Assembly (NCBI GenBank): GCA_947627735.1
Contig: CANQXG010000010.1
Coordinates: 1-64,000, forward strand
Direction of reading: 5' to 3'
DNA length: 64,000 nt
Origin: an uncultured Oscillospiraceae bacterium
Lineage (GTDB): Bacteria > Bacillota > Clostridia > Oscillospirales > Oscillospiraceae
Within the stretch, counting starts at the first letter, position 1. The number at the start of each line of letters is the position of its first letter. This document shows, in pieces, positions 1 to 64,000 of this stretch. The notes below the pieces were generated by a model. It was given only the letters and a program-made list of their open reading frames with translations, was not told the DNA's origin and did no database searches. The position numbers and the translations under genes are program-made.

Positions 1-103
1 GCCTTCACACATCCGTCTACTTATTCCCTTACACTAGGGGGCTTTTTCCCTGTCCGTTTCGCTTGGTACAGTTCAGATCGGAGGGGGAGCTTTTTCTATG
101 CCC

Positions 104-1276
104 TTATATCCGCGCCGCGCCGGTGTCCCGGGCGGCCTGGGCCACGGCGGCGGCCACCGCGTCCCGCACCCGGGGGTCGAAGGGCCGGGGGATGATGTAC
201 TGCGCGGACAGCTCGTCGCTGCCCACCAGATCCGCTAGGGCGTGGGCGGCAGCTACCTTCATGGCGTCGTTGATGTCCCGCGCCCGCACGTCCAGCGCGC
301 CCCGGAAGATGCCGGGGAAGGCCAGGACATTGTTCAGCTGATTGGGCAGGTCGCTGCGGCCCGTGGCGGCCACGGCGGCGCCGTTTTTGATCGCCTCGTT
401 GGGGAAGATCTCCGGCGTGGGATTGGCGCAGGCGAACACGATGGCGTCCTTCGCCATGGAGCGGACCATCTCCCCGGTGACGGAGCCGGGGGCGGACACG
501 CCGATGACCGCGTCCGCGCCGCGCAGGGCGTCGGCCAGGGCGCCGGTGAGGCCGGTCTTATTGGTGACGGCGGCCAGGGAGGCCTTGGCGGGGTTGAGGC
601 CGGGCCGGCCCGCGGCGATGGCGCCGGTCCGGTCGCAGACGATCACGTCCCCCGTCCCCGCCTGGACCAGCAGCCGGGCGATGGCGGTGCCGGCGGCGCC
701 GGCGCCGTTGATGACCACCCGCACGTCCTCCAGGCGCTTATGGACCACCTTCAGGGCGTTGATGAGTCCCGCCAGGGCGATGACGGCGGTGCCGTGCTGG
801 TCGTCGTGGAACACGGGGATGTCGCACAGCCCCTTCAGCTTCTCCTCGATCTCGAAGCAGCGGGGGGCGGAGATGTCCTCCAGGTTGATGCCGCCGAAGG
901 AGCAGGCCAGCAGGGCCACGGTGCGGACGATGTCGTCCACGTCATGGCTGCGCACGCACAGGGGGATGGCGTCCACGCCGCCGAAGGCCTTGAACAGCAC
1001 GCACTTGCCCTCCATCACGGGCATGCCCGCCTCCGGGCCGATGTCCCCCAGGCCCAGCACCGCGGAGCCGTCGGTGACCACCGCCACGGTGTTCCACCGG
1101 CCCGTGAGTTCATAGCTCTTGTCCGGGTCCTTCTGGATCTCCAGACAGGGGGCGGCCACGCCGGGGGTATAGGCCAGGGACAGGGCCTCGGCGCTGTCCA
1201 CCGGGGCCTTAGGCTGGACGGACAGCTTGCCCCGCCACTGGGCATGGGCCTGGAGAGATGCTTTCAGATAATCCAT
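104..1276 (-). CDS. NAD(P)-dependent malic enzyme (malate dehydrogenase, oxaloacetate-decarboxylating)
   Basis: Oxidatively decarboxylates malate to pyruvate and CO2 in the cytoplasm. The 390-residue protein matches the short bacterial malic enzymes. It shows the N-terminal [11 protein letters not shown] block with the catalytic Tyr near residue 36, the Lys in [13 protein letters not shown] near 91, the metal-binding ED near 133-134 and FHDDQHGTA near 157-164, and a Rossmann motif [10 protein letters not shown] at 189-198. It is the last gene of a minus-strand operon, 16 bases after the fumarase beta gene. The operon thus makes malate from fumarate and then pyruvate plus NAD(P)H, and its first gene, nadE, makes the cofactor. 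Cofactor preference (NAD or NADP) cannot be read by eye. No clear terminator is visible in positions 1-103. Confidence 0.93.
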
Positions 1277-1292
1277 GGTTCAGTCCTCCGTA

Positions 1293-1823
1293 TCACAGAT
1301 AGGGCGAGTATAGGGCGCCCGTGCAGTCGCAAAATACGTTCACCGGGAAGTTCTCCACCTCCAGCCGGTGCACCGCCTCGGTGCCCAGCTCCGGGAAGGC
1401 CACCACCCGGCAGCTCTTCACGTAATTGGCCAGCAGCGCCCCGCAGCCGCCCTCGGCGGCAAAGTAGACGCAGGTGTGCTCCCGGATGGCGTCGATCACC
1501 GGCTGGCCCCGGCGGCCCTTGCCGATCAGGCCCTTCAGGCCCGCCTGAAGCAGGGCGGGGGTGTACCGGTCCATCCGGTAGGAGGTGGTGGGGCCGCAGG
1601 AGCCGATGGGCCGGCCCGGGGGCGCGGGGGTGGGGCCGGTGTAGTAGATGATCTGGCCGGCGGGGTCGAAGGGCAGGGGCTTTCCCGCCGCCAGTAGCTC
1701 CGCCAGCTTTTTGTGGGCCGCGTCCCGGGCGGTGTAGATCACGCCGGTGATGCGCACCTGATCCCCGGCCCGGAGGGACCGGACCGTTTCGTCGGTCAAA
1801 GGTGTGGTGATATGTTTTTCCAT
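1293..1823 (-). CDS. Class I (Fe-S) fumarate hydratase, beta subunit
   Basis: C-terminal catalytic domain of the two-subunit iron-sulfur fumarase (or the related L(+)-tartrate dehydratase). The 176 residues start at MEKHITTPLT. They contain the family segment GPTPAPPGRPIGSCGPTTSY followed by RMD, and later EGGCGALLANYVK. The ATG overlaps the alpha-subunit stop by one base (TAATG), and the Shine-Dalgarno GGAGG lies inside the alpha gene. Translation is therefore probably coupled, giving equal subunit amounts. A longer reading frame upstream is only out-of-frame alpha coding sequence. Malic enzyme next door makes fumarase the more likely activity than tartrate dehydratase. Confidence 0.9.
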   Translation of the reverse strand: MEKHITTPLTDETVRSLRAGDQVRITGVIYTARDAAHKKLAELLAAGKPLPFDPAGQIIYYTGPTPAPPGRPIGSCGPTTSYRMDRYTPALLQAGLKGLIGKGRRGQPVIDAIREHTCVYFAAEGGCGALLANYVKSCRVVAFPELGTEAVHRLEVENFPVNVFCDCTGALYSPYL

Positions 1824-2587
1824 TATAATTCCTCCGTTGCCCAGCGCAGGCTGTGGCAGCCGATGGACACGGCGCAGGGCAGCCCGGCGATGTGGGTGGG
1901 GGCGGCGGCGATGTTCACGCCGATGGAGAACTTCCTCGTCGCCTCGTACAGCTCCTGTTCCAGCTGGGCGTAGAAGGGGTCGGGGTTGGGTCCCTCCCGG
2001 AGGGTGGCCTTCTTGGCTATATAGGCGGCCCGGTCGAAGTTGCCGCCGATCCCCACGCCGATCATCACCGGCGGGCAGGCGTCGGGCACGGCCATGCGGG
2101 CCGTTTCCAGCACGAAGGCCTTCACCCCCTCCAGGCCGTCCGCGGGGGCCAGCATGGCGATGCGGGCCTTGTTCTCGCAGCCGAAGCCACGGGGGACCAC
2201 GGTGACCTTCACCCTGTCCCCGGGGACCAGGTCCGTGTACAGGGCGGCGGGGGTGTTGTCCCCGGTATTGGTCCGGCGCAGGGGGTCGGCCACGATGGAG
2301 GAGCGCAGATACCCCTCCTTCACCGCCCGGCGCACGCCCTCGTCCACCGCGGCGGGGATGTCGCCGGTCAGGTGCACGTCCTGGCCCACCTCCAGGTACA
2401 CGGCGGCCATGCCGGTGTCCTGGCACAGGGGGATGACGCCGTTTTTCTCAAAATTCTCGATGATGTAGGGGTTGCCGAAGGCGTACAGCTTCGCCTTCAC
2501 CGGTTCGGGCAGGACAAGACAGGCCTGCACATACAGCTTCGCCACGGCGTCGGTCAGCCGCCGGGCGTCCACCTCCCGGACGCTCAT
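1823..2587 (-). CDS. Class I (Fe-S) fumarate hydratase, alpha subunit, with shortened N-terminal region
   Basis: Iron-sulfur half of the two-subunit fumarase that interconverts fumarate and malate. The 254 residues carry PLCQDTG with Cys55, the RTNTGDNTPA block near 106-114, GFGCENKA with Cys137, and ACPPVMIGVGIGG with Cys171. These cysteines are the likely [4Fe-4S] ligands by family analogy. The family is usually about 280 residues. Here the stretch between the first helix and CQDTG reads FGNPYIIENFEKNGV and is shorter than usual by roughly 20 residues, without a frame break. The start overlaps the nadE stop by four bases (ATGA). This is an oxygen-sensitive enzyme, fitting an anaerobe. Confidence 0.9.
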   Translation of the reverse strand: MSVREVDARRLTDAVAKLYVQACLVLPEPVKAKLYAFGNPYIIENFEKNGVIPLCQDTGMAAVYLEVGQDVHLTGDIPAAVDEGVRRAVKEGYLRSSIVADPLRRTNTGDNTPAALYTDLVPGDRVKVTVVPRGFGCENKARIAMLAPADGLEGVKAFVLETARMAVPDACPPVMIGVGIGGNFDRAAYIAKKATLREGPNPDPFYAQLEQELYEATRKFSIGVNIAAAPTHIAGLPCAVSIGCHSLRWATEEL

Positions 2588-3312
2588 CCGGGGTAGGTCA
2601 CCTGGGGCAGACGCTTGTGCTCGCTGACGCGGTGGAACCGGTCGATGACGGCCCTGTCCCGCTCCGTGGCCTGGCCGGTGAGCAGGAACTGGTCGATGGC
2701 GGCGTAAGTCACGCCCATCTCCTGCTCGTCGGTCTGGCCCTCAAAAAGGCCGGCGGAGGGCGCCTTTGTCCGGATGGACATGGGCGCGTCCAGGTATGCC
2801 AGAAATTCGTATATCTCCGTCACGGTCAGGTCCGCGATGGGGTCGAAGTCATAGGCCCCGTCCCCCCACTTGGTGAAGTAGCCCATGTAGGCCTCGCTGC
2901 GGTTGCCGGTGCCGGCCACCAGCCGGCCCTCGGCCCCGGCGATGGCGTACAGGGTGGTCATGCGCAGCCGGGGGGCGATGTTGGCCACGGCGGCGTCGGT
3001 CATGGCGGTGACGCCCCGCAGGGCGGTCAGCTCCGCCTCCCGCACAGCCGTTAGGTCCACCAGGCGTGTTTCGATGCCGTACTTTTCCGCCACGGCTTTT
3101 CCGTCTTCCAGGTCGATGTTGAAATTGCGTTTCGACGCGCAGGGCATGAGCACGCCCACGGTGTTCTCGCAGGCGGCCTTGCACAGGATGCCCACCAGGG
3201 TGCAGTCCTTGCCGCCGGAGTTGCCGTAGACGATGCCCTTCTGGCCGCTGGCGGCCAGGGTGTCCCGGATGAACGCCACCCGCTTTTCAAATTCCTGCTT
3301 GTAATCTCTCAT
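2584..3312 (-). CDS. nadE: NH3-dependent NAD+ synthetase
   Basis: Amidates nicotinic acid adenine dinucleotide to NAD+ using ATP and ammonia. The 242-residue protein has the PP-loop motif as NSGGKDCT (residues 31-38), where most family members have SGGIDS. GTGNRSEAYMGYFTKWGDGA and FEGQTDEQEMG are further NadE signatures. There is no glutaminase domain, so free ammonia is used. It is the first gene of nadE-fumA-fumB-malic enzyme, with a promoter at 3354-3382 and Shine-Dalgarno GGAGG nine bases before the ATG. Pairing NAD synthesis with two dehydrogenase-pathway genes is metabolically coherent. Confidence 0.92.
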   Translation of the reverse strand: MRDYKQEFEKRVAFIRDTLAASGQKGIVYGNSGGKDCTLVGILCKAACENTVGVLMPCASKRNFNIDLEDGKAVAEKYGIETRLVDLTAVREAELTALRGVTAMTDAAVANIAPRLRMTTLYAIAGAEGRLVAGTGNRSEAYMGYFTKWGDGAYDFDPIADLTVTEIYEFLAYLDAPMSIRTKAPSAGLFEGQTDEQEMGVTYAAIDQFLLTGQATERDRAVIDRFHRVSEHKRLPQVTYPG

Positions 3313-3353
3313 GTGTATGCGCCTCCATTGCCGACCGGAGGGTCGTTTTTACC

Positions 3354-3382
3354 AGTATAACCTCAAAACGCCGGTTTGGCAA
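3354..3382 (-). promoter_or_regulatory. Promoter of the nadE-fumarase-malic enzyme operon
   Basis: On the minus strand TTGCCA (3382-3377) and TATACT (3359-3354) are separated by exactly 17 bases. A small stem CGACC/GGTCG lies in the leader before the GGAGG Shine-Dalgarno of nadE. Confidence 0.7.
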
Positions 3383-3446
3383 TGCCCTTCCGGGGTCGGA
3401 CAGCGCCAAGGATGGGCGGTTTTTCCCGGCATTTTCCTGTGGGGAA

Positions 3447-3500
3447 TTACAAAAAAATTACAACTAATTGATAGTTTTTCCCCGCCGGGACTGCCATAAT
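3447..3500 (+). promoter_or_regulatory. Class A promoter: 11-bp-phased TTACA direct repeat plus CATAAT
   Basis: TTACA occurs at 3447 and 3458, an 11-base repeat typical of OmpR/PhoB-family regulators. ACTAATTGATAG and a T-run follow, then CATAAT at 3495-3500. The same block, with identical spacing from TTGATA to CATAAT (21 bases), precedes the other two subfamily-A lipoprotein genes. The position 17 bases upstream of CATAAT holds no good -35, so activation by a bound regulator is likely. Confidence 0.7.
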
Positions 3501-3544
3501 GGGTCCGAAGCCGCCCGGAGAGGCGGGAAAGGAGCGACTATTCT

Positions 3545-4930
3545 ATGAAAAAGACGTATATCGTGCCGCTGCTGGCGGCGCTGACGGTCCTGGCCGCCGG
3601 CTGCCAGGCCACCCCGGAGGAGCCTATCGTGGTGGGAAAGAGCAACGATGCGCTCATCCGCCGGGCGGAGGAGGACACCTCCGGGACCCTGGCGGAGCGG
3701 GTGGCCGCCCCGGAGACCTGCCAGGACAGCTTTTCCAGTACCGACGGGAGGCTGACTGTGACCGTGGACGCGGCCGTCACCGTCCCGGCGGCGGACAGCG
3801 TGCCCATCATCCGCGTCACCGACGGGACCATCACCCAGGAGCAGGCGGACGTGCTGATGGCCTCGCTGGTCCACACGCCCCTGCATGATCCCTCCGAACG
3901 CTCCAAGGACGAGATCATGGAGCAGATCCTGGAATACAAGCAGATGCTGGCCGAGGGGCCTACGGAGGAGGACGTGGGCATCACCTACTATGATGGCAAC
4001 GGCAATGAACTGTCCTGGGAACAGTCGATGCAGCAGGCCATCGACCGGCTCCAGGAGGAATACAGCGCCGCCCCGGAGGAGAATGAGCGGGCCGCCATAT
4101 CCGGTCAATTCGTCGAGAAGGACGGGGCGTCCCTGATCGAGGGCGTCGGCTATTCCGAGGAATACGGCTACGAATCGTTCCAGGTGGGGAATTTCGCGGG
4201 CCTTGGCGCTCACCGTGCGCTCTACGACCGAAACAGCGTCGGCAATGGGGGCTATATCCTCCTTGAACCCACGTACATCCAGTACGCGGACACTGCGGGC
4301 CGGGAGCTGCCCGGACTGACCATCTCCGCCGACGACGCCCGGGCGCTGACCGACCCGGTGGTGGAAAAGCTGGGCATCGAAAATATGGCGTTTTACGCCG
4401 CCCGAAAGGGATATGAGGAGGGAAACGAGCGATGGCCGGAGCGGGATTTCTGGGTCGTGCTGTACACCCGCAGCTTCGGCGGCCTGCCCATCACCTACAC
4501 CTCCGCCACCGGCAGTATGATGACGGACGCGGCGGTGTATAACGAGCCCTGGCGCTATGAGACGCTGGCCTTTTTCGTGGACGACAGCGGCATCGTGGGG
4601 CTGCACTGGGAGGCCCCCTATACCGTCGGGGAGACGGTGACGGAGGACTCCGCCCTGCTGTCCTTCCCGGACGTGGAGGACGTGTTCCGGAAGATGTACG
4701 TGGTCAATAACGACGGCCTGGAGCAGACCGTGCGCGTCACCCGGATATGCCTGGGCTACGCCCGCATCGCCGAGCAGGACCGGGAGGGTTCCGCCATCCT
4801 GGTGCCCGCCTGGGACTTCTTCGGCACGGTCACCGGCGCCGACGGCGTCCTCCGGGGCGGGCCGGACGACAGCCTTCTCACCATCAACGCCATCGACGGG
4901 GCCATCATCGACCGGGGCATGGGCTACTGA
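3545..4930 (+). CDS. Subfamily A lipoprotein A1 of the CQATPE family
   Basis: Predicted surface lipoprotein of 461 residues: a short signal peptide, then lipobox LAAGC and the invariant CQATPE found in all seven paralogues here. Subfamily A marks are GKSNDALIRRAEE, GTLAERVAAPE and a beta-rich DAAVTVP segment. A helical stretch with a KDEI motif and GPTEEDVG follows. The C-terminal end is LVPAWDFFGT and then LTINAIDGAIIDRGMGY. That end recalls PepSY/YycI-like domains, but this is my inference. I do not recognise a defined function; it may belong to an Oscillospiraceae DUF family (possibly DUF6034, not checked). It is preceded by a class A promoter and followed by the two-component operon. Confidence 0.8.
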   Translation: MKKTYIVPLLAALTVLAAGCQATPEEPIVVGKSNDALIRRAEEDTSGTLAERVAAPETCQDSFSSTDGRLTVTVDAAVTVPAADSVPIIRVTDGTITQEQADVLMASLVHTPLHDPSERSKDEIMEQILEYKQMLAEGPTEEDVGITYYDGNGNELSWEQSMQQAIDRLQEEYSAAPEENERAAISGQFVEKDGASLIEGVGYSEEYGYESFQVGNFAGLGAHRALYDRNSVGNGGYILLEPTYIQYADTAGRELPGLTISADDARALTDPVVEKLGIENMAFYAARKGYEEGNERWPERDFWVVLYTRSFGGLPITYTSATGSMMTDAAVYNEPWRYETLAFFVDDSGIVGLHWEAPYTVGETVTEDSALLSFPDVEDVFRKMYVVNNDGLEQTVRVTRICLGYARIAEQDREGSAILVPAWDFFGTVTGADGVLRGGPDDSLLTINAIDGAIIDRGMGY

Positions 4931-4949
4931 TTTAATACAATCTTAAAGT

Positions 4950-4985
4950 TTTTGACGCCGTTTTGATGCCACGGCGGTGTATACT
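4950..4985 (+). promoter_or_regulatory. Class B promoter in front of the two-component operon
   Basis: TTTTGACGCCG (4950-4960) is followed directly by TTTTGATGCCA (4961-4971), an 11-base direct repeat. TATACT lies at 4980-4985. The same repeat with the same spacing precedes the four subfamily-B lipoprotein genes, so the regulator probably controls itself and them. Confidence 0.72.
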
Positions 4986-5032
4986 TGTCCTGCCCCGGCG
5001 GGACCGGGGCGTCATGACAGGGAGGGACGAGC

Positions 5033-5695
5033 ATGAAAAACCGTATCCTGATCGTGGAGGACGACGAGGGCATCTCCAGCGCGGTGGCGCTGAACCTGCG
5101 TGTGGCGGGCTACGAGTGCACGGTGTTCGACGACGGCCAAAAGGCGGCCGAGAGCCTGCAGGCCGACCACGGCTATGACCTGGCGCTGCTGGACATCATG
5201 CTGCCGGGCATCGACGGGTTCGAGCTGTTCGGCTATATGGAGCGCTGGCGCATCCCGGTGATCTACATGACCGCCAAGACCGACTCCGCCTCGGAGATCC
5301 GGGGGCTGCGGGACGGGGCGGAGGACTATGTGGTCAAGCCCTTCGACATCCTCACCCTCATGGTGCGCATGGAGAAGGTGCTGCGCCGGACGGGGCGGCT
5401 GAACACGGTGTACCGGGTCCGGGACGTGGAGGTAAACAGCGAGGCAAGATCCGTGACGAAGGCGGGCGAGCCGGTGGAGCTGCAGCCGCTGGAGTTCAAG
5501 GTGCTGCTGACGCTGCTGCGGTACAAAAACCTCACTGTGTCCCGGGAGCAGCTGCTGGACGAGGTGTGGGGCAGCGGCTACCTGGGGGAGAGCCGGGCGG
5601 TGGATATGAAGATATCCAGCCTGCGCCGGAAGCTGGACCTGGGCGACGCCATCCGGACCATCCCCAAGCAGGGCTACAGACTGGAGGAGCGGTGA
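5033..5695 (+). CDS. OmpR/PhoB-family response regulator
   Basis: 220-residue transcription factor. The receiver domain has acidic EDD at 9-11, phospho-acceptor Asp54 in LLDIMLP, Thr80 in YMTAK and Lys102 in VVKPFD. The C-terminal winged-helix domain contains PLEFKVLLTLLRYKNLTVSR and ends RTIPKQGYRLEER. It is one base upstream of the sensor kinase and surely its partner. The class B box in its own promoter, shared with four neighbouring lipoprotein genes, points to a local regulon with positive autoregulation (inference). OmpR-family proteins normally bind 10-11 bp direct repeats, as seen here. Confidence 0.95.
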   Translation: MKNRILIVEDDEGISSAVALNLRVAGYECTVFDDGQKAAESLQADHGYDLALLDIMLPGIDGFELFGYMERWRIPVIYMTAKTDSASEIRGLRDGAEDYVVKPFDILTLMVRMEKVLRRTGRLNTVYRVRDVEVNSEARSVTKAGEPVELQPLEFKVLLTLLRYKNLTVSREQLLDEVWGSGYLGESRAVDMKISSLRRKLDLGDAIRTIPKQGYRLEER

Positions 5696-5696
5696 G

Positions 5697-7088
5697 ATGA
5701 AGCTGTGGCAGAAGGCGGCGGCGGTCTGCGCCGCGGTGCTGGCGGCGGTGGTGGCGGTGTGCTCCGCCGCCATGCTGCTGTATGCCCGCCACACCATCCT
5801 GGACATGACCCGGCGGCAGGTGCAGACGAAGCAGCGGGACCTGATGACGTCCTTTTCGGAGATGGCCCGGTACTATCTGCTGGACGGGGACTCCGACGAG
5901 GTGCGCCAATCGCTGGTGAACTACTGCTTCTCCCGCTTCGCCGACGAGACGGCGGTGCTGACCCGGGGCGGGGAGACGGTCAGCTCGGCGCTGAGCATCG
6001 ACCCGGCCAAATATGCGGACGCGGGGAAGGGCACGGACCTCTATGAGGGCGTGGTCCGGGACCGGCAGGTGATGATCGCCGCCGAGAGCGTGCGCATACA
6101 GGCGGAGGAGTACGAGGTCTACACGGTCCAGGACGTGACGGACATCCACAGGTCTCTGATGCTGATGGCCCTGATCTTCGCCGGGGTGAGCCTGGGGGGC
6201 ATCGGCGCGGGGGCCGGGGCGGTGATCCTGCTGATGCGCCGGGGGGCCAGGCCCCTGGCGGCGCTGTCCGATGCGGCAAGGCGCATCGCCGGCGGGGAGT
6301 ACGCCATCCGGGCGGCGGTGGATACGCGGGATGAGATCGGCGCCCTGGCGGCGGATTTCAACACCATGGCCGCCGCCGTCCAGACCCGGGTGGAGGAGCT
6401 GTCCGAGACGGCGGAGCGGCAGCGGCTGTTCATCGGCGGGGTGACCCACGAGTTCAAGACGCCCCTGACGGCGCTGCTGCTGCACACCCGGCTGCTGCGG
6501 CAGGTGAATATGACGGAGGCCGAGCGGGACAGGTCTCTGGCCCGGATCGAGCAGCAGTGCCGGTGGCTGGAGCGGATGATCCAGGCCCTTTTGAAGCTCA
6601 TCACCCTCCGGCGGGAGGACGTGGACGCCCGGCCCATCCCCGCCGGGGAGCTGCTGGAGCGGGTGGCGCAGGCCACGGAGGACATGCTGGCCCAGCGGGG
6701 CGCGGCGCTGCGCACGGACAGCGACGGCGGGACGCTGGCGGTGGACCCGGAGCTGATGCAGTCGCTGCTGATGAACCTGGTGGACAACGCCGCCAAGGCC
6801 TATGACCCGCAGGCGGCGGACAAGACGGTGTGGCTGACCGCCCGGGGGAACGTTCTCCAGGTCCGGGACGCGGGCCGGGGCATCCCCCCGCAGGCCCAGG
6901 AGCGGATATTCGAGCCGTTTTACATGGTGGACAAGTCCCGCAGCAAGAAAAACGGGGGCAGCGGCCTGGGCCTGGCGCTGGTGCGCCGCATCGCCGACGC
7001 CCACGGCGCCCGCCTGGAGGTGGACAGCGCCCCCGGCCGGGGCACCACCGTGCGGGTGATCCTGGCATTACAAAAAAATTACAACTAA
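5697..7088 (+). CDS. Membrane sensor histidine kinase
   Basis: 463-residue sensor with TM1 about residues 8-30, an extracytoplasmic sensor region of about 120 residues (32-152), and TM2 about 153-180. A HAMP domain (RPLAALSDAARRIAGGEY) is followed by an H-box GVTHEFKTPLT with His251, an N-box LLMNLVDNAAKA, and G boxes DAGRGIP and GGSGLGLAL. The sensor region has no fold I recognise. The last six residues, LQKNYN, are encoded by the class A operator of the next gene. The regulatory element therefore overlaps the coding end and stop codon. Signal unknown; the surrounding lipoproteins and exporter suggest an envelope or antimicrobial stress (inference). Confidence 0.93.
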   Translation: MKLWQKAAAVCAAVLAAVVAVCSAAMLLYARHTILDMTRRQVQTKQRDLMTSFSEMARYYLLDGDSDEVRQSLVNYCFSRFADETAVLTRGGETVSSALSIDPAKYADAGKGTDLYEGVVRDRQVMIAAESVRIQAEEYEVYTVQDVTDIHRSLMLMALIFAGVSLGGIGAGAGAVILLMRRGARPLAALSDAARRIAGGEYAIRAAVDTRDEIGALAADFNTMAAAVQTRVEELSETAERQRLFIGGVTHEFKTPLTALLLHTRLLRQVNMTEAERDRSLARIEQQCRWLERMIQALLKLITLRREDVDARPIPAGELLERVAQATEDMLAQRGAALRTDSDGGTLAVDPELMQSLLMNLVDNAAKAYDPQAADKTVWLTARGNVLQVRDAGRGIPPQAQERIFEPFYMVDKSRSKKNGGSGLGLALVRRIADAHGARLEVDSAPGRGTTVRVILALQKNYN

Positions 7089-7121
7089 TTGATAGTTTTT
7101 TACCGCGCCCGGCACCATAAT
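7068..7121 (+). promoter_or_regulatory. Class A promoter overlapping the 3' end of the kinase gene
   Basis: TTACA repeats start at 7068 and 7079 (11 bases apart). ACTAATTGATAG and a T-run follow, then CATAAT at 7116-7121. The repeats lie within the last codons and stop of the histidine kinase. The block is almost identical to those at 3447 and 14840. Confidence 0.7.
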
Positions 7122-7151
7122 GGACCTACCGTGAAAAAGGAGGAACAGACC

Positions 7152-8585
7152 ATGAACGGAAAAAGACCCTTTGTTTTCGCGCTGGCCCTGACCATGGCTC
7201 TGGCCGCCGGCTGCCAGGCCACCCCGGAGGAACCCATCGTGTCCGGCAAGAGCAGCGACGCGCTCATCGAGAGAGCGGCGGAGCAGACCGCCGGCACCCT
7301 GGCGGAGCGGGTGGCCGCCCCGGAGAGGTACACCGGCTCCGCCGCCAGCGCCGACGGGGAGATGACCGTGACCATCGACGCGGCGGTGACCGTCCCGGAG
7401 GCGGACCGGGCGCCCATCTTCCGGGTGGTGCCGGCGAACATCACCCAGGAGCAGGTGGACGTGCTGATGGACATGCTGGTGCAGGGGGAGTTGTACGACT
7501 ACGACCTGCCCAAGAGCAAGCAGGAGCTGACCGAGGAGCTGCTGCAGCTGAAGCAGGAGCAGGCCCAGGGACCCTCGGAGGAGGACGCGGGCGCCGTGTG
7601 GGTCACCGAGGACGGCGCCCTGGGCTGGGAGGAATATGTCCAGCAGCGCATCGACCAGCTCCAGGAGGAGATCGCCAAGGCCCCGGAGACGGTGACGCCC
7701 ACCGTGTCCACCGGACAGTTCCAGGTCTATACGGACGACGGCTTCATGCGCGCCGGCGGGGAGAATACCACCGATGAGTACGGCTGGGAGGCCCTGATGG
7801 CGGAGGCGGGGGAGGGCATGGAATACAACTCCCGCGCCAGCTACGTCCGCGCGCCGGAGAGGGGATTCTTCCTGAGCTATGTGACGGCGGACAACACCGA
7901 AGACCTGCCCTACACCTATGAGCTGGACGTGTCCAAAATACCGGACATCGCCGTCACCCAGGAGCAGGCCCAGGCCCTGTGCGAGCCGGTGGTGGAGGCC
8001 CTGGGCATCCCGGACATGCGCCTTTACTCCGCCGTGAAGAAATACGGCGGCGGACCCAACGCGCCCCGGTGCTGCTGGGAGCTGGAGTACACCCGCTGCC
8101 TGGAGGGCATCCCCATCGCCTACTCCTCCGTGGAGCCGGGCTATATCGGGACCTACGAGGGCGACCCTGAGAACTTCGAGTTCAAGCCGCCCTGGGACAA
8201 CGAGAAGCTGATGTTCCTGGTCAACGACGAGGGGATCGTGGGCATGAAATGGGACTGCCCCTATACGATTCAGGAAACGGTCACCGAGGACGCGGCGCTG
8301 CTGCCCTTCGACGACATCATGGACATCTTCGAGAAGATGTTCGGGGTGGAAAACGACGGAAAATCCCTGGACGCCACGGTGGACTCCGTCCGCCTGAGCT
8401 ACATGCGCGTCAGCGAGCAGAACAAGAGCTATACGGGTCTGCTGGTGCCGGTGTGGGATTTTTACGGCACGGAGCAGCGGCACATGGACAGCGGGGAGAG
8501 TTATACCTCCCGTGACCCGGAAAGGAGCCTGATGACCATCAATGCCGTGGACGGCACCGTCATCGACCGGGCGATGGGTTACTGA
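7152..8585 (+). CDS. Subfamily A lipoprotein A2 of the CQATPE family
   Basis: 477-residue lipoprotein starting MNGKRPFVF, chosen because AGGAGG lies eight bases upstream and a signal peptide follows. Lipobox LAAGC and CQATPEEP come first, then GKSSDALIERAAEQ, GTLAERVAAPE and DAAVTVPEA. The region ITQEQVDVLMDMLV leads into a Glu/Gln/Leu-rich helix (KQELTEELLQLKQEQAQ). The protein ends LVPVWDFYGT and MTINAVDGTVIDRAMGY. It is very similar to A1 and A3 in order and motifs. Function unknown. Placement directly behind the kinase, under a class A promoter, suggests a role in sensing or in the envelope response. Confidence 0.8.
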   Translation: MNGKRPFVFALALTMALAAGCQATPEEPIVSGKSSDALIERAAEQTAGTLAERVAAPERYTGSAASADGEMTVTIDAAVTVPEADRAPIFRVVPANITQEQVDVLMDMLVQGELYDYDLPKSKQELTEELLQLKQEQAQGPSEEDAGAVWVTEDGALGWEEYVQQRIDQLQEEIAKAPETVTPTVSTGQFQVYTDDGFMRAGGENTTDEYGWEALMAEAGEGMEYNSRASYVRAPERGFFLSYVTADNTEDLPYTYELDVSKIPDIAVTQEQAQALCEPVVEALGIPDMRLYSAVKKYGGGPNAPRCCWELEYTRCLEGIPIAYSSVEPGYIGTYEGDPENFEFKPPWDNEKLMFLVNDEGIVGMKWDCPYTIQETVTEDAALLPFDDIMDIFEKMFGVENDGKSLDATVDSVRLSYMRVSEQNKSYTGLLVPVWDFYGTEQRHMDSGESYTSRDPERSLMTINAVDGTVIDRAMGY

Positions 8586-8605
8586 GATCGGGAAAATCTT
8601 AAGAA

Positions 8606-8641
8606 TTTTGATGCCGTTTTGATGCAGAGCGGGTGTATGCT
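8606..8641 (+). promoter_or_regulatory. Class B promoter of lipoprotein B1
   Basis: TTTTGATGCCG (8606-8616) abuts TTTTGATGCAG (8617-8627), and TATGCT lies at 8636-8641. A CTTAAG palindrome sits just upstream. Followed by AAAGGAGGCATACGCC and the ATG of B1. Confidence 0.72.
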
Positions 8642-8668
8642 GAGGCCGCTTGAAAGGAGGCATACGCC

Positions 8669-10132
8669 ATGAAAAGACTTGTTGCCCTGCTCCTGACGGC
8701 GGCCATACTGGGCCTGGCGGGCTGCCAGGCCACGCCGGAAAAAGGCGCCGTCACCAGCAAGAATGACGGCGCCTTTGAATCTGCCCTGGAGGCCGCGCCC
8801 GCCCCCGCGGCGGAGGGCGCCGGCGGCGCAGGACAGGAATACACGGACAGCTTTGAAAACGCCAGCGGCTCCATCCGCTACGCGCTGGATCTGACCGCCC
8901 CGGCGGTGGAAACGGCCCTGCCGGTGCTGCGGGTCCGGCCCATGGAGATCACGTCGGAGACGGCGGAGCGGGTGGCCCGGGCCATCTTCGGCGACGGGGA
9001 GATCTACGAGTACTCCACCCAGCACACAAAATCGGAGCTGGAGGCCGCCATATTGGCCTGCCGGGAGAGCATCGCCGACTGGGACGCGCTGGTGGAGCGG
9101 TGCGGCGATGAGAGCGGGGCGGAGGTATATAAATCCACCCAGGAGGAGCGCATCGCCGCCATGGAGCAGGCATACGCCGACGCCCCGGAAACGGTGGATA
9201 GGGCGCTCTGCGACTGGCAGTTCCACCCCGGCTCCTATTACAGCGACGTCACCCATGGCCAAATCACGGACATGGGCCAGCAGGTGCTCAAGGCCAGCGC
9301 CGCGGTGGACGGCATCCCCTTCGAGTACACGGTGGTGAACTGCGACGGCGGGGAGCTGCGGGAGCACTATATCATGGCCGGCCCCGACAGTGAGGAGTCC
9401 GGCTTCGGGGACGCCGCCTACGCCGACAGGGGCGTGCCCGGGGACCCGGACACCCTGCGGCAAAAGGCCCTGGCCATCGCGGAGGCGCTGGACGCCGGGT
9501 CCTGGCGTGTGGCGTCCGACTATGAGTACGCCGTCTTTCACAACATGCCCGCGGAGGCCCCCTCCATCACCCGCGTGCTCCTGACCCGGGACTGGGGCGG
9601 GCTGGCCGTTACCTGCCACATGGGGCCGTCCAACGAGGCGGCCTACGGCCCCCAGTACCCCTACGAGCAGCTGGAGATCACCTTCAACGGCGACGCGCTG
9701 GTGGACTTTTCCTACTTGAGCGCCCTGGAGGCGGTGGAAACGGTGAACGAAAATGTTCAGACCCTGCCCTTTGCCCACATCCTGGCCGCCGCCGAGGAGC
9801 AGATGCGGCGAAACGGCGCGGCGGACCCCCTCACGGGGGAGATGGCCCCGGCGCCGGTGGACGGCAGCTATGAGAGGATCACCGTGGACGGCGTGCAGCT
9901 GGGCCTGACGCGCATCTTCATCAAGGACAACACCACGGAGTATTACCTGGTGCCCACCTATACCTTCTACGGCACCGCCGTCAGCTGCAGCGCCGACGGC
10001 ACGGCCATGGAGGACTTCACCTACACCGACGAAACGGGCCGGACCATCACCTTCCCCAACAAGACGGCGGTGGAGCTGGCGGTCATCAACGCAGTGGATG
10101 GCAGCGCCATCGACGTGAGCAAGGGGTATTGA
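8669..10132 (+). CDS. Subfamily B lipoprotein B1 of the CQATPE family
   Basis: 487-residue lipoprotein: signal peptide MKRLVALLLTAAILGLAGC, then CQATPEKG. Subfamily B marks are VTSKNDGAFESALEA and an Ala/Pro-rich spacer. VLRVRPMEITSETAERVAR and IFGDGEIYEYS follow, then a helical stretch with TKSELEAAILACRESIADWD. The C-terminal end is RIFIKDNTTEYYLVPTYTFY, then GTAV and AVINAVDGSAIDVSKGY. It aligns along its length with the A subfamily, so all seven are homologues. Function unknown. First of four tandem B genes, each with its own class B promoter and no terminator between them. Confidence 0.8.
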   Translation: MKRLVALLLTAAILGLAGCQATPEKGAVTSKNDGAFESALEAAPAPAAEGAGGAGQEYTDSFENASGSIRYALDLTAPAVETALPVLRVRPMEITSETAERVARAIFGDGEIYEYSTQHTKSELEAAILACRESIADWDALVERCGDESGAEVYKSTQEERIAAMEQAYADAPETVDRALCDWQFHPGSYYSDVTHGQITDMGQQVLKASAAVDGIPFEYTVVNCDGGELREHYIMAGPDSEESGFGDAAYADRGVPGDPDTLRQKALAIAEALDAGSWRVASDYEYAVFHNMPAEAPSITRVLLTRDWGGLAVTCHMGPSNEAAYGPQYPYEQLEITFNGDALVDFSYLSALEAVETVNENVQTLPFAHILAAAEEQMRRNGAADPLTGEMAPAPVDGSYERITVDGVQLGLTRIFIKDNTTEYYLVPTYTFYGTAVSCSADGTAMEDFTYTDETGRTITFPNKTAVELAVINAVDGSAIDVSKGY

Positions 10133-10146
10133 GCAAATCTTAAGAA

Positions 10147-10182
10147 TTTTGATGCCGTTTTGATGCAGGGCGGGTGTATGCT
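10147..10182 (+). promoter_or_regulatory. Class B promoter of lipoprotein B2
   Basis: TTTTGATGCCG (10147-10157) abuts TTTTGATGCAG (10158-10168), and TATGCT lies at 10177-10182. CTTAAG is just upstream. The block starts 14 bases after the stop of B1. Confidence 0.72.
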
Positions 10183-10208
10183 GAGGCCGCTTGAAAGGAG
10201 GCATACAC

Positions 10209-11642
10209 ATGAAAGAGAAACTGATCGCCCTGCTTTTGACGGCGGCCATACTGGGCCTGGCGGGCTGCCAGGCCACCCCGGAGAGGGATATCGTCACCAG
10301 CAAGAACGACGGCGCGTTCGAGTCGGCCCTGGAGGCCACCCCCGCCCCCGCGGCGGAGGGTGGTGCGCCGGGACAGGAGTATACGGACAGCTTTGAGAGC
10401 GCGGATGGGACGGTGTCCGTCGACCTGGCCCTGACAGAGCCGGCGGTGAGCGGGCCTGTGCCGGTGCTGACGGCCCGGCCCATGGAGATCACCGGCCAGC
10501 AGGCGGAGCGGATAGCCCGGACGATGTTCGGGGATGAGGAGATATACGAGTACAGCGAGGAGATGACCCGCGCCGAGATCGAGCAGGCCATCCTGGACTG
10601 CCGGCAGTTCATCTCCGACTGGGACGGGATGCTGGACTACTACGGCGGGAACGAGGCGACGGCCCGGCAGGTGAAGGAGGACTTCGAAGGGCGCATCGCC
10701 CGGCTGGAGGAGGCGTATCAGACCGCCTCCGAGCAGACGCAGAGCGTGCCCTGTGACTGGCAGTTCCACCCGTCGTCCTATTACCAGTCCCCGGATATGC
10801 AGGGCATGTTCGAGGACGACGGGACCCGGGAGATCAAGGCCGCGTCCACCCGGGAGGGGCTGCCCTGGGTGTTCAGCGCGTACAACCGGGAGGAGGGCAA
10901 CCGGGTCCACAACGTCTGCGCCTTTATGGACGATCGGATCGCCTCCCAGGACGATCTGAAAAGCGCCGGACAGGGGATGGACGCCGAGGCCATGAAGGCA
11001 TGGGCGCTGGAGGCGGCGGAGAGCATGGACCTGGGCGAGTGGGCCTTGCTGTCGGACGAGGCCGCCCAGGCCATGGGCCTGGGCGGCGGGGACCCGGAGG
11101 GGGTCTATTTCGTGACGCTGACCCGGGTGTACGGCGGCGTCCAGGCCGCCCCCTATGCAGACAGGCCCACCACCGACGAGCAGTACGCCCCCGTCTACGG
11201 CCCGGAGACCATGCAGTTCCAGTTCATCGCCGGGCACCTGTCCTCCTTCTGGTACCTGGGCGCCTCCCAGACCGTGGGCGCGGCCAATGAGAGCGTGTCC
11301 CTGCTGCCCTTCGGTGAGGCGCTGGAGCGGGCGAAGGAGCAGATGAAGATGCTGACCAAGGACAGGCTGGGCGTCTACGGGGAGGACGTGCGCGTCACGG
11401 CGGACAGGGTGGAGCTGGCCCTGGCCTGCGTGCCCATGAAGGACAACGCCACGGACTATTATCTGGTGCCCTGCTACAGCTTTTACGGCACCGCCGCCGC
11501 CTATGACGCCGCCGGCCAGCCGGTGATGCGCCAATATGACGACGGCCAGCGGCAGTGGGAGGAGCCGGAGCAGGCCGAGGCGCTGCTGGCGGCCATCAAC
11601 GCCGTGGACGGGTCCGTCATCCAGGTGGACCGGGGGTTATGA
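10209..11642 (+). CDS. Subfamily B lipoprotein B2 of the CQATPE family
   Basis: 477-residue lipoprotein starting MKEKLIALLL. The upstream in-frame codons contain the AAAGGAGG Shine-Dalgarno and are not translated. Lipobox LAGC and CQATPERDIVTSKNDGAFES match B1 and B4. The middle contains MEITGQQAERIARTMFGDEE and a coiled helix with TRAEIEQAILDCRQFISDWD. The end differs slightly: VPMKDNATDYYLVPCYSFYG, then AAINAVDGSVIQVDRGL, where the usual ID..GY has become IQVDRGL. Function unknown. Confidence 0.8.
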   Translation: MKEKLIALLLTAAILGLAGCQATPERDIVTSKNDGAFESALEATPAPAAEGGAPGQEYTDSFESADGTVSVDLALTEPAVSGPVPVLTARPMEITGQQAERIARTMFGDEEIYEYSEEMTRAEIEQAILDCRQFISDWDGMLDYYGGNEATARQVKEDFEGRIARLEEAYQTASEQTQSVPCDWQFHPSSYYQSPDMQGMFEDDGTREIKAASTREGLPWVFSAYNREEGNRVHNVCAFMDDRIASQDDLKSAGQGMDAEAMKAWALEAAESMDLGEWALLSDEAAQAMGLGGGDPEGVYFVTLTRVYGGVQAAPYADRPTTDEQYAPVYGPETMQFQFIAGHLSSFWYLGASQTVGAANESVSLLPFGEALERAKEQMKMLTKDRLGVYGEDVRVTADRVELALACVPMKDNATDYYLVPCYSFYGTAAAYDAAGQPVMRQYDDGQRQWEEPEQAEALLAAINAVDGSVIQVDRGL

Positions 11643-11683
11643 GCTTAAAGAAAACTTAAACATTCTTAAGGGGTTCTTAAGAA

Positions 11684-11719
11684 AAATGATGCAGTTTTGA
11701 TGCAGGACGGGTGTATGCT
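11684..11719 (+). promoter_or_regulatory. Class B promoter of lipoprotein B3
   Basis: AAATGATGCAG (11684-11694) abuts TTTTGATGCAG (11695-11705), and TATGCT lies at 11714-11719. The first half-site is altered relative to the other copies. Two CTTAAG-type elements lie upstream instead of one, so regulation may differ in strength. Confidence 0.68.
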
Positions 11720-11746
11720 GAGGCCGTTTGAAAGGAGGCATACGCC

Positions 11747-13243
11747 ATGAAAGAGAAACTGATCGCCTTGCTTTTGACGGCGGCGGCCCTGCTGAGCCTG
11801 ACCGCCTGCCAGGCCACCCCGGAGGAGGGGATCGTCACCAGCAAGAATGACGGCGCGTTCGAGTCGGCGCTGGAAAACGCCCCGGCGCCGGACGGCACAG
11901 ATACCCCGCAGGCCGTCCCCGGAGCGGAGCCGGCGGTCCATGAGGACAGCTTTTGCACCGAGATGGGGGACGTGCCGTTCCACGTGCTGGTGACGGAGCC
12001 TGCCGTGCCCGGCCCCATGCCGGTGCTGCGGGTCCGGCCCATGGAGCTGACGGGGGACATGGTCAAACAGATTGGCCAGGCGTTTTTCGGTGACGGGACG
12101 GTGGTCGAGTTCACCGGCGAGATGAACAAGGCGGAGGCGGAGCAGGCCCTCCTGGAGGCCAAGCAGCGGTACGCCGACTGGGAATACCGCATCACCCAGG
12201 ACCCCTCTGTGGACGCGGAGGACCGGGACTATGTGCGCCAGGGCTTCGAGCAGAGCATCGCCGACCTGGAGCAGGCATATGCCGCCGCGCCGGAGACCGT
12301 GGAGCAAAATCCCTTGGACTGGCAGTTCCACGACCAGAGCTATTTCCCCAACTACTATGGCTATGAGGACGACGGCACCCAGTACATCCAGGGCATGGGG
12401 AGCTATGACGGCGGCACCTTCCAGCTCATCGCCAGAAAGCGCCTGGGGGACGATTACAAGGTCCAGAGGCTGAGCGTGGAGCGGTATGTGCCCGAGGAAG
12501 TGCTGGCGGCGGAGTACGCCGCCAACGGCGGGGAGGACGCGCCGCCGCCCGAGGTGGATATGGACGCCGCTCTGGCCAAGGCACAGGAGATGCTCGCGGC
12601 CATGGGCGTGGGCCAGTTCGCCCCCGTGCCGGACGTGACGCTGAAATCCCTGTCCAGCTACCGGGACTTCGGCTCTGTCGCCGCGGTGCTGATGACGCCG
12701 GTGTACGCCGGCGTGCCCCTGACCTACCACATCGGCGGGTTCAACCCCGGCGGCAAGACCAGCGACGCGTACGCCACCAACTACGGCTATGAGGAGGCGG
12801 TGTTCCGCTTCGACGAGGACGGCCTGGCCGGCTTCACCTGGGAGGACATGCACCAGGTGGAGGAGACTGTGAACGCCGACGTGCAGATGCTGCCCTTCGA
12901 CGAGATACTGTCCGCCGCCAAGGACCAGATGCGCCTGATCGACATGAACATGATAAGCACCCCCATCGAGGGCACCCATCAGCAGGTGGAGGTGACGGAC
13001 GTGCTCCTGGGCCTGAGCCGGGTGCGGATGAAGGACAGCGCCACGGACTATTACCTGGTGCCCACCTACACCTTCTACGGCACCATCACCTGGTGCGACG
13101 AGAGCGGCCAGCCCTTCCAGTTCCCCCTCTATGACGACGCGGGCAACCCCACCGGGGAAACCACCACCGTCAGCGAGGTGCGGGAGATGGCGGTGATCAA
13201 CGCCGTGGACGGGTCCGCCATCGACGTGGGTCTGGGGTATTGA
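11747..13243 (+). CDS. Subfamily B lipoprotein B3 of the CQATPE family
   Basis: 498-residue lipoprotein with lipobox LTAC and CQATPEEGIVTSKNDGAFES. The spacer after this differs from B1/B2/B4 (NAPAPDGTDTPQAVPG). MPVLRVRPMELTGDMVKQIG leads into a long charged helix (MNKAEAEQALLEAKQRYADW). The conserved end is RMKDSATDYYLVPTYTFYGT and AVINAVDGSAIDVGLGY. Function unknown. Acidic overall, as expected of an extracytoplasmic protein. It lies in the tandem B block and has diverged most of the four in its N-terminal third. Confidence 0.8.
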   Translation: MKEKLIALLLTAAALLSLTACQATPEEGIVTSKNDGAFESALENAPAPDGTDTPQAVPGAEPAVHEDSFCTEMGDVPFHVLVTEPAVPGPMPVLRVRPMELTGDMVKQIGQAFFGDGTVVEFTGEMNKAEAEQALLEAKQRYADWEYRITQDPSVDAEDRDYVRQGFEQSIADLEQAYAAAPETVEQNPLDWQFHDQSYFPNYYGYEDDGTQYIQGMGSYDGGTFQLIARKRLGDDYKVQRLSVERYVPEEVLAAEYAANGGEDAPPPEVDMDAALAKAQEMLAAMGVGQFAPVPDVTLKSLSSYRDFGSVAAVLMTPVYAGVPLTYHIGGFNPGGKTSDAYATNYGYEEAVFRFDEDGLAGFTWEDMHQVEETVNADVQMLPFDEILSAAKDQMRLIDMNMISTPIEGTHQQVEVTDVLLGLSRVRMKDSATDYYLVPTYTFYGTITWCDESGQPFQFPLYDDAGNPTGETTTVSEVREMAVINAVDGSAIDVGLGY

Positions 13244-13257
13244 GCAAATCTTAAGAA

Positions 13258-13293
13258 TTATGATGCCGTTTTGATGCAGGGCGGGTGTATGCT
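13258..13293 (+). promoter_or_regulatory. Class B promoter of lipoprotein B4
   Basis: TTATGATGCCG (13258-13268) abuts TTTTGATGCAG (13269-13279), and TATGCT lies at 13288-13293. CTTAAG is just upstream. Followed by AAAGGAGG and the ATG of B4. Confidence 0.72.
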
Positions 13294-13319
13294 GTGACCG
13301 CCTGAAAGGAGGCATACAT

Positions 13320-14828
13320 ATGAAAAGGATCATCGCCCTGCTTTTGGCGGCGGCAGCCATATTGGGCCTGGCGGGCTGTCAGGCCACGCCGGAGAGGGAT
13401 ATCGTCACCAGCAAGAATGACGGCGCGTTCGAGTCGGCCCTGGAGGCCACCCCCGCTCCCGCGGCGGAGGGGACGCAGCAGACCGGGCCGGCGGTCGTAT
13501 ACGAGGACGTTTTCGACAGCGCCGACGGCAGCGCGTCCTATGCCCTGCGCGTCACCGAGCCGGCGGCGCCGGCGCAGATGCCGGTGCTGCGGGTGCGGCC
13601 CGCCGCCGTCTCCGCTCAGGACGCGAAGGACATGGCCCAGGCCCTGCTGGGCCAGACGGAGATGTACGAGTACACCTATCAGCGCAGCCGCACGGAGATC
13701 GAACAGGTGATATTGCAGCTGCGGCAGGAGCTGTTCGACTTCGAGACCCGGGCGGCGGAGAACGATCTGGCCCCGGAGGACGTGGAGATCATCCGGGGCA
13801 ACTATGCAGATGCCATCGCCGGGATGGAGGAGGCCTATGATGCCGCCTCCGACCAGGTCCAGCCGGTGCCCTGCCAGTGGGAGTTCCACCCCGGCTCCTA
13901 TTACGCGGACCCCTCCCTGGGGACGCTGCCTGACAACGGCAGCCAGAACATCCGCGCCTCCGCCACGGTGGACGGCATGCCCTATGTCTACGCCGTCACG
14001 CTGCTGGACGGGGACGACTACCGCCAGCGGACCGTGGGGCTGTATCTGGACACGGAGCGGCTGACCGACGGCCAGATAGAGGCGGCCTACACCCAGCCCC
14101 GGGAGGGGGCGGAGGACACGGACGCCATCAGGGCGCGGGCATTGGAGATGGCCATGTCCCTGGGCCGGGGCCAGTGGCGCGTGCTGTCGGAAAATGAAAA
14201 CGCCTATTGGAGCGAGTACGCCAGCGGCGGCCCCGGCCCGGTGAGCACGGTGACGCTGACCCGGGACTGCGGGACCCTGCCCGTCGCCTTCCACCTGCAG
14301 ACGGACATGGAGGAGGACAGCTACGCCTCCAATTACAGCTATGAGAGCCTGACCTTCGCCTTCAACGGGGAGCTGCTGCTGAGCATGGAATACCACGGCA
14401 TGCTGGACGTGGCGGAGACGGTGAGCCAGAGCGTGCAGACCCTGCCCTTCGACCAGGTGGTCCGGGCAGCCGAGGACCACATGCGCGTGGCGGACATCTC
14501 CCGGTTTCTGGACCCCATCGGCGTCCGGGGCGTCGGCGTCAGCATCGAGGATATGGCGGACTGCACCGTCCGGGTGGAGGCGGACGGGGTGGAGCTGGGC
14601 CTGAGCCGCGTTCTGATGAAGGACAGCAATACGGACTATTACCTGGTGCCCAGCTATACCTTTTACGGCACGGTGACGGTGCTGGACAGCGGCGGTGAGC
14701 CGCTGACAGTGCCGGTATACGATGACGACCACATCGAAACGGGCCGGGAGCCGGTGACCATGCGCCAGGAGCTGGCGGTCATCAACGCCGTGGACGGCAG
14801 CGTCATCGACGTGAACAAGGGGTACTGA
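13320..14828 (+). CDS. Subfamily B lipoprotein B4 of the CQATPE family
   Basis: 502-residue lipoprotein, the longest of the seven. Signal peptide, lipobox LAGC and CQATPERDIVTSKNDGAFES are near identical to B2, so recent duplication is likely. The central region has QMPVLRVRPAAVSAQDAKDM and a helical segment RTEIEQVILQLRQELFDFE. The end is RVLMKDSNTDYYLVPSYTFY, then GTV and AVINAVDGSVIDVNKGY. Function unknown. It is the last B gene; a class A promoter and gene follow, so the order in the window is A-TCS-A-B-B-B-B-A. Confidence 0.8.
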   Translation: MKRIIALLLAAAAILGLAGCQATPERDIVTSKNDGAFESALEATPAPAAEGTQQTGPAVVYEDVFDSADGSASYALRVTEPAAPAQMPVLRVRPAAVSAQDAKDMAQALLGQTEMYEYTYQRSRTEIEQVILQLRQELFDFETRAAENDLAPEDVEIIRGNYADAIAGMEEAYDAASDQVQPVPCQWEFHPGSYYADPSLGTLPDNGSQNIRASATVDGMPYVYAVTLLDGDDYRQRTVGLYLDTERLTDGQIEAAYTQPREGAEDTDAIRARALEMAMSLGRGQWRVLSENENAYWSEYASGGPGPVSTVTLTRDCGTLPVAFHLQTDMEEDSYASNYSYESLTFAFNGELLLSMEYHGMLDVAETVSQSVQTLPFDQVVRAAEDHMRVADISRFLDPIGVRGVGVSIEDMADCTVRVEADGVELGLSRVLMKDSNTDYYLVPSYTFYGTVTVLDSGGEPLTVPVYDDDHIETGREPVTMRQELAVINAVDGSVIDVNKGY

Positions 14829-14839
14829 CCGGGCAATAA

Positions 14840-14893
14840 TTACAAAGAAATTACAACTAATTGATAGTTTTTTACGTCCTCCCGGCCCATAAT
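14840..14893 (+). promoter_or_regulatory. Class A promoter of lipoprotein A3 and probably the downstream ABC genes
   Basis: TTACA at 14840 and 14851 (11 bases apart). ACTAATTGATAG and a T-run follow, then CATAAT at 14888-14893. Spacing is identical to the other two class A blocks. No terminator or new promoter is evident until 21949, so this promoter may drive A3 and all six transporter-associated genes. Confidence 0.7.
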
Positions 14894-14920
14894 GGGGCCA
14901 TAGAAAAGGAGGAACGCCCT

Positions 14921-16339
14921 ATGAACAGCAGACGCATGAAGACCATTCTGGCGCCGGCCCTGGCCCTGACCATGGTGCTGGCCGCCGGCTGCCAGGCCAC
15001 CCCGGAGGACCCCATCGTGTCCGGCAAGAGCAGCGACGCGCTCATCGAGCGGGCGGCGGGGGAGACGTCCGGGACCCTGGCGGAGCGGGTGGCCGCCCCG
15101 GAGACCTATCAGTCCAGCGCGTCCAGCCAGGACGGAAGGCTGACTGTGACCATCGACGCGGCGGTGACCGTCCCCGCGGCGGAGAAGGTGCCCATCATCC
15201 AGGTCACGGCTTCGGAGATCAGCCAGGAGCAGGCAGATGTCCTGCTGGAAAAGCTGGTCCAAAGCACGCTCCACTCACCCGATCAGCCTCTGACCAAGGA
15301 CGAGATCACGCAGGCGCTGCTGCTCGCCGAGAAGCTGCTGGCCCAAGGTCCCAGTGAGGCCGACGAAGAGTCGTATCAGCTCTACCTGGCGGAGGGCCGG
15401 GAGGTGTGGGAGCAGGCCCTGCAGGACAGGATCGACTATTATACAGACATATATGACGATGCTCCAGAGGCGGTAGAATCAAAACCCATCTCCGGCGTTT
15501 TTTCAGACCGGGGCGACGGCATGATGCAGATCGAGGGCGTGAATCGCGCAAAGGAGATCGGCTACGAGGCCATTCGGATCGCTGACTATCCAGACGGCCA
15601 GGGATTCAGTTCGGCATTTTACAGCCGGAATATTGCAGACGACGGCCTGGATATTTCGTATGATTCGGCGCAGGACATGGCCTTATATGATCCCGATACG
15701 GATCTTTCCCAGGTGCCGGATGTGACGGTCACAGAGGGTGAAGCGCAGGGGCTTTGCGACGGCGTGGTGGAGGCGCTGGCCATCCCCGGCATGGGCTGCT
15801 GGTCCGTCCGCAAGACATACAGCAGCAGCCCCCTGATCCCCACCCGGTGCTGCTGGGAGGTGCGCTATACGCGGCAGATGAACGGTACGCCCATCACTTA
15901 TACGAATGACTCTTACGTTTCCATGAATGTCACCTCCAGCGGGTCGTATCAGGTCCCCTGGCCCTACGAATCCCTGGCGTTCTACGTCAACGACGACGGG
16001 ATCGTGGGCATGAAGTGGATGTCGCCCTATGCCGTGGGCGAGGCGGTGACGGAGGACTCCGCGCTGCTGCCCTTCGCCGACGTGATGGACATCTTCGAGA
16101 AGATGTATGTGGTGGACAACGACGGGACGGAGATGGATGTGACCGTGAAGGACATCCGTCTGGGATACGCCCGGGTGCTGAAGCAGGACGAGATCGGCGT
16201 GGGACTGCTGGTGCCGGTGTGGGACTTTTTCGGCACAGTCACGGACCAGGACGGCGCGGTCCGTGACGATCCGACGGTCACTCTTTTGACCATCAACGCC
16301 ATCGACGGGGCCGTCATAGACAGAGCGGCGGGGTACTGA
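14921..16339 (+). CDS. Subfamily A lipoprotein A3 of the CQATPE family
   Basis: 472-residue lipoprotein starting MNSRRMKTIL after AAGGAGGAACGCCCT. Lipobox LAAGC, CQATPEDP, GKSSDALIERAAGE, GTLAERVAAPE and DAAVTVPAA place it in subfamily A. The helical region contains TKDEITQALLLAEKLLAQGP. The end is LVPVWDFFGT and LTINAIDGAVIDRAAGY. The central part uses somewhat more A/T-ending codons (about 15420-15760) than its neighbours. It precedes the first ABC permease by 25 bases and is probably cotranscribed with it, directly linking the lipoprotein family to the exporter. Confidence 0.8.
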   Translation: MNSRRMKTILAPALALTMVLAAGCQATPEDPIVSGKSSDALIERAAGETSGTLAERVAAPETYQSSASSQDGRLTVTIDAAVTVPAAEKVPIIQVTASEISQEQADVLLEKLVQSTLHSPDQPLTKDEITQALLLAEKLLAQGPSEADEESYQLYLAEGREVWEQALQDRIDYYTDIYDDAPEAVESKPISGVFSDRGDGMMQIEGVNRAKEIGYEAIRIADYPDGQGFSSAFYSRNIADDGLDISYDSAQDMALYDPDTDLSQVPDVTVTEGEAQGLCDGVVEALAIPGMGCWSVRKTYSSSPLIPTRCCWEVRYTRQMNGTPITYTNDSYVSMNVTSSGSYQVPWPYESLAFYVNDDGIVGMKWMSPYAVGEAVTEDSALLPFADVMDIFEKMYVVDNDGTEMDVTVKDIRLGYARVLKQDEIGVGLLVPVWDFFGTVTDQDGAVRDDPTVTLLTINAIDGAVIDRAAGY

Positions 16340-16364
16340 AAACCCGGCGCACGCAGGAGGCAGC

Positions 16365-17129
16365 ATGAGAAACACCATCACATCCGGCATACGCCAGAGC
16401 CTGTGCTCGGCGCGGTTCGTCCTGGGGGCGGCGTTCATCGCCCTGGCGGTATTCTTGTCCTCCGTGGACGCCGCCGCCCAGGCCTTCCGGGCCGAGGAGC
16501 CGCTGGCCTACGGCTTTCACGGCCGATTCGTGCTGGACGCGCTGGGGTCGGACACCATCACCATCTGCCTGCCCATCGTGTGCGCGCTGCCCTTCGCGGC
16601 CAGCTATGTGGACGACGTGAAGACCGGGTTTTTGAAGCTGTACATCCACCGCACCAGCCAGCGGGCCTATATCCTGGGCAAGGCAGGGGGGTGCCTGGTG
16701 TCCGGCGGGGCCGTGATCGTGCTGGGACTGTGGCTGGCCTTCGGGATATCGGCGGCGCTGTTCAAGCCCCTGGAGGGGCCGCTGCCGCCGGAAACGGAGG
16801 ACCCCCAGTACGCCCTGGAGCTGCTGCGGGACTGCGGGCTGATCTTCCTGTCCGGGGGATTCTGGGCGCTGTTCGGCATGACCATGAGCGCGTTCATGGC
16901 CAGCCGGTACATCGCCTACGCCGCGCCGTTCATCTTCTACTACGTGCTCATCATCCTGTGCGAGCGGTACTTCACGGACCTGTACGTGATCTATCCCAAG
17001 GCGTGGATGGTGCCGGGGCAGGAGTGGAGCATGGGCCGGTGGGGGCCGGCGCTGGTGATCGGAGAGATGATCATACTGACGGGCCTGGGCTTTGCCGGGG
17101 CGGTGAGAAGGAAGGTGAGGGGACTGTGA
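16365..17129 (+). CDS. ABC-2-type permease, first subunit
   Basis: 254-residue integral membrane protein with about six hydrophobic segments: near 18-36, 63-85, 105-130, 155-178, 183-205 and 226-245. The layout, N-terminal TM with a long first loop then paired helices, fits ABC-2 exporter permeases such as the LanE/LanG or BcrB types. It has no ATPase domain. The stop overlaps the GTG start of the second permease by four bases. With two permeases and one functional ATPase, the set resembles lantibiotic or bacitracin immunity exporters, but the substrate is unknown. Confidence 0.75.
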   Translation: MRNTITSGIRQSLCSARFVLGAAFIALAVFLSSVDAAAQAFRAEEPLAYGFHGRFVLDALGSDTITICLPIVCALPFAASYVDDVKTGFLKLYIHRTSQRAYILGKAGGCLVSGGAVIVLGLWLAFGISAALFKPLEGPLPPETEDPQYALELLRDCGLIFLSGGFWALFGMTMSAFMASRYIAYAAPFIFYYVLIILCERYFTDLYVIYPKAWMVPGQEWSMGRWGPALVIGEMIILTGLGFAGAVRRKVRGL

Positions 17130-18022
17130 ACACGGCGCGGCAGATCATGGCCGTGGTGGCCTATAACTTCCGCCAGTGGCGGCGCAATCCCCGCATCGCC
17201 GTGACCTTCGCCCTGGCGTTCATACTGAGCTTCCTTCTCAGCGACAAGGCGGTGACCTTCGCCCAGGCCCACAAGACCACCATGCAGCTGGCCGAGCCGT
17301 TCATCTGGACCTTTGGCGACAGCGACTCCATACTGCTGGTGAGCCTGCTGCTGATACTGCTGTTCACGGACATGCCCTTTCTCACCGCCGGGACGCCCTT
17401 TTTCCTCATGCGCATCGACCGGCGCAAGTGGATCACAGGCCAGCTGGTGTACACGGCCCTGGCCACGGCGGTGTTTCTGGCGTTCGTGCTGGCCTCCACC
17501 GTGGCGGTCAGCGTCCGCCAGTCCTACATCGGCGACGTGTGGAGCGAAACGGCGGCCATACTGGGCTACTCCGGCGCGGGCAAGGAGATCGCCCTGCCGG
17601 CGCTGGTGAAGACTTTGGAGATGAGCTTTCCCTACCGGTGCATGTTCACCATCTTCGGGCTGATGCTGTGCTACTCGGTGGTGATGGTGTTCATCATGCT
17701 GGTGTTCAACCTCACCCGTGGCGGCCCGGCGGGCATCATAAGCGGCTTTGCCTTCAGCGTGTACGGCCTGCTTTTGAAGCCAGCCACCGTCAAGACCCTG
17801 TTCCAGCTGCCCGACGAGCTGGCCTACAAGGCCAACGTGGCGGTGGGGTGGCTGTCGCCCCTGAATCAGGCCACCTATCACATGCACAACTTCGGCTATG
17901 ACCTGCTGCCCCGGCTGTGGCAGTCCTTTGTGATCTTCGCCGGGCTGATGGCGGCGGGGTATCTTCTGGCCCTGCGGGCCATACGCCGATACAATTTCGT
18001 GTTCACAGGAACGGAGGGATGA
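17126..18022 (+). CDS. ABC-2-type permease, second subunit
   Basis: 298-residue membrane protein. The GTG start at 17126 sits in a GTGA overlap with the previous stop; the longer upstream frame is a shadow of that gene. Hydrophobic segments are seen near 22-38, 70-90, 110-135, 175-200, 205-225 and 268-287, and the C-terminus is basic (RAIRRYNFVF). Together with the preceding subunit it probably forms the membrane channel of a heterodimeric ABC-2 exporter. Substrate unknown. Start codon and overlap indicate translational coupling. Confidence 0.75.
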   Translation: MNTARQIMAVVAYNFRQWRRNPRIAVTFALAFILSFLLSDKAVTFAQAHKTTMQLAEPFIWTFGDSDSILLVSLLLILLFTDMPFLTAGTPFFLMRIDRRKWITGQLVYTALATAVFLAFVLASTVAVSVRQSYIGDVWSETAAILGYSGAGKEIALPALVKTLEMSFPYRCMFTIFGLMLCYSVVMVFIMLVFNLTRGGPAGIISGFAFSVYGLLLKPATVKTLFQLPDELAYKANVAVGWLSPLNQATYHMHNFGYDLLPRLWQSFVIFAGLMAAGYLLALRAIRRYNFVFTGTEG

Positions 18023-18025
18023 CCT

Positions 18026-18670
18026 ATGGCCGTCAGCGCCATCAGCGTCCAGGACGTATCCAAATCCTTCGGGGACACCCAGGTACTGCGCCATGTCAGC
18101 CGGGAGTTCGAGGAGGGGCGGGTCCACGGCATCGTGGGCAACAACGGCAGCGGCAAGACCGTGCTGATGAAGTGCATATGCGGCTTTCTCCCCCCCAGCG
18201 AGGGGCGCATCACCGTCCGGGGAAAGCAGGTGGGCCGGGACATGGACTTTCCCGACGACACCGGCATCATCATCGAGACGCCGGGCTTCCTGCCGGGACT
18301 GACCGGGGTGAGGAATCTGGAGCTGCTGGCCAGCCTGCGCCGACGGGTGGACCGGGAGGGCATCCGGGACACCATCCGCCGGGTGGGCCTGGACCCGGAC
18401 AGCAAAAAGCCCGTGGGGAAGTACTCCCTGGGCATGCGCCAGCGGCTGGGCCTGGCCCAGGCCATCATGGAGAACCCCTCCATCCTCATCCTGGACGAGC
18501 CGTTCAACGGCCTGGACAAAAACGGCGTGGCCCACATGCGCCAGGTGATCAAGGGCCTGCGGGAGCAGGGCAAGACCATCATCCTGGCCAGCCACAACCA
18601 GATGGACATCGACGAGCTGTGCGACACCGTGTGCGAGATGGACGCGGGGGTCATGACCATGGTGAAGTGA
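18026..18670 (+). CDS. ABC transporter ATP-binding protein
   Basis: 214-residue nucleotide-binding subunit. Walker A is GNNGSGKT (residues 38-45), the signature is YSLGMRQRLG, Walker B is ILILDEPFNGLD, and the switch His is in ASHNQ. The SLGMRQ form of the signature is typical of BcrA/LanF-like exporter ATPases. It lies three bases after the second permease, so it energises that pair. Its stop overlaps the next start by one base (TGATG). This is the only intact ATPase in the seven-gene run. Confidence 0.92.
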   Translation: MAVSAISVQDVSKSFGDTQVLRHVSREFEEGRVHGIVGNNGSGKTVLMKCICGFLPPSEGRITVRGKQVGRDMDFPDDTGIIIETPGFLPGLTGVRNLELLASLRRRVDREGIRDTIRRVGLDPDSKKPVGKYSLGMRQRLGLAQAIMENPSILILDEPFNGLDKNGVAHMRQVIKGLREQGKTIILASHNQMDIDELCDTVCEMDAGVMTMVK

Positions 18671-19287
18671 TGGAGCCGGTGCTGTGGATGAAGGACGTCT
18701 CCCTCCGGGACCGGGAAGGCCGGGTGCTGCTGGATCTGCCGGCGCTGGCGGTCATGCCGGGGGAGCGGGTGCGGGCGCTGGCCCAGCGGGAACGCTTCGC
18801 CGCCCTGGCCCGGCTGGCCGGGGGACTTGTCAGGCCGGAGAGGGGCGAGGTGATCCTCCGGGGCGGCGCGGGATATCTGCCGGCGGAGCCGGGGTCCTGG
18901 GAGGACATGACCGTGCTGGAAAATGCTGCCCTGCCCCTGACGGCGGCGGGCATGCCCCGACGGGAGCGGGAGCAGCGGGCCATGGACACGCTCGCGGCGC
19001 TGGGCGTCGGCTACGCCGCCCACGCCTACCCCGGGAGCCTGTCGCCCTGCGAGGGGCGGCTGGCGGCCCTGGCCCGGGCGCTCGTCGGCTCGCCGGCGCT
19101 GCTGCTGATGGAGGAGCCGGCGTTCATGCTGGACGAAAAGGAAACGGACCGCTTTTTCCGGGCCTGGGAACAGCTGTGGCGGCGGGACCGGTTCGCGGTG
19201 CTGTTCTGCGCCTGGGACAATGCCGCCCCGGCGGCGGACAGGACCGTTACACTTGGAAGGGAACATACAGGAGGCCAAATGCTATGA
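18670..19287 (+). CDS. ATPase-like protein of the ABC family with lost nucleotide-binding motifs
   Basis: 205 residues that follow the ABC ATPase layout but without its catalytic residues. Where Walker A should be, the sequence is GERVRALAQRERFAALARL (31-49), with no GxxGxGK. The signature is SLSPCEGR instead of LSGGQ. Walker B is ALLLMEEP, with Asp replaced by Glu. The H-loop position reads FCAWDN. The frame is open and flanked by four-base and one-base overlaps, so it is kept as a coding gene rather than a decayed one. A regulatory or structural partner role for the ATPase or the FtsX-like permease is an inference. Confidence 0.72.
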   Translation: MEPVLWMKDVSLRDREGRVLLDLPALAVMPGERVRALAQRERFAALARLAGGLVRPERGEVILRGGAGYLPAEPGSWEDMTVLENAALPLTAAGMPRREREQRAMDTLAALGVGYAAHAYPGSLSPCEGRLAALARALVGSPALLLMEEPAFMLDEKETDRFFRAWEQLWRRDRFAVLFCAWDNAAPAADRTVTLGREHTGGQML

Positions 19288-20861
19288 AAAGGACCCTATG
19301 CGCGCTTCTGGCGCTGATGATGGTGTGGACGGGCGGCGTCTTCGCCCTGGCGGCGGAGGAGCCGGCGGATGGGACGCCGGCGCCGGAGGCTACGGACGAA
19401 CCTGCGGAGCAGCCCTCTCCCAGCCCGGAGCCGAGCACGGAACCCAGCCCCAGTCCCAGTCCGTCGCCAAGCCCCAGCCCGTCGCCAAGCCCCACGGCCC
19501 CGCCCATACTGCCCGACGGGTCGGTGCGACTGAGCATCGACGACGAGAACGTGTACGAGGGCATGGACCGGGCCTATAAGGACGGCTATGTGCCCAAGGT
19601 GTCCGGCGGGACGGTGACGGTGGTGCTGCCCCTGGTGGCCGCCGGGACGGTGTGGGGCGACAGGATCACCGTCACCCCCCGGCTGGAGGAGAACGTGCCC
19701 ATCCAGCGGAGGAACTACCAAAAGACCTTCACCCTCAAGGACAACCCGGTGAACGTCACCGGCGCGGAGGACGAGATCGTGGAGCGGGTGCCGTCCTATC
19801 TGGTGCGGTTCGACCTGCCCCTGACCTCCGACAGGCAGAACGGGACCTATCCCATCACCCTGGAGGTGCGCGCCCTGGACGAAAACGGCGGGGAGGTGGC
19901 CGAGAGCTACACCTGCTACGTGACCGTCACCGACGGGAAGAAGCCCGCCTCCGACAGCGGGGGTTTTTACGGCGGCGGCGGGGCCATGCCCACGGAGAAG
20001 CCGGTGTCCGACCCCCGGGTGCTGGTGAGCAAGTATTCATCCAGCGCCGCGCCCGCCACCGCGGGGGAGGATTTCACCGTCACCGTGACCCTGGCCAACA
20101 CCAGCCAGAGCGAGAACGTGCAGAACCTGCTGGTGACCGTGTCCGCCTCCAGCCCCCATCTTGTGCTGCGAAACGACTCCAGCTCCATCTTCCTGGGGGA
20201 TCTGAAGGCCGGCGGGACCCGGGAGCTGGAGCTGAAGTACACCACGGACCTGGACACCCCCGCCCAGCGGTATGACATCAGCCTGGCCATGGAGTTCGAC
20301 GACGCCAACGCCATGAGCATGGCCTCCTCCGGCACCGTCAGCGTGGAGGTGGTCCAGCCGGTGAACGTGGAGCTGAGTCCCTTCACCGTGCCGAACCAGA
20401 TCAACGCCGGGGAGACGGTGCAGCTGTCGTTCCAGGTGATGAACCTGGGCCGGGCGCCGGTATACAACGTGCGGGTGGAGCTGGATGTACCGGGCCTGAG
20501 CCCCTCCGGCAACGCCTTTATCGGTAACATGGAGCCGGGCACCTCCGCCGAGCAGACGCTGAACGTGTTCGCCGGGATGAAGGACGAAGGCGAGCGCTAC
20601 GGCTACACCTCCGGCGTGGCGCGGCTCATCTATGAGGACGCCGGCGGCCGGGAGTACACCGCCGAGGCCCACGCCGGCACGGAGATACTGGAGCTGGTGA
20701 TCGCCGGGGCGGACGACGCCCAGGCCCAGGAGGAGGCCCGTCAGGAGGAGGCCCGGAACATCCAGTGGTGGGTGTTCTTGGCCGCCGGCGGCGCGGCCGC
20801 AGCCGCGGTGGGGCTGGGCCTGTACCTGAAAAAGCGGACCGGGGGCCGGCACAGCCGATGA
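19284..20861 (+). CDS. Secreted, C-terminally membrane-anchored protein with Pro/Ser linker and Ig-like (CARDB-type) domains
   Basis: 525 residues. The signal peptide MKRTLCALLALMMVWTGGVF is followed by an acidic/Pro-rich stretch and a PSPSPSP linker (about 43-72), then two to three beta-sandwich domains. One shows VTVTLANTSQSENVQNLLVT and another VQLSFQVMNLGRAPVYNVRV, typical of CARDB/DUF11-like folds. A short acidic helix, a single TM at about 497-516 and a basic tail KKRTGGRHSR end the protein. It is therefore exposed outside and anchored by its C-terminus. Start ATGA overlaps the previous stop. It may present or receive substrate for the neighbouring permeases; exact role unknown. Confidence 0.75.
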   Translation: MKRTLCALLALMMVWTGGVFALAAEEPADGTPAPEATDEPAEQPSPSPEPSTEPSPSPSPSPSPSPSPSPTAPPILPDGSVRLSIDDENVYEGMDRAYKDGYVPKVSGGTVTVVLPLVAAGTVWGDRITVTPRLEENVPIQRRNYQKTFTLKDNPVNVTGAEDEIVERVPSYLVRFDLPLTSDRQNGTYPITLEVRALDENGGEVAESYTCYVTVTDGKKPASDSGGFYGGGGAMPTEKPVSDPRVLVSKYSSSAAPATAGEDFTVTVTLANTSQSENVQNLLVTVSASSPHLVLRNDSSSIFLGDLKAGGTRELELKYTTDLDTPAQRYDISLAMEFDDANAMSMASSGTVSVEVVQPVNVELSPFTVPNQINAGETVQLSFQVMNLGRAPVYNVRVELDVPGLSPSGNAFIGNMEPGTSAEQTLNVFAGMKDEGERYGYTSGVARLIYEDAGGREYTAEAHAGTEILELVIAGADDAQAQEEARQEEARNIQWWVFLAAGGAAAAAVGLGLYLKKRTGGRHSR

Positions 20862-21949
20862 AACGGGCGGATTATCTGGCGCTGTCCCTGCGGGGCCTGC
20901 GCCGGGGCATGAACGGTCTGGCCGCCCTGCTCACGTCGGCTGCCGCCATGGCCATGTGTTTTTCCGGGGCCATGCTGGCCGCCGTCCGCGCGGAGGAGGC
21001 GGCCCCCTGCGAGCTGACGGTCACGGGACCGGGCTATCTGGCCATCACGGAGCAGACCGTCCAGGACATCCGCGCCGTGGACGGGGTGGTGGACGCGACC
21101 GGCACAGTGGAGGTCCCGGCGGGCCTTGCCTGCGCCGAGCACACCGCTTCCCTGACCCTGGTGGGGCTGGATGGGGACTACCTGCGGGGGGACTATATCC
21201 TGGGCGGGGCCTTTCCCGCCGGCGGGGCCATGCCCTGGCTGACCCTCACCCGGGCCGCCGCCCGGTCCTTCGTCCGGGAGGGGGATGACGCCCGCCATGG
21301 GGCGGACTACCTGCCGGAGCTGGACTGGCTGGGCGGGGCGTTCACCCTCACGGCGGGGCAGAGCGTCCTGTCCGCCCGGGTCAGCGGCCTGATGGAGGGG
21401 GAGGACCCGGTAGGCTATATGGACCTGGCCGCAGCCCGGCGCATCCTCCAGAGCCAGGGCGGGACCGGCGCCTTCACCGGCGTGCTGGTGCGGGTGAAAA
21501 ACGCCGGGACGGCGGAGGCCGTGTCCGCGGCGGTGGCCGCCATGGGCTTTGCCGCGGCGGAGCGGGACACAGGCCGCCAGCAGGCGTGGGACGCCCGGAT
21601 GCGGGAGGCGATATATCTGGCGGCGGTGGCGGCGGTCAGCCTCGCCTGCGCCGCCATGGTCCGGCTGACCGGGGCGGCCCGGGACCGGGAGGGCCGCCGC
21701 CGGCGGGCGGAGGCGCTGCGCTGGGCCGGCATGAGCAGGCGTGCCGTGGAGGGACTGGACCTGCTGGGCGGGCTGTGGCTGGGCCTGGCGGGAGGGGCGG
21801 CGGGCGTCTGCGCCCACTATACCGCCGCGGCCCTGGCGGGACTGGGCGGGGCGGAGAGCGCCTTCGCCCTGACCTTGCCGCCGGCGCTGATACCGCTGCC
21901 CGCGGCGGTATGCGCCCTGGCCGGGTCGCTGGGGTCCCGGAGACTGTGA
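20858..21949 (+). CDS. FtsX-like permease
   Basis: 363 residues starting MKRADYLALSLRGLRRGMNG; the start overlaps the previous stop by four bases. It has one N-terminal TM (about 19-40), an extracytoplasmic domain of about 200 residues, and three TMs after residue 245. The linker RRRRAEALRWAGMSRRAVEG before the third TM is the FtsX/MacB family hallmark. No MacB-type ATPase accompanies it, only the degenerate ATPase-like protein two genes upstream. It may act as a signal transducer or mechanotransmitter rather than a pump (inference). Last gene of the run. Confidence 0.75.
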   Translation: MKRADYLALSLRGLRRGMNGLAALLTSAAAMAMCFSGAMLAAVRAEEAAPCELTVTGPGYLAITEQTVQDIRAVDGVVDATGTVEVPAGLACAEHTASLTLVGLDGDYLRGDYILGGAFPAGGAMPWLTLTRAAARSFVREGDDARHGADYLPELDWLGGAFTLTAGQSVLSARVSGLMEGEDPVGYMDLAAARRILQSQGGTGAFTGVLVRVKNAGTAEAVSAAVAAMGFAAAERDTGRQQAWDARMREAIYLAAVAAVSLACAAMVRLTGAARDREGRRRRAEALRWAGMSRRAVEGLDLLGGLWLGLAGGAAGVCAHYTAAALAGLGGAESAFALTLPPALIPLPAAVCALAGSLGSRRL

Positions 21950-21950
21950 A

Positions 21951-21993
21951 AAGACAAAAAACACCCGCCTGTGACGGCCGTCACAGGCGGGTG
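21951..21993 (-). terminator. Perfect 16-bp palindrome serving as purA terminator
   Basis: CACCCGCCTGTGACGG (21962-21977) is followed at once by its exact complement (21978-21993). On the minus strand the stem is followed by TTTTTTGTCTT, giving a rho-independent terminator for purA. On the plus strand no T-run follows, so read-through from the FtsX-like gene may be only partly stopped. Confidence 0.85.
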
Positions 21994-22010
21994 CAGGTAT
22001 GTGCGGGCGG

Positions 22011-23285
22011 TCAGCCCATGTAGATGTATTGGTCCCGGTCCGCGCCCACGGAGATATAGGTGAACTTGCACTCCACCGCCTCCTCCAGGTAGCGGATGTA
22101 GGCCTGGGCGGCCTTGGGCAGGTCGGAGAACTTCCGGCAGCCGGTGATGTCCCCGGAGAAGCCCTCCCGGTACTCGTAGACGGGCTTGCACTTCTCCAGC
22201 GCCGGCTCCAGGGGGAAGCGGTCGATGCGCTCCCCGTCCAGCTCATAGGCCACGCACACGGGGATCTTCTCGAAGCCGGACAGCACGTCCAGCTTGGTCA
22301 GGGCCAGCTCCGTGGCCCCCTGCATCTGCACGCCGTAGCGGCTGGCCACCACGTCGAAGCCGCCCACACGCCGGGGCCGGCCTGTGGCCGCGCCGTACTC
22401 GCCGCCGGCCTCCCGCAGGGTGTGGGCCTCCTCGCCGGAGAACTCGCACACGAACGGCCCGCCGCCCACGGCGGAGGAATAGGCCTTGGTGATGCCCACC
22501 ACGCTGTCCAGCTTCCGGGCCGGGATGCCCGCGCCGATGGGGGCGAAGGAGGCCAGGGTGCAGGAGGAGCTGGTGTAGGGGAAGATGCCGAAGTCCAGGT
22601 CCCGCAGCGCGCCCAGCTGGGCCTCCAGCAGCAGGCTCTTGCCGCTGTCCAGGGCGGCGGAGAGGTAGCTCGTGGTGTCGCAGATGTTCGCGATCAGCGG
22701 CTCGCCGTTTTTCATCAGCCAGTCGTACATCTCCGTGACGGAGATAGGCTCGTGGCCGTAGGCCCCGGCGATGGTCAGGTTCTTCCACTCCACGATGTCG
22801 GCAAGGCGCTCTTTCAGCACCTCGGGGAACAGCAGGTCGCCCATGCGCACGCTCTTGCGCATATACTTGTCCGAGTACACCGGGCCGATGCCCCGGCGGG
22901 TGGAACCCTGCTTCTTGGCCCCCATCCGGTCCTCCTCCAGACCGTCCAGCAGGGGGTGGAAGGGCATGCAGATGGTGACCCGGTCGCTGATCTTCAGGTT
23001 CTCCGGGCCGATGACAACGCCCTTCTCCGTCAGCCGGCCTATCTCGCCGGTCAGGTGGCCCAGGTCCACCACCATCCCCGGCCCCATGACGTTCACCGTT
23101 TCGGGCCGCAGGATGCCGGAGGGCAGCAGGTTCAGGATGAACTTGCCCCGGTCGTTCACCACCGTGTGTCCGGCGTTGTTGCCTCCCTGGTAGCGGGAGA
23201 CGATGTCATACTGGCTGCTGAGCAGGTCCACCATGCGGCCCTTGCCCTCGTCGCCCCAGTTGATGCCAACGACTGCTGTGATCAT
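22011..23285 (-). CDS. purA: Adenylosuccinate synthetase
   Basis: GTP-dependent ligation of aspartate to IMP, the first committed step to AMP. 424 residues with the N-terminal P-loop-like NWGDEGKGR, NNAGHTVV, STRRGIGPVYSDK and the switch region near RPRRVGGFDVV. Length is normal for the family. Start chosen at MITAVVGINWGDEG with GGAGAG nine bases upstream. It is the last gene of pyrG-glmS-purB-purA, 37 bases behind purB, with a strong terminator downstream. PurA and PurB act in succession on the AMP branch. Confidence 0.96.
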   Translation of the reverse strand: MITAVVGINWGDEGKGRMVDLLSSQYDIVSRYQGGNNAGHTVVNDRGKFILNLLPSGILRPETVNVMGPGMVVDLGHLTGEIGRLTEKGVVIGPENLKISDRVTICMPFHPLLDGLEEDRMGAKKQGSTRRGIGPVYSDKYMRKSVRMGDLLFPEVLKERLADIVEWKNLTIAGAYGHEPISVTEMYDWLMKNGEPLIANICDTTSYLSAALDSGKSLLLEAQLGALRDLDFGIFPYTSSSCTLASFAPIGAGIPARKLDSVVGITKAYSSAVGGGPFVCEFSGEEAHTLREAGGEYGAATGRPRRVGGFDVVASRYGVQMQGATELALTKLDVLSGFEKIPVCVAYELDGERIDRFPLEPALEKCKPVYEYREGFSGDITGCRKFSDLPKAAQAYIRYLEEAVECKFTYISVGADRDQYIYMG

Positions 23286-23322
23286 TGTGTTCTCTCCTTA
23301 TCCTTGATCGCGTGTGCGATGG

Positions 23323-24756
23323 TTATACGTTCGTCTCCGCCTCCACGCCCAGCTCGGCGGCGTAGGGCGCCAGCGCGGGCCGGACATGCTCCCGGAGGAA
23401 CACGTCGGTCTGCTCCGGGGCCAGGCCCACGAATTTGCGCACGTCCAGCACCTTGTCCAGATCGGCTCTGGTCAGGTGGAAGGCCGGGTCGGCCAGGAGC
23501 CTGTCCAAAAGGTCGTTGTCCCCGCCCTCCAGCTTCACCTTCACGGCGGCGGCCTGGGCGTGCTGACGGATGGCCTCGTGCAGCTCCTGCCGGTCCCCGC
23601 CCAGGGTGACGGCGTGCATGAGGATGTTCTCCGTGGCCATGAAGGGCATCTCCTCGGCCAGGTGCTTTTCCATGACCTTGGGATAGATGCGCCCGCCCCG
23701 GATCACGTTGATGACCAGCGTCAGGGCGCCGTCGGTGGCCAGGAAGGCCTCCGGCAGGCTGATGCGCCGGTTGGCGGAGTCGTCCAGCGTCCGCTCCAGC
23801 CACTGGGCGCAGGCGGTGTCGGCGGTGTTGCGCACGGCGTTTATCACATACCGGCTCAGGGAGCATATGCGCTCGCAGCGCATGGGGTTGCGCTTGTAGG
23901 CCATGGCGGAGGACCCCACCTGCTCGGCCTCGAAGGGTTCGTCGAACTCCTTCATATGGGCCAGCAGCCGCAGGTCCCCGGCCATCTTATACATGCTCTG
24001 GGCAATGTCGCCCAGCACGTTCAGCACATAGGCGTCCACCTTCCGGGAGTAGGTCTGGCCGGACACGGCCATGCAGGCGTCGAAGCCCATCTTCTTCGCG
24101 ATGCGCGCTTCCAGCTCCACGACCTTGTCCCCGTCGCCGCCGAACAGCTCCAGAAAGCTGGCGCCGGTGCCGGTGGTGCCCTTGCAGCCCAGGAGCTTCA
24201 GGTGGGCCAGTTCAAATTCCAGCCGCTCCAGGTCCATGAGATAGTCCTGCAGCCACAGGCAGGCCCGCTTGCCCACGGTGGTGGGCTGGGCGGCCTGGAA
24301 GTGGGTGTAGGCCAGGGTGGGCACGTCCTTATGGGCCTGGGCGAAGTCCGCCAGGGCGGCGATGGCGTTGACCAGCATCTTCCGGATGCGCAGCAGGGCC
24401 TGACGCATCTGGATGACGTCGGTGTTGTCCCCCACGTAGCAGCTGGTGGCGCCCAGGTGGATGATGCCCCGGGCCTTGGGACAGGCGTCGCCGTAGGTGC
24501 GGATGTGGGCCATCACGTCGTGGCGCAGGCGCTTTTCATAGTCCGCGGCCTTGGCGTAGTCGATGTCGTAAATGTGCGCGCGCATCTCGTCCAGCTGCTC
24601 GTCGGTGATGGGCAGACCCAGCTCCTGCTCGCTCTCCGCTAGGGCGATCCACAGCTTGCGCCAGGTGGAGAACTTGAAGTCGGGGGAGAAGATGTGCTGC
24701 ATTTCCCGGGAGGCGTACCGGGCGCACAGGGGATTTTCGTAGATCTCTTTGGACAT
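23323..24756 (-). CDS. purB: Adenylosuccinate lyase
   Basis: Splits adenylosuccinate to AMP and fumarate, and SAICAR to AICAR. 477 residues from MSKEIYENPLCARYASREMQ. The fumarase-superfamily signature is GSSAMAYKRNPMRCERI, and TVGKRACLWLQDYLMD is also characteristic. An in-frame GTG at 24768 would add four residues and overlaps the glmS stop by four bases. I prefer the ATG at 24756 because the family starts close to this point and GGAG precedes it, but both are possible. The fumarate released links to the fumarase operon at the window start. Confidence 0.94.
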   Translation of the reverse strand: MSKEIYENPLCARYASREMQHIFSPDFKFSTWRKLWIALAESEQELGLPITDEQLDEMRAHIYDIDYAKAADYEKRLRHDVMAHIRTYGDACPKARGIIHLGATSCYVGDNTDVIQMRQALLRIRKMLVNAIAALADFAQAHKDVPTLAYTHFQAAQPTTVGKRACLWLQDYLMDLERLEFELAHLKLLGCKGTTGTGASFLELFGGDGDKVVELEARIAKKMGFDACMAVSGQTYSRKVDAYVLNVLGDIAQSMYKMAGDLRLLAHMKEFDEPFEAEQVGSSAMAYKRNPMRCERICSLSRYVINAVRNTADTACAQWLERTLDDSANRRISLPEAFLATDGALTLVINVIRGGRIYPKVMEKHLAEEMPFMATENILMHAVTLGGDRQELHEAIRQHAQAAAVKVKLEGGDNDLLDRLLADPAFHLTRADLDKVLDVRKFVGLAPEQTDVFLREHVRPALAPYAAELGVEAETNV

Positions 24757-24764
24757 ATCGTCAT

Positions 24765-26603
<1,839 letters not shown>

Positions 26604-26616
26604 TGGTCTTGTCCGA

Positions 26617-28443
<1,827 letters not shown>

Positions 28444-28475
28444 TCAAGATCAGGCCGGATCAGGGGGGTGGAGCC

Positions 28476-29546
28476 ATGGAGGAGATCATAGGCCGGTTTC
28501 AGCTGACGGGCGCGGCGGTGTCCTGCCGGGCCTACGGCTGCGGCCACATCAACCGCACCTTTCTGGTGCGCACCGACGCCGGGCGGCGGTATATCCTGCA
28601 GCGGGTGAACCGGCAGGTGTTCCCCGACCCGGTGGGGGTGATGGAGAACGTGACCGCGGTCATCGCCTTCCTGGCCGAAAAGGCCCCCGGCGGGTTTGGA
28701 CGGCTCCGGCTCGTCCCCACCCGGGAGGGCGCGCCCTACGCCCTGGACGGGGCGGGGGAGGTCTGGCGGGCATACGACTACGTGGAGGGGGGCGTGTGCC
28801 TGCAGGCGCCGGAGAGCCTGGAGGACCTGTACCAGTGCGCGGAAGCCTTCGGGAGATTTCAGTCCCTGCTGGCGGACATGCCCGCCGCGTCCCTGCGGGA
28901 GACCATCCCGGAGTTTCACAACACCCCGGTGCGCTACGCGCGCTTTCACGCCGCCCTGGAGGCGGACATCGCGGGCCGGGCGGCGGATGTGGGAGCGGAG
29001 ATCGCCTTCGCCCTGGCCCGGGAGCGGGAGGCCGGCGCCCTGCAGCGGATGCGGCAGGACGGGACGCTGCCCGTCCGGGTGACCCACAACGACACCAAGC
29101 TCAACAACGTGATGCTGGACGAAAAGACACGCCGGGCACTGTGCGTGATCGACCTGGACACGGTGATGCCGGGCCTGGCGGCCTACGACTTCGGCGACTG
29201 CGTCCGCTTCGGCGCGGCCACCGCCGCGGAGGATGAGCCGGACACGGAGAAGATGGGCCTGGACCTGGCGGCCTTCGAGGCCCTGGCCCGGGGCTTTCTC
29301 ACCGGCTGCCCGGCGCTGACGGAGGCGGAGCGGCGGACGCTGCCCCTGGGGGCGAAGCTGATGACCCTGGAGTGCGGGGTGCGGTTCCTCACCGACTACC
29401 TGGAGGGGGACAGGTATTTCGCCGTCCACAGGCCGGGCCAGAACCTGGACCGGGCCAGGACCCAGTTCAAACTGGCGGCGGACATGGAGGCGAAGCGGGA
29501 CGCCATGGCCGCCATTATGGACCGTCTGGAGCGGGCGGGCACGTGA
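28476..29546 (+). CDS. Phosphotransferase of the APH/ChoK-like family, NahK-like sugar 1-kinase
   Basis: 356-residue cytoplasmic kinase. N-terminal GCGHINRTFLV and the phosphate-binding YILQRVN are the nucleotide-binding half. THNDTKLNNVML is the Brenner-type catalytic loop, and CVIDLDTVMPG is the metal-binding Asp motif. The GHIN start and the VTHNDTKLNNVM form recall N-acetylhexosamine 1-kinases (NahK), which phosphorylate GlcNAc/GalNAc at C1. Homoserine kinase II and choline kinases share the fold, so the substrate is an inference. It stands alone with its own promoter and is divergent from the glmS-containing operon. Confidence 0.75.
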   Translation: MEEIIGRFQLTGAAVSCRAYGCGHINRTFLVRTDAGRRYILQRVNRQVFPDPVGVMENVTAVIAFLAEKAPGGFGRLRLVPTREGAPYALDGAGEVWRAYDYVEGGVCLQAPESLEDLYQCAEAFGRFQSLLADMPAASLRETIPEFHNTPVRYARFHAALEADIAGRAADVGAEIAFALAREREAGALQRMRQDGTLPVRVTHNDTKLNNVMLDEKTRRALCVIDLDTVMPGLAAYDFGDCVRFGAATAAEDEPDTEKMGLDLAAFEALARGFLTGCPALTEAERRTLPLGAKLMTLECGVRFLTDYLEGDRYFAVHRPGQNLDRARTQFKLAADMEAKRDAMAAIMDRLERAGT

Positions 29547-29702
29547 CGGTACCGGCGTTTTCCCCGCCGGAGCGGCCTGTGCCCGGCGGCCATTGGAAAA
29601 TTTGCTGAAAGTACAAATCCCCTCTTTATTTTTCCGACTATTTGCAGTATATTAGTAGACATAAAACTAGAAATCATACTAGAGATTGGGTAGGATAGTG
29701 CC

Positions 29703-31142
29703 GTGGTCTTTTCCAGTATGCTGTTCGTCTTTCTGTTTTTGCCGGCGAACCTGCTGAGTCAGCTCTTATTGAAGTCGCCCAAGGCGAAGAACATCGCCAT
29801 GGTGACCTTCTCTCTCATATTCTACAGCTGGGCGGGACCCCGGTATCTGCTCCTGCTGCTGGGCATGGTGATGATCTGCTGGCTGGGCGCCATCTTCATC
29901 CAGATGTGGGAGGGTTCCTGGGTGCAGAAGCTGTGCCTGGGGATGACGGTGGGCCTGTGCCTGCTGATCCTGGGGATATTCAAGTATACCGGCTTCATCC
30001 TTGGCAACGTCCAGCACCTGTTCGGCGTGCCCAAGGTCATCCCGGAGATCGTGCTGCCCATCGGCATATCCTTCTACACCTTCCAGCTGATAAGCTACGT
30101 GGTGGACGTGTACCGGGGGGAGGTGCAGGCCCAGAGCCGGTACTGGCTGCTGCTGCTGTACGCGAGCCTGTTCCACCAGTGCATCGCCGGCCCCATCGTC
30201 CGCTACAAGGACGTCAACGACGACATCATCCGCCGCCGCACCAAGCCCAAGGAGGTGTCCGCCGGCATCAGTCGGTTCACCGTCGGCCTGGCCAAGAAGG
30301 CGGTGCTGGCCAACGGCTGCGCCGTGATCGCGGACCAGCTGCTGGTGTTCGACGGCGAGGCGTTAGCGGCGGTGCCCGCCATGGGGATGCTGCTGGGGGC
30401 CTTCGCCTTCACGCTGCAGATCTACTTGGACTTCTCCGCCTATTCGGACATGGCTATCGGCATGGGCCTGATGTGCGGGTTCCACTACCGGGAGAACTTC
30501 GACTACCCCTACATATCCGGCTCCATCACCGAGTTCTGGCGGCGCTGGCACATCAGTCTGAGCACCTTCTTTCGGGACTATGTGTACATCCCCCTGGGGG
30601 GAAGCCGCTGCTCCTTCGGCCGGCAGGTGCTCAACCTTCTGGTGGTGTGGTTCCTCACCGGCATGTGGCACGGCGCCAGCTGGAACTTCATCCTGTGGGG
30701 CCTGTACTTCGGCGTGCTGCTGGGCATCGAGCGGTACGTGCTGGGGGGCAAGGAGGGCCTGAAGCGCATCCCCGCCCCGGCCCGGCACATCGGGGTGCTG
30801 GCGCTGGTGACCTTCAGCTGGATCATCTTCAAGTTCACGGACATGGCCCTTCTGGGCACGGCGGTGAAGGGGCTGTTCGGCCTGAACGGCAACGGCTTTT
30901 CCAGCGCCAGCGTGTCCCTGCTGTTCAAAAACAACCTGTTTTTCCTGATCCTGTGCGTCATCGCCGTGACGCCCCTGGGCAAGCTGGCGCGGCAGGTGCT
31001 CAAAAACCTGTCGGAGAAGAAGGAGATCTTTTACATGATAAACGGCGTGTGGGAGATCGTCCACCCGGTGGTGCTGCTGCTGGCCTCGGCCATGGCCCTG
31101 GTGGGGGACAGCTACAACCCGTTCCTGTATTTCCAGTTCTGA
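29703..31142 (+). CDS. MBOAT-family O-acyltransferase (AlgI/DltB-like)
   Basis: 479-residue multi-pass membrane enzyme expected to pass acetyl or other acyl groups across the membrane to surface polymers. It begins with a GTG start giving MVFSSMLFVFLFLP, the usual opening of this family. FWRRWHISLSTFFRDYVYIP and LTGMWHGASWNFILWG carry the conserved histidine motifs. Around 11 hydrophobic segments are visible. The next gene, 15 bases later, encodes the DHHW/AlgJ-like partner. The polymer acylated is not indicated by neighbours. An upstream region 29640-29690 holds a possible TATATT -10. Confidence 0.9.
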   Translation: MVFSSMLFVFLFLPANLLSQLLLKSPKAKNIAMVTFSLIFYSWAGPRYLLLLLGMVMICWLGAIFIQMWEGSWVQKLCLGMTVGLCLLILGIFKYTGFILGNVQHLFGVPKVIPEIVLPIGISFYTFQLISYVVDVYRGEVQAQSRYWLLLLYASLFHQCIAGPIVRYKDVNDDIIRRRTKPKEVSAGISRFTVGLAKKAVLANGCAVIADQLLVFDGEALAAVPAMGMLLGAFAFTLQIYLDFSAYSDMAIGMGLMCGFHYRENFDYPYISGSITEFWRRWHISLSTFFRDYVYIPLGGSRCSFGRQVLNLLVVWFLTGMWHGASWNFILWGLYFGVLLGIERYVLGGKEGLKRIPAPARHIGVLALVTFSWIIFKFTDMALLGTAVKGLFGLNGNGFSSASVSLLFKNNLFFLILCVIAVTPLGKLARQVLKNLSEKKEIFYMINGVWEIVHPVVLLLASAMALVGDSYNPFLYFQF

Positions 31143-31157
31143 GGAAAGGCCTGAGCC

Positions 31158-32522
31158 ATGAACGATCGCGAAAATCAAAACGCCCTGCTGCGGCTTATGA
31201 AGGCGGCGGCCTTCGCCCTGACCCTGCTGGTGCTGGGGGGCGCGGGGCTGATCCTGCCCCGACCGAGCCAGTCCGTGGTGGAGCGGCGGGAGCTGACGGC
31301 CTTCCCGGAGTTCACCCTGGCGTCGCTGTGGGACGGCAGCTTCTTCAGCGGCGTGGACACCTGGTACGCCGACACCTACCCCATGCGGGAGAGCCTGATC
31401 GCCGCCCAGCAGTCGCTGGAGAACAACTACGGCCTGCGCTCCACCCAGCTGGTGGGGGGCAGCGGCATGACCGTGGACGCCATCCCCATCCCCGGCGATG
31501 ACGCCGGCGCCGATCCCAATGCATCTGCCGAGGCCAACGCCGCCCCCACCGCCACTGCCGTTCCCACGCCCACCCCGCTGCCGGACGGCACCGTCCATGA
31601 GATCGGCGAGTTCAGCGGCAGCATCTATATCACCAACAACTGCGCCTACGGCATGTACGGCTTCAGCCAGAGCAGCGCGGACCAGTACATCGAGACCATG
31701 AACCAGATCTATAAGAACGTGGGCGACAAGGTGCATCTGTACGTGATGAACGTGCCCATCAGCGCCAGCGTCATGCTGGACGAGACCGTCTGGGCGGACA
31801 TGGGTTCCAGCGACGAGGGTGCCGCCATCGAGTATATCTGCAGCAAGCTGGACCCGGGCATCACCCCCATCAAGGTCTACGACACCCTGCGGGAGCACAA
31901 CGCGGAGTATATCTACTTCCACACCGACCACCACTGGACCGCCCTGGGTTCCTATTACGCCTACCGGGTGTTCGCCGGGCTGAAGGGCTGGACGCCCCAT
32001 GAGCTGAGCGAGTTCCAATCCACCTCCTTCGGCGACAACGCCTTCCTGGGCAGCTACTACTCCGCCAGCAACAAGTCCGCCCAGCTTGCCGCCAACCCGG
32101 ACACGGTCTACGCCTGGTATCCCCTGTGCGTGAGCACCGACCCCAACGTGCGGGACATGTACATGGTCCAGCGGGACGGCCAGGGCTTCGACTGGCGGAT
32201 CATCAACGATATGTTCGACTATGACTCCTCGTCCTGGTACTGCGTCTTCTCCGGGGCCGACCAGCCCTTCGCCAGCATGCACAACCCCAACCTCCACGAC
32301 GGCTCCGCCGTGATGGTGGTGAAGGACTCCTACGGCAACGCCTTCATCCCCTGGCTGGTGGACAACTACGAGTACACCTACTGGGTGGACTTCCGCTACT
32401 GCGACAACACCGTCTCCCAGATGGTGCAGGATTACGGCGTGCAGGACGTGATCTTCGAGTCCGCCACCTTCAACGCCACCGGCGGGCTGTGCAACGAGCT
32501 GTTCCTGGACATCGGCAGCTAA
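31158..32522 (+). CDS. DHHW/AlgJ-like SGNH-fold acyltransferase partner
   Basis: 454 residues: one N-terminal TM (about 17-36) and a secreted catalytic domain. The motif TDHHWTALGSYYAY near residues 256-269 and KDSYGNAFIPWL near 389 (Ser391 as nucleophile) define the DHHW family. These proteins complete surface O-acetylation begun by an MBOAT protein. A Pro/Thr/Ala-rich insertion (ADPNASAEANAAPTATAVP, about 118-137) separates the N-terminal part from the catalytic part, an unusual feature. A strong terminator follows. Confidence 0.88.
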   Translation: MNDRENQNALLRLMKAAAFALTLLVLGGAGLILPRPSQSVVERRELTAFPEFTLASLWDGSFFSGVDTWYADTYPMRESLIAAQQSLENNYGLRSTQLVGGSGMTVDAIPIPGDDAGADPNASAEANAAPTATAVPTPTPLPDGTVHEIGEFSGSIYITNNCAYGMYGFSQSSADQYIETMNQIYKNVGDKVHLYVMNVPISASVMLDETVWADMGSSDEGAAIEYICSKLDPGITPIKVYDTLREHNAEYIYFHTDHHWTALGSYYAYRVFAGLKGWTPHELSEFQSTSFGDNAFLGSYYSASNKSAQLAANPDTVYAWYPLCVSTDPNVRDMYMVQRDGQGFDWRIINDMFDYDSSSWYCVFSGADQPFASMHNPNLHDGSAVMVVKDSYGNAFIPWLVDNYEYTYWVDFRYCDNTVSQMVQDYGVQDVIFESATFNATGGLCNELFLDIGS

Positions 32523-32553
32523 GGCTTTCGCGCTTTATCAAAATGAACGATGA

Positions 32554-32587
32554 CGCTCCGGCGGTCGGGTACCGCCGGAGCGCTTTT
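32554..32587 (+). terminator. Terminator after the MBOAT/DHHW pair
   Basis: CGCTCCGGCGGT, loop CGGGT, then the exact complementary 12 bases, followed by CTTTTATC. Rho-independent. Confidence 0.85.
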
Positions 32588-32593
32588 ATCGGG

Positions 32594-32622
32594 TGGATTT
32601 TTTCCGGGCCATATAGTATAAT
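32594..32622 (+). promoter_or_regulatory. Promoter of the leader-peptide/ABC exporter transcript
   Basis: TATAAT at 32617-32622 with a weak -35 TGGATT 17 bases upstream. The predicted start near 32629 gives an RNA leader of about 120 bases before the main ATG. Confidence 0.55.
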
Positions 32623-32655
32623 AGTCCCAACTTTTTAAGCGGGAGGTATGCCGCC

Positions 32656-32682
32656 ATGGTGAAACGCCGGACTTCCTTCTAA
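32656..32682 (+). CDS. Leader peptide MVKRRTSF of a putative translational attenuator
   Basis: An eight-codon open frame (ATG GTG AAA CGC CGG ACT TCC TTC, then TAA) preceded by GGGAGG at a good distance. Its last codons are the first strand of the downstream set of competing hairpins. Ribosome stalling here would free the Shine-Dalgarno of the ABC exporter. Too short for homology, so it is supported only by its Shine-Dalgarno and its exact placement in the fold. Confidence 0.6.
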   Translation: MVKRRTSF

Positions 32683-32747
32683 GCGATAGAAGGAAATAAA
32701 ATGCAATATCCTTCTATCGTTTTCAAGGGAAACAATAGAAAGGATAT
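32673..32747 (+). promoter_or_regulatory. Putative erm/cat-type translational attenuator (four-segment competing hairpins)
   Basis: Segment 1 TTCCTTCT (32673-32680) pairs 8 of 8 with segment 2 AGAAGGAA (32688-32695). Segment 2, extended as CGATAGAAGGA (32684-32694), pairs 11 of 11 with segment 3 TCCTTCTATCG (32709-32719). Segment 3, as ATATCCTTCTAT (32706-32717), pairs with segment 4 ATAGAAAGGATAT (32735-32747) apart from one bulged A. Segment 4 contains the AAAGGAT Shine-Dalgarno of the ATG at 32752. So 1:2 plus 3:4 hides the ribosome site and 2:3 exposes it. Segment 1 lies in the last codons of the leader peptide. Confidence 0.7.
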
Positions 32748-32751
32748 CACC

Positions 32752-34353
32752 ATGAAAAAATATCTGCGCGCCAACGGCGCCCGCTACGCGGGGGCCATGG
32801 TCTTCATATTCATCAGCACCGTCTTCGCGGTGGTGCTGCAGTTTTTCAAGGGCGATGTGCTGGACTGCGCCATCGCCGGCGACACCGGCGCGGCGGTGCG
32901 GTACGCGGCGCTGCTGGTCGGCTTCATCCTGGGGGAGGTGCTGTTTTACTACGGCTACCGGCGCATGAGCGACCGGTTCGCCGTGGGGTGCTTGAAGATG
33001 CTCAAGCGGGATATCTTCGCGGCCATCCTCCGGCTGGACTGGGCGGCCTATCAGAACGAGCAGCAGGGGGCGCTGGCGGCGCGGTACACCACCGAGGCCG
33101 ACACGATCCGCGCCCGGTACTTTCAGATGCTGCCCCTGTTCTGGGAGATCGCCCTGAAGATCGTCTTTGTCAGCGCCGCCCTGTTCGCCCTGGACTGGCG
33201 CATCGCTCTGGTGACCATTCTGCTGCTGACCACGCCGCTTTATATCCCCAAGCTCATCGAAAAGCGCCTGCAGCGGGCGCAGACAGCGTATTTTCAGGCG
33301 GTGGAGGAGGACCTGGCCCGGGTGAACGACTGGCTGCGGGGCTTTGAGATCATCAAGAACTACTCCATCGAGAGGCAGATCCTCGCCCGGTTCGACAGCT
33401 CCAACGGCCAGGTCATGGACAGGCTCCTGCGGGACACCAGCCTGGGGGCGGCGGCACAGCTTATCACCACGCTGATCTCCTACCTGTCCTATTTCATCGT
33501 GCTGGCCGCGGCCACGTGGCTGGTGCTGGCGGGGGAGTTCTCGGCGGGGGACTTTTTCGTGGCCATCGGCATGATCGATCAGCTGTCCTATCCCCTCATC
33601 TCCCTGGCGGAGATCATCCGCCAGCTCATCGCCATCCGGCCCTCTTGCGAGGCGATGGAAAAGTTCATCTCCCGCGGCGGCGCCGGCGCGGCCCAGTGCT
33701 CCCTGTCCCGGGTGGAGAGGGCCATCCGCTATGACGGCGTGTCCTTCGGCTATCCCGGCGGCAGGCCGCTGCTGCGTAGGTTCAGCTTCGCCGCGGAGAT
33801 GGGCAAAAAGTATCTCATCAAGGGTCCCAGCGGCTGCGGGAAGACCACCGCCATCGATCTGCTTCTGCGGTACCACGACGTGACCGGCGGCGCCATCACG
33901 GTGGACGGCGTGCCCATCACTGAGTACGACTCGACCTATGAGGCGATCACGGTGGTCCGGCAGGAGGCGGTGCTGTTCCGGGACACGCTGCGCAATAATC
34001 TGGCGATGTACCGGGACGTGGACGACGAAAAGCTCATCGAGGCCCTGAAAAAGGTGGGACTGGAGCGGTTCGCCGACCGGCGGGCGCTGGACGGGATCGT
34101 CACGGAAAACGGCGCCAACCTCTCCGGCGGGGAGAAAAAGCGCATCTGCCTGGCCCGGGCGCTGCTGCGGGACACGGACGTGCTGATCCTGGACGAGCCG
34201 CTGGCCAACCTGGACGAGGACACCGCCGGGAAGATCGAGGACCTGCTGCTGTCCGTCACGGGAAAGCTGCTGCTGGTGGTGTCCCACCAGTTCTCCCCGG
34301 ACAAGCTCTCCGCCTTTCACGGGGTGATCGAGCTGAACAAAGCGAACGGGTGA
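32752..34353 (+). CDS. ABC exporter half-transporter (membrane and ATPase domains fused)
   Basis: 533 residues from MKKYLRANGARYAG. The N-terminal exporter membrane domain (about 1-300, six hydrophobic segments) is followed by an ATPase domain. Walker A is GPSGCGKTT, the signature is NLSGGEKKRICLARALL, Walker B is VLILDEPLANLD, and the switch is VSHQ. The family exports drugs, peptides or lipids as dimers; only one half is encoded here, so a homodimer is expected. An in-frame ATG at 32701 with its own AGAAGGAA Shine-Dalgarno would add 17 residues, but those codons form the attenuator. Attenuator control suggests induction by a ribosome-targeting compound (inference). Confidence 0.88.
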   Translation: MKKYLRANGARYAGAMVFIFISTVFAVVLQFFKGDVLDCAIAGDTGAAVRYAALLVGFILGEVLFYYGYRRMSDRFAVGCLKMLKRDIFAAILRLDWAAYQNEQQGALAARYTTEADTIRARYFQMLPLFWEIALKIVFVSAALFALDWRIALVTILLLTTPLYIPKLIEKRLQRAQTAYFQAVEEDLARVNDWLRGFEIIKNYSIERQILARFDSSNGQVMDRLLRDTSLGAAAQLITTLISYLSYFIVLAAATWLVLAGEFSAGDFFVAIGMIDQLSYPLISLAEIIRQLIAIRPSCEAMEKFISRGGAGAAQCSLSRVERAIRYDGVSFGYPGGRPLLRRFSFAAEMGKKYLIKGPSGCGKTTAIDLLLRYHDVTGGAITVDGVPITEYDSTYEAITVVRQEAVLFRDTLRNNLAMYRDVDDEKLIEALKKVGLERFADRRALDGIVTENGANLSGGEKKRICLARALLRDTDVLILDEPLANLDEDTAGKIEDLLLSVTGKLLLVVSHQFSPDKLSAFHGVIELNKANG

Positions 34354-34388
34354 TGCCGCCGGGCACACCTGCCATGTATCCGGAAGGA

Positions 34389-34416
34389 GGACACGGCGCC
34401 GCGCCGTGTCCTTTTT
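34389..34416 (+). terminator. Terminator after the ABC exporter
   Basis: GGACACGGCGC and its exact 11-base complement, separated by a single base (C) as written so that the innermost pairs must open to form the loop, followed by TTTTT. Confidence 0.85.
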
Positions 34417-34449
34417 CCTATATTTTGCTGGGAAATCTTCTAAAACCCG

Positions 34450-34478
34450 TTGACAGACTAGGAAATAGGGGTTATACT
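34450..34478 (+). promoter_or_regulatory. nifS promoter with a candidate Rrf2 site in the spacer
   Basis: TTGACA (34450-34455), 17-base spacer, TATACT (34473-34478). The spacer holds ACTAGGAAATA (34457-34467), an 11-mer also present in the leader of cysK at 38598-38608. A regulator bound here would block RNA polymerase. Confidence 0.75.
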
Positions 34479-34519
34479 GACCGAAGTCGAAAACATGACT
34501 GAGAGAGGCTGTTTATACT

Positions 34520-35707
34520 ATGTATGTTTACGCTGACAACGCGGCCACCACGGCCCTGAGTCCCGCGGCGCTGCAGGCCATGCTGCCCTACTTCTCCCAG
34601 GAGTACGGCAACGCCTCCAGTCTCCACTCCGTGGGCCAGCGGGCCGCCGAGGCGCTGCAGAAGGCCCGGGAGACCGTGGCCGAGGCCATCAACGCGGACT
34701 TCAAGGAGATATACTTCACCGGCGGCGGCAGCGAGGCCGACAACCAGGCCATCCTCTCCGGCGCCGCCCTGGGCGCCCGGAAGGGGAAAAAGCACATCAT
34801 CTCCACCGTCTTTGAGCACCACGCGGTGCTGCACACCCTGAAGAAGCTGGAGAAGGAGGGCTTTGAGGTCACGCTGCTGGACGTGCACGAAAACGGCGTG
34901 GTGACCGCCGACGAGGTGGCCGCCGCCATCCGGCCTGACACGGCCCTGGTGACCATCATGTTCGTCAACAACGAGATCGGCACCATCCAGCCCATCGCCG
35001 AGATCGCGGCCGTCTGCCGGGAGAAGGGCGTGCTCTTCCACACCGACGCGGTGCAGGCCGTGGGCCACATCCCCGTGGACGTGAAGGCCCTGGGGGTGGA
35101 TATGCTGTCCATGGCGGCCCACAAGTTCCACGGCCCCAAGGGCGTGGGCGCGCTGTACGCCAGAAAGGGCGTGCCCCTGGTGAACGTGATCGAGGGCGGC
35201 CAGCAGGAGCGGGGCAAGCGGGGAGGCACCGAGAACATCCCCGGCATCGTGGGCATGGCCGCGGCCATTAAAGAGGCCACCACGGACCTGGAGGCGCACA
35301 TGGCCTACGTCACCGGCCTGCGGGAAAAGCTGATCCGGGGCCTGGAGCAGATCCCCCACAGCCGCCTCAACGGCGATAGGGAGAAGCGGGTGCCCGGGAC
35401 GGTGAACTTCTGCTTCGAGGGTATCGAGGGAGAGGGCCTGCTGCTGTGGCTGGACGCCAAGGGCGTGGCGGCCTCCTCCGGCAGCGCCTGCACCTCCGGG
35501 TCCCTGGACCCCAGCCACGTGCTGCTGGCCCTGGGCCTGCCCCATGAGATCGCCCACGGGAGTCTGCGGCTGAGCGTGGACGCATGGAACACGGAGGAAG
35601 AGATCGACCATATCCTGCAGGCGGTGCCCCAGGTGGTATCCTATCTGCGGGAGATGTCCCCGGTCTGGGACGAGCTTGAGCGGGGCCAGACGCCCCACCT
35701 TATCTGA
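34520..35707 (+). CDS. nifS: Cysteine desulfurase (NifS/IscS type)
   Basis: PLP enzyme that takes sulfur from cysteine for Fe-S clusters and tRNA thiolation. 395 residues with YADNAATTALS at the start, the PLP Lys202 in SMAAHKFHGPKG, and the active-site Cys324 in SSGSACTSGSLDPSHVL. The insertion around this Cys fits the group I IscS/NifS class. It heads the run nifS-nifU-mnmA-HD, with 14 bases to nifU. NifU receives the sulfur for Fe-S assembly, and MnmA uses it for 2-thiouridine. The candidate Rrf2 site in its promoter suggests Fe-S or cysteine feedback. Confidence 0.95.
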   Translation: MYVYADNAATTALSPAALQAMLPYFSQEYGNASSLHSVGQRAAEALQKARETVAEAINADFKEIYFTGGGSEADNQAILSGAALGARKGKKHIISTVFEHHAVLHTLKKLEKEGFEVTLLDVHENGVVTADEVAAAIRPDTALVTIMFVNNEIGTIQPIAEIAAVCREKGVLFHTDAVQAVGHIPVDVKALGVDMLSMAAHKFHGPKGVGALYARKGVPLVNVIEGGQQERGKRGGTENIPGIVGMAAAIKEATTDLEAHMAYVTGLREKLIRGLEQIPHSRLNGDREKRVPGTVNFCFEGIEGEGLLLWLDAKGVAASSGSACTSGSLDPSHVLLALGLPHEIAHGSLRLSVDAWNTEEEIDHILQAVPQVVSYLREMSPVWDELERGQTPHLI

Positions 35708-35721
35708 GGAGGACTTATCAA

Positions 35722-36165
35722 ATGGCACTTTACAGCGAAAAGGTCATGGACCACTTCCAGAACCCCAGGAACGTGGGGAAGATGGAGGACGCCGACGGCA
35801 TCGGCGAGGTGGGCAACGCCGTCTGCGGCGACATCATGCGGATGTATATCAAGGTGAAGGACGGCATCATCACCGATGTGAAGTTCATCACCTTCGGCTG
35901 CGGCAGCGCCATCGCCAGCTCCTCCATGGCCACGGAGATGATAAAGGGCAAGCCCATCGCCGAGGCCCTGGAGCTGTCGAACAAGGCCGTGGCGGAGGCC
36001 TTGGACGGGCTGCCCGCCCATAAGCTGCACTGCTCCGTGCTGGCGGAGGAGGCGGTCCGGGCCGCGGTGAAGGACTATTACGACAAGCACGGCATCCAGT
36101 ACGATCCGGCCATATTCGGCTGCGACGACTGCGCCAAGGCCCACGAGCACGCGGCGGAGACCTGA
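35722..36165 (+). CDS. nifU: NifU/IscU-like Fe-S cluster scaffold
   Basis: 147-residue scaffold on which [2Fe-2S]/[4Fe-4S] clusters are built. The three conserved cysteines are Cys35 (NAVCGD), Cys60 (FGCGSAIASSS) and Cys104 (LHCSVLAEEA). It corresponds to the N-terminal domain only, as in clostridial NifU, with a C-terminal Cys-rich tail FGCDDCAKAHEH that may bind metal. Partner of the upstream desulfurase; the stop is three bases before mnmA. Confidence 0.95.
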   Translation: MALYSEKVMDHFQNPRNVGKMEDADGIGEVGNAVCGDIMRMYIKVKDGIITDVKFITFGCGSAIASSSMATEMIKGKPIAEALELSNKAVAEALDGLPAHKLHCSVLAEEAVRAAVKDYYDKHGIQYDPAIFGCDDCAKAHEHAAET

Positions 36166-36168
36166 GGC

Positions 36169-37242
36169 ATGCCCCGTGCGCTCATCGCCATGTCCGGGGG
36201 CGTGGACAGCTCCGTGGCGGCGCTGCTGATGGGCCGGGCGGGCTATGAATGCGTGGGCGCCACCATGCGCCTGTGGGACGGCGAGACCGGCGGGGAGAAG
36301 AGCTGCTGCACCGCTGCCGACGCGGCGGACGCCCGCTCCGTGGCCGCCCGGCTGGGGATGAACTACTACGTGTTCAACTTCACGGAGGACTTCGACCGGC
36401 AGGTCATAGGCCGGTTCGTGGCCGGCTATGAGGCGGACGAAACGCCCAACCCCTGCATCGAGTGCAACCGGTACATGAAATTCACCCGCCTGTGGGACCG
36501 GGCCGTGCCCCTGGGCTGCGACGTGATCGCCACGGGCCACTACGCCCGGGTGACCCGGCGGGACGATGGCCGGTGGCTGCTGCGCAAGGCCGCCGACGGC
36601 AGCCGGGACCAGAGCTATGTGCTGTACATGCTCACCCAGGAGCAGCTGGCCCGCACCCGCTTCCCCCTGGGGGAGCTGACGAAGACCGAGGTCCGCGCCA
36701 TCGCGGCGGAGAGCGGCCTTCTCAACGCCAAAAAGCGGGACAGCCAGGACATCTGCTTCGTCCCCGACGGGGACTACGCCGCCTTCATCCGCCGCTACAC
36801 GGGCAGGGACTATCCCGCCGGCGACTTTGTGGACGAGGAAGGCCGGGTGCTGGGCCGCCACGCAGGCCGCATCGGATACACCGTGGGCCAGCGGCGGGGC
36901 CTGGGCGTGGCCGCCGGAAGGCCCGTGTACGTGCTGGAAAAGCGGGCGGCGGACAACACGGTGGTCCTGGGCGAGGACAGCCGGCTCTACTCCCGGCGTC
37001 TGACGGCCCGGGACATCAACCTCATCCCCTTTGACAGGATGGACGGCCCCGTGCGCTGCCGGGCGAAGGTGCGCTACAGCCAGACCGAGCAGCCCGCCAC
37101 GGCGGTGCAGACCGGGCCGGACACCATGGAAGTGACCTTCGACCGGCCCCAGCGGGCCATCACCCCCGGCCAGGCCGTGGTCCTCTACGACGGGGACATG
37201 GTGCTGGGCGGCGGGAGGATATGCGAAACGGAGGACAGATAA
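36169..37242 (+). CDS. mnmA: tRNA-specific 2-thiouridylase
   Basis: Adds sulfur to U34 of tRNA Lys/Glu/Gln, using persulfide sulfur from the upstream desulfurase. 357 residues with PP-loop MSGGVDSSVAALLM, the catalytic Cys in NPCIECNRYMKF, and the second Cys in SQDICFVPDGDY. The C-terminal beta-barrel includes KVRYSQTEQPATA. Length is normal. Placement after nifS and nifU is common in Clostridia and supports direct sulfur delivery. Confidence 0.96.
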   Translation: MPRALIAMSGGVDSSVAALLMGRAGYECVGATMRLWDGETGGEKSCCTAADAADARSVAARLGMNYYVFNFTEDFDRQVIGRFVAGYEADETPNPCIECNRYMKFTRLWDRAVPLGCDVIATGHYARVTRRDDGRWLLRKAADGSRDQSYVLYMLTQEQLARTRFPLGELTKTEVRAIAAESGLLNAKKRDSQDICFVPDGDYAAFIRRYTGRDYPAGDFVDEEGRVLGRHAGRIGYTVGQRRGLGVAAGRPVYVLEKRAADNTVVLGEDSRLYSRRLTARDINLIPFDRMDGPVRCRAKVRYSQTEQPATAVQTGPDTMEVTFDRPQRAITPGQAVVLYDGDMVLGGGRICETEDR

Positions 37243-37243
37243 A

Positions 37244-37825
37244 ATGGAGAGAGAAAAAGCGTGGGAGCTGCTGACGAAGTACAATAAAGACCGCTTCCAC
37301 CTGCAGCACGCCCTGACGGTGGAGGGCGTCATGCGCTGGTACGCCAATGACCTGGGCTACGCCGACCAGGCGGATTTCTGGGCCACGGTGGGGCTGCTGC
37401 ACGATCTTGACTTCGAGCAGTGGCCGGAGCAGCACTGCGTCAAGGCCCAGGAGCTGATGCGCCAGGCCGGGGTGGACGAGCAGACCATCCACGCCGCCTG
37501 CAGCCACGGCTGGGGCCTGACCGGGGTGGATATGGAGCCGACCCTGGAGATGGAGAAGGTCCTCTTCGCCGCGGACGAGCTGACCGGGCTTATCGGCGCG
37601 GCGGCCCTGATGCGCCCCAGCAAGAGCGTGCAGGACATGGAGGTCAAGAGCCTGAAAAAGAAGTTCAAGTCCACCGGCTTCGCCGCCGGGTGCAGCCGGG
37701 AGGTCATCCAGCAGGGGGCCGACAGACTGGGCTGGCCGCTGGAGACGCTGATGGAAAAGACCATCCTGGCCATGCGCGCCTGCGAGGAGGACGTGCGCCG
37801 TCAGATGGAGGCGCTGCCGGCGTGA
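37244..37825 (+). CDS. HD-domain metal-dependent hydrolase
   Basis: 193-residue small HD protein. Motifs are HLQHALTVEGVM near 18-29, LLHDLDFEQWPEQH near 50-63 (HD pair), and a later ACSHGWGL. It belongs to a clostridial group of stand-alone HD hydrolases often near tRNA or sulfur genes. The substrate (nucleotide or phosphoester) is unknown. It begins one base after the mnmA stop, so it is cotranscribed. No terminator is visible downstream; the next feature is a possible convergent small gene. Confidence 0.8.
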   Translation: MEREKAWELLTKYNKDRFHLQHALTVEGVMRWYANDLGYADQADFWATVGLLHDLDFEQWPEQHCVKAQELMRQAGVDEQTIHAACSHGWGLTGVDMEPTLEMEKVLFAADELTGLIGAAALMRPSKSVQDMEVKSLKKKFKSTGFAAGCSREVIQQGADRLGWPLETLMEKTILAMRACEEDVRRQMEALPA

Positions 37826-37832
37826 GGGCTGG

Positions 37833-37907
37833 TCACAGGACCATCCGCTCCCAAAGACACGCCAGCACGTACACGCCGATGACCGCCAGTATCAGCATGC
37901 CGCCCAT
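37833..37907 (-). CDS. Possible 24-residue single-TM membrane peptide
   Basis: Short frame MGGMLILAVIGVYVLACLWE then RMVL, hydrophobic for about 18 residues and ending with a charged tail. The ATG has GGGAGG seven bases upstream (on the minus strand), a strong Shine-Dalgarno. A class B regulator box in the correct orientation lies about 67 bases upstream. Too short to confirm by homology. The combination of Shine-Dalgarno, hydrophobic profile and regulator box makes it better than a chance frame. Function unknown. Confidence 0.45.
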   Translation of the reverse strand: MGGMLILAVIGVYVLACLWERMVL

Positions 37908-37950
37908 GATCCCGCCTCCCTCCGCATGGATGGGTATACAATAGGACAGC

Positions 37951-37995
37951 CCGGCATCGTTTCTGCAACATATCTGCATCAAAACGGCATCATTT
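37951..37995 (-). promoter_or_regulatory. Class B regulator box between the small membrane peptide and the rrf2 gene
   Basis: On the minus strand AAAATGATGCCG is followed by TTTTGATGCAG, matching the two-component system's class B repeat, about 33 kb from that system. A third half-site GATGCCG (37958-37952) lies exactly 22 bases, two repeat units, further on. The usual TATGCT -10 is absent at the standard distance. The box might drive the minus-strand peptide or overlap and repress the rrf2 promoter. Confidence 0.6.
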
Positions 37996-38023
37996 TTATT
38001 AAATTTCCGGGGAGGAGAGGGCT

Positions 38024-38461
38024 ATGAAGATATCCACGCGGGGGCGCTACGCCCTGCGCACCATGGTGGATCTGGCCCAGCACAGCGGCGACGGGCTGGT
38101 GACGCTGAAGGATGTGGCCGCCCGGCAGGAGCTGAGCCAGAAGTATCTGGAGCAGATCGTCACCCAGCTGAGCAAGGCCGGCTTCGTCAAGGGAACCCGC
38201 GGCCCCCAGGGGGGCTATCGCCTGAGCCGGGACCCGCGGGAATATACCGTGGCGGAGATATTGGAACAGGTGGAGGGCAGCCTCGCCCCCGTGGAGTGCC
38301 TGGAGGCGGGGGCGAACACCTGCGAGCGATGCTCCTCCTGTGCCACGGTGGACATGTGGACGGGCCTTTACAAGGTGGTCACCGATTACCTGGGCAACAT
38401 CAGCCTCCAGGACGTGGTGGACCGGGCCAGCGCCGCCGCCGGCAACGACTATGTCATCTGA
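38024..38461 (+). CDS. Rrf2-family transcriptional regulator
   Basis: 145-residue winged-helix regulator in the IscR/CymR family. It starts MKISTRGRYALRTMVDLAQH and has the Rrf2 signature LSQKYLEQIVTQLSKAGFVK then GTRGPQGGYRL. Cysteines at 92, 100, 103 and 106 (NTCERCSSC) could hold an Fe-S cluster, which favours an IscR-like over a CymR-like sensor. It lies between the Fe-S assembly genes and cysK, and a shared 11-mer in both target leaders is a candidate operator. A terminator follows directly, and the start has GGGGAGGAGAGGGCT upstream. Confidence 0.92.
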   Translation: MKISTRGRYALRTMVDLAQHSGDGLVTLKDVAARQELSQKYLEQIVTQLSKAGFVKGTRGPQGGYRLSRDPREYTVAEILEQVEGSLAPVECLEAGANTCERCSSCATVDMWTGLYKVVTDYLGNISLQDVVDRASAAAGNDYVI

Positions 38462-38475
38462 AAAAACACCAAAAA

Positions 38476-38511
38476 CCGCCCGGACGCGCACAGTGCGTCC
38501 GGGCGGTTTTT
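38476..38511 (+). terminator. Terminator after rrf2
   Basis: CCGCCCGGACGC and its exact 12-base complement around a GCACAGT loop, followed by TTTTT. Confidence 0.88.
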
Positions 38512-38541
38512 ACAGTTCGGCGGGCTTTTTGCAAAAAACGG

Positions 38542-38569
38542 TTGACACCGGGGCGGGAGGGTGTATAAT
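38542..38569 (+). promoter_or_regulatory. cysK promoter
   Basis: TTGACA (38542-38547), 16-base spacer, TATAAT (38564-38569). ACTAGGAAATA follows in the leader at 38598-38608, touching the AAGGAG Shine-Dalgarno. Confidence 0.8.
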
Positions 38570-38622
38570 GGCACCATCCTGGAAAGCATATTAAACCACT
38601 AGGAAATAAGGAGAATTATGCT

Positions 38623-39552
38623 ATGGCCATTTACAAGTCTTTTACCGAGCTGATAGGCAACACCCCGCTGCTGGAGCTGACCAATCTGGAGAGGAAGCTG
38701 GGCCTGAAGGCGAAGCTGGTGGCGAAGCTGGAGTATTTCAACCCCGCCGGGTCCGTGAAGGACCGCATCGCCAAGGCCATGATCGAGGACGCGGAGGCGT
38801 CGGGGAAGCTGAAGCCCGGCGCGGTGATCGTGGAGCCCACCTCCGGCAACACGGGCATCGGCCTGGCCGCCGTGGCGGCGTCCAAGGGGTATAAGGTCAT
38901 CCTGACCATGCCGGAGACCATGAGCGTGGAGCGGCGCAACCTGCTCAAGGCATACGGAGCGGAGCTGGTGCTCACCGAGGGAGCCAAGGGCATGAAGGGG
39001 GCCATCGCCAAGGCGGACGAGATCGCCGCGGCCACGCCGGGGGCGTTCATCCCCGGCCAGTTCGTCAACCCCGCCAACCCCGCCGCCCACAAGGCCACCA
39101 CCGGCCCGGAGATCTGGGCCGACACCGAGGGCGCGGTGGACATCTTCGTGGCCGGCGTGGGCACCGGCGGCACCCTCACCGGCGTGGGGGAGTATCTGAA
39201 GGAGAAAAAGCCCTCCGTGCAGGTGGTGGCGGTGGAGCCGGCCAGCTCGCCGGTGCTCAGCAAGGGCGTGGCCGGCGCGCATAAGATCCAGGGCATCGGT
39301 GCGGGCTTCGTGCCCGACGTGCTGAACACCAAGGTCTACGACGAGATCATCCCCGTGGAGAACGAGGACGCCTTCGCCCTGGGCCGGGAGCTGGGCCGCA
39401 CCGAGGGCATCCTGGTGGGCATTTCCGCCGGGGCGGCGCTGTGGGCGGCCATCGAGCTGGCCAAGCGGCCTGAGAACGAGGGCAAGACCATCGTGGCCCT
39501 GCTGCCGGACACCGGCGACCGGTATCTGTCCACGCCCATGTTCCAGGAGTGA
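38623..39552 (+). CDS. cysK: Cysteine synthase A (O-acetylserine sulfhydrylase)
   Basis: PLP enzyme making cysteine from O-acetylserine and sulfide. 309 residues. N-terminal [14 protein letters not shown] Lys46 in [16 protein letters not shown], the substrate loop [11 protein letters not shown] and the phosphate-binding [12 protein letters not shown] are canonical. The C-terminus is [14 protein letters not shown]. It has its own promoter and a candidate Rrf2 site. Its product cysteine feeds the nearby desulfurase, which explains the clustering. Confidence 0.96.
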
Positions 39553-39572
39553 TATCAGACGCAAAAACAAAA

Positions 39573-39604
39573 GACGCACCCGTCCGCGGACGGGTGCGTC
39601 TTTA
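39573..39604. terminator. Bidirectional terminator between cysK and the aminotransferase gene
   Basis: A perfect 28-base palindrome (GACGCACCCGTCCG and its complement), followed by TTTATC on plus and TTTTGTTTTT on minus. Confidence 0.88.
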
Positions 39605-39616
39605 TCATATCCCAGT

Positions 39617-40903
39617 TTATTTCGCGCTCAGCGCCTCCAGGGCCGCCAGCCGGGCCGCGACGCAGAACAGCTCCATGGCCGCCTCCAGCTCAGGCAGGTC
39701 GGGGAAGGTGGGGGCGATGCGGATCACGTTGTCCAGGGGGTCCTTGCCGTAGGGGAAGGGGGCGCCGGCGCCGGTGAGCACCAGCCCCGCGTCCTTGCAC
39801 AGCCCCACGCACCGTGCGGCGGTGCCCTCCAGGCCCTCATAGGCCACGAAGTAGCCGCCCTTGGGCCGGTTCCAGTGGGCGATGCCCCGGGGGGCGATCT
39901 CCCGGTCCAGGGCGTTCAGCACGCAGTCGAACTTGGGCTTGACGATGGCGGCGTGCTTTTTCATGTGGGCGTATATGCCGGGCACGTCCTTCAGGAACAG
40001 CACATGGCGCATCTGGTTGAGCTTGTCGTTGCCGATGGTCTGTATGCCCATCTGCTTGAGGATGAACTTCACGTTCCCCTCGCTGGCGGCGATGGCGGAC
40101 ACGCCCGCGCCGGCGAAGGTGATCTTGCTGGTGGAAACGAACTCATAGACCATGTCCTCGCTGCCGGCGGCCTTGCAGGCGTCGAAGATGTTGAGAAGGT
40201 CGTCGCCCTCGTCCTCAAAGGTGTGGACCAGATAGGCGTTGTCCCAGAAGATGCGGAAGTCGTCCGCCGCGGGTTTCAGCGCCGCGAAGGCGCGGACCGT
40301 GTCGGCGGAGTAGGTGATGCCGGAGGGATTGGCGTACTTGGGCACGCACCACACGCCCTTCACCGCCGGGTCGGACTCCACGTATTTCTTCACCAGGTCC
40401 ATGTCCGGTCCGTCGGAGGACATGGGGATGTTGATCATCTCGACGCCGAAGGCCTCCGTCACAGCGAAGTGGCGGTCATAGCCGGGCACGGGGCACAGGA
40501 ACTTGATCTTCCCCTGCTGGCCCCAGGGACGGCTGCCGCCGTACACGCCAAAGACCATGGCCCGCATCACCGAGTCGTACATCAGGTTCAGACTGGACTG
40601 GCCGCCCAGGATGATGTTCTTCGCCTCCAGGCCCAGCAGCTCGGCGAACAGCCGGCGGCACTCCTCCACGCCGGCCAGCTCCCCGTAGTTGCGGGTATCC
40701 ACGCCGCCGGGGGTGCGGGCCAGGCCGGCCGGGTCCAGGGACAGCATATCCGTGCTCAGGTCCAGCTGGGCGGGGTTGGGCTTGCCCCGGGCCATGTTCA
40801 GGCTCCGGGGGACCGCCTTCAGGGCGGCATACTGCCCGCCGACGGCCTGCAGCTCCGCCGCCAGCTCCTGTTTTGTCATATCAAGATAGCTTTTCATTGA
40901 CAT
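39617..40903 (-). CDS. Class I PLP-dependent aminotransferase (aspartate aminotransferase-like, Ic subgroup)
   Basis: 428 residues. The PLP Lys260 lies in STSKITFAGAGVSA, with YANPSGITYS near 190 and NRPKGGYFVAYEG later. These match the large aminotransferase subgroup of aspartate aminotransferase-like proteins in Firmicutes (MalY/PatB are different). The exact amino donor cannot be read by eye. It starts at MSMKSYL with AAGGAAAGGTA upstream and is driven by a TTGCAA/TATACT promoter. It stands alone, downstream of the BCCT gene in the same direction. Confidence 0.85.
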   Translation of the reverse strand: MSMKSYLDMTKQELAAELQAVGGQYAALKAVPRSLNMARGKPNPAQLDLSTDMLSLDPAGLARTPGGVDTRNYGELAGVEECRRLFAELLGLEAKNIILGGQSSLNLMYDSVMRAMVFGVYGGSRPWGQQGKIKFLCPVPGYDRHFAVTEAFGVEMINIPMSSDGPDMDLVKKYVESDPAVKGVWCVPKYANPSGITYSADTVRAFAALKPAADDFRIFWDNAYLVHTFEDEGDDLLNIFDACKAAGSEDMVYEFVSTSKITFAGAGVSAIAASEGNVKFILKQMGIQTIGNDKLNQMRHVLFLKDVPGIYAHMKKHAAIVKPKFDCVLNALDREIAPRGIAHWNRPKGGYFVAYEGLEGTAARCVGLCKDAGLVLTGAGAPFPYGKDPLDNVIRIAPTFPDLPELEAAMELFCVAARLAALEALSAK

Positions 40904-40933
40904 TACCTTTCCTTATGAAAATCGGACCAGTAC

Positions 40934-40962
40934 AGTATAGTCAATCCCGCCGGCTTTTGCAA
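40934..40962 (-). promoter_or_regulatory. Promoter of the aminotransferase gene
   Basis: Minus strand TTGCAA (40962-40957), 17-base spacer, TATACT (40939-40934). Confidence 0.72.
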
Positions 40963-40965
40963 CCC

Positions 40966-42519
40966 TTATTTCTCCCCGGGGCCGTCTTTTTCCAGCTCTT
41001 TGAGGTAGGCCCGGGCGTCCTTGATGAAGCTGGCGATGATAAGGGCGATGACGATGCCGATGGGGAAGGCGGCGATGATGGACACGGTCTGCAGGTTGTT
41101 CATGGACCCCTCGGAGAAGATCAGGGCCATGGGCAGCAGGATCAGCAGTATGGCCCAGAACAGCTTCATCCGGGGGCTGGCCTCCTCGCCGGCCTGGAAG
41201 CGGCGGTAGCTGTACTGGCTGGCTACCAGGGTGATGGAGTCGAAGCTGGTGGCGTAAAAGGCGATCATGCTCACGATCAGCAGCCCCAGCACGATCTTGT
41301 GGCCGGGCAGGGTGCCGAGGATGGCGATGACGGTCTGGTAGAGGTCGCCGCAGGCGGTGTACAGCCCCACCGCGTCCAGCGCGCCCGTCATCTGCAGGCC
41401 CAGGCCGTAGTTGCCCAGCACGATGAAGGACACCAGCGTGCTGCTCACGCCGAAGACGTAGGTGCCCAGGATCACCTGCTTCACCGTCCGGCCCCGGCTG
41501 ACGCTGCCCATGAAGAAGGGCGACGCCACGCACCACACCATCCAGTATGCCCAGTAGAAGATGGTCCAGTTCTGGGGGAAGCCGGAGGTACGCAGGGGGT
41601 CAGTCCAGGTGCTCAGGCTGACGAAGTTCTGCACCATGTTCCCCAGGGCGGTGAAGCCGGTCTCGATGATGTACCGGGGCCGGCCGCCCAGCACCAGCAC
41701 ATAGACCAGCAGCGCCCCGAACAGCCACATGCAGGCGTTGGCCAGCCAGGACACGCCTTTGATGCCCCGCATCACCGCGAAGGTGTACACCAGGCATGTC
41801 ACCGCCAATATGGCGATGGTCAGGTACTTGGACCCGGGCAGGCCCACAAGGCCGGTGATGGCGGCGCTCAAAAGCGGCGTGGCCACGGAGAAGGTGGTGG
41901 CGGTGCCGGCGATGAGGGCCACCACCGCCAGCACGTCGATGATCCTGCCGGGGAGGCGGTCGGTCCTGTCCCCCAGCAGGGGCCGGCAGGCCTCGGAATA
42001 CTTCTGCTTGCCCACGCCCCGGACGTGGAGCATGAACCCGAAGCAGGCGGCCAGGGTGGCGTAAAAGCTCCACACAGTGGGTCCCCAGTGAAACAGGGGG
42101 TAGGTGGAGGCCCAGTCCTGGATGGAGCCCATCTCCGCCACATGGGGTTCCAGGGCGTAGTAGATCCACTCGCACAGGGAATAAAACAGGATGTCCGCCG
42201 CCAGGCCGCAGGTGAACACCATGGCCCCCCAGGTCCAGAAGCCGTACTTGGGCTTCTCCCCGGGCCGGCCCAGGGTGATGGAGCCGATGGGGGACAGGGC
42301 GATCCACAGCGACACGATCAGCACCCCCAGCCCGAAGGCCAGGTAATAGGTGCCGAAGGTGTCCCCCAGGAAGGTGCGTATGGCGCTGAGAGCGCCGGTG
42401 GACGCCTGGGGCGCGGCGATGAAGAACGCGCACAGCACCAGTATGGCCCCGAAGGGGACCACGGTGGTGGCCGGGTCGATGCGCCGGGATTTCTTCGGCG
42501 CGCCGGGTCTGTCAGACAT
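40966..42519 (-). CDS. BCCT-family betaine/carnitine/choline transporter
   Basis: 517 residues from MSDRPGAPKKSRRIDPATTV, chosen because GGGGAGG lies nine bases upstream. Twelve hydrophobic segments are present. FHWGPTVWSFYATLAACFGF is a family hallmark in TM3, and GSVSRGRTVKQVI is typical of the fifth to eighth helix region. These proteins import quaternary amines with Na+ or H+. Its start overlaps licC by eight bases, and the upstream genes activate choline. The substrate is therefore almost certainly choline rather than an osmolyte (inference). Confidence 0.9.
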   Translation of the reverse strand: MSDRPGAPKKSRRIDPATTVVPFGAILVLCAFFIAAPQASTGALSAIRTFLGDTFGTYYLAFGLGVLIVSLWIALSPIGSITLGRPGEKPKYGFWTWGAMVFTCGLAADILFYSLCEWIYYALEPHVAEMGSIQDWASTYPLFHWGPTVWSFYATLAACFGFMLHVRGVGKQKYSEACRPLLGDRTDRLPGRIIDVLAVVALIAGTATTFSVATPLLSAAITGLVGLPGSKYLTIAILAVTCLVYTFAVMRGIKGVSWLANACMWLFGALLVYVLVLGGRPRYIIETGFTALGNMVQNFVSLSTWTDPLRTSGFPQNWTIFYWAYWMVWCVASPFFMGSVSRGRTVKQVILGTYVFGVSSTLVSFIVLGNYGLGLQMTGALDAVGLYTACGDLYQTVIAILGTLPGHKIVLGLLIVSMIAFYATSFDSITLVASQYSYRRFQAGEEASPRMKLFWAILLILLPMALIFSEGSMNNLQTVSIIAAFPIGIVIALIIASFIKDARAYLKELEKDGPGEK

Positions 42520-43252
42520 GATCTTTTGCCTCCCCGCTGTCAAGATAGGGGGCGTAGCCGGGGTCGATGGCCGCCAGCTCCGCCAGACTGTCGATCTCTA
42601 CCACATCGCCCGCCCCCATGGGGCGCACGCCCAGGCTGTATGCCTCCGGACGCAAAAACAGGGCCACGTCGTCCCAGTAAAGGGAGCGGTACCGCTCCTG
42701 GCCCATGGCCCACTCCAGGTCCCCGGCCAGGCGCGCGCCGTCCGCTTCGGACCAGCGGGAGATGCTGTATAGCCGCCACCCGTGGGTCCCGCCGGTGCGG
42801 CTGCAGGACGCCACCGCGCCGCTGCCGTCCAGGGTCAGGAGCCACTCGCCGGTGGGTTCGTCTGTCCACACGCAGTTGTAACCGGACCGGTCGAAGGCCG
42901 GGTCCAGGGCGGCGGGATCGTAGATCACCTGGTCCCCGTCCAGCACCATGGCCCCGGGCAGATACGCCCGGGCGGCGTACAGGGAGGAGATGTTGTTGCA
43001 TTTGTCGTACAGGGGATTCTCCACCAGCCGCACCCCCGGCCAGCGCTCCGGCAGGGAGGCGAACTTCTCCTTTTTATAGCCCACCACCACGGTCACGTCC
43101 CGGATGCCGTTTTGCGCCAGGGCGTCCAGGATGGTGTGGATCATGGGCCTGCCGTTCACCGGCAGCAGCGCCTTGGGCGTGTCCAGGGTCAGGGGCCGCA
43201 GCCGCGTCCCCTCCCCGGCGGCCAGGATGATGGCTCTTCGCACCCGGTTCAT
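42512..43252 (-). CDS. licC: CTP:phosphocholine cytidylyltransferase (LicC-like NTP transferase)
   Basis: 246 residues. N-terminal ILAAGEGTRLRPLTLDTPKA is the nucleotidyltransferase motif, and NPLYDKCNNISSLYAARAYL plus VLDGDQVIYDP are close to LicC. It makes CDP-choline from phosphocholine and CTP for attachment to teichoic acid or other surface glycans. The start overlaps the kinase fusion stop by four bases (ATGA). No licD-type transferase is visible in the window, so the acceptor is unknown. Confidence 0.85.
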   Translation of the reverse strand: MNRVRRAIILAAGEGTRLRPLTLDTPKALLPVNGRPMIHTILDALAQNGIRDVTVVVGYKKEKFASLPERWPGVRLVENPLYDKCNNISSLYAARAYLPGAMVLDGDQVIYDPAALDPAFDRSGYNCVWTDEPTGEWLLTLDGSGAVASCSRTGGTHGWRLYSISRWSEADGARLAGDLEWAMGQERYRSLYWDDVALFLRPEAYSLGVRPMGAGDVVEIDSLAELAAIDPGYAPYLDSGEAKDHV

Positions 43253-45009
43253 ATGTCCTCACCTATCCTCTCCGCCGCCAGGCGGCAGTAATCCTTGGCG
43301 TAGCGGTACTGGCGCAGGGAGTATTCCCCGAACTCCACGCCCAGAGAGCGCTTGTACTCGCACCAGTCGCTCCACAGCAGCCCGCAGGCGGCGATGTAGC
43401 AGTATATCTTGGTCCTGGCCGCCTCCGGGCAGCAGCCGTTGAAGTAGGCGTCGATGAGCCGGTCCATATCCTCCCGACCGTACATGGCGTAGATGCCGAA
43501 CATGGCCACGTCCACATGGGGGTCCTGCATGGCGGCGTACTCCCAGTCGATCAGCTGCACCTGCTCGCCGCCGGGGACCGGGGCGAACAGGAAGTTGTCC
43601 GGTACCGCGTCGATGTGGGTCAGCCTCTCCGACCCGGCGTGGGCGCGGATATAGGGCCGCAGGGCGAACACCCGCTCCTTGGTGGCGGCGTGGTCCCGGT
43701 ACGCCGAGGGCGCCCCCTCCCATAGGGACTCGTAGTAGTCGATGGTGTCGAAGATGTCGAACCGGTGGGGCACGGACAGGTCCATGGCGTGGAAGGCGCG
43801 GAGCTTTTCCATGCACCGGGCCACGTCCGCCCCGTCCGCCGGGTCGCACACCCGGGCGCCCTCCAGATAGGCGGTGATCTTATAGCCGCTGTCCGGGTCC
43901 AGGTACACCGGGTCGTCGCACAGCCCCCGGCCCCGGATGGCGGCGTACACCGCCGCCTCCTGCCGCCGGTGGATCAGCTTCTCCGAACCCTCCCCGGGCA
44001 CCCGGGCGATGTACCGCCGGCCCCGGCAGGTGAACAGGAATGACCGGTTGGTCATGCCCTTTTTCAGCACCTCCACCTGCCGGATCTCCTCCGGCCTGGC
44101 GGACAGGGCCTCCGCCGCCGCCCGGATGGCCTGGGAGCGGAGGTGGCCGGAGCCGCCGTCCAGCTCCCGGAGCTGCTCGTAGGTGTTGATCTCCGCCGCC
44201 GCGTCCGGCTCCACAGGCCGGGCGTAGGTCAGCATCCGGCCCTTTTCGTACAGGGCCTCCTCCCAGAACGACTGCAGATGGCGGCTATCCCGGCTCATGG
44301 CGTCCAGCCGCCGGCGCACCTGGGCCGCCTCCGGCTCCATCAGGTAGCTGATGCCGATCATGGCGTTGCCGCCGCCCCCGGGACCGACCCACGTCAGCTC
44401 CCGCCGCCGGTTCATCCGCACGGTGCTGGCCGGGTCCGTCCGCTGGCTCACCATGTACCAGGAGTACAGCTCGTGCCGCCGGTAGGGATTGTCCGCGCAC
44501 CAGATGTCGCAGGGGATCACGTAGGTGTTGCTCAGCCGGTCCAGGGCCAGCAGCAGGGAGTAGAGGTTGTTCTTCCCGGCGTAGTCCGGGTTCACCAGCA
44601 GGCGCACGCCGTACCGGTCCATCAGGTATTCATACTGCTCCTTCATAAAGCCCACCACCACGGTCACGTCCGTGACCCCGGCCTGGTGCAGCTGGCGGAT
44701 GGTCCGCTCGATCAGCGGCTCGCCGCCCACCTCCAGCAGCCCCTTGGGCGCCTCCATGTTGATGGGCACCATCCGCATGCCGCTGCCCGCCGCCAGGATG
44801 ACGGCGTTTTTCGGCGCGCCGGCGGCCAGCATGGCCCGGGCCTTCTCGGTGAGGGCGGTGTTTTCATCCACGCAGCCGGCCTGGGCCAGCGTGCGCAGCG
44901 CCCGGTTCACCGCCCCCAGACTGCGGCCGCACCGCTGGGCCAGCAGCCGCTGGTTGACGAATGGCTCCTCCGCCAGACTGTTCAGGATGTCCAGTTCTTG
45001 AATGTTCAT
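43249..45009 (-). CDS. Three-part protein: winged-helix domain, NTP transferase, choline kinase (LicA-like)
   Basis: 586 residues. Residues 1-60 form a MarR/ArsR-size winged helix (LLAQRCGRSLGAVNRALRTL). Residues 66-290 are a LicC-like nucleotidyltransferase (ILAAGSGMRMVPINMEAPKG). Residues 300-586 are a choline/ethanolamine kinase with the Brenner motif THIDAVPDNFLF and LIDWEYAAMQDPHVD. The protein can thus phosphorylate choline, possibly activate it, and perhaps bind its own promoter. First gene of the choline operon with licC and BCCT. An inverted repeat spans its start codon. Confidence 0.85.
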   Translation of the reverse strand: MNIQELDILNSLAEEPFVNQRLLAQRCGRSLGAVNRALRTLAQAGCVDENTALTEKARAMLAAGAPKNAVILAAGSGMRMVPINMEAPKGLLEVGGEPLIERTIRQLHQAGVTDVTVVVGFMKEQYEYLMDRYGVRLLVNPDYAGKNNLYSLLLALDRLSNTYVIPCDIWCADNPYRRHELYSWYMVSQRTDPASTVRMNRRRELTWVGPGGGGNAMIGISYLMEPEAAQVRRRLDAMSRDSRHLQSFWEEALYEKGRMLTYARPVEPDAAAEINTYEQLRELDGGSGHLRSQAIRAAAEALSARPEEIRQVEVLKKGMTNRSFLFTCRGRRYIARVPGEGSEKLIHRRQEAAVYAAIRGRGLCDDPVYLDPDSGYKITAYLEGARVCDPADGADVARCMEKLRAFHAMDLSVPHRFDIFDTIDYYESLWEGAPSAYRDHAATKERVFALRPYIRAHAGSERLTHIDAVPDNFLFAPVPGGEQVQLIDWEYAAMQDPHVDVAMFGIYAMYGREDMDRLIDAYFNGCCPEAARTKIYCYIAACGLLWSDWCEYKRSLGVEFGEYSLRQYRYAKDYCRLAAERIGEDI

Positions 45010-45039
45010 GTACTTTCAAAATCCTCATTTCATGAACAT
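45002..45039 (-). promoter_or_regulatory. Inverted repeat ATGTTCATG/CATGAACAT around the licA-fusion start
   Basis: Nine-base arms at 45002-45010 and 45031-45039 with a 20-base gap. In RNA this could form a 5' hairpin hiding the AUG. In DNA it is a possible operator for the protein's own winged-helix domain. Confidence 0.55.
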
Positions 45040-45045
45040 AGGGGC

Positions 45046-45074
45046 ATTATACACCCTTTTTCTCTCCCTGTCAA
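45046..45074 (-). promoter_or_regulatory. Promoter of the choline operon
   Basis: Minus strand TTGACA (45074-45069), 17-base spacer, TATAAT (45051-45046), a consensus match. It begins just after the phosphatase gene end. Confidence 0.82.
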
Positions 45075-45078
45075 CCGC

Positions 45079-45540
45079 TCAGGCCCCGCCGGCCAGCAGC
45101 GCCGCCAGCAGGCCCCGGCAGCCCTCCTCCACGTCCCGCCAGGTGGCGTCGAAATCCCCGGTGTACCAGGGGTCCGCCACGTCGCCGGGCCGGTCGGTGT
45201 AGTCCAGCAGCAGCCGCAGCTTGTCCTCCGGGTCGCCGCCGCATATCCGCCGCATGTTGCGCATATTGGCGCTGTCCATGCCCACCAGCAGGTCATAGGC
45301 GCTGTAATCCCGGCGGGTCATCTGCCGGGCGGTCTTGCCGGCACAGCCGATGCCGTGGGCGGCCAGCGTCCGCCGGGCGGGGGGATAGACAGGGTTTCCC
45401 AGCTCCTCGGCGCTGGTGGCGGCGGAGGCGACGGAAAACCGTTTCTCCAGGCCCGCCTTGGCCAGCATGTCCTTCATCACGAACTCGGCCATGGGGCTGC
45501 GGCATATGTTGCCGTGGCAGACGAAAAGTATCCTTGTCAT
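45079..45540 (-). CDS. Low-molecular-weight protein tyrosine phosphatase
   Basis: 153 residues. The active site is CHGNICRS (Cys8 to Arg14), and the general acid Asp is in DPWYTGD. Such enzymes often act on Tyr-phosphorylated regulators of capsule/teichoic-acid synthesis, or act as arsenate reductases; the DPWY form favours phosphatase. It has its own Shine-Dalgarno AAGGAG. It lies 70 bases upstream of the choline operon in the same direction, but that operon has a separate promoter. Confidence 0.92.
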   Translation of the reverse strand: MTRILFVCHGNICRSPMAEFVMKDMLAKAGLEKRFSVASAATSAEELGNPVYPPARRTLAAHGIGCAGKTARQMTRRDYSAYDLLVGMDSANMRNMRRICGGDPEDKLRLLLDYTDRPGDVADPWYTGDFDATWRDVEEGCRGLLAALLAGGA

Positions 45541-45635
45541 AATGTATCTCCTTATCGGGCGGAAAAAATCTTTCTATAGGGCGCGGAGTGTGCTACAATG
45601 GGGCGGATCGATCAAATACGACAGGAGGGCGCGGC

Positions 45636-47030
45636 ATGAAATACGAGGACGGCCGGGCGACCGGTCTGAACATCGCCTATATCGGCGGCGGGTCCAGCGG
45701 ATGGGCCTGGACATTTATGACGGATCTGGCTCTGGACGGGTCTTTGGCGGGGACCATACGGCTGTACGACCTGAACGAGGAGGCCGCCCGGCGCAACGCC
45801 GCCATCGGCAACCGCCTCAGCGCCAGGCCCGGGGTGAAGGGCCGGTGGGAGTACGTGACCTGTTCCAGCCTGGCTCAGGCCCTGGAGGGGGCGGACTTTG
45901 CGGTGATCTCCATCCTGCCGGGGACGTTCGAGGAGATGGCGTCGGACGTGCACATGCCGGAGCGGCTGGGCATCTATCAGTCCGTGGGGGACACCACCGG
46001 CCCGGGGGGCATCATCCGGGCCATGCGGACGCTGCCCATGTTCGCCGAGATCGGCCTGGCGGTGAAGAAATACGCCCCCGACGCCTGGGTCATCAACTAC
46101 ACAAACCCCATGGCCGCGGGCGTGCGCACCCTGTACGAGGTGTTCCCGGCCATCAAGGCCTTCGGCTGCTGCCACGAGGTGTTCAACACCCAGAACGTGC
46201 TGCGGGACATCTGCAAGATGCGCTGCGGGTTCCAAAATGTGACCCGCCGGGACATCCTGGTGAACGTGCTGGGACTGAACCACTTCACCTGGTTCAGCGA
46301 GGCCTCCTGCGGGGGCGTGGACCTGTTCCCGGTGTACCGGGACTTCATCGACAGCCACTATGACACGGGCTACGACGACCCGGAGAAGGATTGGCGCAAG
46401 TCCACCTTCCACTGCGCCCACCGGGTGAAGTTCGACCTGTTCCGCCGCTACGGGCTGATCGCCGCCGCCGGGGACCGGCATCTGGCGGAGTTCATGCCCG
46501 GCGGGGAGTATCTGGCGGACCCGGAGACGGTGCGCTCCTGGAAGTTCAGCCTCACCCCCGTGTCCTGGCGGGTGCAGGACCAGGCCCGGCGCCTGGAGCG
46601 CAGCCGCCGGCTGGCCGCCGGGGAGGAGGAGATCTCCCTGGAACCCACCGGGGAGGAGGGCATCCTGCTGATCCGGGCGCTGTGCGGGCTGGACCGGGTG
46701 GTGAGCAACGTGAACGTGCCCAACGCCGCCGGCCAGATCCCCAACATGCCCCGGGACACGGTGGTGGAGACCAACGCCGTGTTCAGCCGGGACTCCATCC
46801 GGCCGGTGTTCGCCGGAGCGGTGCCAGCCAACATGGAGGGCATCATGGCGCCCCATGTGGCCAACCAGGAGCGGGTGACCCACGCCGCCCTGGAGCGGGA
46901 CAGGGACCTTCTGTACCAGGCGTTCCTCACCGACCCGCTGGTGGCGGGCCGGGCGCCGGAGGAAGAGGTGAAAAAGCTGGCGGACGACATGCTCACCGCC
47001 ACCGCCGCCTATCTGCCCGCGGGCTGGTGA
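45636..47030 (+). CDS. Family 4 glycoside hydrolase, probable alpha-galacturonidase
   Basis: 464 residues, starting MKYEDGRATGLN after AGGAGGG. GH4 enzymes need NAD+ and Mn2+. The Rossmann motif AYIGGGSSGWAW is at about 13-24, YTNPMA near 149-154, the metal-binding GCCHEVFN has Cys179 and His180, and LGLNHFTWF follows. GCCHEVFN and the overall form recall LplD-type alpha-galacturonidases. With CE8, GH28, GH105 and KduI/KduD nearby, this enzyme probably removes galacturonic acid from pectic oligomers. The promoter is likely TTTCTA/TACAAT at 45571-45599. No signal peptide, so it is cytoplasmic. Confidence 0.85.
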   Translation: MKYEDGRATGLNIAYIGGGSSGWAWTFMTDLALDGSLAGTIRLYDLNEEAARRNAAIGNRLSARPGVKGRWEYVTCSSLAQALEGADFAVISILPGTFEEMASDVHMPERLGIYQSVGDTTGPGGIIRAMRTLPMFAEIGLAVKKYAPDAWVINYTNPMAAGVRTLYEVFPAIKAFGCCHEVFNTQNVLRDICKMRCGFQNVTRRDILVNVLGLNHFTWFSEASCGGVDLFPVYRDFIDSHYDTGYDDPEKDWRKSTFHCAHRVKFDLFRRYGLIAAAGDRHLAEFMPGGEYLADPETVRSWKFSLTPVSWRVQDQARRLERSRRLAAGEEEISLEPTGEEGILLIRALCGLDRVVSNVNVPNAAGQIPNMPRDTVVETNAVFSRDSIRPVFAGAVPANMEGIMAPHVANQERVTHAALERDRDLLYQAFLTDPLVAGRAPEEEVKKLADDMLTATAAYLPAGW

Positions 47031-47049
47031 CGGCTCGGGAACATACAAG

Positions 47050-47076
47050 GGAGAGCTTTTCGAAGCTCTCCTTTTT
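47050..47076 (+). terminator. Terminator after the GH4 gene
   Basis: GGAGAGCTT, loop TTCG, AAGCTCTCC, then CTTTTT-like run. Works for the plus strand. Confidence 0.85.
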
Positions 47077-47938
47077 ATTTTTCCGCCCGCCTGACCCAGG
47101 GCACCCGGCCCGGCACGGGGGGTTCCTCGTAAAACCGGGCGGTCCGGTCCCGGTCCGTGTCGTTCCACTTGTCGAAGCCCAGGGGGGCGATGTGGGGGCC
47201 ATAGGAGCAGCGGTCGAACAGGCACAGCCCATAGTCCCGCCAGGGCCGGGCCAGCCAAATGGAGCCGTCGGCCACCCCCGGGGCGGCGGTGAAGCGGCAG
47301 GCGCGGAAGGTGAAGCCCTCCGTCTGGGACAGATCGTGGGCCGGCGCGGCGGCATAGCCGGAACCCCGGGCGTCGGGCAGGGAGCGGATCTCGCAATTCT
47401 CCAGCAGGGCCTGGCCGCAGCCGAAGATGAAGTCCACCGTCCCCTCGATGAGGCAGTCGGTGAAGCGCTGCCGGCAGGATATGTCCCGGCGCAGCCAGTC
47501 CGGCAGAAAGCCCTCGTAGCGGGCGATCAGGTCCCGGGGCAGAGGCCCCAGGAACAGGGTGTCCTGGGTGGAGGTGAGGCGGCAGCGCTCCATGGTGAAC
47601 CGGTCGGCGTACACCGTCAGGGCCACCTCCTGGCCCTTCACCTCCGGGCGGAGGGCGTCGTTGACCACCGCCAGGTCCCGCATGGTGACGCCGTCGGCGC
47701 ACACCGCCAGGGTCCAGGTGCGGAAGGTGTTGTACTCCACGCCGTGCTCGTCCGGCTTTTTGGCGTAGTCGTCCCAGAGGATGCTTGTCTTGTCCATCCC
47801 CGCGCCGATAACGGTCAGACCGGGGGTAAATATGGACGATTTTGCGCGGTGCTGCCCCGGTGCCAGGCGGATAGTGTCGCCGGGCGCGGCGCCGTCGAAG
47901 GCTTTTTGCAGGTCATCTCCCGGGTGTAAAAGTAACAA
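47075..47938 (-). CDS. Carbohydrate esterase family 8 pectinesterase
   Basis: 287 residues, starting with TTG at 47938 (MLLLHPGDDLQKAF) after GGAGAGGGTGACACGAT. De-esterifies galacturonic acid methyl esters. CE8 marks are LTVYADRFTMERCRLTSTQD, GTVDFIFGCGQALLENCEI (catalytic Asp in VDFIFG) and WLARPWRDYG. Most pectinesterases are secreted, but no signal peptide is visible, so this one is cytoplasmic. It is transcribed divergently from the transporter gene set, across a region of nested inverted repeats. Confidence 0.92.
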   Translation of the reverse strand: MLLLHPGDDLQKAFDGAAPGDTIRLAPGQHRAKSSIFTPGLTVIGAGMDKTSILWDDYAKKPDEHGVEYNTFRTWTLAVCADGVTMRDLAVVNDALRPEVKGQEVALTVYADRFTMERCRLTSTQDTLFLGPLPRDLIARYEGFLPDWLRRDISCRQRFTDCLIEGTVDFIFGCGQALLENCEIRSLPDARGSGYAAAPAHDLSQTEGFTFRACRFTAAPGVADGSIWLARPWRDYGLCLFDRCSYGPHIAPLGFDKWNDTDRDRTARFYEEPPVPGRVPWVRRAEK

Positions 47939-47975
47939 ATCGTGTCACCCTCTCCATTTATTGACAGAAAATAGC

Positions 47976-48021
47976 CATTCACATTGTGGATTATACACTA
48001 TTTTCCCCATTGTGAATAGTG
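47976..48021. promoter_or_regulatory. Nested inverted repeats between the divergent pectinesterase and transporter genes
   Basis: ATTCACA (47977) with TGTGAAT (48011), and CACTATT (47996) with AATAGTG (48015). A minus-strand TATAAT at 47995-47990 sits among them. This looks like an operator region for a local sugar regulator, possibly the AraC protein at 59367; not proven. Confidence 0.5.
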
Positions 48022-48080
48022 AAAATGGAGAAATTTCCCCCGAGGGGCCATTTTATACATAAATAAGGACATTTCATCCA

Positions 48081-48109
48081 TATACACTGTCCCGGGATTC
48101 CTGTATAAT
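48081..48109 (+). promoter_or_regulatory. Promoter of the pectin transporter operon
   Basis: TATACA (48081-48086), 17 bases, TATAAT (48104-48109). It argues against the ATG at 48108, which overlaps the -10, as the first codon. Confidence 0.55.
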
Positions 48110-48164
48110 GACAAATAAAAGTACGGAAATCATGCCCAATATTGTACATAAACACGAGGTTTCT

Positions 48165-48740
48165 ATGGGAAAGCGGCGCACCTTCGACCAATACAGGCGG
48201 ATAGATCTGGCCCTGTTCGCGCTGCTCATGGCCGTATGTGAATATGTGATCGTGCACGCCGCCAACTGGTGGTTTCCCCAGCAGCCGTTCATGGTGTCGC
48301 TGGCGGGGCCGCTGACGGCCATCGTGTACATGCGCTGGGGATACTGGGGCGCCATCCACGCGGTGGAAGCGGGGGCGGTGTACTGCCTGTTCTCCGGCGC
48401 GACGGGAGAGCAGTACATTATATATTGCGGGGGGAACCTGCTGTCGCTGCTGGCGGTGCTGGTGCTGAACAGGGCCGGCAGGGAGCGGATGCGCACCGGC
48501 TGGGCCGGGCTGGGGTTCGCGGCGCTGGTGCTGCTTTTGATGCAGGGGGGACGGGCCTTGGCCGCGTTCATCCTGGGGGCGGAGCCGGCGGCGCTGCCGA
48601 GGTTCTTCACCACGGACAGTCTCTCCTATATTTTTACTTTCGTGATCATCTGGATAGCGCAAAAGCTGGACGGAATCTATGAGGATCAAAAACATTATCT
48701 TCTGCGGATCCAATCGCAGGAGGAAGAAAAAGGAGGTTAA
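48165..48740 (+). CDS. Small multi-pass membrane protein of the sugar ABC operon (ECF S-like topology)
   Basis: 191 residues from MGKRRTFDQYRRIDLALFAL; GAGG precedes the ATG. An upstream in-frame ATG at 48108 overlaps the -10. Four to five hydrophobic segments are seen: near 15-33, 42-60, 65-85, 95-115 and 135-150. The last part, DSLSYIFTFVIIWIAQKLDG, ends in a charged tail. Size and pattern recall ECF S components, but there is no clear match. It ends two bases before the LplB-like permease start, so the two are translationally coupled. Function unknown. Confidence 0.65.
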   Translation: MGKRRTFDQYRRIDLALFALLMAVCEYVIVHAANWWFPQQPFMVSLAGPLTAIVYMRWGYWGAIHAVEAGAVYCLFSGATGEQYIIYCGGNLLSLLAVLVLNRAGRERMRTGWAGLGFAALVLLLMQGGRALAAFILGAEPAALPRFFTTDSLSYIFTFVIIWIAQKLDGIYEDQKHYLLRIQSQEEEKGG

Positions 48741-48742
48741 CT

Positions 48743-49798
48743 ATGAGAGTAGGGGCAGCGGATTTTCTCGAATTCGATAAAGCCAAAGGCGTCTATCGAG
48801 TGAGTCCGGAGCAGGCTGTTCGGGATGACGTAGAGAAGCACTACTGGCTTCACGTCGGCCGCACGATCCTGAAGGATTGGCGGCTGTACGTCATGCTGAT
48901 CCCCATGCTGCTGGTCTTCCTTTTCTGGCGCTATTTCCCCATGTACGAGTTGCTGGGCTGCTTCAAGGTCACGGACAACGTTTTGCCTGTGAGCAAGCAG
49001 CTGTTCTCCGGCTTCTCTTACTTCAAGCGTCTTCTGCTGGCTGGGGACGGCCTTTCCACGGAATTTTGGAGAGCGCTGAGGAACACCTTCATCCTCAGCT
49101 TCTACGGCCTGTGCTTCGGGTTCCCGATCCCGATCATCCTGGCCCTGTTCTTCAACGAGATCCGGTCCAATATCGCCCGCAGCGTATATCAGGTGCTCAC
49201 CTACCTGCCGAAGTTCATGTCCACCGTCGTTATGACCTCGCTGGTGACCATGCTGGTGAAGCAGGGTTCCCTCACCAGCGGCGTGGGCATCGTCAGCCAG
49301 TTTCTGGCGAACGTTGGCCTTATCAGCGCGGAGACGGCCAACGCGGGTCTGCTGAACAATCCGTCCTTCTTCAGATCCATCTACCAGATCAGCGGCATCT
49401 GGGAGGGCGCAGGCTACGACAGCATCGTCTTCTTCGCGGCGATCATCGCCATCTCGCCCACCAGCTATGAGGCGGCGCAGATCGACGGCGCCAATAAGAT
49501 GGCCCAGATGCGCTACGTGGTCCTGCCCAGCATCCTGTCCACCATCGTGATCATGCTCATCACCCGTATCGGTACGCTGCTGAACATCGGTTACGAAAAG
49601 GTATTGCTGCTGTACAACACGAACACCTATGTCACCGCCGATGTGGTGTCCACCTTCGCCAACCGAAACGGCATGGGCACCGGCGCCGGCACAGGCATAG
49701 CGGCCGCGGCGGAGATGATGAACAACGTCATCGGCATGATGCTGGTCATAGGCGCCAACACCATCGCCCGCAAGGCGTCCAACACGTCGCTGTACTGA
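48743..49798 (+). CDS. Sugar ABC transporter permease, LplB type
   Basis: 351 residues with six to seven hydrophobic segments. It has a cytoplasmic N-terminal extension of about 45 residues before TM1 near 50-70. The EAA motif EAAQIDGANKMAQMRYVVLP contacts the ATPase. Together with the following permease, binding protein and MsmX ATPase it imports sugar oligomers, here most likely pectic oligosaccharides or rhamnogalacturonan fragments. The start has GGAGGTTAACT upstream. Confidence 0.9.
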   Translation: MRVGAADFLEFDKAKGVYRVSPEQAVRDDVEKHYWLHVGRTILKDWRLYVMLIPMLLVFLFWRYFPMYELLGCFKVTDNVLPVSKQLFSGFSYFKRLLLAGDGLSTEFWRALRNTFILSFYGLCFGFPIPIILALFFNEIRSNIARSVYQVLTYLPKFMSTVVMTSLVTMLVKQGSLTSGVGIVSQFLANVGLISAETANAGLLNNPSFFRSIYQISGIWEGAGYDSIVFFAAIIAISPTSYEAAQIDGANKMAQMRYVVLPSILSTIVIMLITRIGTLLNIGYEKVLLLYNTNTYVTADVVSTFANRNGMGTGAGTGIAAAAEMMNNVIGMMLVIGANTIARKASNTSLY

Positions 49799-49814
49799 CG
49801 GGAGGGCCGCAGCT

Positions 49815-50705
49815 ATGAAGAGAAAACTTGAGATCACCGAGCTGATCTTTAAGATCATCAGCTACACGCTCCTGACGGTGTTCGCGCTGTGCTGCCTGTA
49901 CCCGTTCGTGTACGCGGTGAGCGCCTCCATCAGCGGCCGGCAGGCCGTGGAGTACGGCTCCGTGGTGCTGTTCCCCAAGGACATCCAGTTCGAGGCCTTC
50001 GCCCGGATGTTCGGGGACAACATGTTCTGGAACGCCTACTCCAACACCCTGTTCATCACCCTGTACGGCACCCTGTGGGCCATGCTGACCTCCATCCTGG
50101 GCGCCTATGCGCTGAGCAAGAAGAGGCTGCTGTTCCGGAAGTTCTTCAACTTCTTCCTGGTGTTCACCATGTGGTTCTCCGCCGGCATCGTGCCCCAGTA
50201 CCTGAACTACCTGGATACCCAGAAGGTGTTCAACGCCGTGGGCATCATGGACGACAAGTGGCTGGTGGTCATCGCCATGGGCATGGCGGCCATGAACATC
50301 ATCCTGCTGCGCAACGCCTTCGAGGGCGTGCCCTCCGAGATCGAGGAGGCCGCCATCGTGGACGGGGCCAGCGAGTTCCAGGTGCTGAGCAAGGTCTACA
50401 TCCCCATGAGCAAATCCACCATCGCGACGGTGGCGCTGTTCTTCGCCATCTCCCGCTGGAACGGCTACTTCTGGGCACGGCAGATGATCTCCAACTCCAA
50501 CGAGCATCCTCTGCAGGTGTTCATCCGGCTGAGATTGGAGGAATACACCGACCCGGAGACGATGTCGGGCTGGAACGAGGCCTTCGCATCGGACTCCGTC
50601 ATCTACGCGCTCATCGTCTGCTCCATCGTTCCCATCCTCATCATCTACCCCTTCATCCAGAAGTATTTCGCCAAGGGCGTGAATATGGGCGGCGTGAAGG
50701 AGTGA
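49815..50705 (+). CDS. Sugar ABC transporter permease, LplC type
   Basis: 296 residues, six TMs, and the EAA motif EEAAIVDGASEFQVLSKVYI. Forms a heterodimer with the LplB-type subunit. Sixteen bases separate them. Codon use is typical of the window. It is followed by a short hairpin (50732-50747) and then the binding-protein gene, which is probably expressed at a higher level. Confidence 0.9.
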   Translation: MKRKLEITELIFKIISYTLLTVFALCCLYPFVYAVSASISGRQAVEYGSVVLFPKDIQFEAFARMFGDNMFWNAYSNTLFITLYGTLWAMLTSILGAYALSKKRLLFRKFFNFFLVFTMWFSAGIVPQYLNYLDTQKVFNAVGIMDDKWLVVIAMGMAAMNIILLRNAFEGVPSEIEEAAIVDGASEFQVLSKVYIPMSKSTIATVALFFAISRWNGYFWARQMISNSNEHPLQVFIRLRLEEYTDPETMSGWNEAFASDSVIYALIVCSIVPILIIYPFIQKYFAKGVNMGGVKE

Positions 50706-50731
50706 TATCCGATCCCGTCACAGCGCTTTCG

Positions 50732-50747
50732 CCGGGATGCGTCCCGG
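50732..50747 (+). promoter_or_regulatory. Short hairpin before the binding-protein gene
   Basis: CCGGGA, loop TGCG, TCCCGG, without a T-run. It may be a processing or stability element. Confidence 0.4.
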
Positions 50748-50806
50748 TCTGATCCGTCCGCTAAACGTTACCACCGTAAACAATAAAAATAAGTATTAGG
50801 AGGATA

Positions 50807-53002
50807 ATGAAAAACATGAAAAAGATCCTTTCCGTACTGCTGCTCGTGGCTATGGTCGTCTCCCTGATGGCCGGCTGCGGCCCCAGCATCGAGATCCAGG
50901 GGTCCGAAACCAACAATCAGCCCGCCGCTGACGCCGGCAAAGAGCCTGCCGCCGACGCCGGTGCTGCCGCTGAGGGCGAGCCTGCCGCCGACGCCGGCGA
51001 GGCCGCTGAGCCTGCGGGCCTGAGCTTCGCTCCCGGCACCGTGCTGCGCATGGCCACCGGCTACAACAGCACCAAGACCGGCCTGTTCTTCGACGCCGAG
51101 ACCGCCGGCAGCGGCATCACCCTGGCCGACGGCAAGACCTACAACGCCGGCGACCTGAAGCCCACCTGGGTGGCCGTTCAGGATAAGCTGGGCATGGTCT
51201 TCGAGGACAAGTACCAGGGCAACTCCGCCAGCAACGAGTTCGATTACTGGAAAGAGCGTCTGGGCGAAGTGGACATGGTCAGCGGCACCGCTGCCAAGCT
51301 GAATGAGAACGGTGTTGCCGGCAGCATGGTCAACATCGCCGACTATCTGGACCAGATGCCCAACTTCAAGGCCTATCTGGAGGCCAACCCCATCGTCCGT
51401 CTGTCCATCGTGGGCGACACCGACACCGGCGCCATCTATTTCAGCCCCTACTTCGACGGCGTCAACGATATCGAGCGTATGCCCCTGATGCGTACCGACT
51501 GGGTGGAGAAGCTGCTCAACGGCGAGGGCGAGTTCACCGCCGAGGCCTCCAACACCATGGCCGCTCCCGTCTATCAGCCCTACATGCCCACTGAGGGCAG
51601 CGTGACCGTGGACGTGGTGACCCCCGACGGCACCGCTGTCGAGCAGGTGACCAAGAACTACGACGCCGCCGGCAACATCATCGCCAATATGAACGAGGCG
51701 GGCGTGATGGACGGCGTGGCCGCTGTCAACATGCTCCGCGCCTATATCGACCAGGCCTATGACGGCTACTACGGCGAGAAGCGCGCCGACCTGTTCATCG
51801 GCCAGAACGCCGCCTGGGACGCTGACGAGCTGGTGGCTCTGCTCCGCTGCGTCGTCGCCAACCCCCAGACCCTCAACGGCACCGACTCCGTCCAGGGCCT
51901 GTTCTCCCGTGAGGACAACAACAACCAGCGCCGCGTGGATATGTTCCGCTTCGCCGGCACCCTGTTCGGCGTCCGCGGCCTGGAGTCCCGTCAGGATTAC
52001 CTGTACGTCGGCGCTGACGGCGCTATGCACGACGCCCGCCAGGAGCCCGCGACCTATGAGGCCATGGAGCGCATGCACGCCATGGCGGAGGAGGGCCTGC
52101 TGAGCAAGTCCTTCATGGATATGTCCGAGGAGAACTCCGGCACCATGCTGGAGAACGACCTGGGCTTCATGCACTACGACTACAACCAGACCCAGACCAT
52201 CCTCAACGAGACCAAGCTCCAGGCCGACCAGGGCGAGAAGTACATGGCGGTCATGGTCCCCGTGGCCCGCTGGGATGACGGCACCGGCGAGCAGTATTTC
52301 CGCTTCACCGAGTCCTGGCGCAGCGTGAAGACCGACGGCTGGGGCATCTCCGTGGCCGGCGTGGGCAATGACACCGACAAGCTGAACGCCGCCCTGAGCC
52401 TGATCGACTACGCTTACTCCCCCGAGGGCCAGATCCTGATGAGCTACGGCCCCGACGCCTTCATCAAGGAGGGCGAGACCTTCAACTTCAACGGTGAGCA
52501 GATGCCCGTGATCGCCGACGCCACTTACGAAGAGCTGTGGAGCCTGGCCAGCGGCAACTACACCAACTACGCCCGTTACTACCTGGGTTCCACCCTGTCC
52601 TTCGTGAAGAGCCAGGCCTTCGAGTATCAGTGCACGCATGAAGTCGGCCGTGAAGGCGCCGCCAAGATCTCCAACGCCATCGCCCTGGGCACCATCAAGC
52701 ACCCCGAGCTGGCCGTTGCCGAGAACAGCTGGTACACCTCCGTGCCCACCGTGCTGCCCACCACCAAGCAGGAGAACGACACCATCTCCGGTTACACCGA
52801 CCTGACCAACAAGTTCAACCAGAACAAGGACGGCGAGAACATCCTCCTGACCCAGATCGTCAGCGGCTACACCGACGCCAACATGACCGACGCCGCCACC
52901 TCCGCCGACTATGTGGCCAACAGCTGGAACGGCCGGCAGTATCTGGCTCTGAAGCAGGACGCCTGGACCCGCGCGCTGGCTTACTACGACACCCTGGGCT
53001 GA
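50807..53002 (+). CDS. Extracellular solute-binding lipoprotein, LplA-type
   Basis: 731 residues, large for a binding protein but normal for the LplA group. Signal peptide with lipobox LMAGC near residue 25, then an Ala/Asp/Glu-rich linker with repeated PAADAG. The mature domain is a two-lobed sugar-binding protein; DYAYSPEGQILMSYGP is typical of LplA-type receptors. Codons such as GCT and CGT are more frequent here than in neighbours, fitting high expression. Start has AGGAGG seven bases upstream. Binds the substrate delivered to LplB/LplC. Confidence 0.88.
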   Translation: MKNMKKILSVLLLVAMVVSLMAGCGPSIEIQGSETNNQPAADAGKEPAADAGAAAEGEPAADAGEAAEPAGLSFAPGTVLRMATGYNSTKTGLFFDAETAGSGITLADGKTYNAGDLKPTWVAVQDKLGMVFEDKYQGNSASNEFDYWKERLGEVDMVSGTAAKLNENGVAGSMVNIADYLDQMPNFKAYLEANPIVRLSIVGDTDTGAIYFSPYFDGVNDIERMPLMRTDWVEKLLNGEGEFTAEASNTMAAPVYQPYMPTEGSVTVDVVTPDGTAVEQVTKNYDAAGNIIANMNEAGVMDGVAAVNMLRAYIDQAYDGYYGEKRADLFIGQNAAWDADELVALLRCVVANPQTLNGTDSVQGLFSREDNNNQRRVDMFRFAGTLFGVRGLESRQDYLYVGADGAMHDARQEPATYEAMERMHAMAEEGLLSKSFMDMSEENSGTMLENDLGFMHYDYNQTQTILNETKLQADQGEKYMAVMVPVARWDDGTGEQYFRFTESWRSVKTDGWGISVAGVGNDTDKLNAALSLIDYAYSPEGQILMSYGPDAFIKEGETFNFNGEQMPVIADATYEELWSLASGNYTNYARYYLGSTLSFVKSQAFEYQCTHEVGREGAAKISNAIALGTIKHPELAVAENSWYTSVPTVLPTTKQENDTISGYTDLTNKFNQNKDGENILLTQIVSGYTDANMTDAATSADYVANSWNGRQYLALKQDAWTRALAYYDTLG

Positions 53003-53010
53003 TAAACATA

Positions 53011-53113
53011 GGGGCAAGCCCCTTTGACAGCTCATTCGCGGCGGGCGCGGTCAGCGCCGCGCCCCGCCTTCAAAAGACTCTGCCTCACCGGGACGCCCCG
53101 GCGGCCCGGTGAG
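53011..53113 (+). other. Three stable hairpins in the 3' untranslated region of the binding-protein gene
   Basis: GGGGC/GCCCC at 53011-53022, an 11-pair stem at 53040-53068 and CTCACCGGG/CCCGGTGAG at 53084-53113. Only the first is followed by a short T-run. They probably stabilise the upstream mRNA and reduce downstream expression, as in other binding-protein operons. Confidence 0.6.
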
Positions 53114-53144
53114 TGGGGGACATTTCCCCCGGGAGGAGGCTATC

Positions 53145-53732
53145 ATGTATAAAAAACAGATGATCACGCAGAAGGTCCTCTGCCTGGCGGCTATCTTTGT
53201 GAGCGTCGTGGTGTTCCTGTACGCGCTCGGGATCATGACCGATCTGTATGATAGCTTGTACAGTACGATGAGGAACCCCAACGACCTGTTCCAGACAGAC
53301 GTGCCCGGCTCCATCGTCTACTACAACATGCAGGAGTTCAACCAGGTCTTCCTGGTGTACAGCATCGGGATGATCCTGCTGGCTGGCCTGCTGTTCATCA
53401 CCAATACCCACGTCCGCCGGCGCTACTACATCGCCAACTACATCGCCACCATCGCCTACGCGGTGGGGGGGATCGCGATCTCCGTATTCGGGCACGTGTA
53501 CATCGAGATCTTCAAGGGCCAGTTCCTGCAGGTGGACTTTGAAGCCCTGCGGGAGCACGCGGACATGTGGGGCACCCTTTACACCGACTCCACCTTCTGG
53601 TTCGACATCCATTACGCCGTGTTCGCCCTGGTGATCCTGGTGAGCGTGCTGCTGGTGGCCAACATGTTCTGGAAGGTGAGCCTGATGAAGCAAGAGGCGA
53701 AACTCGTGCAAGAGGGGAGGGCTGCGGCATGA
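53145..53732 (+). CDS. Small membrane protein M1 of the pectin ABC operon
   Basis: 195 residues from MYKKQMITQKVLCLAAIFVS; GGGAGGAGG precedes the ATG. Hydrophobic segments near 14-34, 70-90, 100-125 and 160-180. Not recognised. It lies between the binding-protein gene and the ATPase, overlaps M2 by four bases and is in the same operon. Probably works with the transporter or an associated complex (inference). No catalytic motif seen. Confidence 0.6.
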   Translation: MYKKQMITQKVLCLAAIFVSVVVFLYALGIMTDLYDSLYSTMRNPNDLFQTDVPGSIVYYNMQEFNQVFLVYSIGMILLAGLLFITNTHVRRRYYIANYIATIAYAVGGIAISVFGHVYIEIFKGQFLQVDFEALREHADMWGTLYTDSTFWFDIHYAVFALVILVSVLLVANMFWKVSLMKQEAKLVQEGRAAA

Positions 53733-54226
53733 CGGCGGAAGAACGTACGATAAAACGCGACCGGATGCGGTTCATAAAGAACTCCCTGGCGGCCAACCTG
53801 GCGCTGCTGGGCATCCTGTTCGACGTGCTGTATTTCGTGAAGATCTACCAGTCCGACGTGGGCACCTACTACTACACCATCCTCATCGGCGCGTCCATCG
53901 TCTACAACCTGATCTTCCTGCTGGCGGTGTTCCTGGCGTCTGAGGGCGTGAAGAACTACAAAAGCGGCTACACCTGGCTGCTGGCCGCCATCGGCCTGGG
54001 CCAGATCGTGCGGATATTCATCATCCCCATGCAGGCCCATACGGCCACGACCCTGGTCAACGGCGAGAGCGTGTCTGTGATGAGCGCCGGCACATTCACC
54101 TACGTGGTGGTGCTGCTGGTGGCGTCGGCGGTGTGTCTGCTGGCGTCGGCGGCGGTGAACTTCGTCCGCTGCCGGGAGCTGGCCGAGCACGTCAAGACCC
54201 TTCCCCCGCCCAGCACCGGTACATAA
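53729..54226 (+). CDS. Small membrane protein M2 of the pectin ABC operon
   Basis: 165 residues from MTAEERTIKRDRMRFIKNSL, ATGA overlap with M1; earlier in-frame codons are a shadow of M1. Four hydrophobic segments: near 20-40, 47-67, 80-95 and 120-140. A charged N-terminal tail precedes the first TM. No recognised family. Its topology resembles M1, so the two could be a paired complex. The gene ends 12 bases before msmX. Confidence 0.6.
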   Translation: MTAEERTIKRDRMRFIKNSLAANLALLGILFDVLYFVKIYQSDVGTYYYTILIGASIVYNLIFLLAVFLASEGVKNYKSGYTWLLAAIGLGQIVRIFIIPMQAHTATTLVNGESVSVMSAGTFTYVVVLLVASAVCLLASAAVNFVRCRELAEHVKTLPPPSTGT

Positions 54227-54238
54227 GGAGGCAAAGAC

Positions 54239-55315
54239 ATGGCTACGTTAAGCTTACAGCATATCGATAAGATATACGACAATAACGTTCAGGCGGTCTT
54301 TGACTTCAATCTGGACGTGAAGGACGGCGAGCTGATCGTACTGGTCGGCCCCTCCGGCTGCGGCAAGTCCACCACCCTGCGGATGGTGGCCGGCCTGGAG
54401 GACATCTCCGCCGGACGGCTGTTCCTGGACGGCAAGGACATCACCCAGACCCCCGCCAAGGACCGGGATATGGCCATGGTGTTCCAGAACTACGCCCTGT
54501 ACGGCCACATGACCATTTACGAGAACATGGCGTTCTCCCTGACCATGCGCAAGGAGAACCCCAACGTCATCCATAAGAAAGTGCTGGCGGCGGCCGAGAT
54601 CCTGGGCCTGACCAACCAGCTGAACAAAAAGCCCGCCCAGCTGTCCGGCGGACAGCGCCAGCGGGTGGCGATGGGCCGTTCCATCGTCCGCAACCCCAAG
54701 GTGTTCCTGTTCGACGAGCCGCTTTCGAACCTGGATGCCAAGCTGCGCGGCGCCACCCGGCGTGAGATCCTGCTGCTGCACAAGCAGCTGCAGGCCACCA
54801 TGCTCTACGTCACCCACGACCAGACCGAGGCGCTGACCCTGGCGGACCGGATCGTGTGCATGTCCATGGGCTACGTCCAGCAGGTGGGCACGCCCCTGGA
54901 GCTGTACGACTCCCCGGCGAACATCTTCGTGGCCGGCTTCATCGGCCTGCCGCCCATGAACTTCTACGACGTGACCGTCGGTCCCGACGGCCTGACCGGC
55001 GAGGGGTTCAAGGTGGCTCTCACCGCCGAGGAGGCGGATACCCTGAAGGCCTACAACGGCAAGACCATCGTCCTGGGCGTCCGGCCCGAGGACATCGTGC
55101 TGGGTCCCGACGTGCCCGTGACGGTGGCCACCAATGAGAACCTGGGCATGAACACCCTGGTCCACGGCCACATCGGCCAGACCTCCGGCGTGCGCATCTC
55201 CGCCAAGCTGAAGGGCTGGGCCGACTACAAAAACGGCGACGCCGTCTCCTTCTCCTTCAAGCGCAAGCATTTCTTCGACAAGGAGACCACCAACGCCATA
55301 AGGAAGGGTGTGTGA
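54239..55315 (+). CDS. msmX: Sugar-importer ATPase, MsmX type
   Basis: 358 residues. Walker A GPSGCGKST (37-45), LSGGQRQRVAMGRSI signature, Walker B VFLFDEPLSNLD, and a C-terminal TOBE/regulatory domain (about 240-358). MsmX-type ATPases power several sugar importers, here most directly LplB/LplC. It is inside the operon, unlike the usual genome-wide shared msmX. A second MsmX is encoded at 60287, so at least two dedicated ATPases serve this locus. Confidence 0.92.
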   Translation: MATLSLQHIDKIYDNNVQAVFDFNLDVKDGELIVLVGPSGCGKSTTLRMVAGLEDISAGRLFLDGKDITQTPAKDRDMAMVFQNYALYGHMTIYENMAFSLTMRKENPNVIHKKVLAAAEILGLTNQLNKKPAQLSGGQRQRVAMGRSIVRNPKVFLFDEPLSNLDAKLRGATRREILLLHKQLQATMLYVTHDQTEALTLADRIVCMSMGYVQQVGTPLELYDSPANIFVAGFIGLPPMNFYDVTVGPDGLTGEGFKVALTAEEADTLKAYNGKTIVLGVRPEDIVLGPDVPVTVATNENLGMNTLVHGHIGQTSGVRISAKLKGWADYKNGDAVSFSFKRKHFFDKETTNAIRKGV

Positions 55316-55317
55316 GC

Positions 55318-55911
55318 ATGGAGAAGAATACTGCTGAGAAAAAGAGCTTCGGCGCGCGGTTCGCGGCGGGGCTGAAAGAGGCCTGGCGGAAATTCCTGGT
55401 CTCCATCAAGCGCCGGCCCCAGATGATCCCTCTGGTGGCGCTGGTGATCACCTTCCTGGTGTACTCCCTGAACCTGATGCACATCTCCGACACCACCGCC
55501 AAGATCCAGGGGCCGGGCATGGGCCTGGCGGGCTTCGCCACCATGCTGTTCTCCATGCTGAGCATGATGTGCTGCATGAACGCCTTCCCCTATCGGAAGA
55601 AGACCAATGTGCCCATGCTGGTGCTGATGTTCATCATGCTGGGCGTGATCATCTTCTCGGATGTGTACTACCTCAACTGCATCTACGCGGCCATCAACCG
55701 GCCTGACAACCCCATCGTCGTCACCGTGGCCACCTCTTACATCGCCTATGCCGAGTGGTATCTCCGCATCCATATCGGGATGCTGGTGGCCTCCATCGCG
55801 CTGGTGGTGCTGCTGCCGGTGTACTCCAAGCTGATCCGGAAGATCAAGACCTCCGTGGACGTGCAGGACAACGGCTCCATGGACGCCATCGACATCTCCG
55901 GCGAGGGCTGA
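55318..55911 (+). CDS. Small membrane protein M3 of the pectin ABC operon
   Basis: 197 residues from MEKNTAEKKSFGARF, GGAAGG nine bases upstream; a GTG at 55312 would add two residues. Hydrophobic segments near 43-62, 73-93, 103-125 and 145-170. The N-terminal 35 residues are basic. It contains FRKIK/SIKRRPQM-like basic patches around the membrane. Not recognised. It forms a second pair of membrane proteins (with M4) after the ATPase, mirroring M1/M2 before it. Confidence 0.6.
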   Translation: MEKNTAEKKSFGARFAAGLKEAWRKFLVSIKRRPQMIPLVALVITFLVYSLNLMHISDTTAKIQGPGMGLAGFATMLFSMLSMMCCMNAFPYRKKTNVPMLVLMFIMLGVIIFSDVYYLNCIYAAINRPDNPIVVTVATSYIAYAEWYLRIHIGMLVASIALVVLLPVYSKLIRKIKTSVDVQDNGSMDAIDISGEG

Positions 55912-56001
55912 TACACCCGTTTTGCCTGGCCGCATATGCCATGACAGGCCCGGGAGGCCCGGTCCGCTGAGCCTCCCCAGCCTGTCGGGAGTGGAGAACC
56001 T

Positions 56002-56634
56002 ATGAGCAAAAACAAGCGCGCCGGCAATGCCAGGCCGGACGTGGAAAAACAGACCGATTACTACAAACTGAAGACCAAGGCGGTCCGGGACCTGGTGGAC
56101 GCCGACGAGTCCAACTCCCCTCCCGTGTCGGAGGAGGAGCTGCGGCAGTATCACTCCGGGCCGAAGATGAAGATCGCCGACTGGGTGAAGATCCTGTTCA
56201 TCAAGGCCTGGTTCGCCGGGGCGGTGTGCTTCTTCTTCATGTGGGGCCTGGGACCCTATCTGGCCGACCAGCTGGACAGCCTGTTCGTCACCGGCATGGC
56301 CCTGGGCATCGTCACGGACCTGCTGACCAACAACGTCCTCCGGTTTCTGGAAAAGACCCCCGGCGCCAACGACCGGTGGATGATGTGGCCCCGGAAGGGC
56401 TTCGTCAGCTTCCCGCTGAACATCCTGCACGGATACGCGGTGCTGTTTTTCGTCTTTGTGCTCTATAACCTTATCAATCTCGCCATCATCAGCGTCACAG
56501 GCGCATCGGATACGGTGCCCCTGGGCGTGGAGCCTGTGCTGTTCGGCGTGTTCTGCATGGGCTTTGACATGCTGCTGGTCCAGATCAAGAAGATCGCCGC
56601 CGACGCCTTCCGCCGGGGACCGTCCGGCAAGTGA
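56002..56634 (+). CDS. Small membrane protein M4 of the pectin ABC operon
   Basis: 210 residues from MSKNKRAGNARPDVEKQTDY. It has a long charged N-terminus (about 65 residues) and then hydrophobic segments near 68-88, 92-112, 140-160 and 175-195. Not recognised. The gene is 90 bases after M3 and nine bases before the polygalacturonase. It is the last of the membrane proteins. The charged N-terminus could interact with cytoplasmic enzymes (inference). Confidence 0.6.
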   Translation: MSKNKRAGNARPDVEKQTDYYKLKTKAVRDLVDADESNSPPVSEEELRQYHSGPKMKIADWVKILFIKAWFAGAVCFFFMWGLGPYLADQLDSLFVTGMALGIVTDLLTNNVLRFLEKTPGANDRWMMWPRKGFVSFPLNILHGYAVLFFVFVLYNLINLAIISVTGASDTVPLGVEPVLFGVFCMGFDMLLVQIKKIAADAFRRGPSGK

Positions 56635-56643
56635 GGTACAGCG

Positions 56644-58212
56644 ATGGTAAAGCTTCTTTACTGCGGCAGCAGCTCTGCCTGCTTTGAACTGGACAATACC
56701 TCCCCCTTTTACGCCCCGGCGGCCTATACCGTCCTTCTGGACGGGGAGAGCCGGCTGGTGGGGGAGAACAACGTCTTTTCCCTATTCGGCCTTGCCCCCG
56801 ACCGCAGCTATGCGCTGACTGTGCGCTATGCCGGCGGGGAGGAGGATGAACTCACTTTCCGGACCCGGACTGAGACCTGCTGCGTCAGCGTGATGGACTT
56901 CGGCGCGGCGGGGGACGGCGTCCGGGAGGACACCGGCGCCATCCAGGCGGCCATCAACTTCCTGCCGGAGGGGGGACGGCTGCTGTTCCCCGCCGGTACA
57001 TACCTGAGCCTGCCCCTGTCCCTGCGCAGCCATATCACCCTGGAGTTTGCCGCCGGCGCGGTGTTGCTGGGCAGCACGGACCGGGCGCGCTACCCCATCA
57101 TCAGGGGCGCCGCCGCCGATCCCGCCGGGGAGGGGGAGCTGCCCCTGGCCGGCTTCGAGGGCCTGGAAAAGGACTGCTACCAGTCCCTGCTCCAGGGCTC
57201 CTATGCGGAGGACGTGACCGTCGTCGGTCCCGGCCGCATCGACGGGAACGGCCAGAACGGCGACTGGTGGCAGGACTTCGAATCCTTCCCGGCTGCCCGG
57301 CCGCGGGTGATCTTCCTCAACCGGTGCCGGGACGTGATGCTCCACGGCGTCACCGTGGCCAACGGCCCCAGCTGGCACGTGCACCCGTTTTACTGCGAAA
57401 ACGTGCAGGTGCTGAACTGCGCCGTCACCGCCCCCAAGGACAGCCCCAACACCGACGCGGTGAACCCCGAGAGCTGCGACCGGGTGCAGATCATCGGCTG
57501 CCGCTTCTCCGTGGGGGACGACTGCATCGCCATCAAGGCCGGCAAGATCGAGCTGGCCAGAAAGTATAAGACCCCGGCGGACCGGCACACCATCCGCAAC
57601 TGCCTGATGGAGTTCGGCCACGGGGCCGTCACCCTGGGAAGCGAGCTGGCCGCCGGCATCCGGCGCCTGGCGGTGACCCAGTGCTATTTCCGGGCCACGG
57701 ACCGGGGCCTGCGGATCAAATCCCGGCGGGGCCGGGGCAAAGACAGCGTCATCGACGACGTGGTCTTTGACAACATCCGCATGGACCGGGTGCTGACCCC
57801 CATCGTTATCAATCTCTGGTATAACTGCTGCGACCCGGACCGGTACTCGGAGTACGTCTGGAGCCGGGAGAAGCTGCCGGTGGACGACCGGACCCCCCGC
57901 ATGGGCCGGTTCACGTTCCGCAACATGGAGTGCACCGGCGCGGAGGTGGCCGCCTGCTACATCGACGGGCTGACCGAGAGTCCCATCGAGGAGGTGGACC
58001 TGGAGAACTTCTCCGTTACCTTCGCCGAGGACGCCCGGCCCGCTGTGCCCGCCATGCAGAACTTCGCCCAGGAGCGCTGCCGGCTGGGGCTGTATCTGGA
58101 CAATGTCCGGCTGATACGGCTGAAAAACGTCACCGTCCGGGGCGCCGTGGGCGGCGGCCTGGCGGCGGACCACTTCGAGCACATCGAAAAGGACGGGTTC
58201 ACGGAACTGTGA
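56644..58212 (+). CDS. GH28 polygalacturonase-family enzyme
   Basis: 522 residues with no signal peptide. An N-terminal Fn3/Ig-like part (about 1-75) is followed by the right-handed beta-helix. The GH28 catalytic residues are NTDAV (Asp271), GDDC (Asp292 and Asp293), GHG at 325-327 and RIK at 357-359. It hydrolyses galacturonan or rhamnogalacturonan from the inside or end. As a cytoplasmic member it likely acts on imported oligomers. It is ten bases after M4 and 34 before the GH105 gene, suggesting one operon. Confidence 0.92.
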   Translation: MVKLLYCGSSSACFELDNTSPFYAPAAYTVLLDGESRLVGENNVFSLFGLAPDRSYALTVRYAGGEEDELTFRTRTETCCVSVMDFGAAGDGVREDTGAIQAAINFLPEGGRLLFPAGTYLSLPLSLRSHITLEFAAGAVLLGSTDRARYPIIRGAAADPAGEGELPLAGFEGLEKDCYQSLLQGSYAEDVTVVGPGRIDGNGQNGDWWQDFESFPAARPRVIFLNRCRDVMLHGVTVANGPSWHVHPFYCENVQVLNCAVTAPKDSPNTDAVNPESCDRVQIIGCRFSVGDDCIAIKAGKIELARKYKTPADRHTIRNCLMEFGHGAVTLGSELAAGIRRLAVTQCYFRATDRGLRIKSRRGRGKDSVIDDVVFDNIRMDRVLTPIVINLWYNCCDPDRYSEYVWSREKLPVDDRTPRMGRFTFRNMECTGAEVAACYIDGLTESPIEEVDLENFSVTFAEDARPAVPAMQNFAQERCRLGLYLDNVRLIRLKNVTVRGAVGGGLAADHFEHIEKDGFTEL

Positions 58213-58246
58213 CGCGGCGCCGCCGCGGGAAGGATGGAGGCGGAAG

Positions 58247-59377
58247 ATGGATTATTCAAAGATCGACGCCTATGTGCTGCAGCTGGTGGAGCAGTCCACC
58301 CCCGAGCGCACGGCGTGGAACATGGAGAAGATCCGGGAGGGGAAGAAGGCCTCCTGGAACTACATCGACGGGTGCATGCTCACCGCTCTGATGGAGATGA
58401 GCCGCATCACTGGCGACGACCGCTATGCCGATTTCGCCGGGAAGGTGGCGGACCACTTCCTGGAGCCGGACGGCTCCATCCGCACCTTCAAGCCGGACGA
58501 CCACAACCTGGACGACATCAACGAGGGCCGGGTGCTGTTTGCCCTGTATGACCGCACGGGGGACGAGAAATACCGCCGGGCCGCCGATTGGCTGGCGGCG
58601 CGGGTGGCGGATCAGCCCCGCACAGCGGAGGGCAACTTCTGGCACAAGGCCATCTATCCCAACCAGGTCTGGCTGGACGGGCTGTACATGGCCCAGCCCT
58701 TCCGGGCGCTGTATGAGAAATACTTCGGCGCCGGGGATTACTCCGACATCGTCCGGCAGATCCGCACCGTGCGGGAGCGGATGCGCTCGGAGGAGAAGGG
58801 CCTATACTACCACGGCTATGACGCCTCCCGGACGGCCTTCTGGGCCGACCCGGTCACCGGCTGCTCGAAGAACTTCTGGCTCCGGTCCCTGGGGTGGTTC
58901 GCCGTGGCCCTGGCGGACCTGCTGGAGATCCTGCCGGCGGGGGCCGAGCGGGACGAGCTGGCGGAGATATTCCGGGACCTGATGGCGTCCATAGATCAGT
59001 ACGCCGACGGTCAGACCGGCCTTTACTGGCAGGTGCCCGACCAGCCCGGCCGGGAGGGCAACTACCTGGAGACCAGCGGCAGCGCCATGATGGCCTACGC
59101 CATGCTCAAGGGCGCACGGCTGGGGATGCTGGACAAGGAATATGCCGCCAAAGGTCACAGGACCTTCGACGGCATCATGGAGAAGTATCTGACCTTCACC
59201 CCCGAGGGGCTGGATCTGGGCGGCATCTGCCTGGTGGCGGGGCTTGGCCCGGAGACGAACCGGCGGCGGGACGGGTCGTATGAGTACTACATCTCCGAGC
59301 CGGTGGTGGCCAACGACGCCAAGGGGGTGGCCCCCTTCGTGCTGGCCTACACGGAGGTAAAGCGGCTCACAGCATAG
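58247..59377 (+). CDS. GH105 unsaturated glucuronyl/rhamnogalacturonyl hydrolase
   Basis: 376 residues forming an (alpha/alpha)6 barrel. The catalytic Asp144 is in QVWLDGLYM, and KNFWLRSLGWFAVALADLLE follows. GH105 enzymes (YteR/YesR) remove the 4,5-unsaturated sugar left by lyases, delivering it to the KduI route. No signal peptide. The coding end overlaps the convergent AraC gene by 11 bases. Last gene of the transporter-GH28-GH105 operon. Confidence 0.92.
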   Translation: MDYSKIDAYVLQLVEQSTPERTAWNMEKIREGKKASWNYIDGCMLTALMEMSRITGDDRYADFAGKVADHFLEPDGSIRTFKPDDHNLDDINEGRVLFALYDRTGDEKYRRAADWLAARVADQPRTAEGNFWHKAIYPNQVWLDGLYMAQPFRALYEKYFGAGDYSDIVRQIRTVRERMRSEEKGLYYHGYDASRTAFWADPVTGCSKNFWLRSLGWFAVALADLLEILPAGAERDELAEIFRDLMASIDQYADGQTGLYWQVPDQPGREGNYLETSGSAMMAYAMLKGARLGMLDKEYAAKGHRTFDGIMEKYLTFTPEGLDLGGICLVAGLGPETNRRRDGSYEYYISEPVVANDAKGVAPFVLAYTEVKRLTA

Positions 59378-60143
59378 TCTTCATGCTGTCGCTGTCGGTG
59401 ATGCGGCCGCTGTCCTCGGGCATGTAGTCCCGGGGGGAAACGCCGAACTTCTTGCGGAACTGCCGGGAGAAGTACAGCGGGTCGCTGAAGCCGCACAGCT
59501 GGGCGGTCTCGGAGATGTTGCCCCGGCCGTACATCACGGCAAGGATGCTGGCGGCGTTCTCCAGGCGGCGGTTTTTCAGATACTGCAGCGGGGTCATGCC
59601 CGTCTCCCGCTTGAACAGCCGGGTCAGGTACTCGGTGCTGAAGGGCAGGCCGGCCAGATAGCCGTGCAGGTCGTAATTGCAGTCCTGGTAATTCTGCAGG
59701 ATGTGGTTTTCGATCTGCAGCACCACGTCGCTGTAGGTGGCCGACGGCTGGGCGACCTTCAGGAAGGCGGCGATGAGCTGGCAGTAAAAGGGCAGCAGAA
59801 AAGCGCTGCTGTCGGAGTTGCTGGAGTAGTAATAAAACGCCGCGCCGAAGGCGTCCCGGAGAAAGCCGTTCTGGTCCGCCTGGACGATCAGCGGCTCCGT
59901 CACCTGCAGCGGCGCCTCCGAGAGATTGATGTGGATGTTCGTGAAGCCCTCGCTGCTGCGATTGGAGTGGGGCAGATGGGGCGGGATGATGGCCACGTCG
60001 TTCTCCGAGTAGGTGAGCGTCCTGTCGTCGAAGATGAGCTGGCCGCTGCCGCTGGTGCAGAATATCAGCTCCCAGCTGGCGTGCATGTGCCGGGACACGC
60101 CGGTGATGAGAGGGTGTTTTCCCACGTAGATGATCTTTTGCAT
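59367..60143 (-). CDS. AraC-family transcriptional regulator
   Basis: 258 residues. The N-terminal cupin (HASWELIFCTSGSGQLIFDD, about 20-100) senses sugar. The C-terminal pair of helix-turn-helix units contains STEYLTRLFKRETGMTPLQY and SDPLYFSRQFRKKFGVSPRD. It is divergent from the second msmX and convergent with GH105, at the centre of the pectin locus, so it is the likely local regulator. Candidate sites are the repeats in 60144-60286 and 47976-48021; binding is not shown. Confidence 0.92.
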   Translation of the reverse strand: MQKIIYVGKHPLITGVSRHMHASWELIFCTSGSGQLIFDDRTLTYSENDVAIIPPHLPHSNRSSEGFTNIHINLSEAPLQVTEPLIVQADQNGFLRDAFGAAFYYYSSNSDSSAFLLPFYCQLIAAFLKVAQPSATYSDVVLQIENHILQNYQDCNYDLHGYLAGLPFSTEYLTRLFKRETGMTPLQYLKNRRLENAASILAVMYGRGNISETAQLCGFSDPLYFSRQFRKKFGVSPRDYMPEDSGRITDSDSMKTML

Positions 60144-60286
60144 GGCTCCGTCGCTCCGTTTCTGTCGTTTGATAACAAGCCCATTTTAACAAACCAAGTC
60201 GATTTTGTCCATACGGATAATTTACGATAGACCCTTTGCGCTTCGCCCTGTCCCAGGAAAAAATCATGTGTAAGGAGACAAAGATT

Positions 60287-61366
<1,080 letters not shown>

Positions 61367-61378
61367 GGAGGCAAATCT

Positions 61379-62221
61379 ATGGATATCCGCTATTCCGCCA
61401 GCCCCAACGACGTCAAGCGCTATACCACCGAGGAGCTGCGCAGGGAATTTCTCATCACCGACCTCTATGTCCCGGACACGGTCCAGGCCACCTACTCCCA
61501 CGTGGACCGGATGGTGGTCATGGGCATCATGCCCGTGCACGAGGAGGTGCCCATCGACAAGGGCATCGACGTCTGGGCCAACTTCGGTACTAACTTTTTC
61601 CTGGAGCGCCGGGAGGCGGGCGTGTTCAACCTGGGCGGCAAAGGCCACATCGTCGTGGACGGGGAGCGCTACGACCTGGGCTATGAGGACTGCCTGTATA
61701 TCACCAAGGGCGCCAAGAACGTGACCTTCGGCAGCGAGGATGCCGCGGCCCCGGCCAAGTTCTACCTGGCTTCCACCCCGGCCCATACCTCCTATAAGAC
61801 CACGTTCCTGTCCTTTGAAAACGCCAACCACCGCCCCTGCGGCGAGGCGGAGAACGCCAACAAGCGGGTCATCAACCAGTTCATCCACCCGGATGTGCTC
61901 CAGACCTGCCAGCTGTCCATGGGTCTGACCCAGCTGGCCCCCGGCAGCGTGTGGAACACCATGCCCAGCCACACCCATGAGCGGCGCATGGAGGTGTACA
62001 CCTACTTCGAGATCCCCCAGGACCAGGTGGTCATGCACTTCATGGGCCAGCCGCAGCAGACCCGCCACATCGTCATGCAGAACTTCGACGCCGTCATCAG
62101 CCCCTCCTGGTCCATCCACAGCGGCTGCGGCACCTCCAGCTACACCTTTATCTGGGCCATGGGCGGCGAGAACCAGGCCTTTGACGACATGGACACCATC
62201 GTGTCCACCCAGCTGCGCTGA
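61379..62221 (+). CDS. kduI: 5-keto-4-deoxyuronate isomerase
   Basis: 280 residues. Converts 5-keto-4-deoxyuronate, the ring-opened unsaturated uronate, to 2,5-diketo-3-deoxygluconate. The metal site is HTHERRMEVYTYFE, with His198, His200 and Glu205; the later SPSWSIHSGCGTSSYTFIW is also conserved. Cytoplasmic, cupin-fold. It links GH105 to KduD and so to central metabolism. AGGAGG upstream. Neither a kdgK nor a kdgA gene is in the window. Confidence 0.95.
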   Translation: MDIRYSASPNDVKRYTTEELRREFLITDLYVPDTVQATYSHVDRMVVMGIMPVHEEVPIDKGIDVWANFGTNFFLERREAGVFNLGGKGHIVVDGERYDLGYEDCLYITKGAKNVTFGSEDAAAPAKFYLASTPAHTSYKTTFLSFENANHRPCGEAENANKRVINQFIHPDVLQTCQLSMGLTQLAPGSVWNTMPSHTHERRMEVYTYFEIPQDQVVMHFMGQPQQTRHIVMQNFDAVISPSWSIHSGCGTSSYTFIWAMGGENQAFDDMDTIVSTQLR

Positions 62222-62242
62222 GCGCGGGGAAGGAGAAGCACT

Positions 62243-63043
62243 ATGGATATCGCGAAGAAATTTTCCCTGGAGGGCAAGGTGGCCCTGGTCACCGGCGCCG
62301 CCTACGGCATCGGCTTCGCCATCGCCGAGGCCCTGGCCGGCGCGGGGGCGAAGATCGTCTTTAACTGCCGCAGCCAGAAGAACCTAGACCAGGCCCTGGC
62401 CGATTACGCCGCCAAGGGCATCGACGCCCGGGGCTACATCGCCGACGTTACCGACGAGAGTCAGGTTACCGACCTGGTGGCCAAGATCGAGGCCGATCTG
62501 GGCGGCGTGGACATCCTGGTGAACAACGCCGGGATCATCAAGCGCATCCCCATGCTGGAGATGAGCGCCGAGGACTTCCGCCAGGTGGTGGACATCGACC
62601 TGACCGGCCCGTTCATCTGCGCCAAGGCCGTGATCCCCGGCATGATAAAAAAGGGCCACGGGAAGATCATCAACATCTGCTCCATGATGAGCGAGCTGGG
62701 CCGGGAGACCGTGTCCGCTTACGCCGCCGCCAAGGGCGGGCTGAAGATGCTCACCAGGAACATCTGCTCCGAGTACGGCGAGGCCAACATCCAGTGCAAC
62801 GGCATCGGCCCCGGCTATATCGCCACGCCCCAGACCGAGCCGCTGCGCCAGCGCCAGCCGGACGGCAGCCGCCATCCCTTCGACCAGTTCATCATCGCCA
62901 AGACCCCGGCGGGCCGCTGGGGCACGGCGGAGGACTTGATGGGGCCGGCGGTGTTCCTGGCCTCCGAGGCGTCCGATTTCGTCAACGGCCACATCCTGTA
63001 CGTGGACGGCGGCATCCTGGCCTACATCGGCAAGCAGCCCTGA
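62243..63043 (+). CDS. kduD: 2-dehydro-3-deoxy-D-gluconate 5-dehydrogenase
   Basis: 266 residues of short-chain dehydrogenase fold. Cofactor motif TGAAYGIG (17-24), NNAG (94-97), Ser147, Tyr160 and Lys164 in SAYAAAKGG. Reduces 2,5-diketo-3-deoxygluconate to 2-keto-3-deoxygluconate with NADH. Directly follows kduI by 21 bases. Its stop overlaps the esterase start by one base (TGATG). Confidence 0.94.
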   Translation: MDIAKKFSLEGKVALVTGAAYGIGFAIAEALAGAGAKIVFNCRSQKNLDQALADYAAKGIDARGYIADVTDESQVTDLVAKIEADLGGVDILVNNAGIIKRIPMLEMSAEDFRQVVDIDLTGPFICAKAVIPGMIKKGHGKIINICSMMSELGRETVSAYAAAKGGLKMLTRNICSEYGEANIQCNGIGPGYIATPQTEPLRQRQPDGSRHPFDQFIIAKTPAGRWGTAEDLMGPAVFLASEASDFVNGHILYVDGGILAYIGKQP

Positions 63044-63822
63044 TGCAGACCGTCGCCTTCATGGCCCAGGACGGCCGGGTGAAAGGCTATATCCAGGAGG
63101 ACTATCCCACCCTGGCGGCCCATAAGGTCCGCCCGGCGCTGGTCATCTGTCCCGGGGGCGCGTACCGCTGGTGCTCCCCCCGGGAGGAGGACCCGGCCGC
63201 GCTGCCGTTTTTGACAAGGGGCTACCAGGTATTCATATTGGAATACTCCTGCGCCGAGAGGGCGGGAGGATACAGACCGCTGGGCGAGCTGGCGGAGACG
63301 GTGCGCCGTCTGCGGGAAAACTGTGAGCAATGGCACATCGATCCGGACAGGATCGCGGTGCTGGGCTTTTCCGCGGGCGGCCATTTGGCTGCCAGCCTGG
63401 GAGCGCTGTGGAATGACCCGGAGCTGGCGCTGCCGGAGGGCTGCAGGCCGGATGCGGTGGCGCTGTGCTACCCGGTGATCAGCACCAGGGAATACGCCCA
63501 TGAGGAGTCCGCCTACTGGGTCTCCGGCGGGGACGAGCAGGTGCGGGAGAAGCTGCACCTGCCCGACCGGGTGACCGGGGATTTCCCGCCCACGTTCCTG
63601 TGGCACGGGGGCCGGGATGAGAGCGTGCCGCCGGAAAACAGCCTGATGCTGGCCTGTGCGCTGCGCCGGCAGCATGTGCCGCTGGAGTTTCATCTGTTCT
63701 CCGACGGTGCCCACGGCATATCCATGTGCACCCGGGAGGTGGAAACGCCCGACAAGGCGTGCCGGCCCTGGGTGGAGCTGTGCATGGCGTGGATGGACCG
63801 GCAGTTCGGCTTTGAGCCCTGA
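63043..63822 (+). CDS. Alpha/beta-hydrolase, probable sugar acetylesterase
   Basis: 259 residues. CPGGAYRWCS forms the oxyanion segment, the nucleophile Ser110 is in GFSAGGH, Asp is in GGRDESVP, and His is in SDGAHGIS. This is the small cytoplasmic lipase/acetylesterase pattern. In a pectin locus it likely removes acetyl groups from oligogalacturonate, complementing the CE8 esterase, but no direct specificity motif is seen. The start is coupled to kduD by a one-base overlap; earlier in-frame codons are kduD in another frame. Confidence 0.82.
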   Translation: MQTVAFMAQDGRVKGYIQEDYPTLAAHKVRPALVICPGGAYRWCSPREEDPAALPFLTRGYQVFILEYSCAERAGGYRPLGELAETVRRLRENCEQWHIDPDRIAVLGFSAGGHLAASLGALWNDPELALPEGCRPDAVALCYPVISTREYAHEESAYWVSGGDEQVREKLHLPDRVTGDFPPTFLWHGGRDESVPPENSLMLACALRRQHVPLEFHLFSDGAHGISMCTREVETPDKACRPWVELCMAWMDRQFGFEP

Positions 63823-63865
63823 CGAGGGGACAGCGCCGCCGCAGGGCGGCAGGGAGGAGCATCTT

Positions 63866-64000
63866 ATGCAGTTAGGCATCCGTCTGCACGACGTGAACAC
63901 CGGCCTGGGGCCGGACAGCCAGACCATGCAGGCCCGGGCGGCCAAGGCCCGGGAGGAGGGATTCTCCTGCGTCCACCTGGCCTTCGCCAAGGTGATGCCG
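63866..64000 (+). CDS. Start of a sugar phosphate isomerase/epimerase-like protein (cut by window end)
   Basis: Only 45 codons are present: MQLGIRLHDVNTGLGPDSQT and onward to HLAFAKVMP. The opening GIRLHD and the EEGFSCVHLAF segment fit a TIM-barrel xylose isomerase-like family. GGGAGGAGC lies upstream of the ATG. It is 43 bases after the esterase and probably in the same operon, so it may process a monosaccharide from pectin side chains. The C-terminus is beyond the window. Confidence 0.6.
   Translation, partial: MQLGIRLHDVNTGLGPDSQTMQARAAKAREEGFSCVHLAFAKVMP

Follow-up and report, generated by a model that had tools for sequence, protein, structure and literature searches.

Organization of the locus

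Which function unites seven related lipoprotein genes, a two-component system and six transporter-type genes on one strand of a gut bacterium's genome? The locus occupies positions 3446-21949 of the window, i.e. the 64-kb stretch of DNA that was analyzed, and comprises the DUF6034 lipoproteins A1-A3 and B1-B4, a response regulator, a kinase and the transporter-type genes (Table 1). Every gene named in an earlier note on this DNA was recovered in its place among the open reading frames of the window, but the lipoprotein genes span 12.8 kb and not 11 kb as given there. That note had also described the genes as running on without clear breaks. This holds for A3-P1-P2-ATPase-pseudo-ATPase-Ig-FtsX, the only tightly packed run, in which one gap of 25 nt is followed by overlaps or a 3 nt gap and which closes at a terminator-like stem. 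The locus as a whole is broken up: a repeated element of its own precedes every lipoprotein gene.

Table 1. Features of the locus, with positions in the window
Feature	Position	Strand	Evidence
A-box promoter element of A1	3446..3502	+	direct repeat D11
A1, DUF6034 lipoprotein, 461 aa	3545..4930	+	PF19499 E 8.7e-76
B-box before regulator gene (11-bp tandem TTGATGC, 1 mismatch)	4952..4969	+	motif scan
Response regulator (RR), OmpR/PhoB class	5033..5695	+	Response_reg + Trans_reg_C
Sensor histidine kinase (HK)	5697..7088	+	HAMP, HisKA, HATPase, two hydrophobic segments
A-box promoter element of A2, overlapping kinase gene end	7067..7123	+	direct repeat, assembly scan
A2, DUF6034 lipoprotein, 477 aa	7152..8585	+	PF19499 E 1.1e-85
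B-box of B1	8608..8625	+	repeat + motif scan
B1, DUF6034 lipoprotein, 487 aa	8669..10132	+	PF19499 E 1.7e-43
B-box of B2	10149..10166	+	repeat + motif scan
B2, DUF6034 lipoprotein, 477 aa	10209..11642	+	PF19499 E 1.6e-33
B-box of B3	11686..11703	+	repeat + motif scan
B3, DUF6034 lipoprotein, 498 aa	11747..13243	+	PF19499 E 2.7e-44
B-box of B4	13260..13277	+	repeat + motif scan
B4, DUF6034 lipoprotein, 502 aa	13320..14828	+	PF19499 E 9.4e-32
A-box promoter element of A3	14839..14895	+	direct repeat, assembly scan
A3, DUF6034 lipoprotein, 472 aa	14921..16339	+	PF19499 E 3.8e-77; model pLDDT 88.4
P1, ABC-2-like permease, 254 aa	16365..17129	+	~6 hydrophobic segments
P2, permease, 298 aa	17126..18022	+	~5 hydrophobic segments
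ABC ATPase, intact	18026..18670	+	ABC_tran; TIGR03740 172.6 bits; E-loop GIIIETP
Pseudo-ATPase	18670..19287	+	Walker A lost; LolD/FtsE best NCBIfam matches
Secreted, C-terminally anchored protein, CARDB/NEW3 Ig-like domain	19284..20861	+	CARDB E 9.2e-8; hydrophobic segment 493-515
FtsX/MacB-like permease, 363 aa	20858..21949	+	weak Pfam FtsX match; 3 hydrophobic segments
Two-way terminator-like stem, FtsX-like gene/purA interval	21961..21994		15-pair stem

The DUF6034 lipoproteins

The proposed homology of the seven lipoproteins was borne out by Pfam: all match DUF6034 (PF19499) with E-values from 1.1e-85 to 9.4e-32 and scores of 111-289 bits against a cut-off of 27 bits. All possess a lipobox cysteine, CQATPE after the lipobox and the motif LVPxxxFxGT, whereas the ending INAxDGxxID, earlier ascribed to all, occurs in six and is replaced by ...SVIQ in B2. 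Across 77 loci the lipobox pattern was detected in 187 of 204 DUF6034 ORFs, the misses including fragments, masked sequence and variants. Pairwise identity amounts to 45-53% inside A and 39-45% inside B, but to 23-29% between A and B. Since each window lipoprotein groups with orthologues from other species, a recent tandem amplification was ruled out; judged by these sequence comparisons, the seven are old paralogues. The fetched loci contain one to nine DUF6034 matches, and up to eight lipoproteins occur in the genus-like locus L105. DUF6034 is not named in the open-licence PMC literature searched.

The structure prediction called for in the earlier note was carried out for A3 and yielded the fold of YycH/YycI (WalH/WalI) and YpeB (pLDDT 88.4). 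Based on this one model and one structural aligner, the DUF6034 lipoproteins are predicted to share this fold. YycH and YycI are accessory regulators of the WalK kinase and act on it from the cell exterior. NisI and SpaI were absent from the rows of the A3 structural comparison, which is uninformative either way. At the sequence level, the YycI HMM reached at best 23.4 bits with the window lipoproteins (curated cut-off 29.7 bits), hhalign of the DUF6034 alignment against one YycI sequence gave a probability of 0.5%, and the reverse HMM comparison gave an E-value of 0.12 for YycI. Sequence searches of solved structures returned three matches at E<=10 for the DUF6034 profile, all at chance level, and none for two ABC-side lipoproteins. 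DUF6034 proteins are lipid-anchored without an N-terminal membrane helix, whereas YycH and YycI are membrane-spanning; they also differ from YycH, YycI and YpeB in being multi-copy and linked to ABC genes. In the genus, DUF6034 stretches additionally form the outer part of M56 proteins, the class of the signalling proteases BlaR1 and MecR1, whereas the window uses a kinase instead.

Promoter elements

All A genes are preceded by an A-box with a tandem TTACA; at A1 it reads ATTACAA-N4-ATTACAA and is followed by TTGATAG ... CATAAT. Allowing one mismatch, a scan of the assembly (2.36 Mb, 86% complete) gave three sites for this element, each of them at the locus, against none for the reversed control; chance is thereby excluded. 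On the opposite strand it reads TGTAAT-N5-TGTAAT and thus fits the WalR box consensus, TGTWAH-N5-TGTWAH. Due to the tight packing downstream of A3, its A-box likely also drives the ABC genes. The B-box is common to the B genes, the regulator gene and a distant FemAB gene, so that every window lipoprotein gene is preceded by one of two repeated boxes. Two further B-box-like sites were left uncounted, one inside a frame (C7:45841) and one with no evident gene at promoter distance (C3:63084). The sites C14:5919 and C33:3596, also uncounted, fit a looser B-box pattern only.

Two-component system and transporter genes

The kinase exposes an outside domain of about 115 residues between its two hydrophobic segments, followed by HAMP, HisKA and HATPase domains. 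WalK carries a PAS domain, whereas Pfam detected none in the window kinase. The scores stay below those of the equivalogs, with 131.9 of 340 for the regulator (WalR/YycF) and 152 of 725 for the kinase (WalK). Bce-type peptide-detoxification modules likewise combine a two-component system with ABC genes, and an FtsX-like permease is also present in the window. However, Bce-type kinases are not known to have a sizeable outer domain, in which the window kinase differs. The window FtsX-like permease adjoins a pseudo-ATPase and is short in comparison with the 626-651 aa given for Bce-type permeases in a table of PMC5786555.

The ATPase has its best NCBIfam match in the lantibiotic-protection family TIGR03740, at 172.6 bits against a cut-off of 309.75. 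Its E-loop GIIIETP replaces the Q-loop, and 47 of 48 distinct ATPases carry the E, of which 45 were recognized by script and 2 by eye. An E-loop instead of a Q-loop is a trait of lantibiotic-protection transporters. P1 (254 aa, about six hydrophobic segments) and P2 (298 aa, about five) compare with some 240-250 aa and six helices for each Cpr/LanFEG permease. ABC2_membrane_2 was matched by 2 of 28 P1 members (best 7.3e-4), and no ABC-2 model was among the matches of 33 P2 members. P2 is better conserved than P1, and some relatives have natural P1-P2 fusions. In the order sample, P2 matches above 400 bits are confined to DUF6034 genomes. A plasmid-borne cargo was rejected, as P2 found no match in 72,556 plasmid records. 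In the solved-structure sequence search P2 had one match at E<=10 and the FtsX-like protein one at E<=1. For the pseudo-ATPase, LolD and FtsE are the best NCBIfam matches and cover the C-terminal half, and the FtsX-like permease matches Pfam FtsX weakly (13.5 bits, cut-off 25.5).

The earlier note knew of no such combination. Similar pieces are known, however: CprABC/LanFEG modules for the two-component and ABC part, and YycH/YycI for the lipoproteins. CprABC-type operons (CprABCK-R, LcrSR-LctFEG) and NisRK-FEG also possess a two-component system, which is linked at the locus and in its relatives as well, together with one ATPase and two small permeases, the putative counterparts of P1 and P2; the lantibiotic-protection family is nearest to the window ATPase and shares its E-loop. 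A lipoprotein is located near the transporter there too (LanI; CD1348 beside cprABC), but the window lipoproteins differ in belonging to DUF6034, in their predicted YycH/YycI-like fold and in their many copies. The window also adds the pseudo-ATPase-Ig-FtsX unit, and its ATPase stays below the TIGR03740 cut-off.

Conservation and distribution

The gene order is kept in related genomes and in distant ones, and relatives extend to Lachnospiraceae, Christensenellaceae, Bacillus niameyensis and Ktedonobacter. A minimal set, RR-HK-one DUF6034-P1-P2-ATPase, is present in locus L046, and the Bacillus niameyensis locus L113 is complete. Among 65 database loci that we sorted as lying outside the genus, 60 have kinase/regulator or transporter genes of the system nearby; the lipoproteins thus occur mainly alongside these genes. 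Kinase and lipoprotein lie on the same strand in all 51 loci having both. The locus is a real conserved system, and neither of the two observations that the earlier note named as refuting it was made. It is distributed patchily, being present in 13 of the 25 genomes of the genus and in 3 of the 394 of the order, and 17 of the 65 loci contain a two-component gene but no P1, P2 or ATPase in the fetched stretch, several of them ending at contig ends. Self-immunity of a lantibiotic producer was rejected as unlikely for the genus, as LanC-like genes were missing from all 12 genus genomes examined (E<=1e-5). Counted genome-wide, such genes are present in two of four named non-genus genomes (Clostridium zeae and Ktedonobacter).

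Proposed function

We consider it probable that the locus encodes a self-regulated envelope-stress module, with the lipoproteins adjusting the kinase and a Cpr/LanFEG-like transporter acting as output of the module. The lipoproteins, with their predicted fold, would be held outside the membrane by the lipobox cysteine. There they may bind an envelope signal, such as an antimicrobial peptide, lipid II or a wall fragment, and make the kinase encoded next to them more or less active, by analogy to the action of YycH/YycI on WalK. As the conserved boxes suggest, the phosphorylated regulator would bind the tandem WTTACA-like boxes of the A-type lipoprotein genes and, in most genus relatives, of its own operon. 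Transcription from the A3 promoter would read into the P1-P2-ATPase and pseudo-ATPase-Ig-FtsX genes. By its likeness to Cpr/LanFEG, the P1-P2-ATPase transporter may clear a peptide from the membrane or from its lipid target, with the pseudo-ATPase-Ig-FtsX unit as a putative companion envelope complex. The B-type lipoproteins would form a second class with its own box; since this box also precedes a FemAB wall-branching gene, the same or another regulator may tie the array to wall remodelling. Of the earlier inference, the sensing part is thus supported by the predicted fold, the WalR-like boxes and the M56(BlaR1)-DUF6034 proteins, whereas the antimicrobial-resistance part is a matter of likeness (E-loop, TIGR03740 below cut-off, Cpr-like two-component system and two-permease layout).

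The lipoproteins could instead be LanI-like sponges that bind peptides and shield the membrane, while the ABC transporter expels peptides and the kinase senses them directly. The combination of LanI, LanFEG and RK is a known immunity layout according to PMC5786555, the ATPase has the E-loop, and many diverged paralogues would fit different peptides. However, the YycH/YycI/YpeB fold, the DUF6034 stretches fused to a signalling protease, the 17 loci without P1, P2 or ATPase and the lack of LanC genes in the 12 genus genomes speak against such an immunity system, which we regard as unlikely. The WalR-like TGTAAT-N5-TGTAAT boxes and the predicted fold would suit a WalRK/HI-like circuit that reads the state of peptidoglycan and controls wall growth instead of acting in resistance, its ABC genes moving a lipid, a wall hydrolase or a lipoprotein. 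The B-box before the FemAB gene and the FtsX/LolD-like second unit agree with this, but the patchy distribution is unlike that of an essential homeostat and the family that comes closest to the first ATPase is that of lantibiotic protection, so that we judge this reading improbable. Least credible and disfavoured is an array whose copies vary the cell surface, with incidental linkage to kinase and ABC genes. The variation in DUF6034 copy number would be expected of it, but the copies are old orthologous lines common to several species, each window copy follows one of the two repeated boxes, and the linkage persists in distant lineages.

A tentative reading is a plug-in sensor array, in which one kinase would read a set of lipid-anchored proteins of the YycH/YycI fold, each with its own ligand and box, so that species could add or lose channels by gain or loss of lipoprotein genes while the kinase stays unchanged; the same domain would be wired to M56 proteases. 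If this is true, each paralogue may recognize a different antimicrobial or wall fragment.

The analysis gives Pfam DUF6034 a testable role and defines a conserved gene set together with its candidate operator boxes. The prediction also ties a large family of lipoproteins of Clostridia, encoded next to kinases and ABC transporters, to the YycH/YycI fold, which is known chiefly from the WalK pathway. Should the paralogues sense different signals, one kinase would gain inputs through gene duplication, which would bear on how commensals respond to antimicrobial peptides of the host and of other microbes.

Gene content of the array

The gene content proposed for this region in the earlier note was borne out at the locus. 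All seven lipoproteins (A1-A3 and B1-B4) proved to belong to DUF6034 (PF19499), and the response regulator and sensor histidine kinase form an ordinary OmpR/PhoB-class pair, in which the outer part of the kinase comprises about 115 residues beyond the membrane. The permeases P1 and P2, which match no Pfam family of their own, are followed by an intact ATPase, a second ATPase without Walker A (pseudoATPase), an anchored protein with a CARDB/NEW3 Ig-like domain and a weakly FtsX-like permease. Tight packing is limited to the run from A3 to the FtsX-like gene, which is closed by a two-way terminator-like stem.

Features of the array and of related loci (locus coordinates refer to the fetched sequences)
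Feature	Location	Strand	Remarks
Array	window 3446-21949		seven lipoproteins, regulator, kinase, six transporter-type genes
B-type site	window 37976		5' of the 24-codon frame
24-codon frame	window 37833-37907	-	single-helix membrane peptide; its B-box has extra degenerate 11-bp repeats
FemAB-family gene	L072:5193-6308	-	own contig 5; with B-box
M56 (BlaR1) protein	L056:1335-4079		outer part DUF6034, followed by a Big_2 domain
M56 (BlaR1) protein	L057:8440-10929		outer part DUF6034
M56 (BlaR1) protein	L058:7044-9638		outer part DUF6034
M56 (BlaR1) protein	L059:8329-11148		outer part DUF6034
ABC triplet locus	L211 (G213 contig 21), 3156-9126		divergent ABC triplet with a DUF6034-like lipoprotein, next to M56 protein and BlaI-like repressor

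The best NCBIfam family of the ATPase is TIGR03740 (172.6 bits, under the cut-off of 309.75). Among 48 distinct ATPases 47 carry E at the Q-loop position, the exception being a second ATPase of locus L117 with N. PMC5786555 describes Cpr-type operons as a two-component system with one ATPase and two permeases. P1 and P2 are a single open reading frame of 579-588 aa in loci L129, L138, L151 (twice), L161 and L173, and these natural fusions argue that they are two halves of one transporter. Self-immunity was set aside for the genus since LanC was found in none of 12 genus genomes, which points to resistance or signalling there. The G-x4-GK[ST] motif is absent from all 10 genus or genus-like pseudoATPase copies read, including that of the window. 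The Bacillus niameyensis counterpart is closer to canonical (SGKET), and the L119 match is to a canonical ATPase that is probably a different gene.

Distribution of the array

Of 25 genus genomes 13, counting the one that holds the window, have a DUF6034 match; the 15 other genomes examined alongside them have none. The gene order extends to relatives, which the earlier note had made a condition of its reading: regulator, kinase, lipoproteins, P1, P2, ATPase, pseudoATPase, Ig-like protein and FtsX-like permease lie on a single contig in G011, G017 and G020, and G006 has the full order on one contig with a single lipoprotein. Parts of the array are spread over several contigs in G008, G002 and G007, and G003 harbors lipoproteins and ABC genes with no kinase pair within the 20 kb fetched. 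Every window lipoprotein clusters with orthologues of other species in the tree.

A regulator, a kinase and one DUF6034 gene occur in G012, G013, G018 and a second G017 locus, where the absence of ABC genes is informative in G012 and G018 only, as the other two contigs end soon afterwards. At these minimal loci (L048, L049, L050, L051) the DUF6034 protein has a signal segment and no cysteine at the lipobox position. L050 and L051 are near nadE/purA genes, which flank the window's array, and the L051 copy contains an in-frame stop. Four M56 peptidase proteins, 829-939 aa long, also have DUF6034 as their outer part, with two of the four scores for it below cut-off; in G009 DUF6034 is present solely in this form.

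A scan of the genome_contigs collection, described as 84,980 species, returned 271 stretches that were confirmed. From the best 80 of them 77 loci were obtained, several of which share an assembly with another. The scan selected on the INA-DG motif, so that conservation of this motif among the 77 is by construction. By title and similarity 12 loci were sorted as genus-like, most of them repeating genus genomes already counted, and 65 as others. At cut-offs of at least 170 (regulator), 110 (kinase) and 200 bits (ATPase), a two-component or ABC gene of the system was present in 11 of the 12 genus-like and 60 of the 65 non-genus loci; thus the lipoproteins do not occur mainly apart from these genes. 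The remaining five non-genus loci (L122, L127, L159, L169, L170) have neither. Regulator and kinase were found together in 49 of the 65, P2 and ATPase in 35. Kinase and lipoprotein share a strand in all 51 non-genus loci with both, and the gap is below 500 nt in 44 of these. For permease and lipoprotein the strand is shared in 41 of 43 loci, 39 of them with less than 500 nt between the two. Bacillus niameyensis (L113) has the complete set; the ABC genes are divergent in Ktedonobacter (L166) and Clostridium zeae (L153).

In the order sample, DUF6034 occurs in 3 of 394 genomes, and the same three are those with P2 above 400 bits (3/388); the other 31 P2-positive genomes reach at most 120 bits. 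The phylum sample contains DUF6034 in 4 of 398 genomes, three of them under cut-off. At four loci of weaker P2-positive genomes the ABC genes adjoin a frame that is also weakly related to the C-terminus of DUF6034 (E with a C-terminal model: L181, 2.6e-6; L186, 2.5e-4; L207, 6.6e-4; L208, 0.0028; search set of 1,850 ORFs and one YycI, identity of the four ORFs checked). A fifth such frame, that of L211, reaches 27.8 bits against the Pfam DUF6034 model but only E 2.1 against the C-terminal one; no two-component system was found in the 12 kb fetched there.

Putative operators

Two repeat types were found 5' of array genes. Type A (ATTACAA-N4-ATTACAA, 11-bp period) lies upstream of A1, A2 and A3; at up to one mismatch its three sites in the 2.36-Mb assembly are all in the array (reversed control 0). 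Type B is a tandem TTGATGC located 5' of B1-B4 and, in a form with one mismatch, of the regulator gene. At up to one mismatch it has two further assembly sites, one about 70 nt 5' of the FemAB-family gene and one 5' of the 24-codon membrane-peptide frame; a looser pattern adds three sites. The protein tree separates A from B with 100/100 support, although some of the rows from outside the window carry a long-branch warning. Given this split and the two repeat types, A and B constitute in the window not only protein groups but also regulatory classes. By eye, exact tandem GATGC also precedes FemAB homologues in G002 and G003 (3/13 FemAB loci including own); it is degenerate 5' of some others and absent from the rest.

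A relaxed box, [AT]T[AT]A[CG]A-N5-[AT]T[AT]A[CG]A, was derived from genus sequences, and its occurrences were then counted in stretches of up to 150 nt 5' of genes. It precedes 9 of 11 genus regulators (shuffles 0.34) and 14 of 52 genus lipoproteins (shuffles 0.5), 4 of these 14 sites being TTAAGA repeats at B genes, which could represent a different element. Beyond the genus it precedes 14 of 49 regulators (shuffles 0.36, max 2) and 20 of 149 lipoproteins (shuffles 0.66, max 3). The B-box lies 5' of 10 of 52 genus lipoprotein genes, every one B-type (shuffles 0.24, max 2), and of no far gene; it is absent upstream of the B genes of G008, G011 and G017.

These counts indicate that the array's regulator probably binds the relaxed A-type box. 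A second regulator may share it: 14 additional genus genomes contain 13 exact A sites (reversed control 1), of which nine precede one of the system's regulator or DUF6034 genes and four adjoin a gene read as htpG-like (G018, G015, G016, G019), where G015, G016 and G019 have no DUF6034 match. A secreted or lipoprotein-like frame is on the other side in three of these four loci (L224, L225, L226, L227), the contig of L224 ending before any could be read. Read on the opposite strand, the A-box equals the WalR consensus.

Proposed mechanism

The gene set, its conservation, the boxes, the E-loop and the predicted fold are established here. In the proposed mechanism, lipid-anchored DUF6034 proteins with a predicted YycH/YycI fold would tune the kinase, and the regulator would feed back on the A-type lipoprotein genes and, via A3, also act on the Cpr/LanFEG-like transporter. 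A second box is common to the B-type lipoprotein genes and the FemAB gene. Signal, direction, substrate and the role of the pseudoATPase-Ig-FtsX unit are inferred. Compared with known kinds, the unusual feature would be an input layer made of many lipoproteins.
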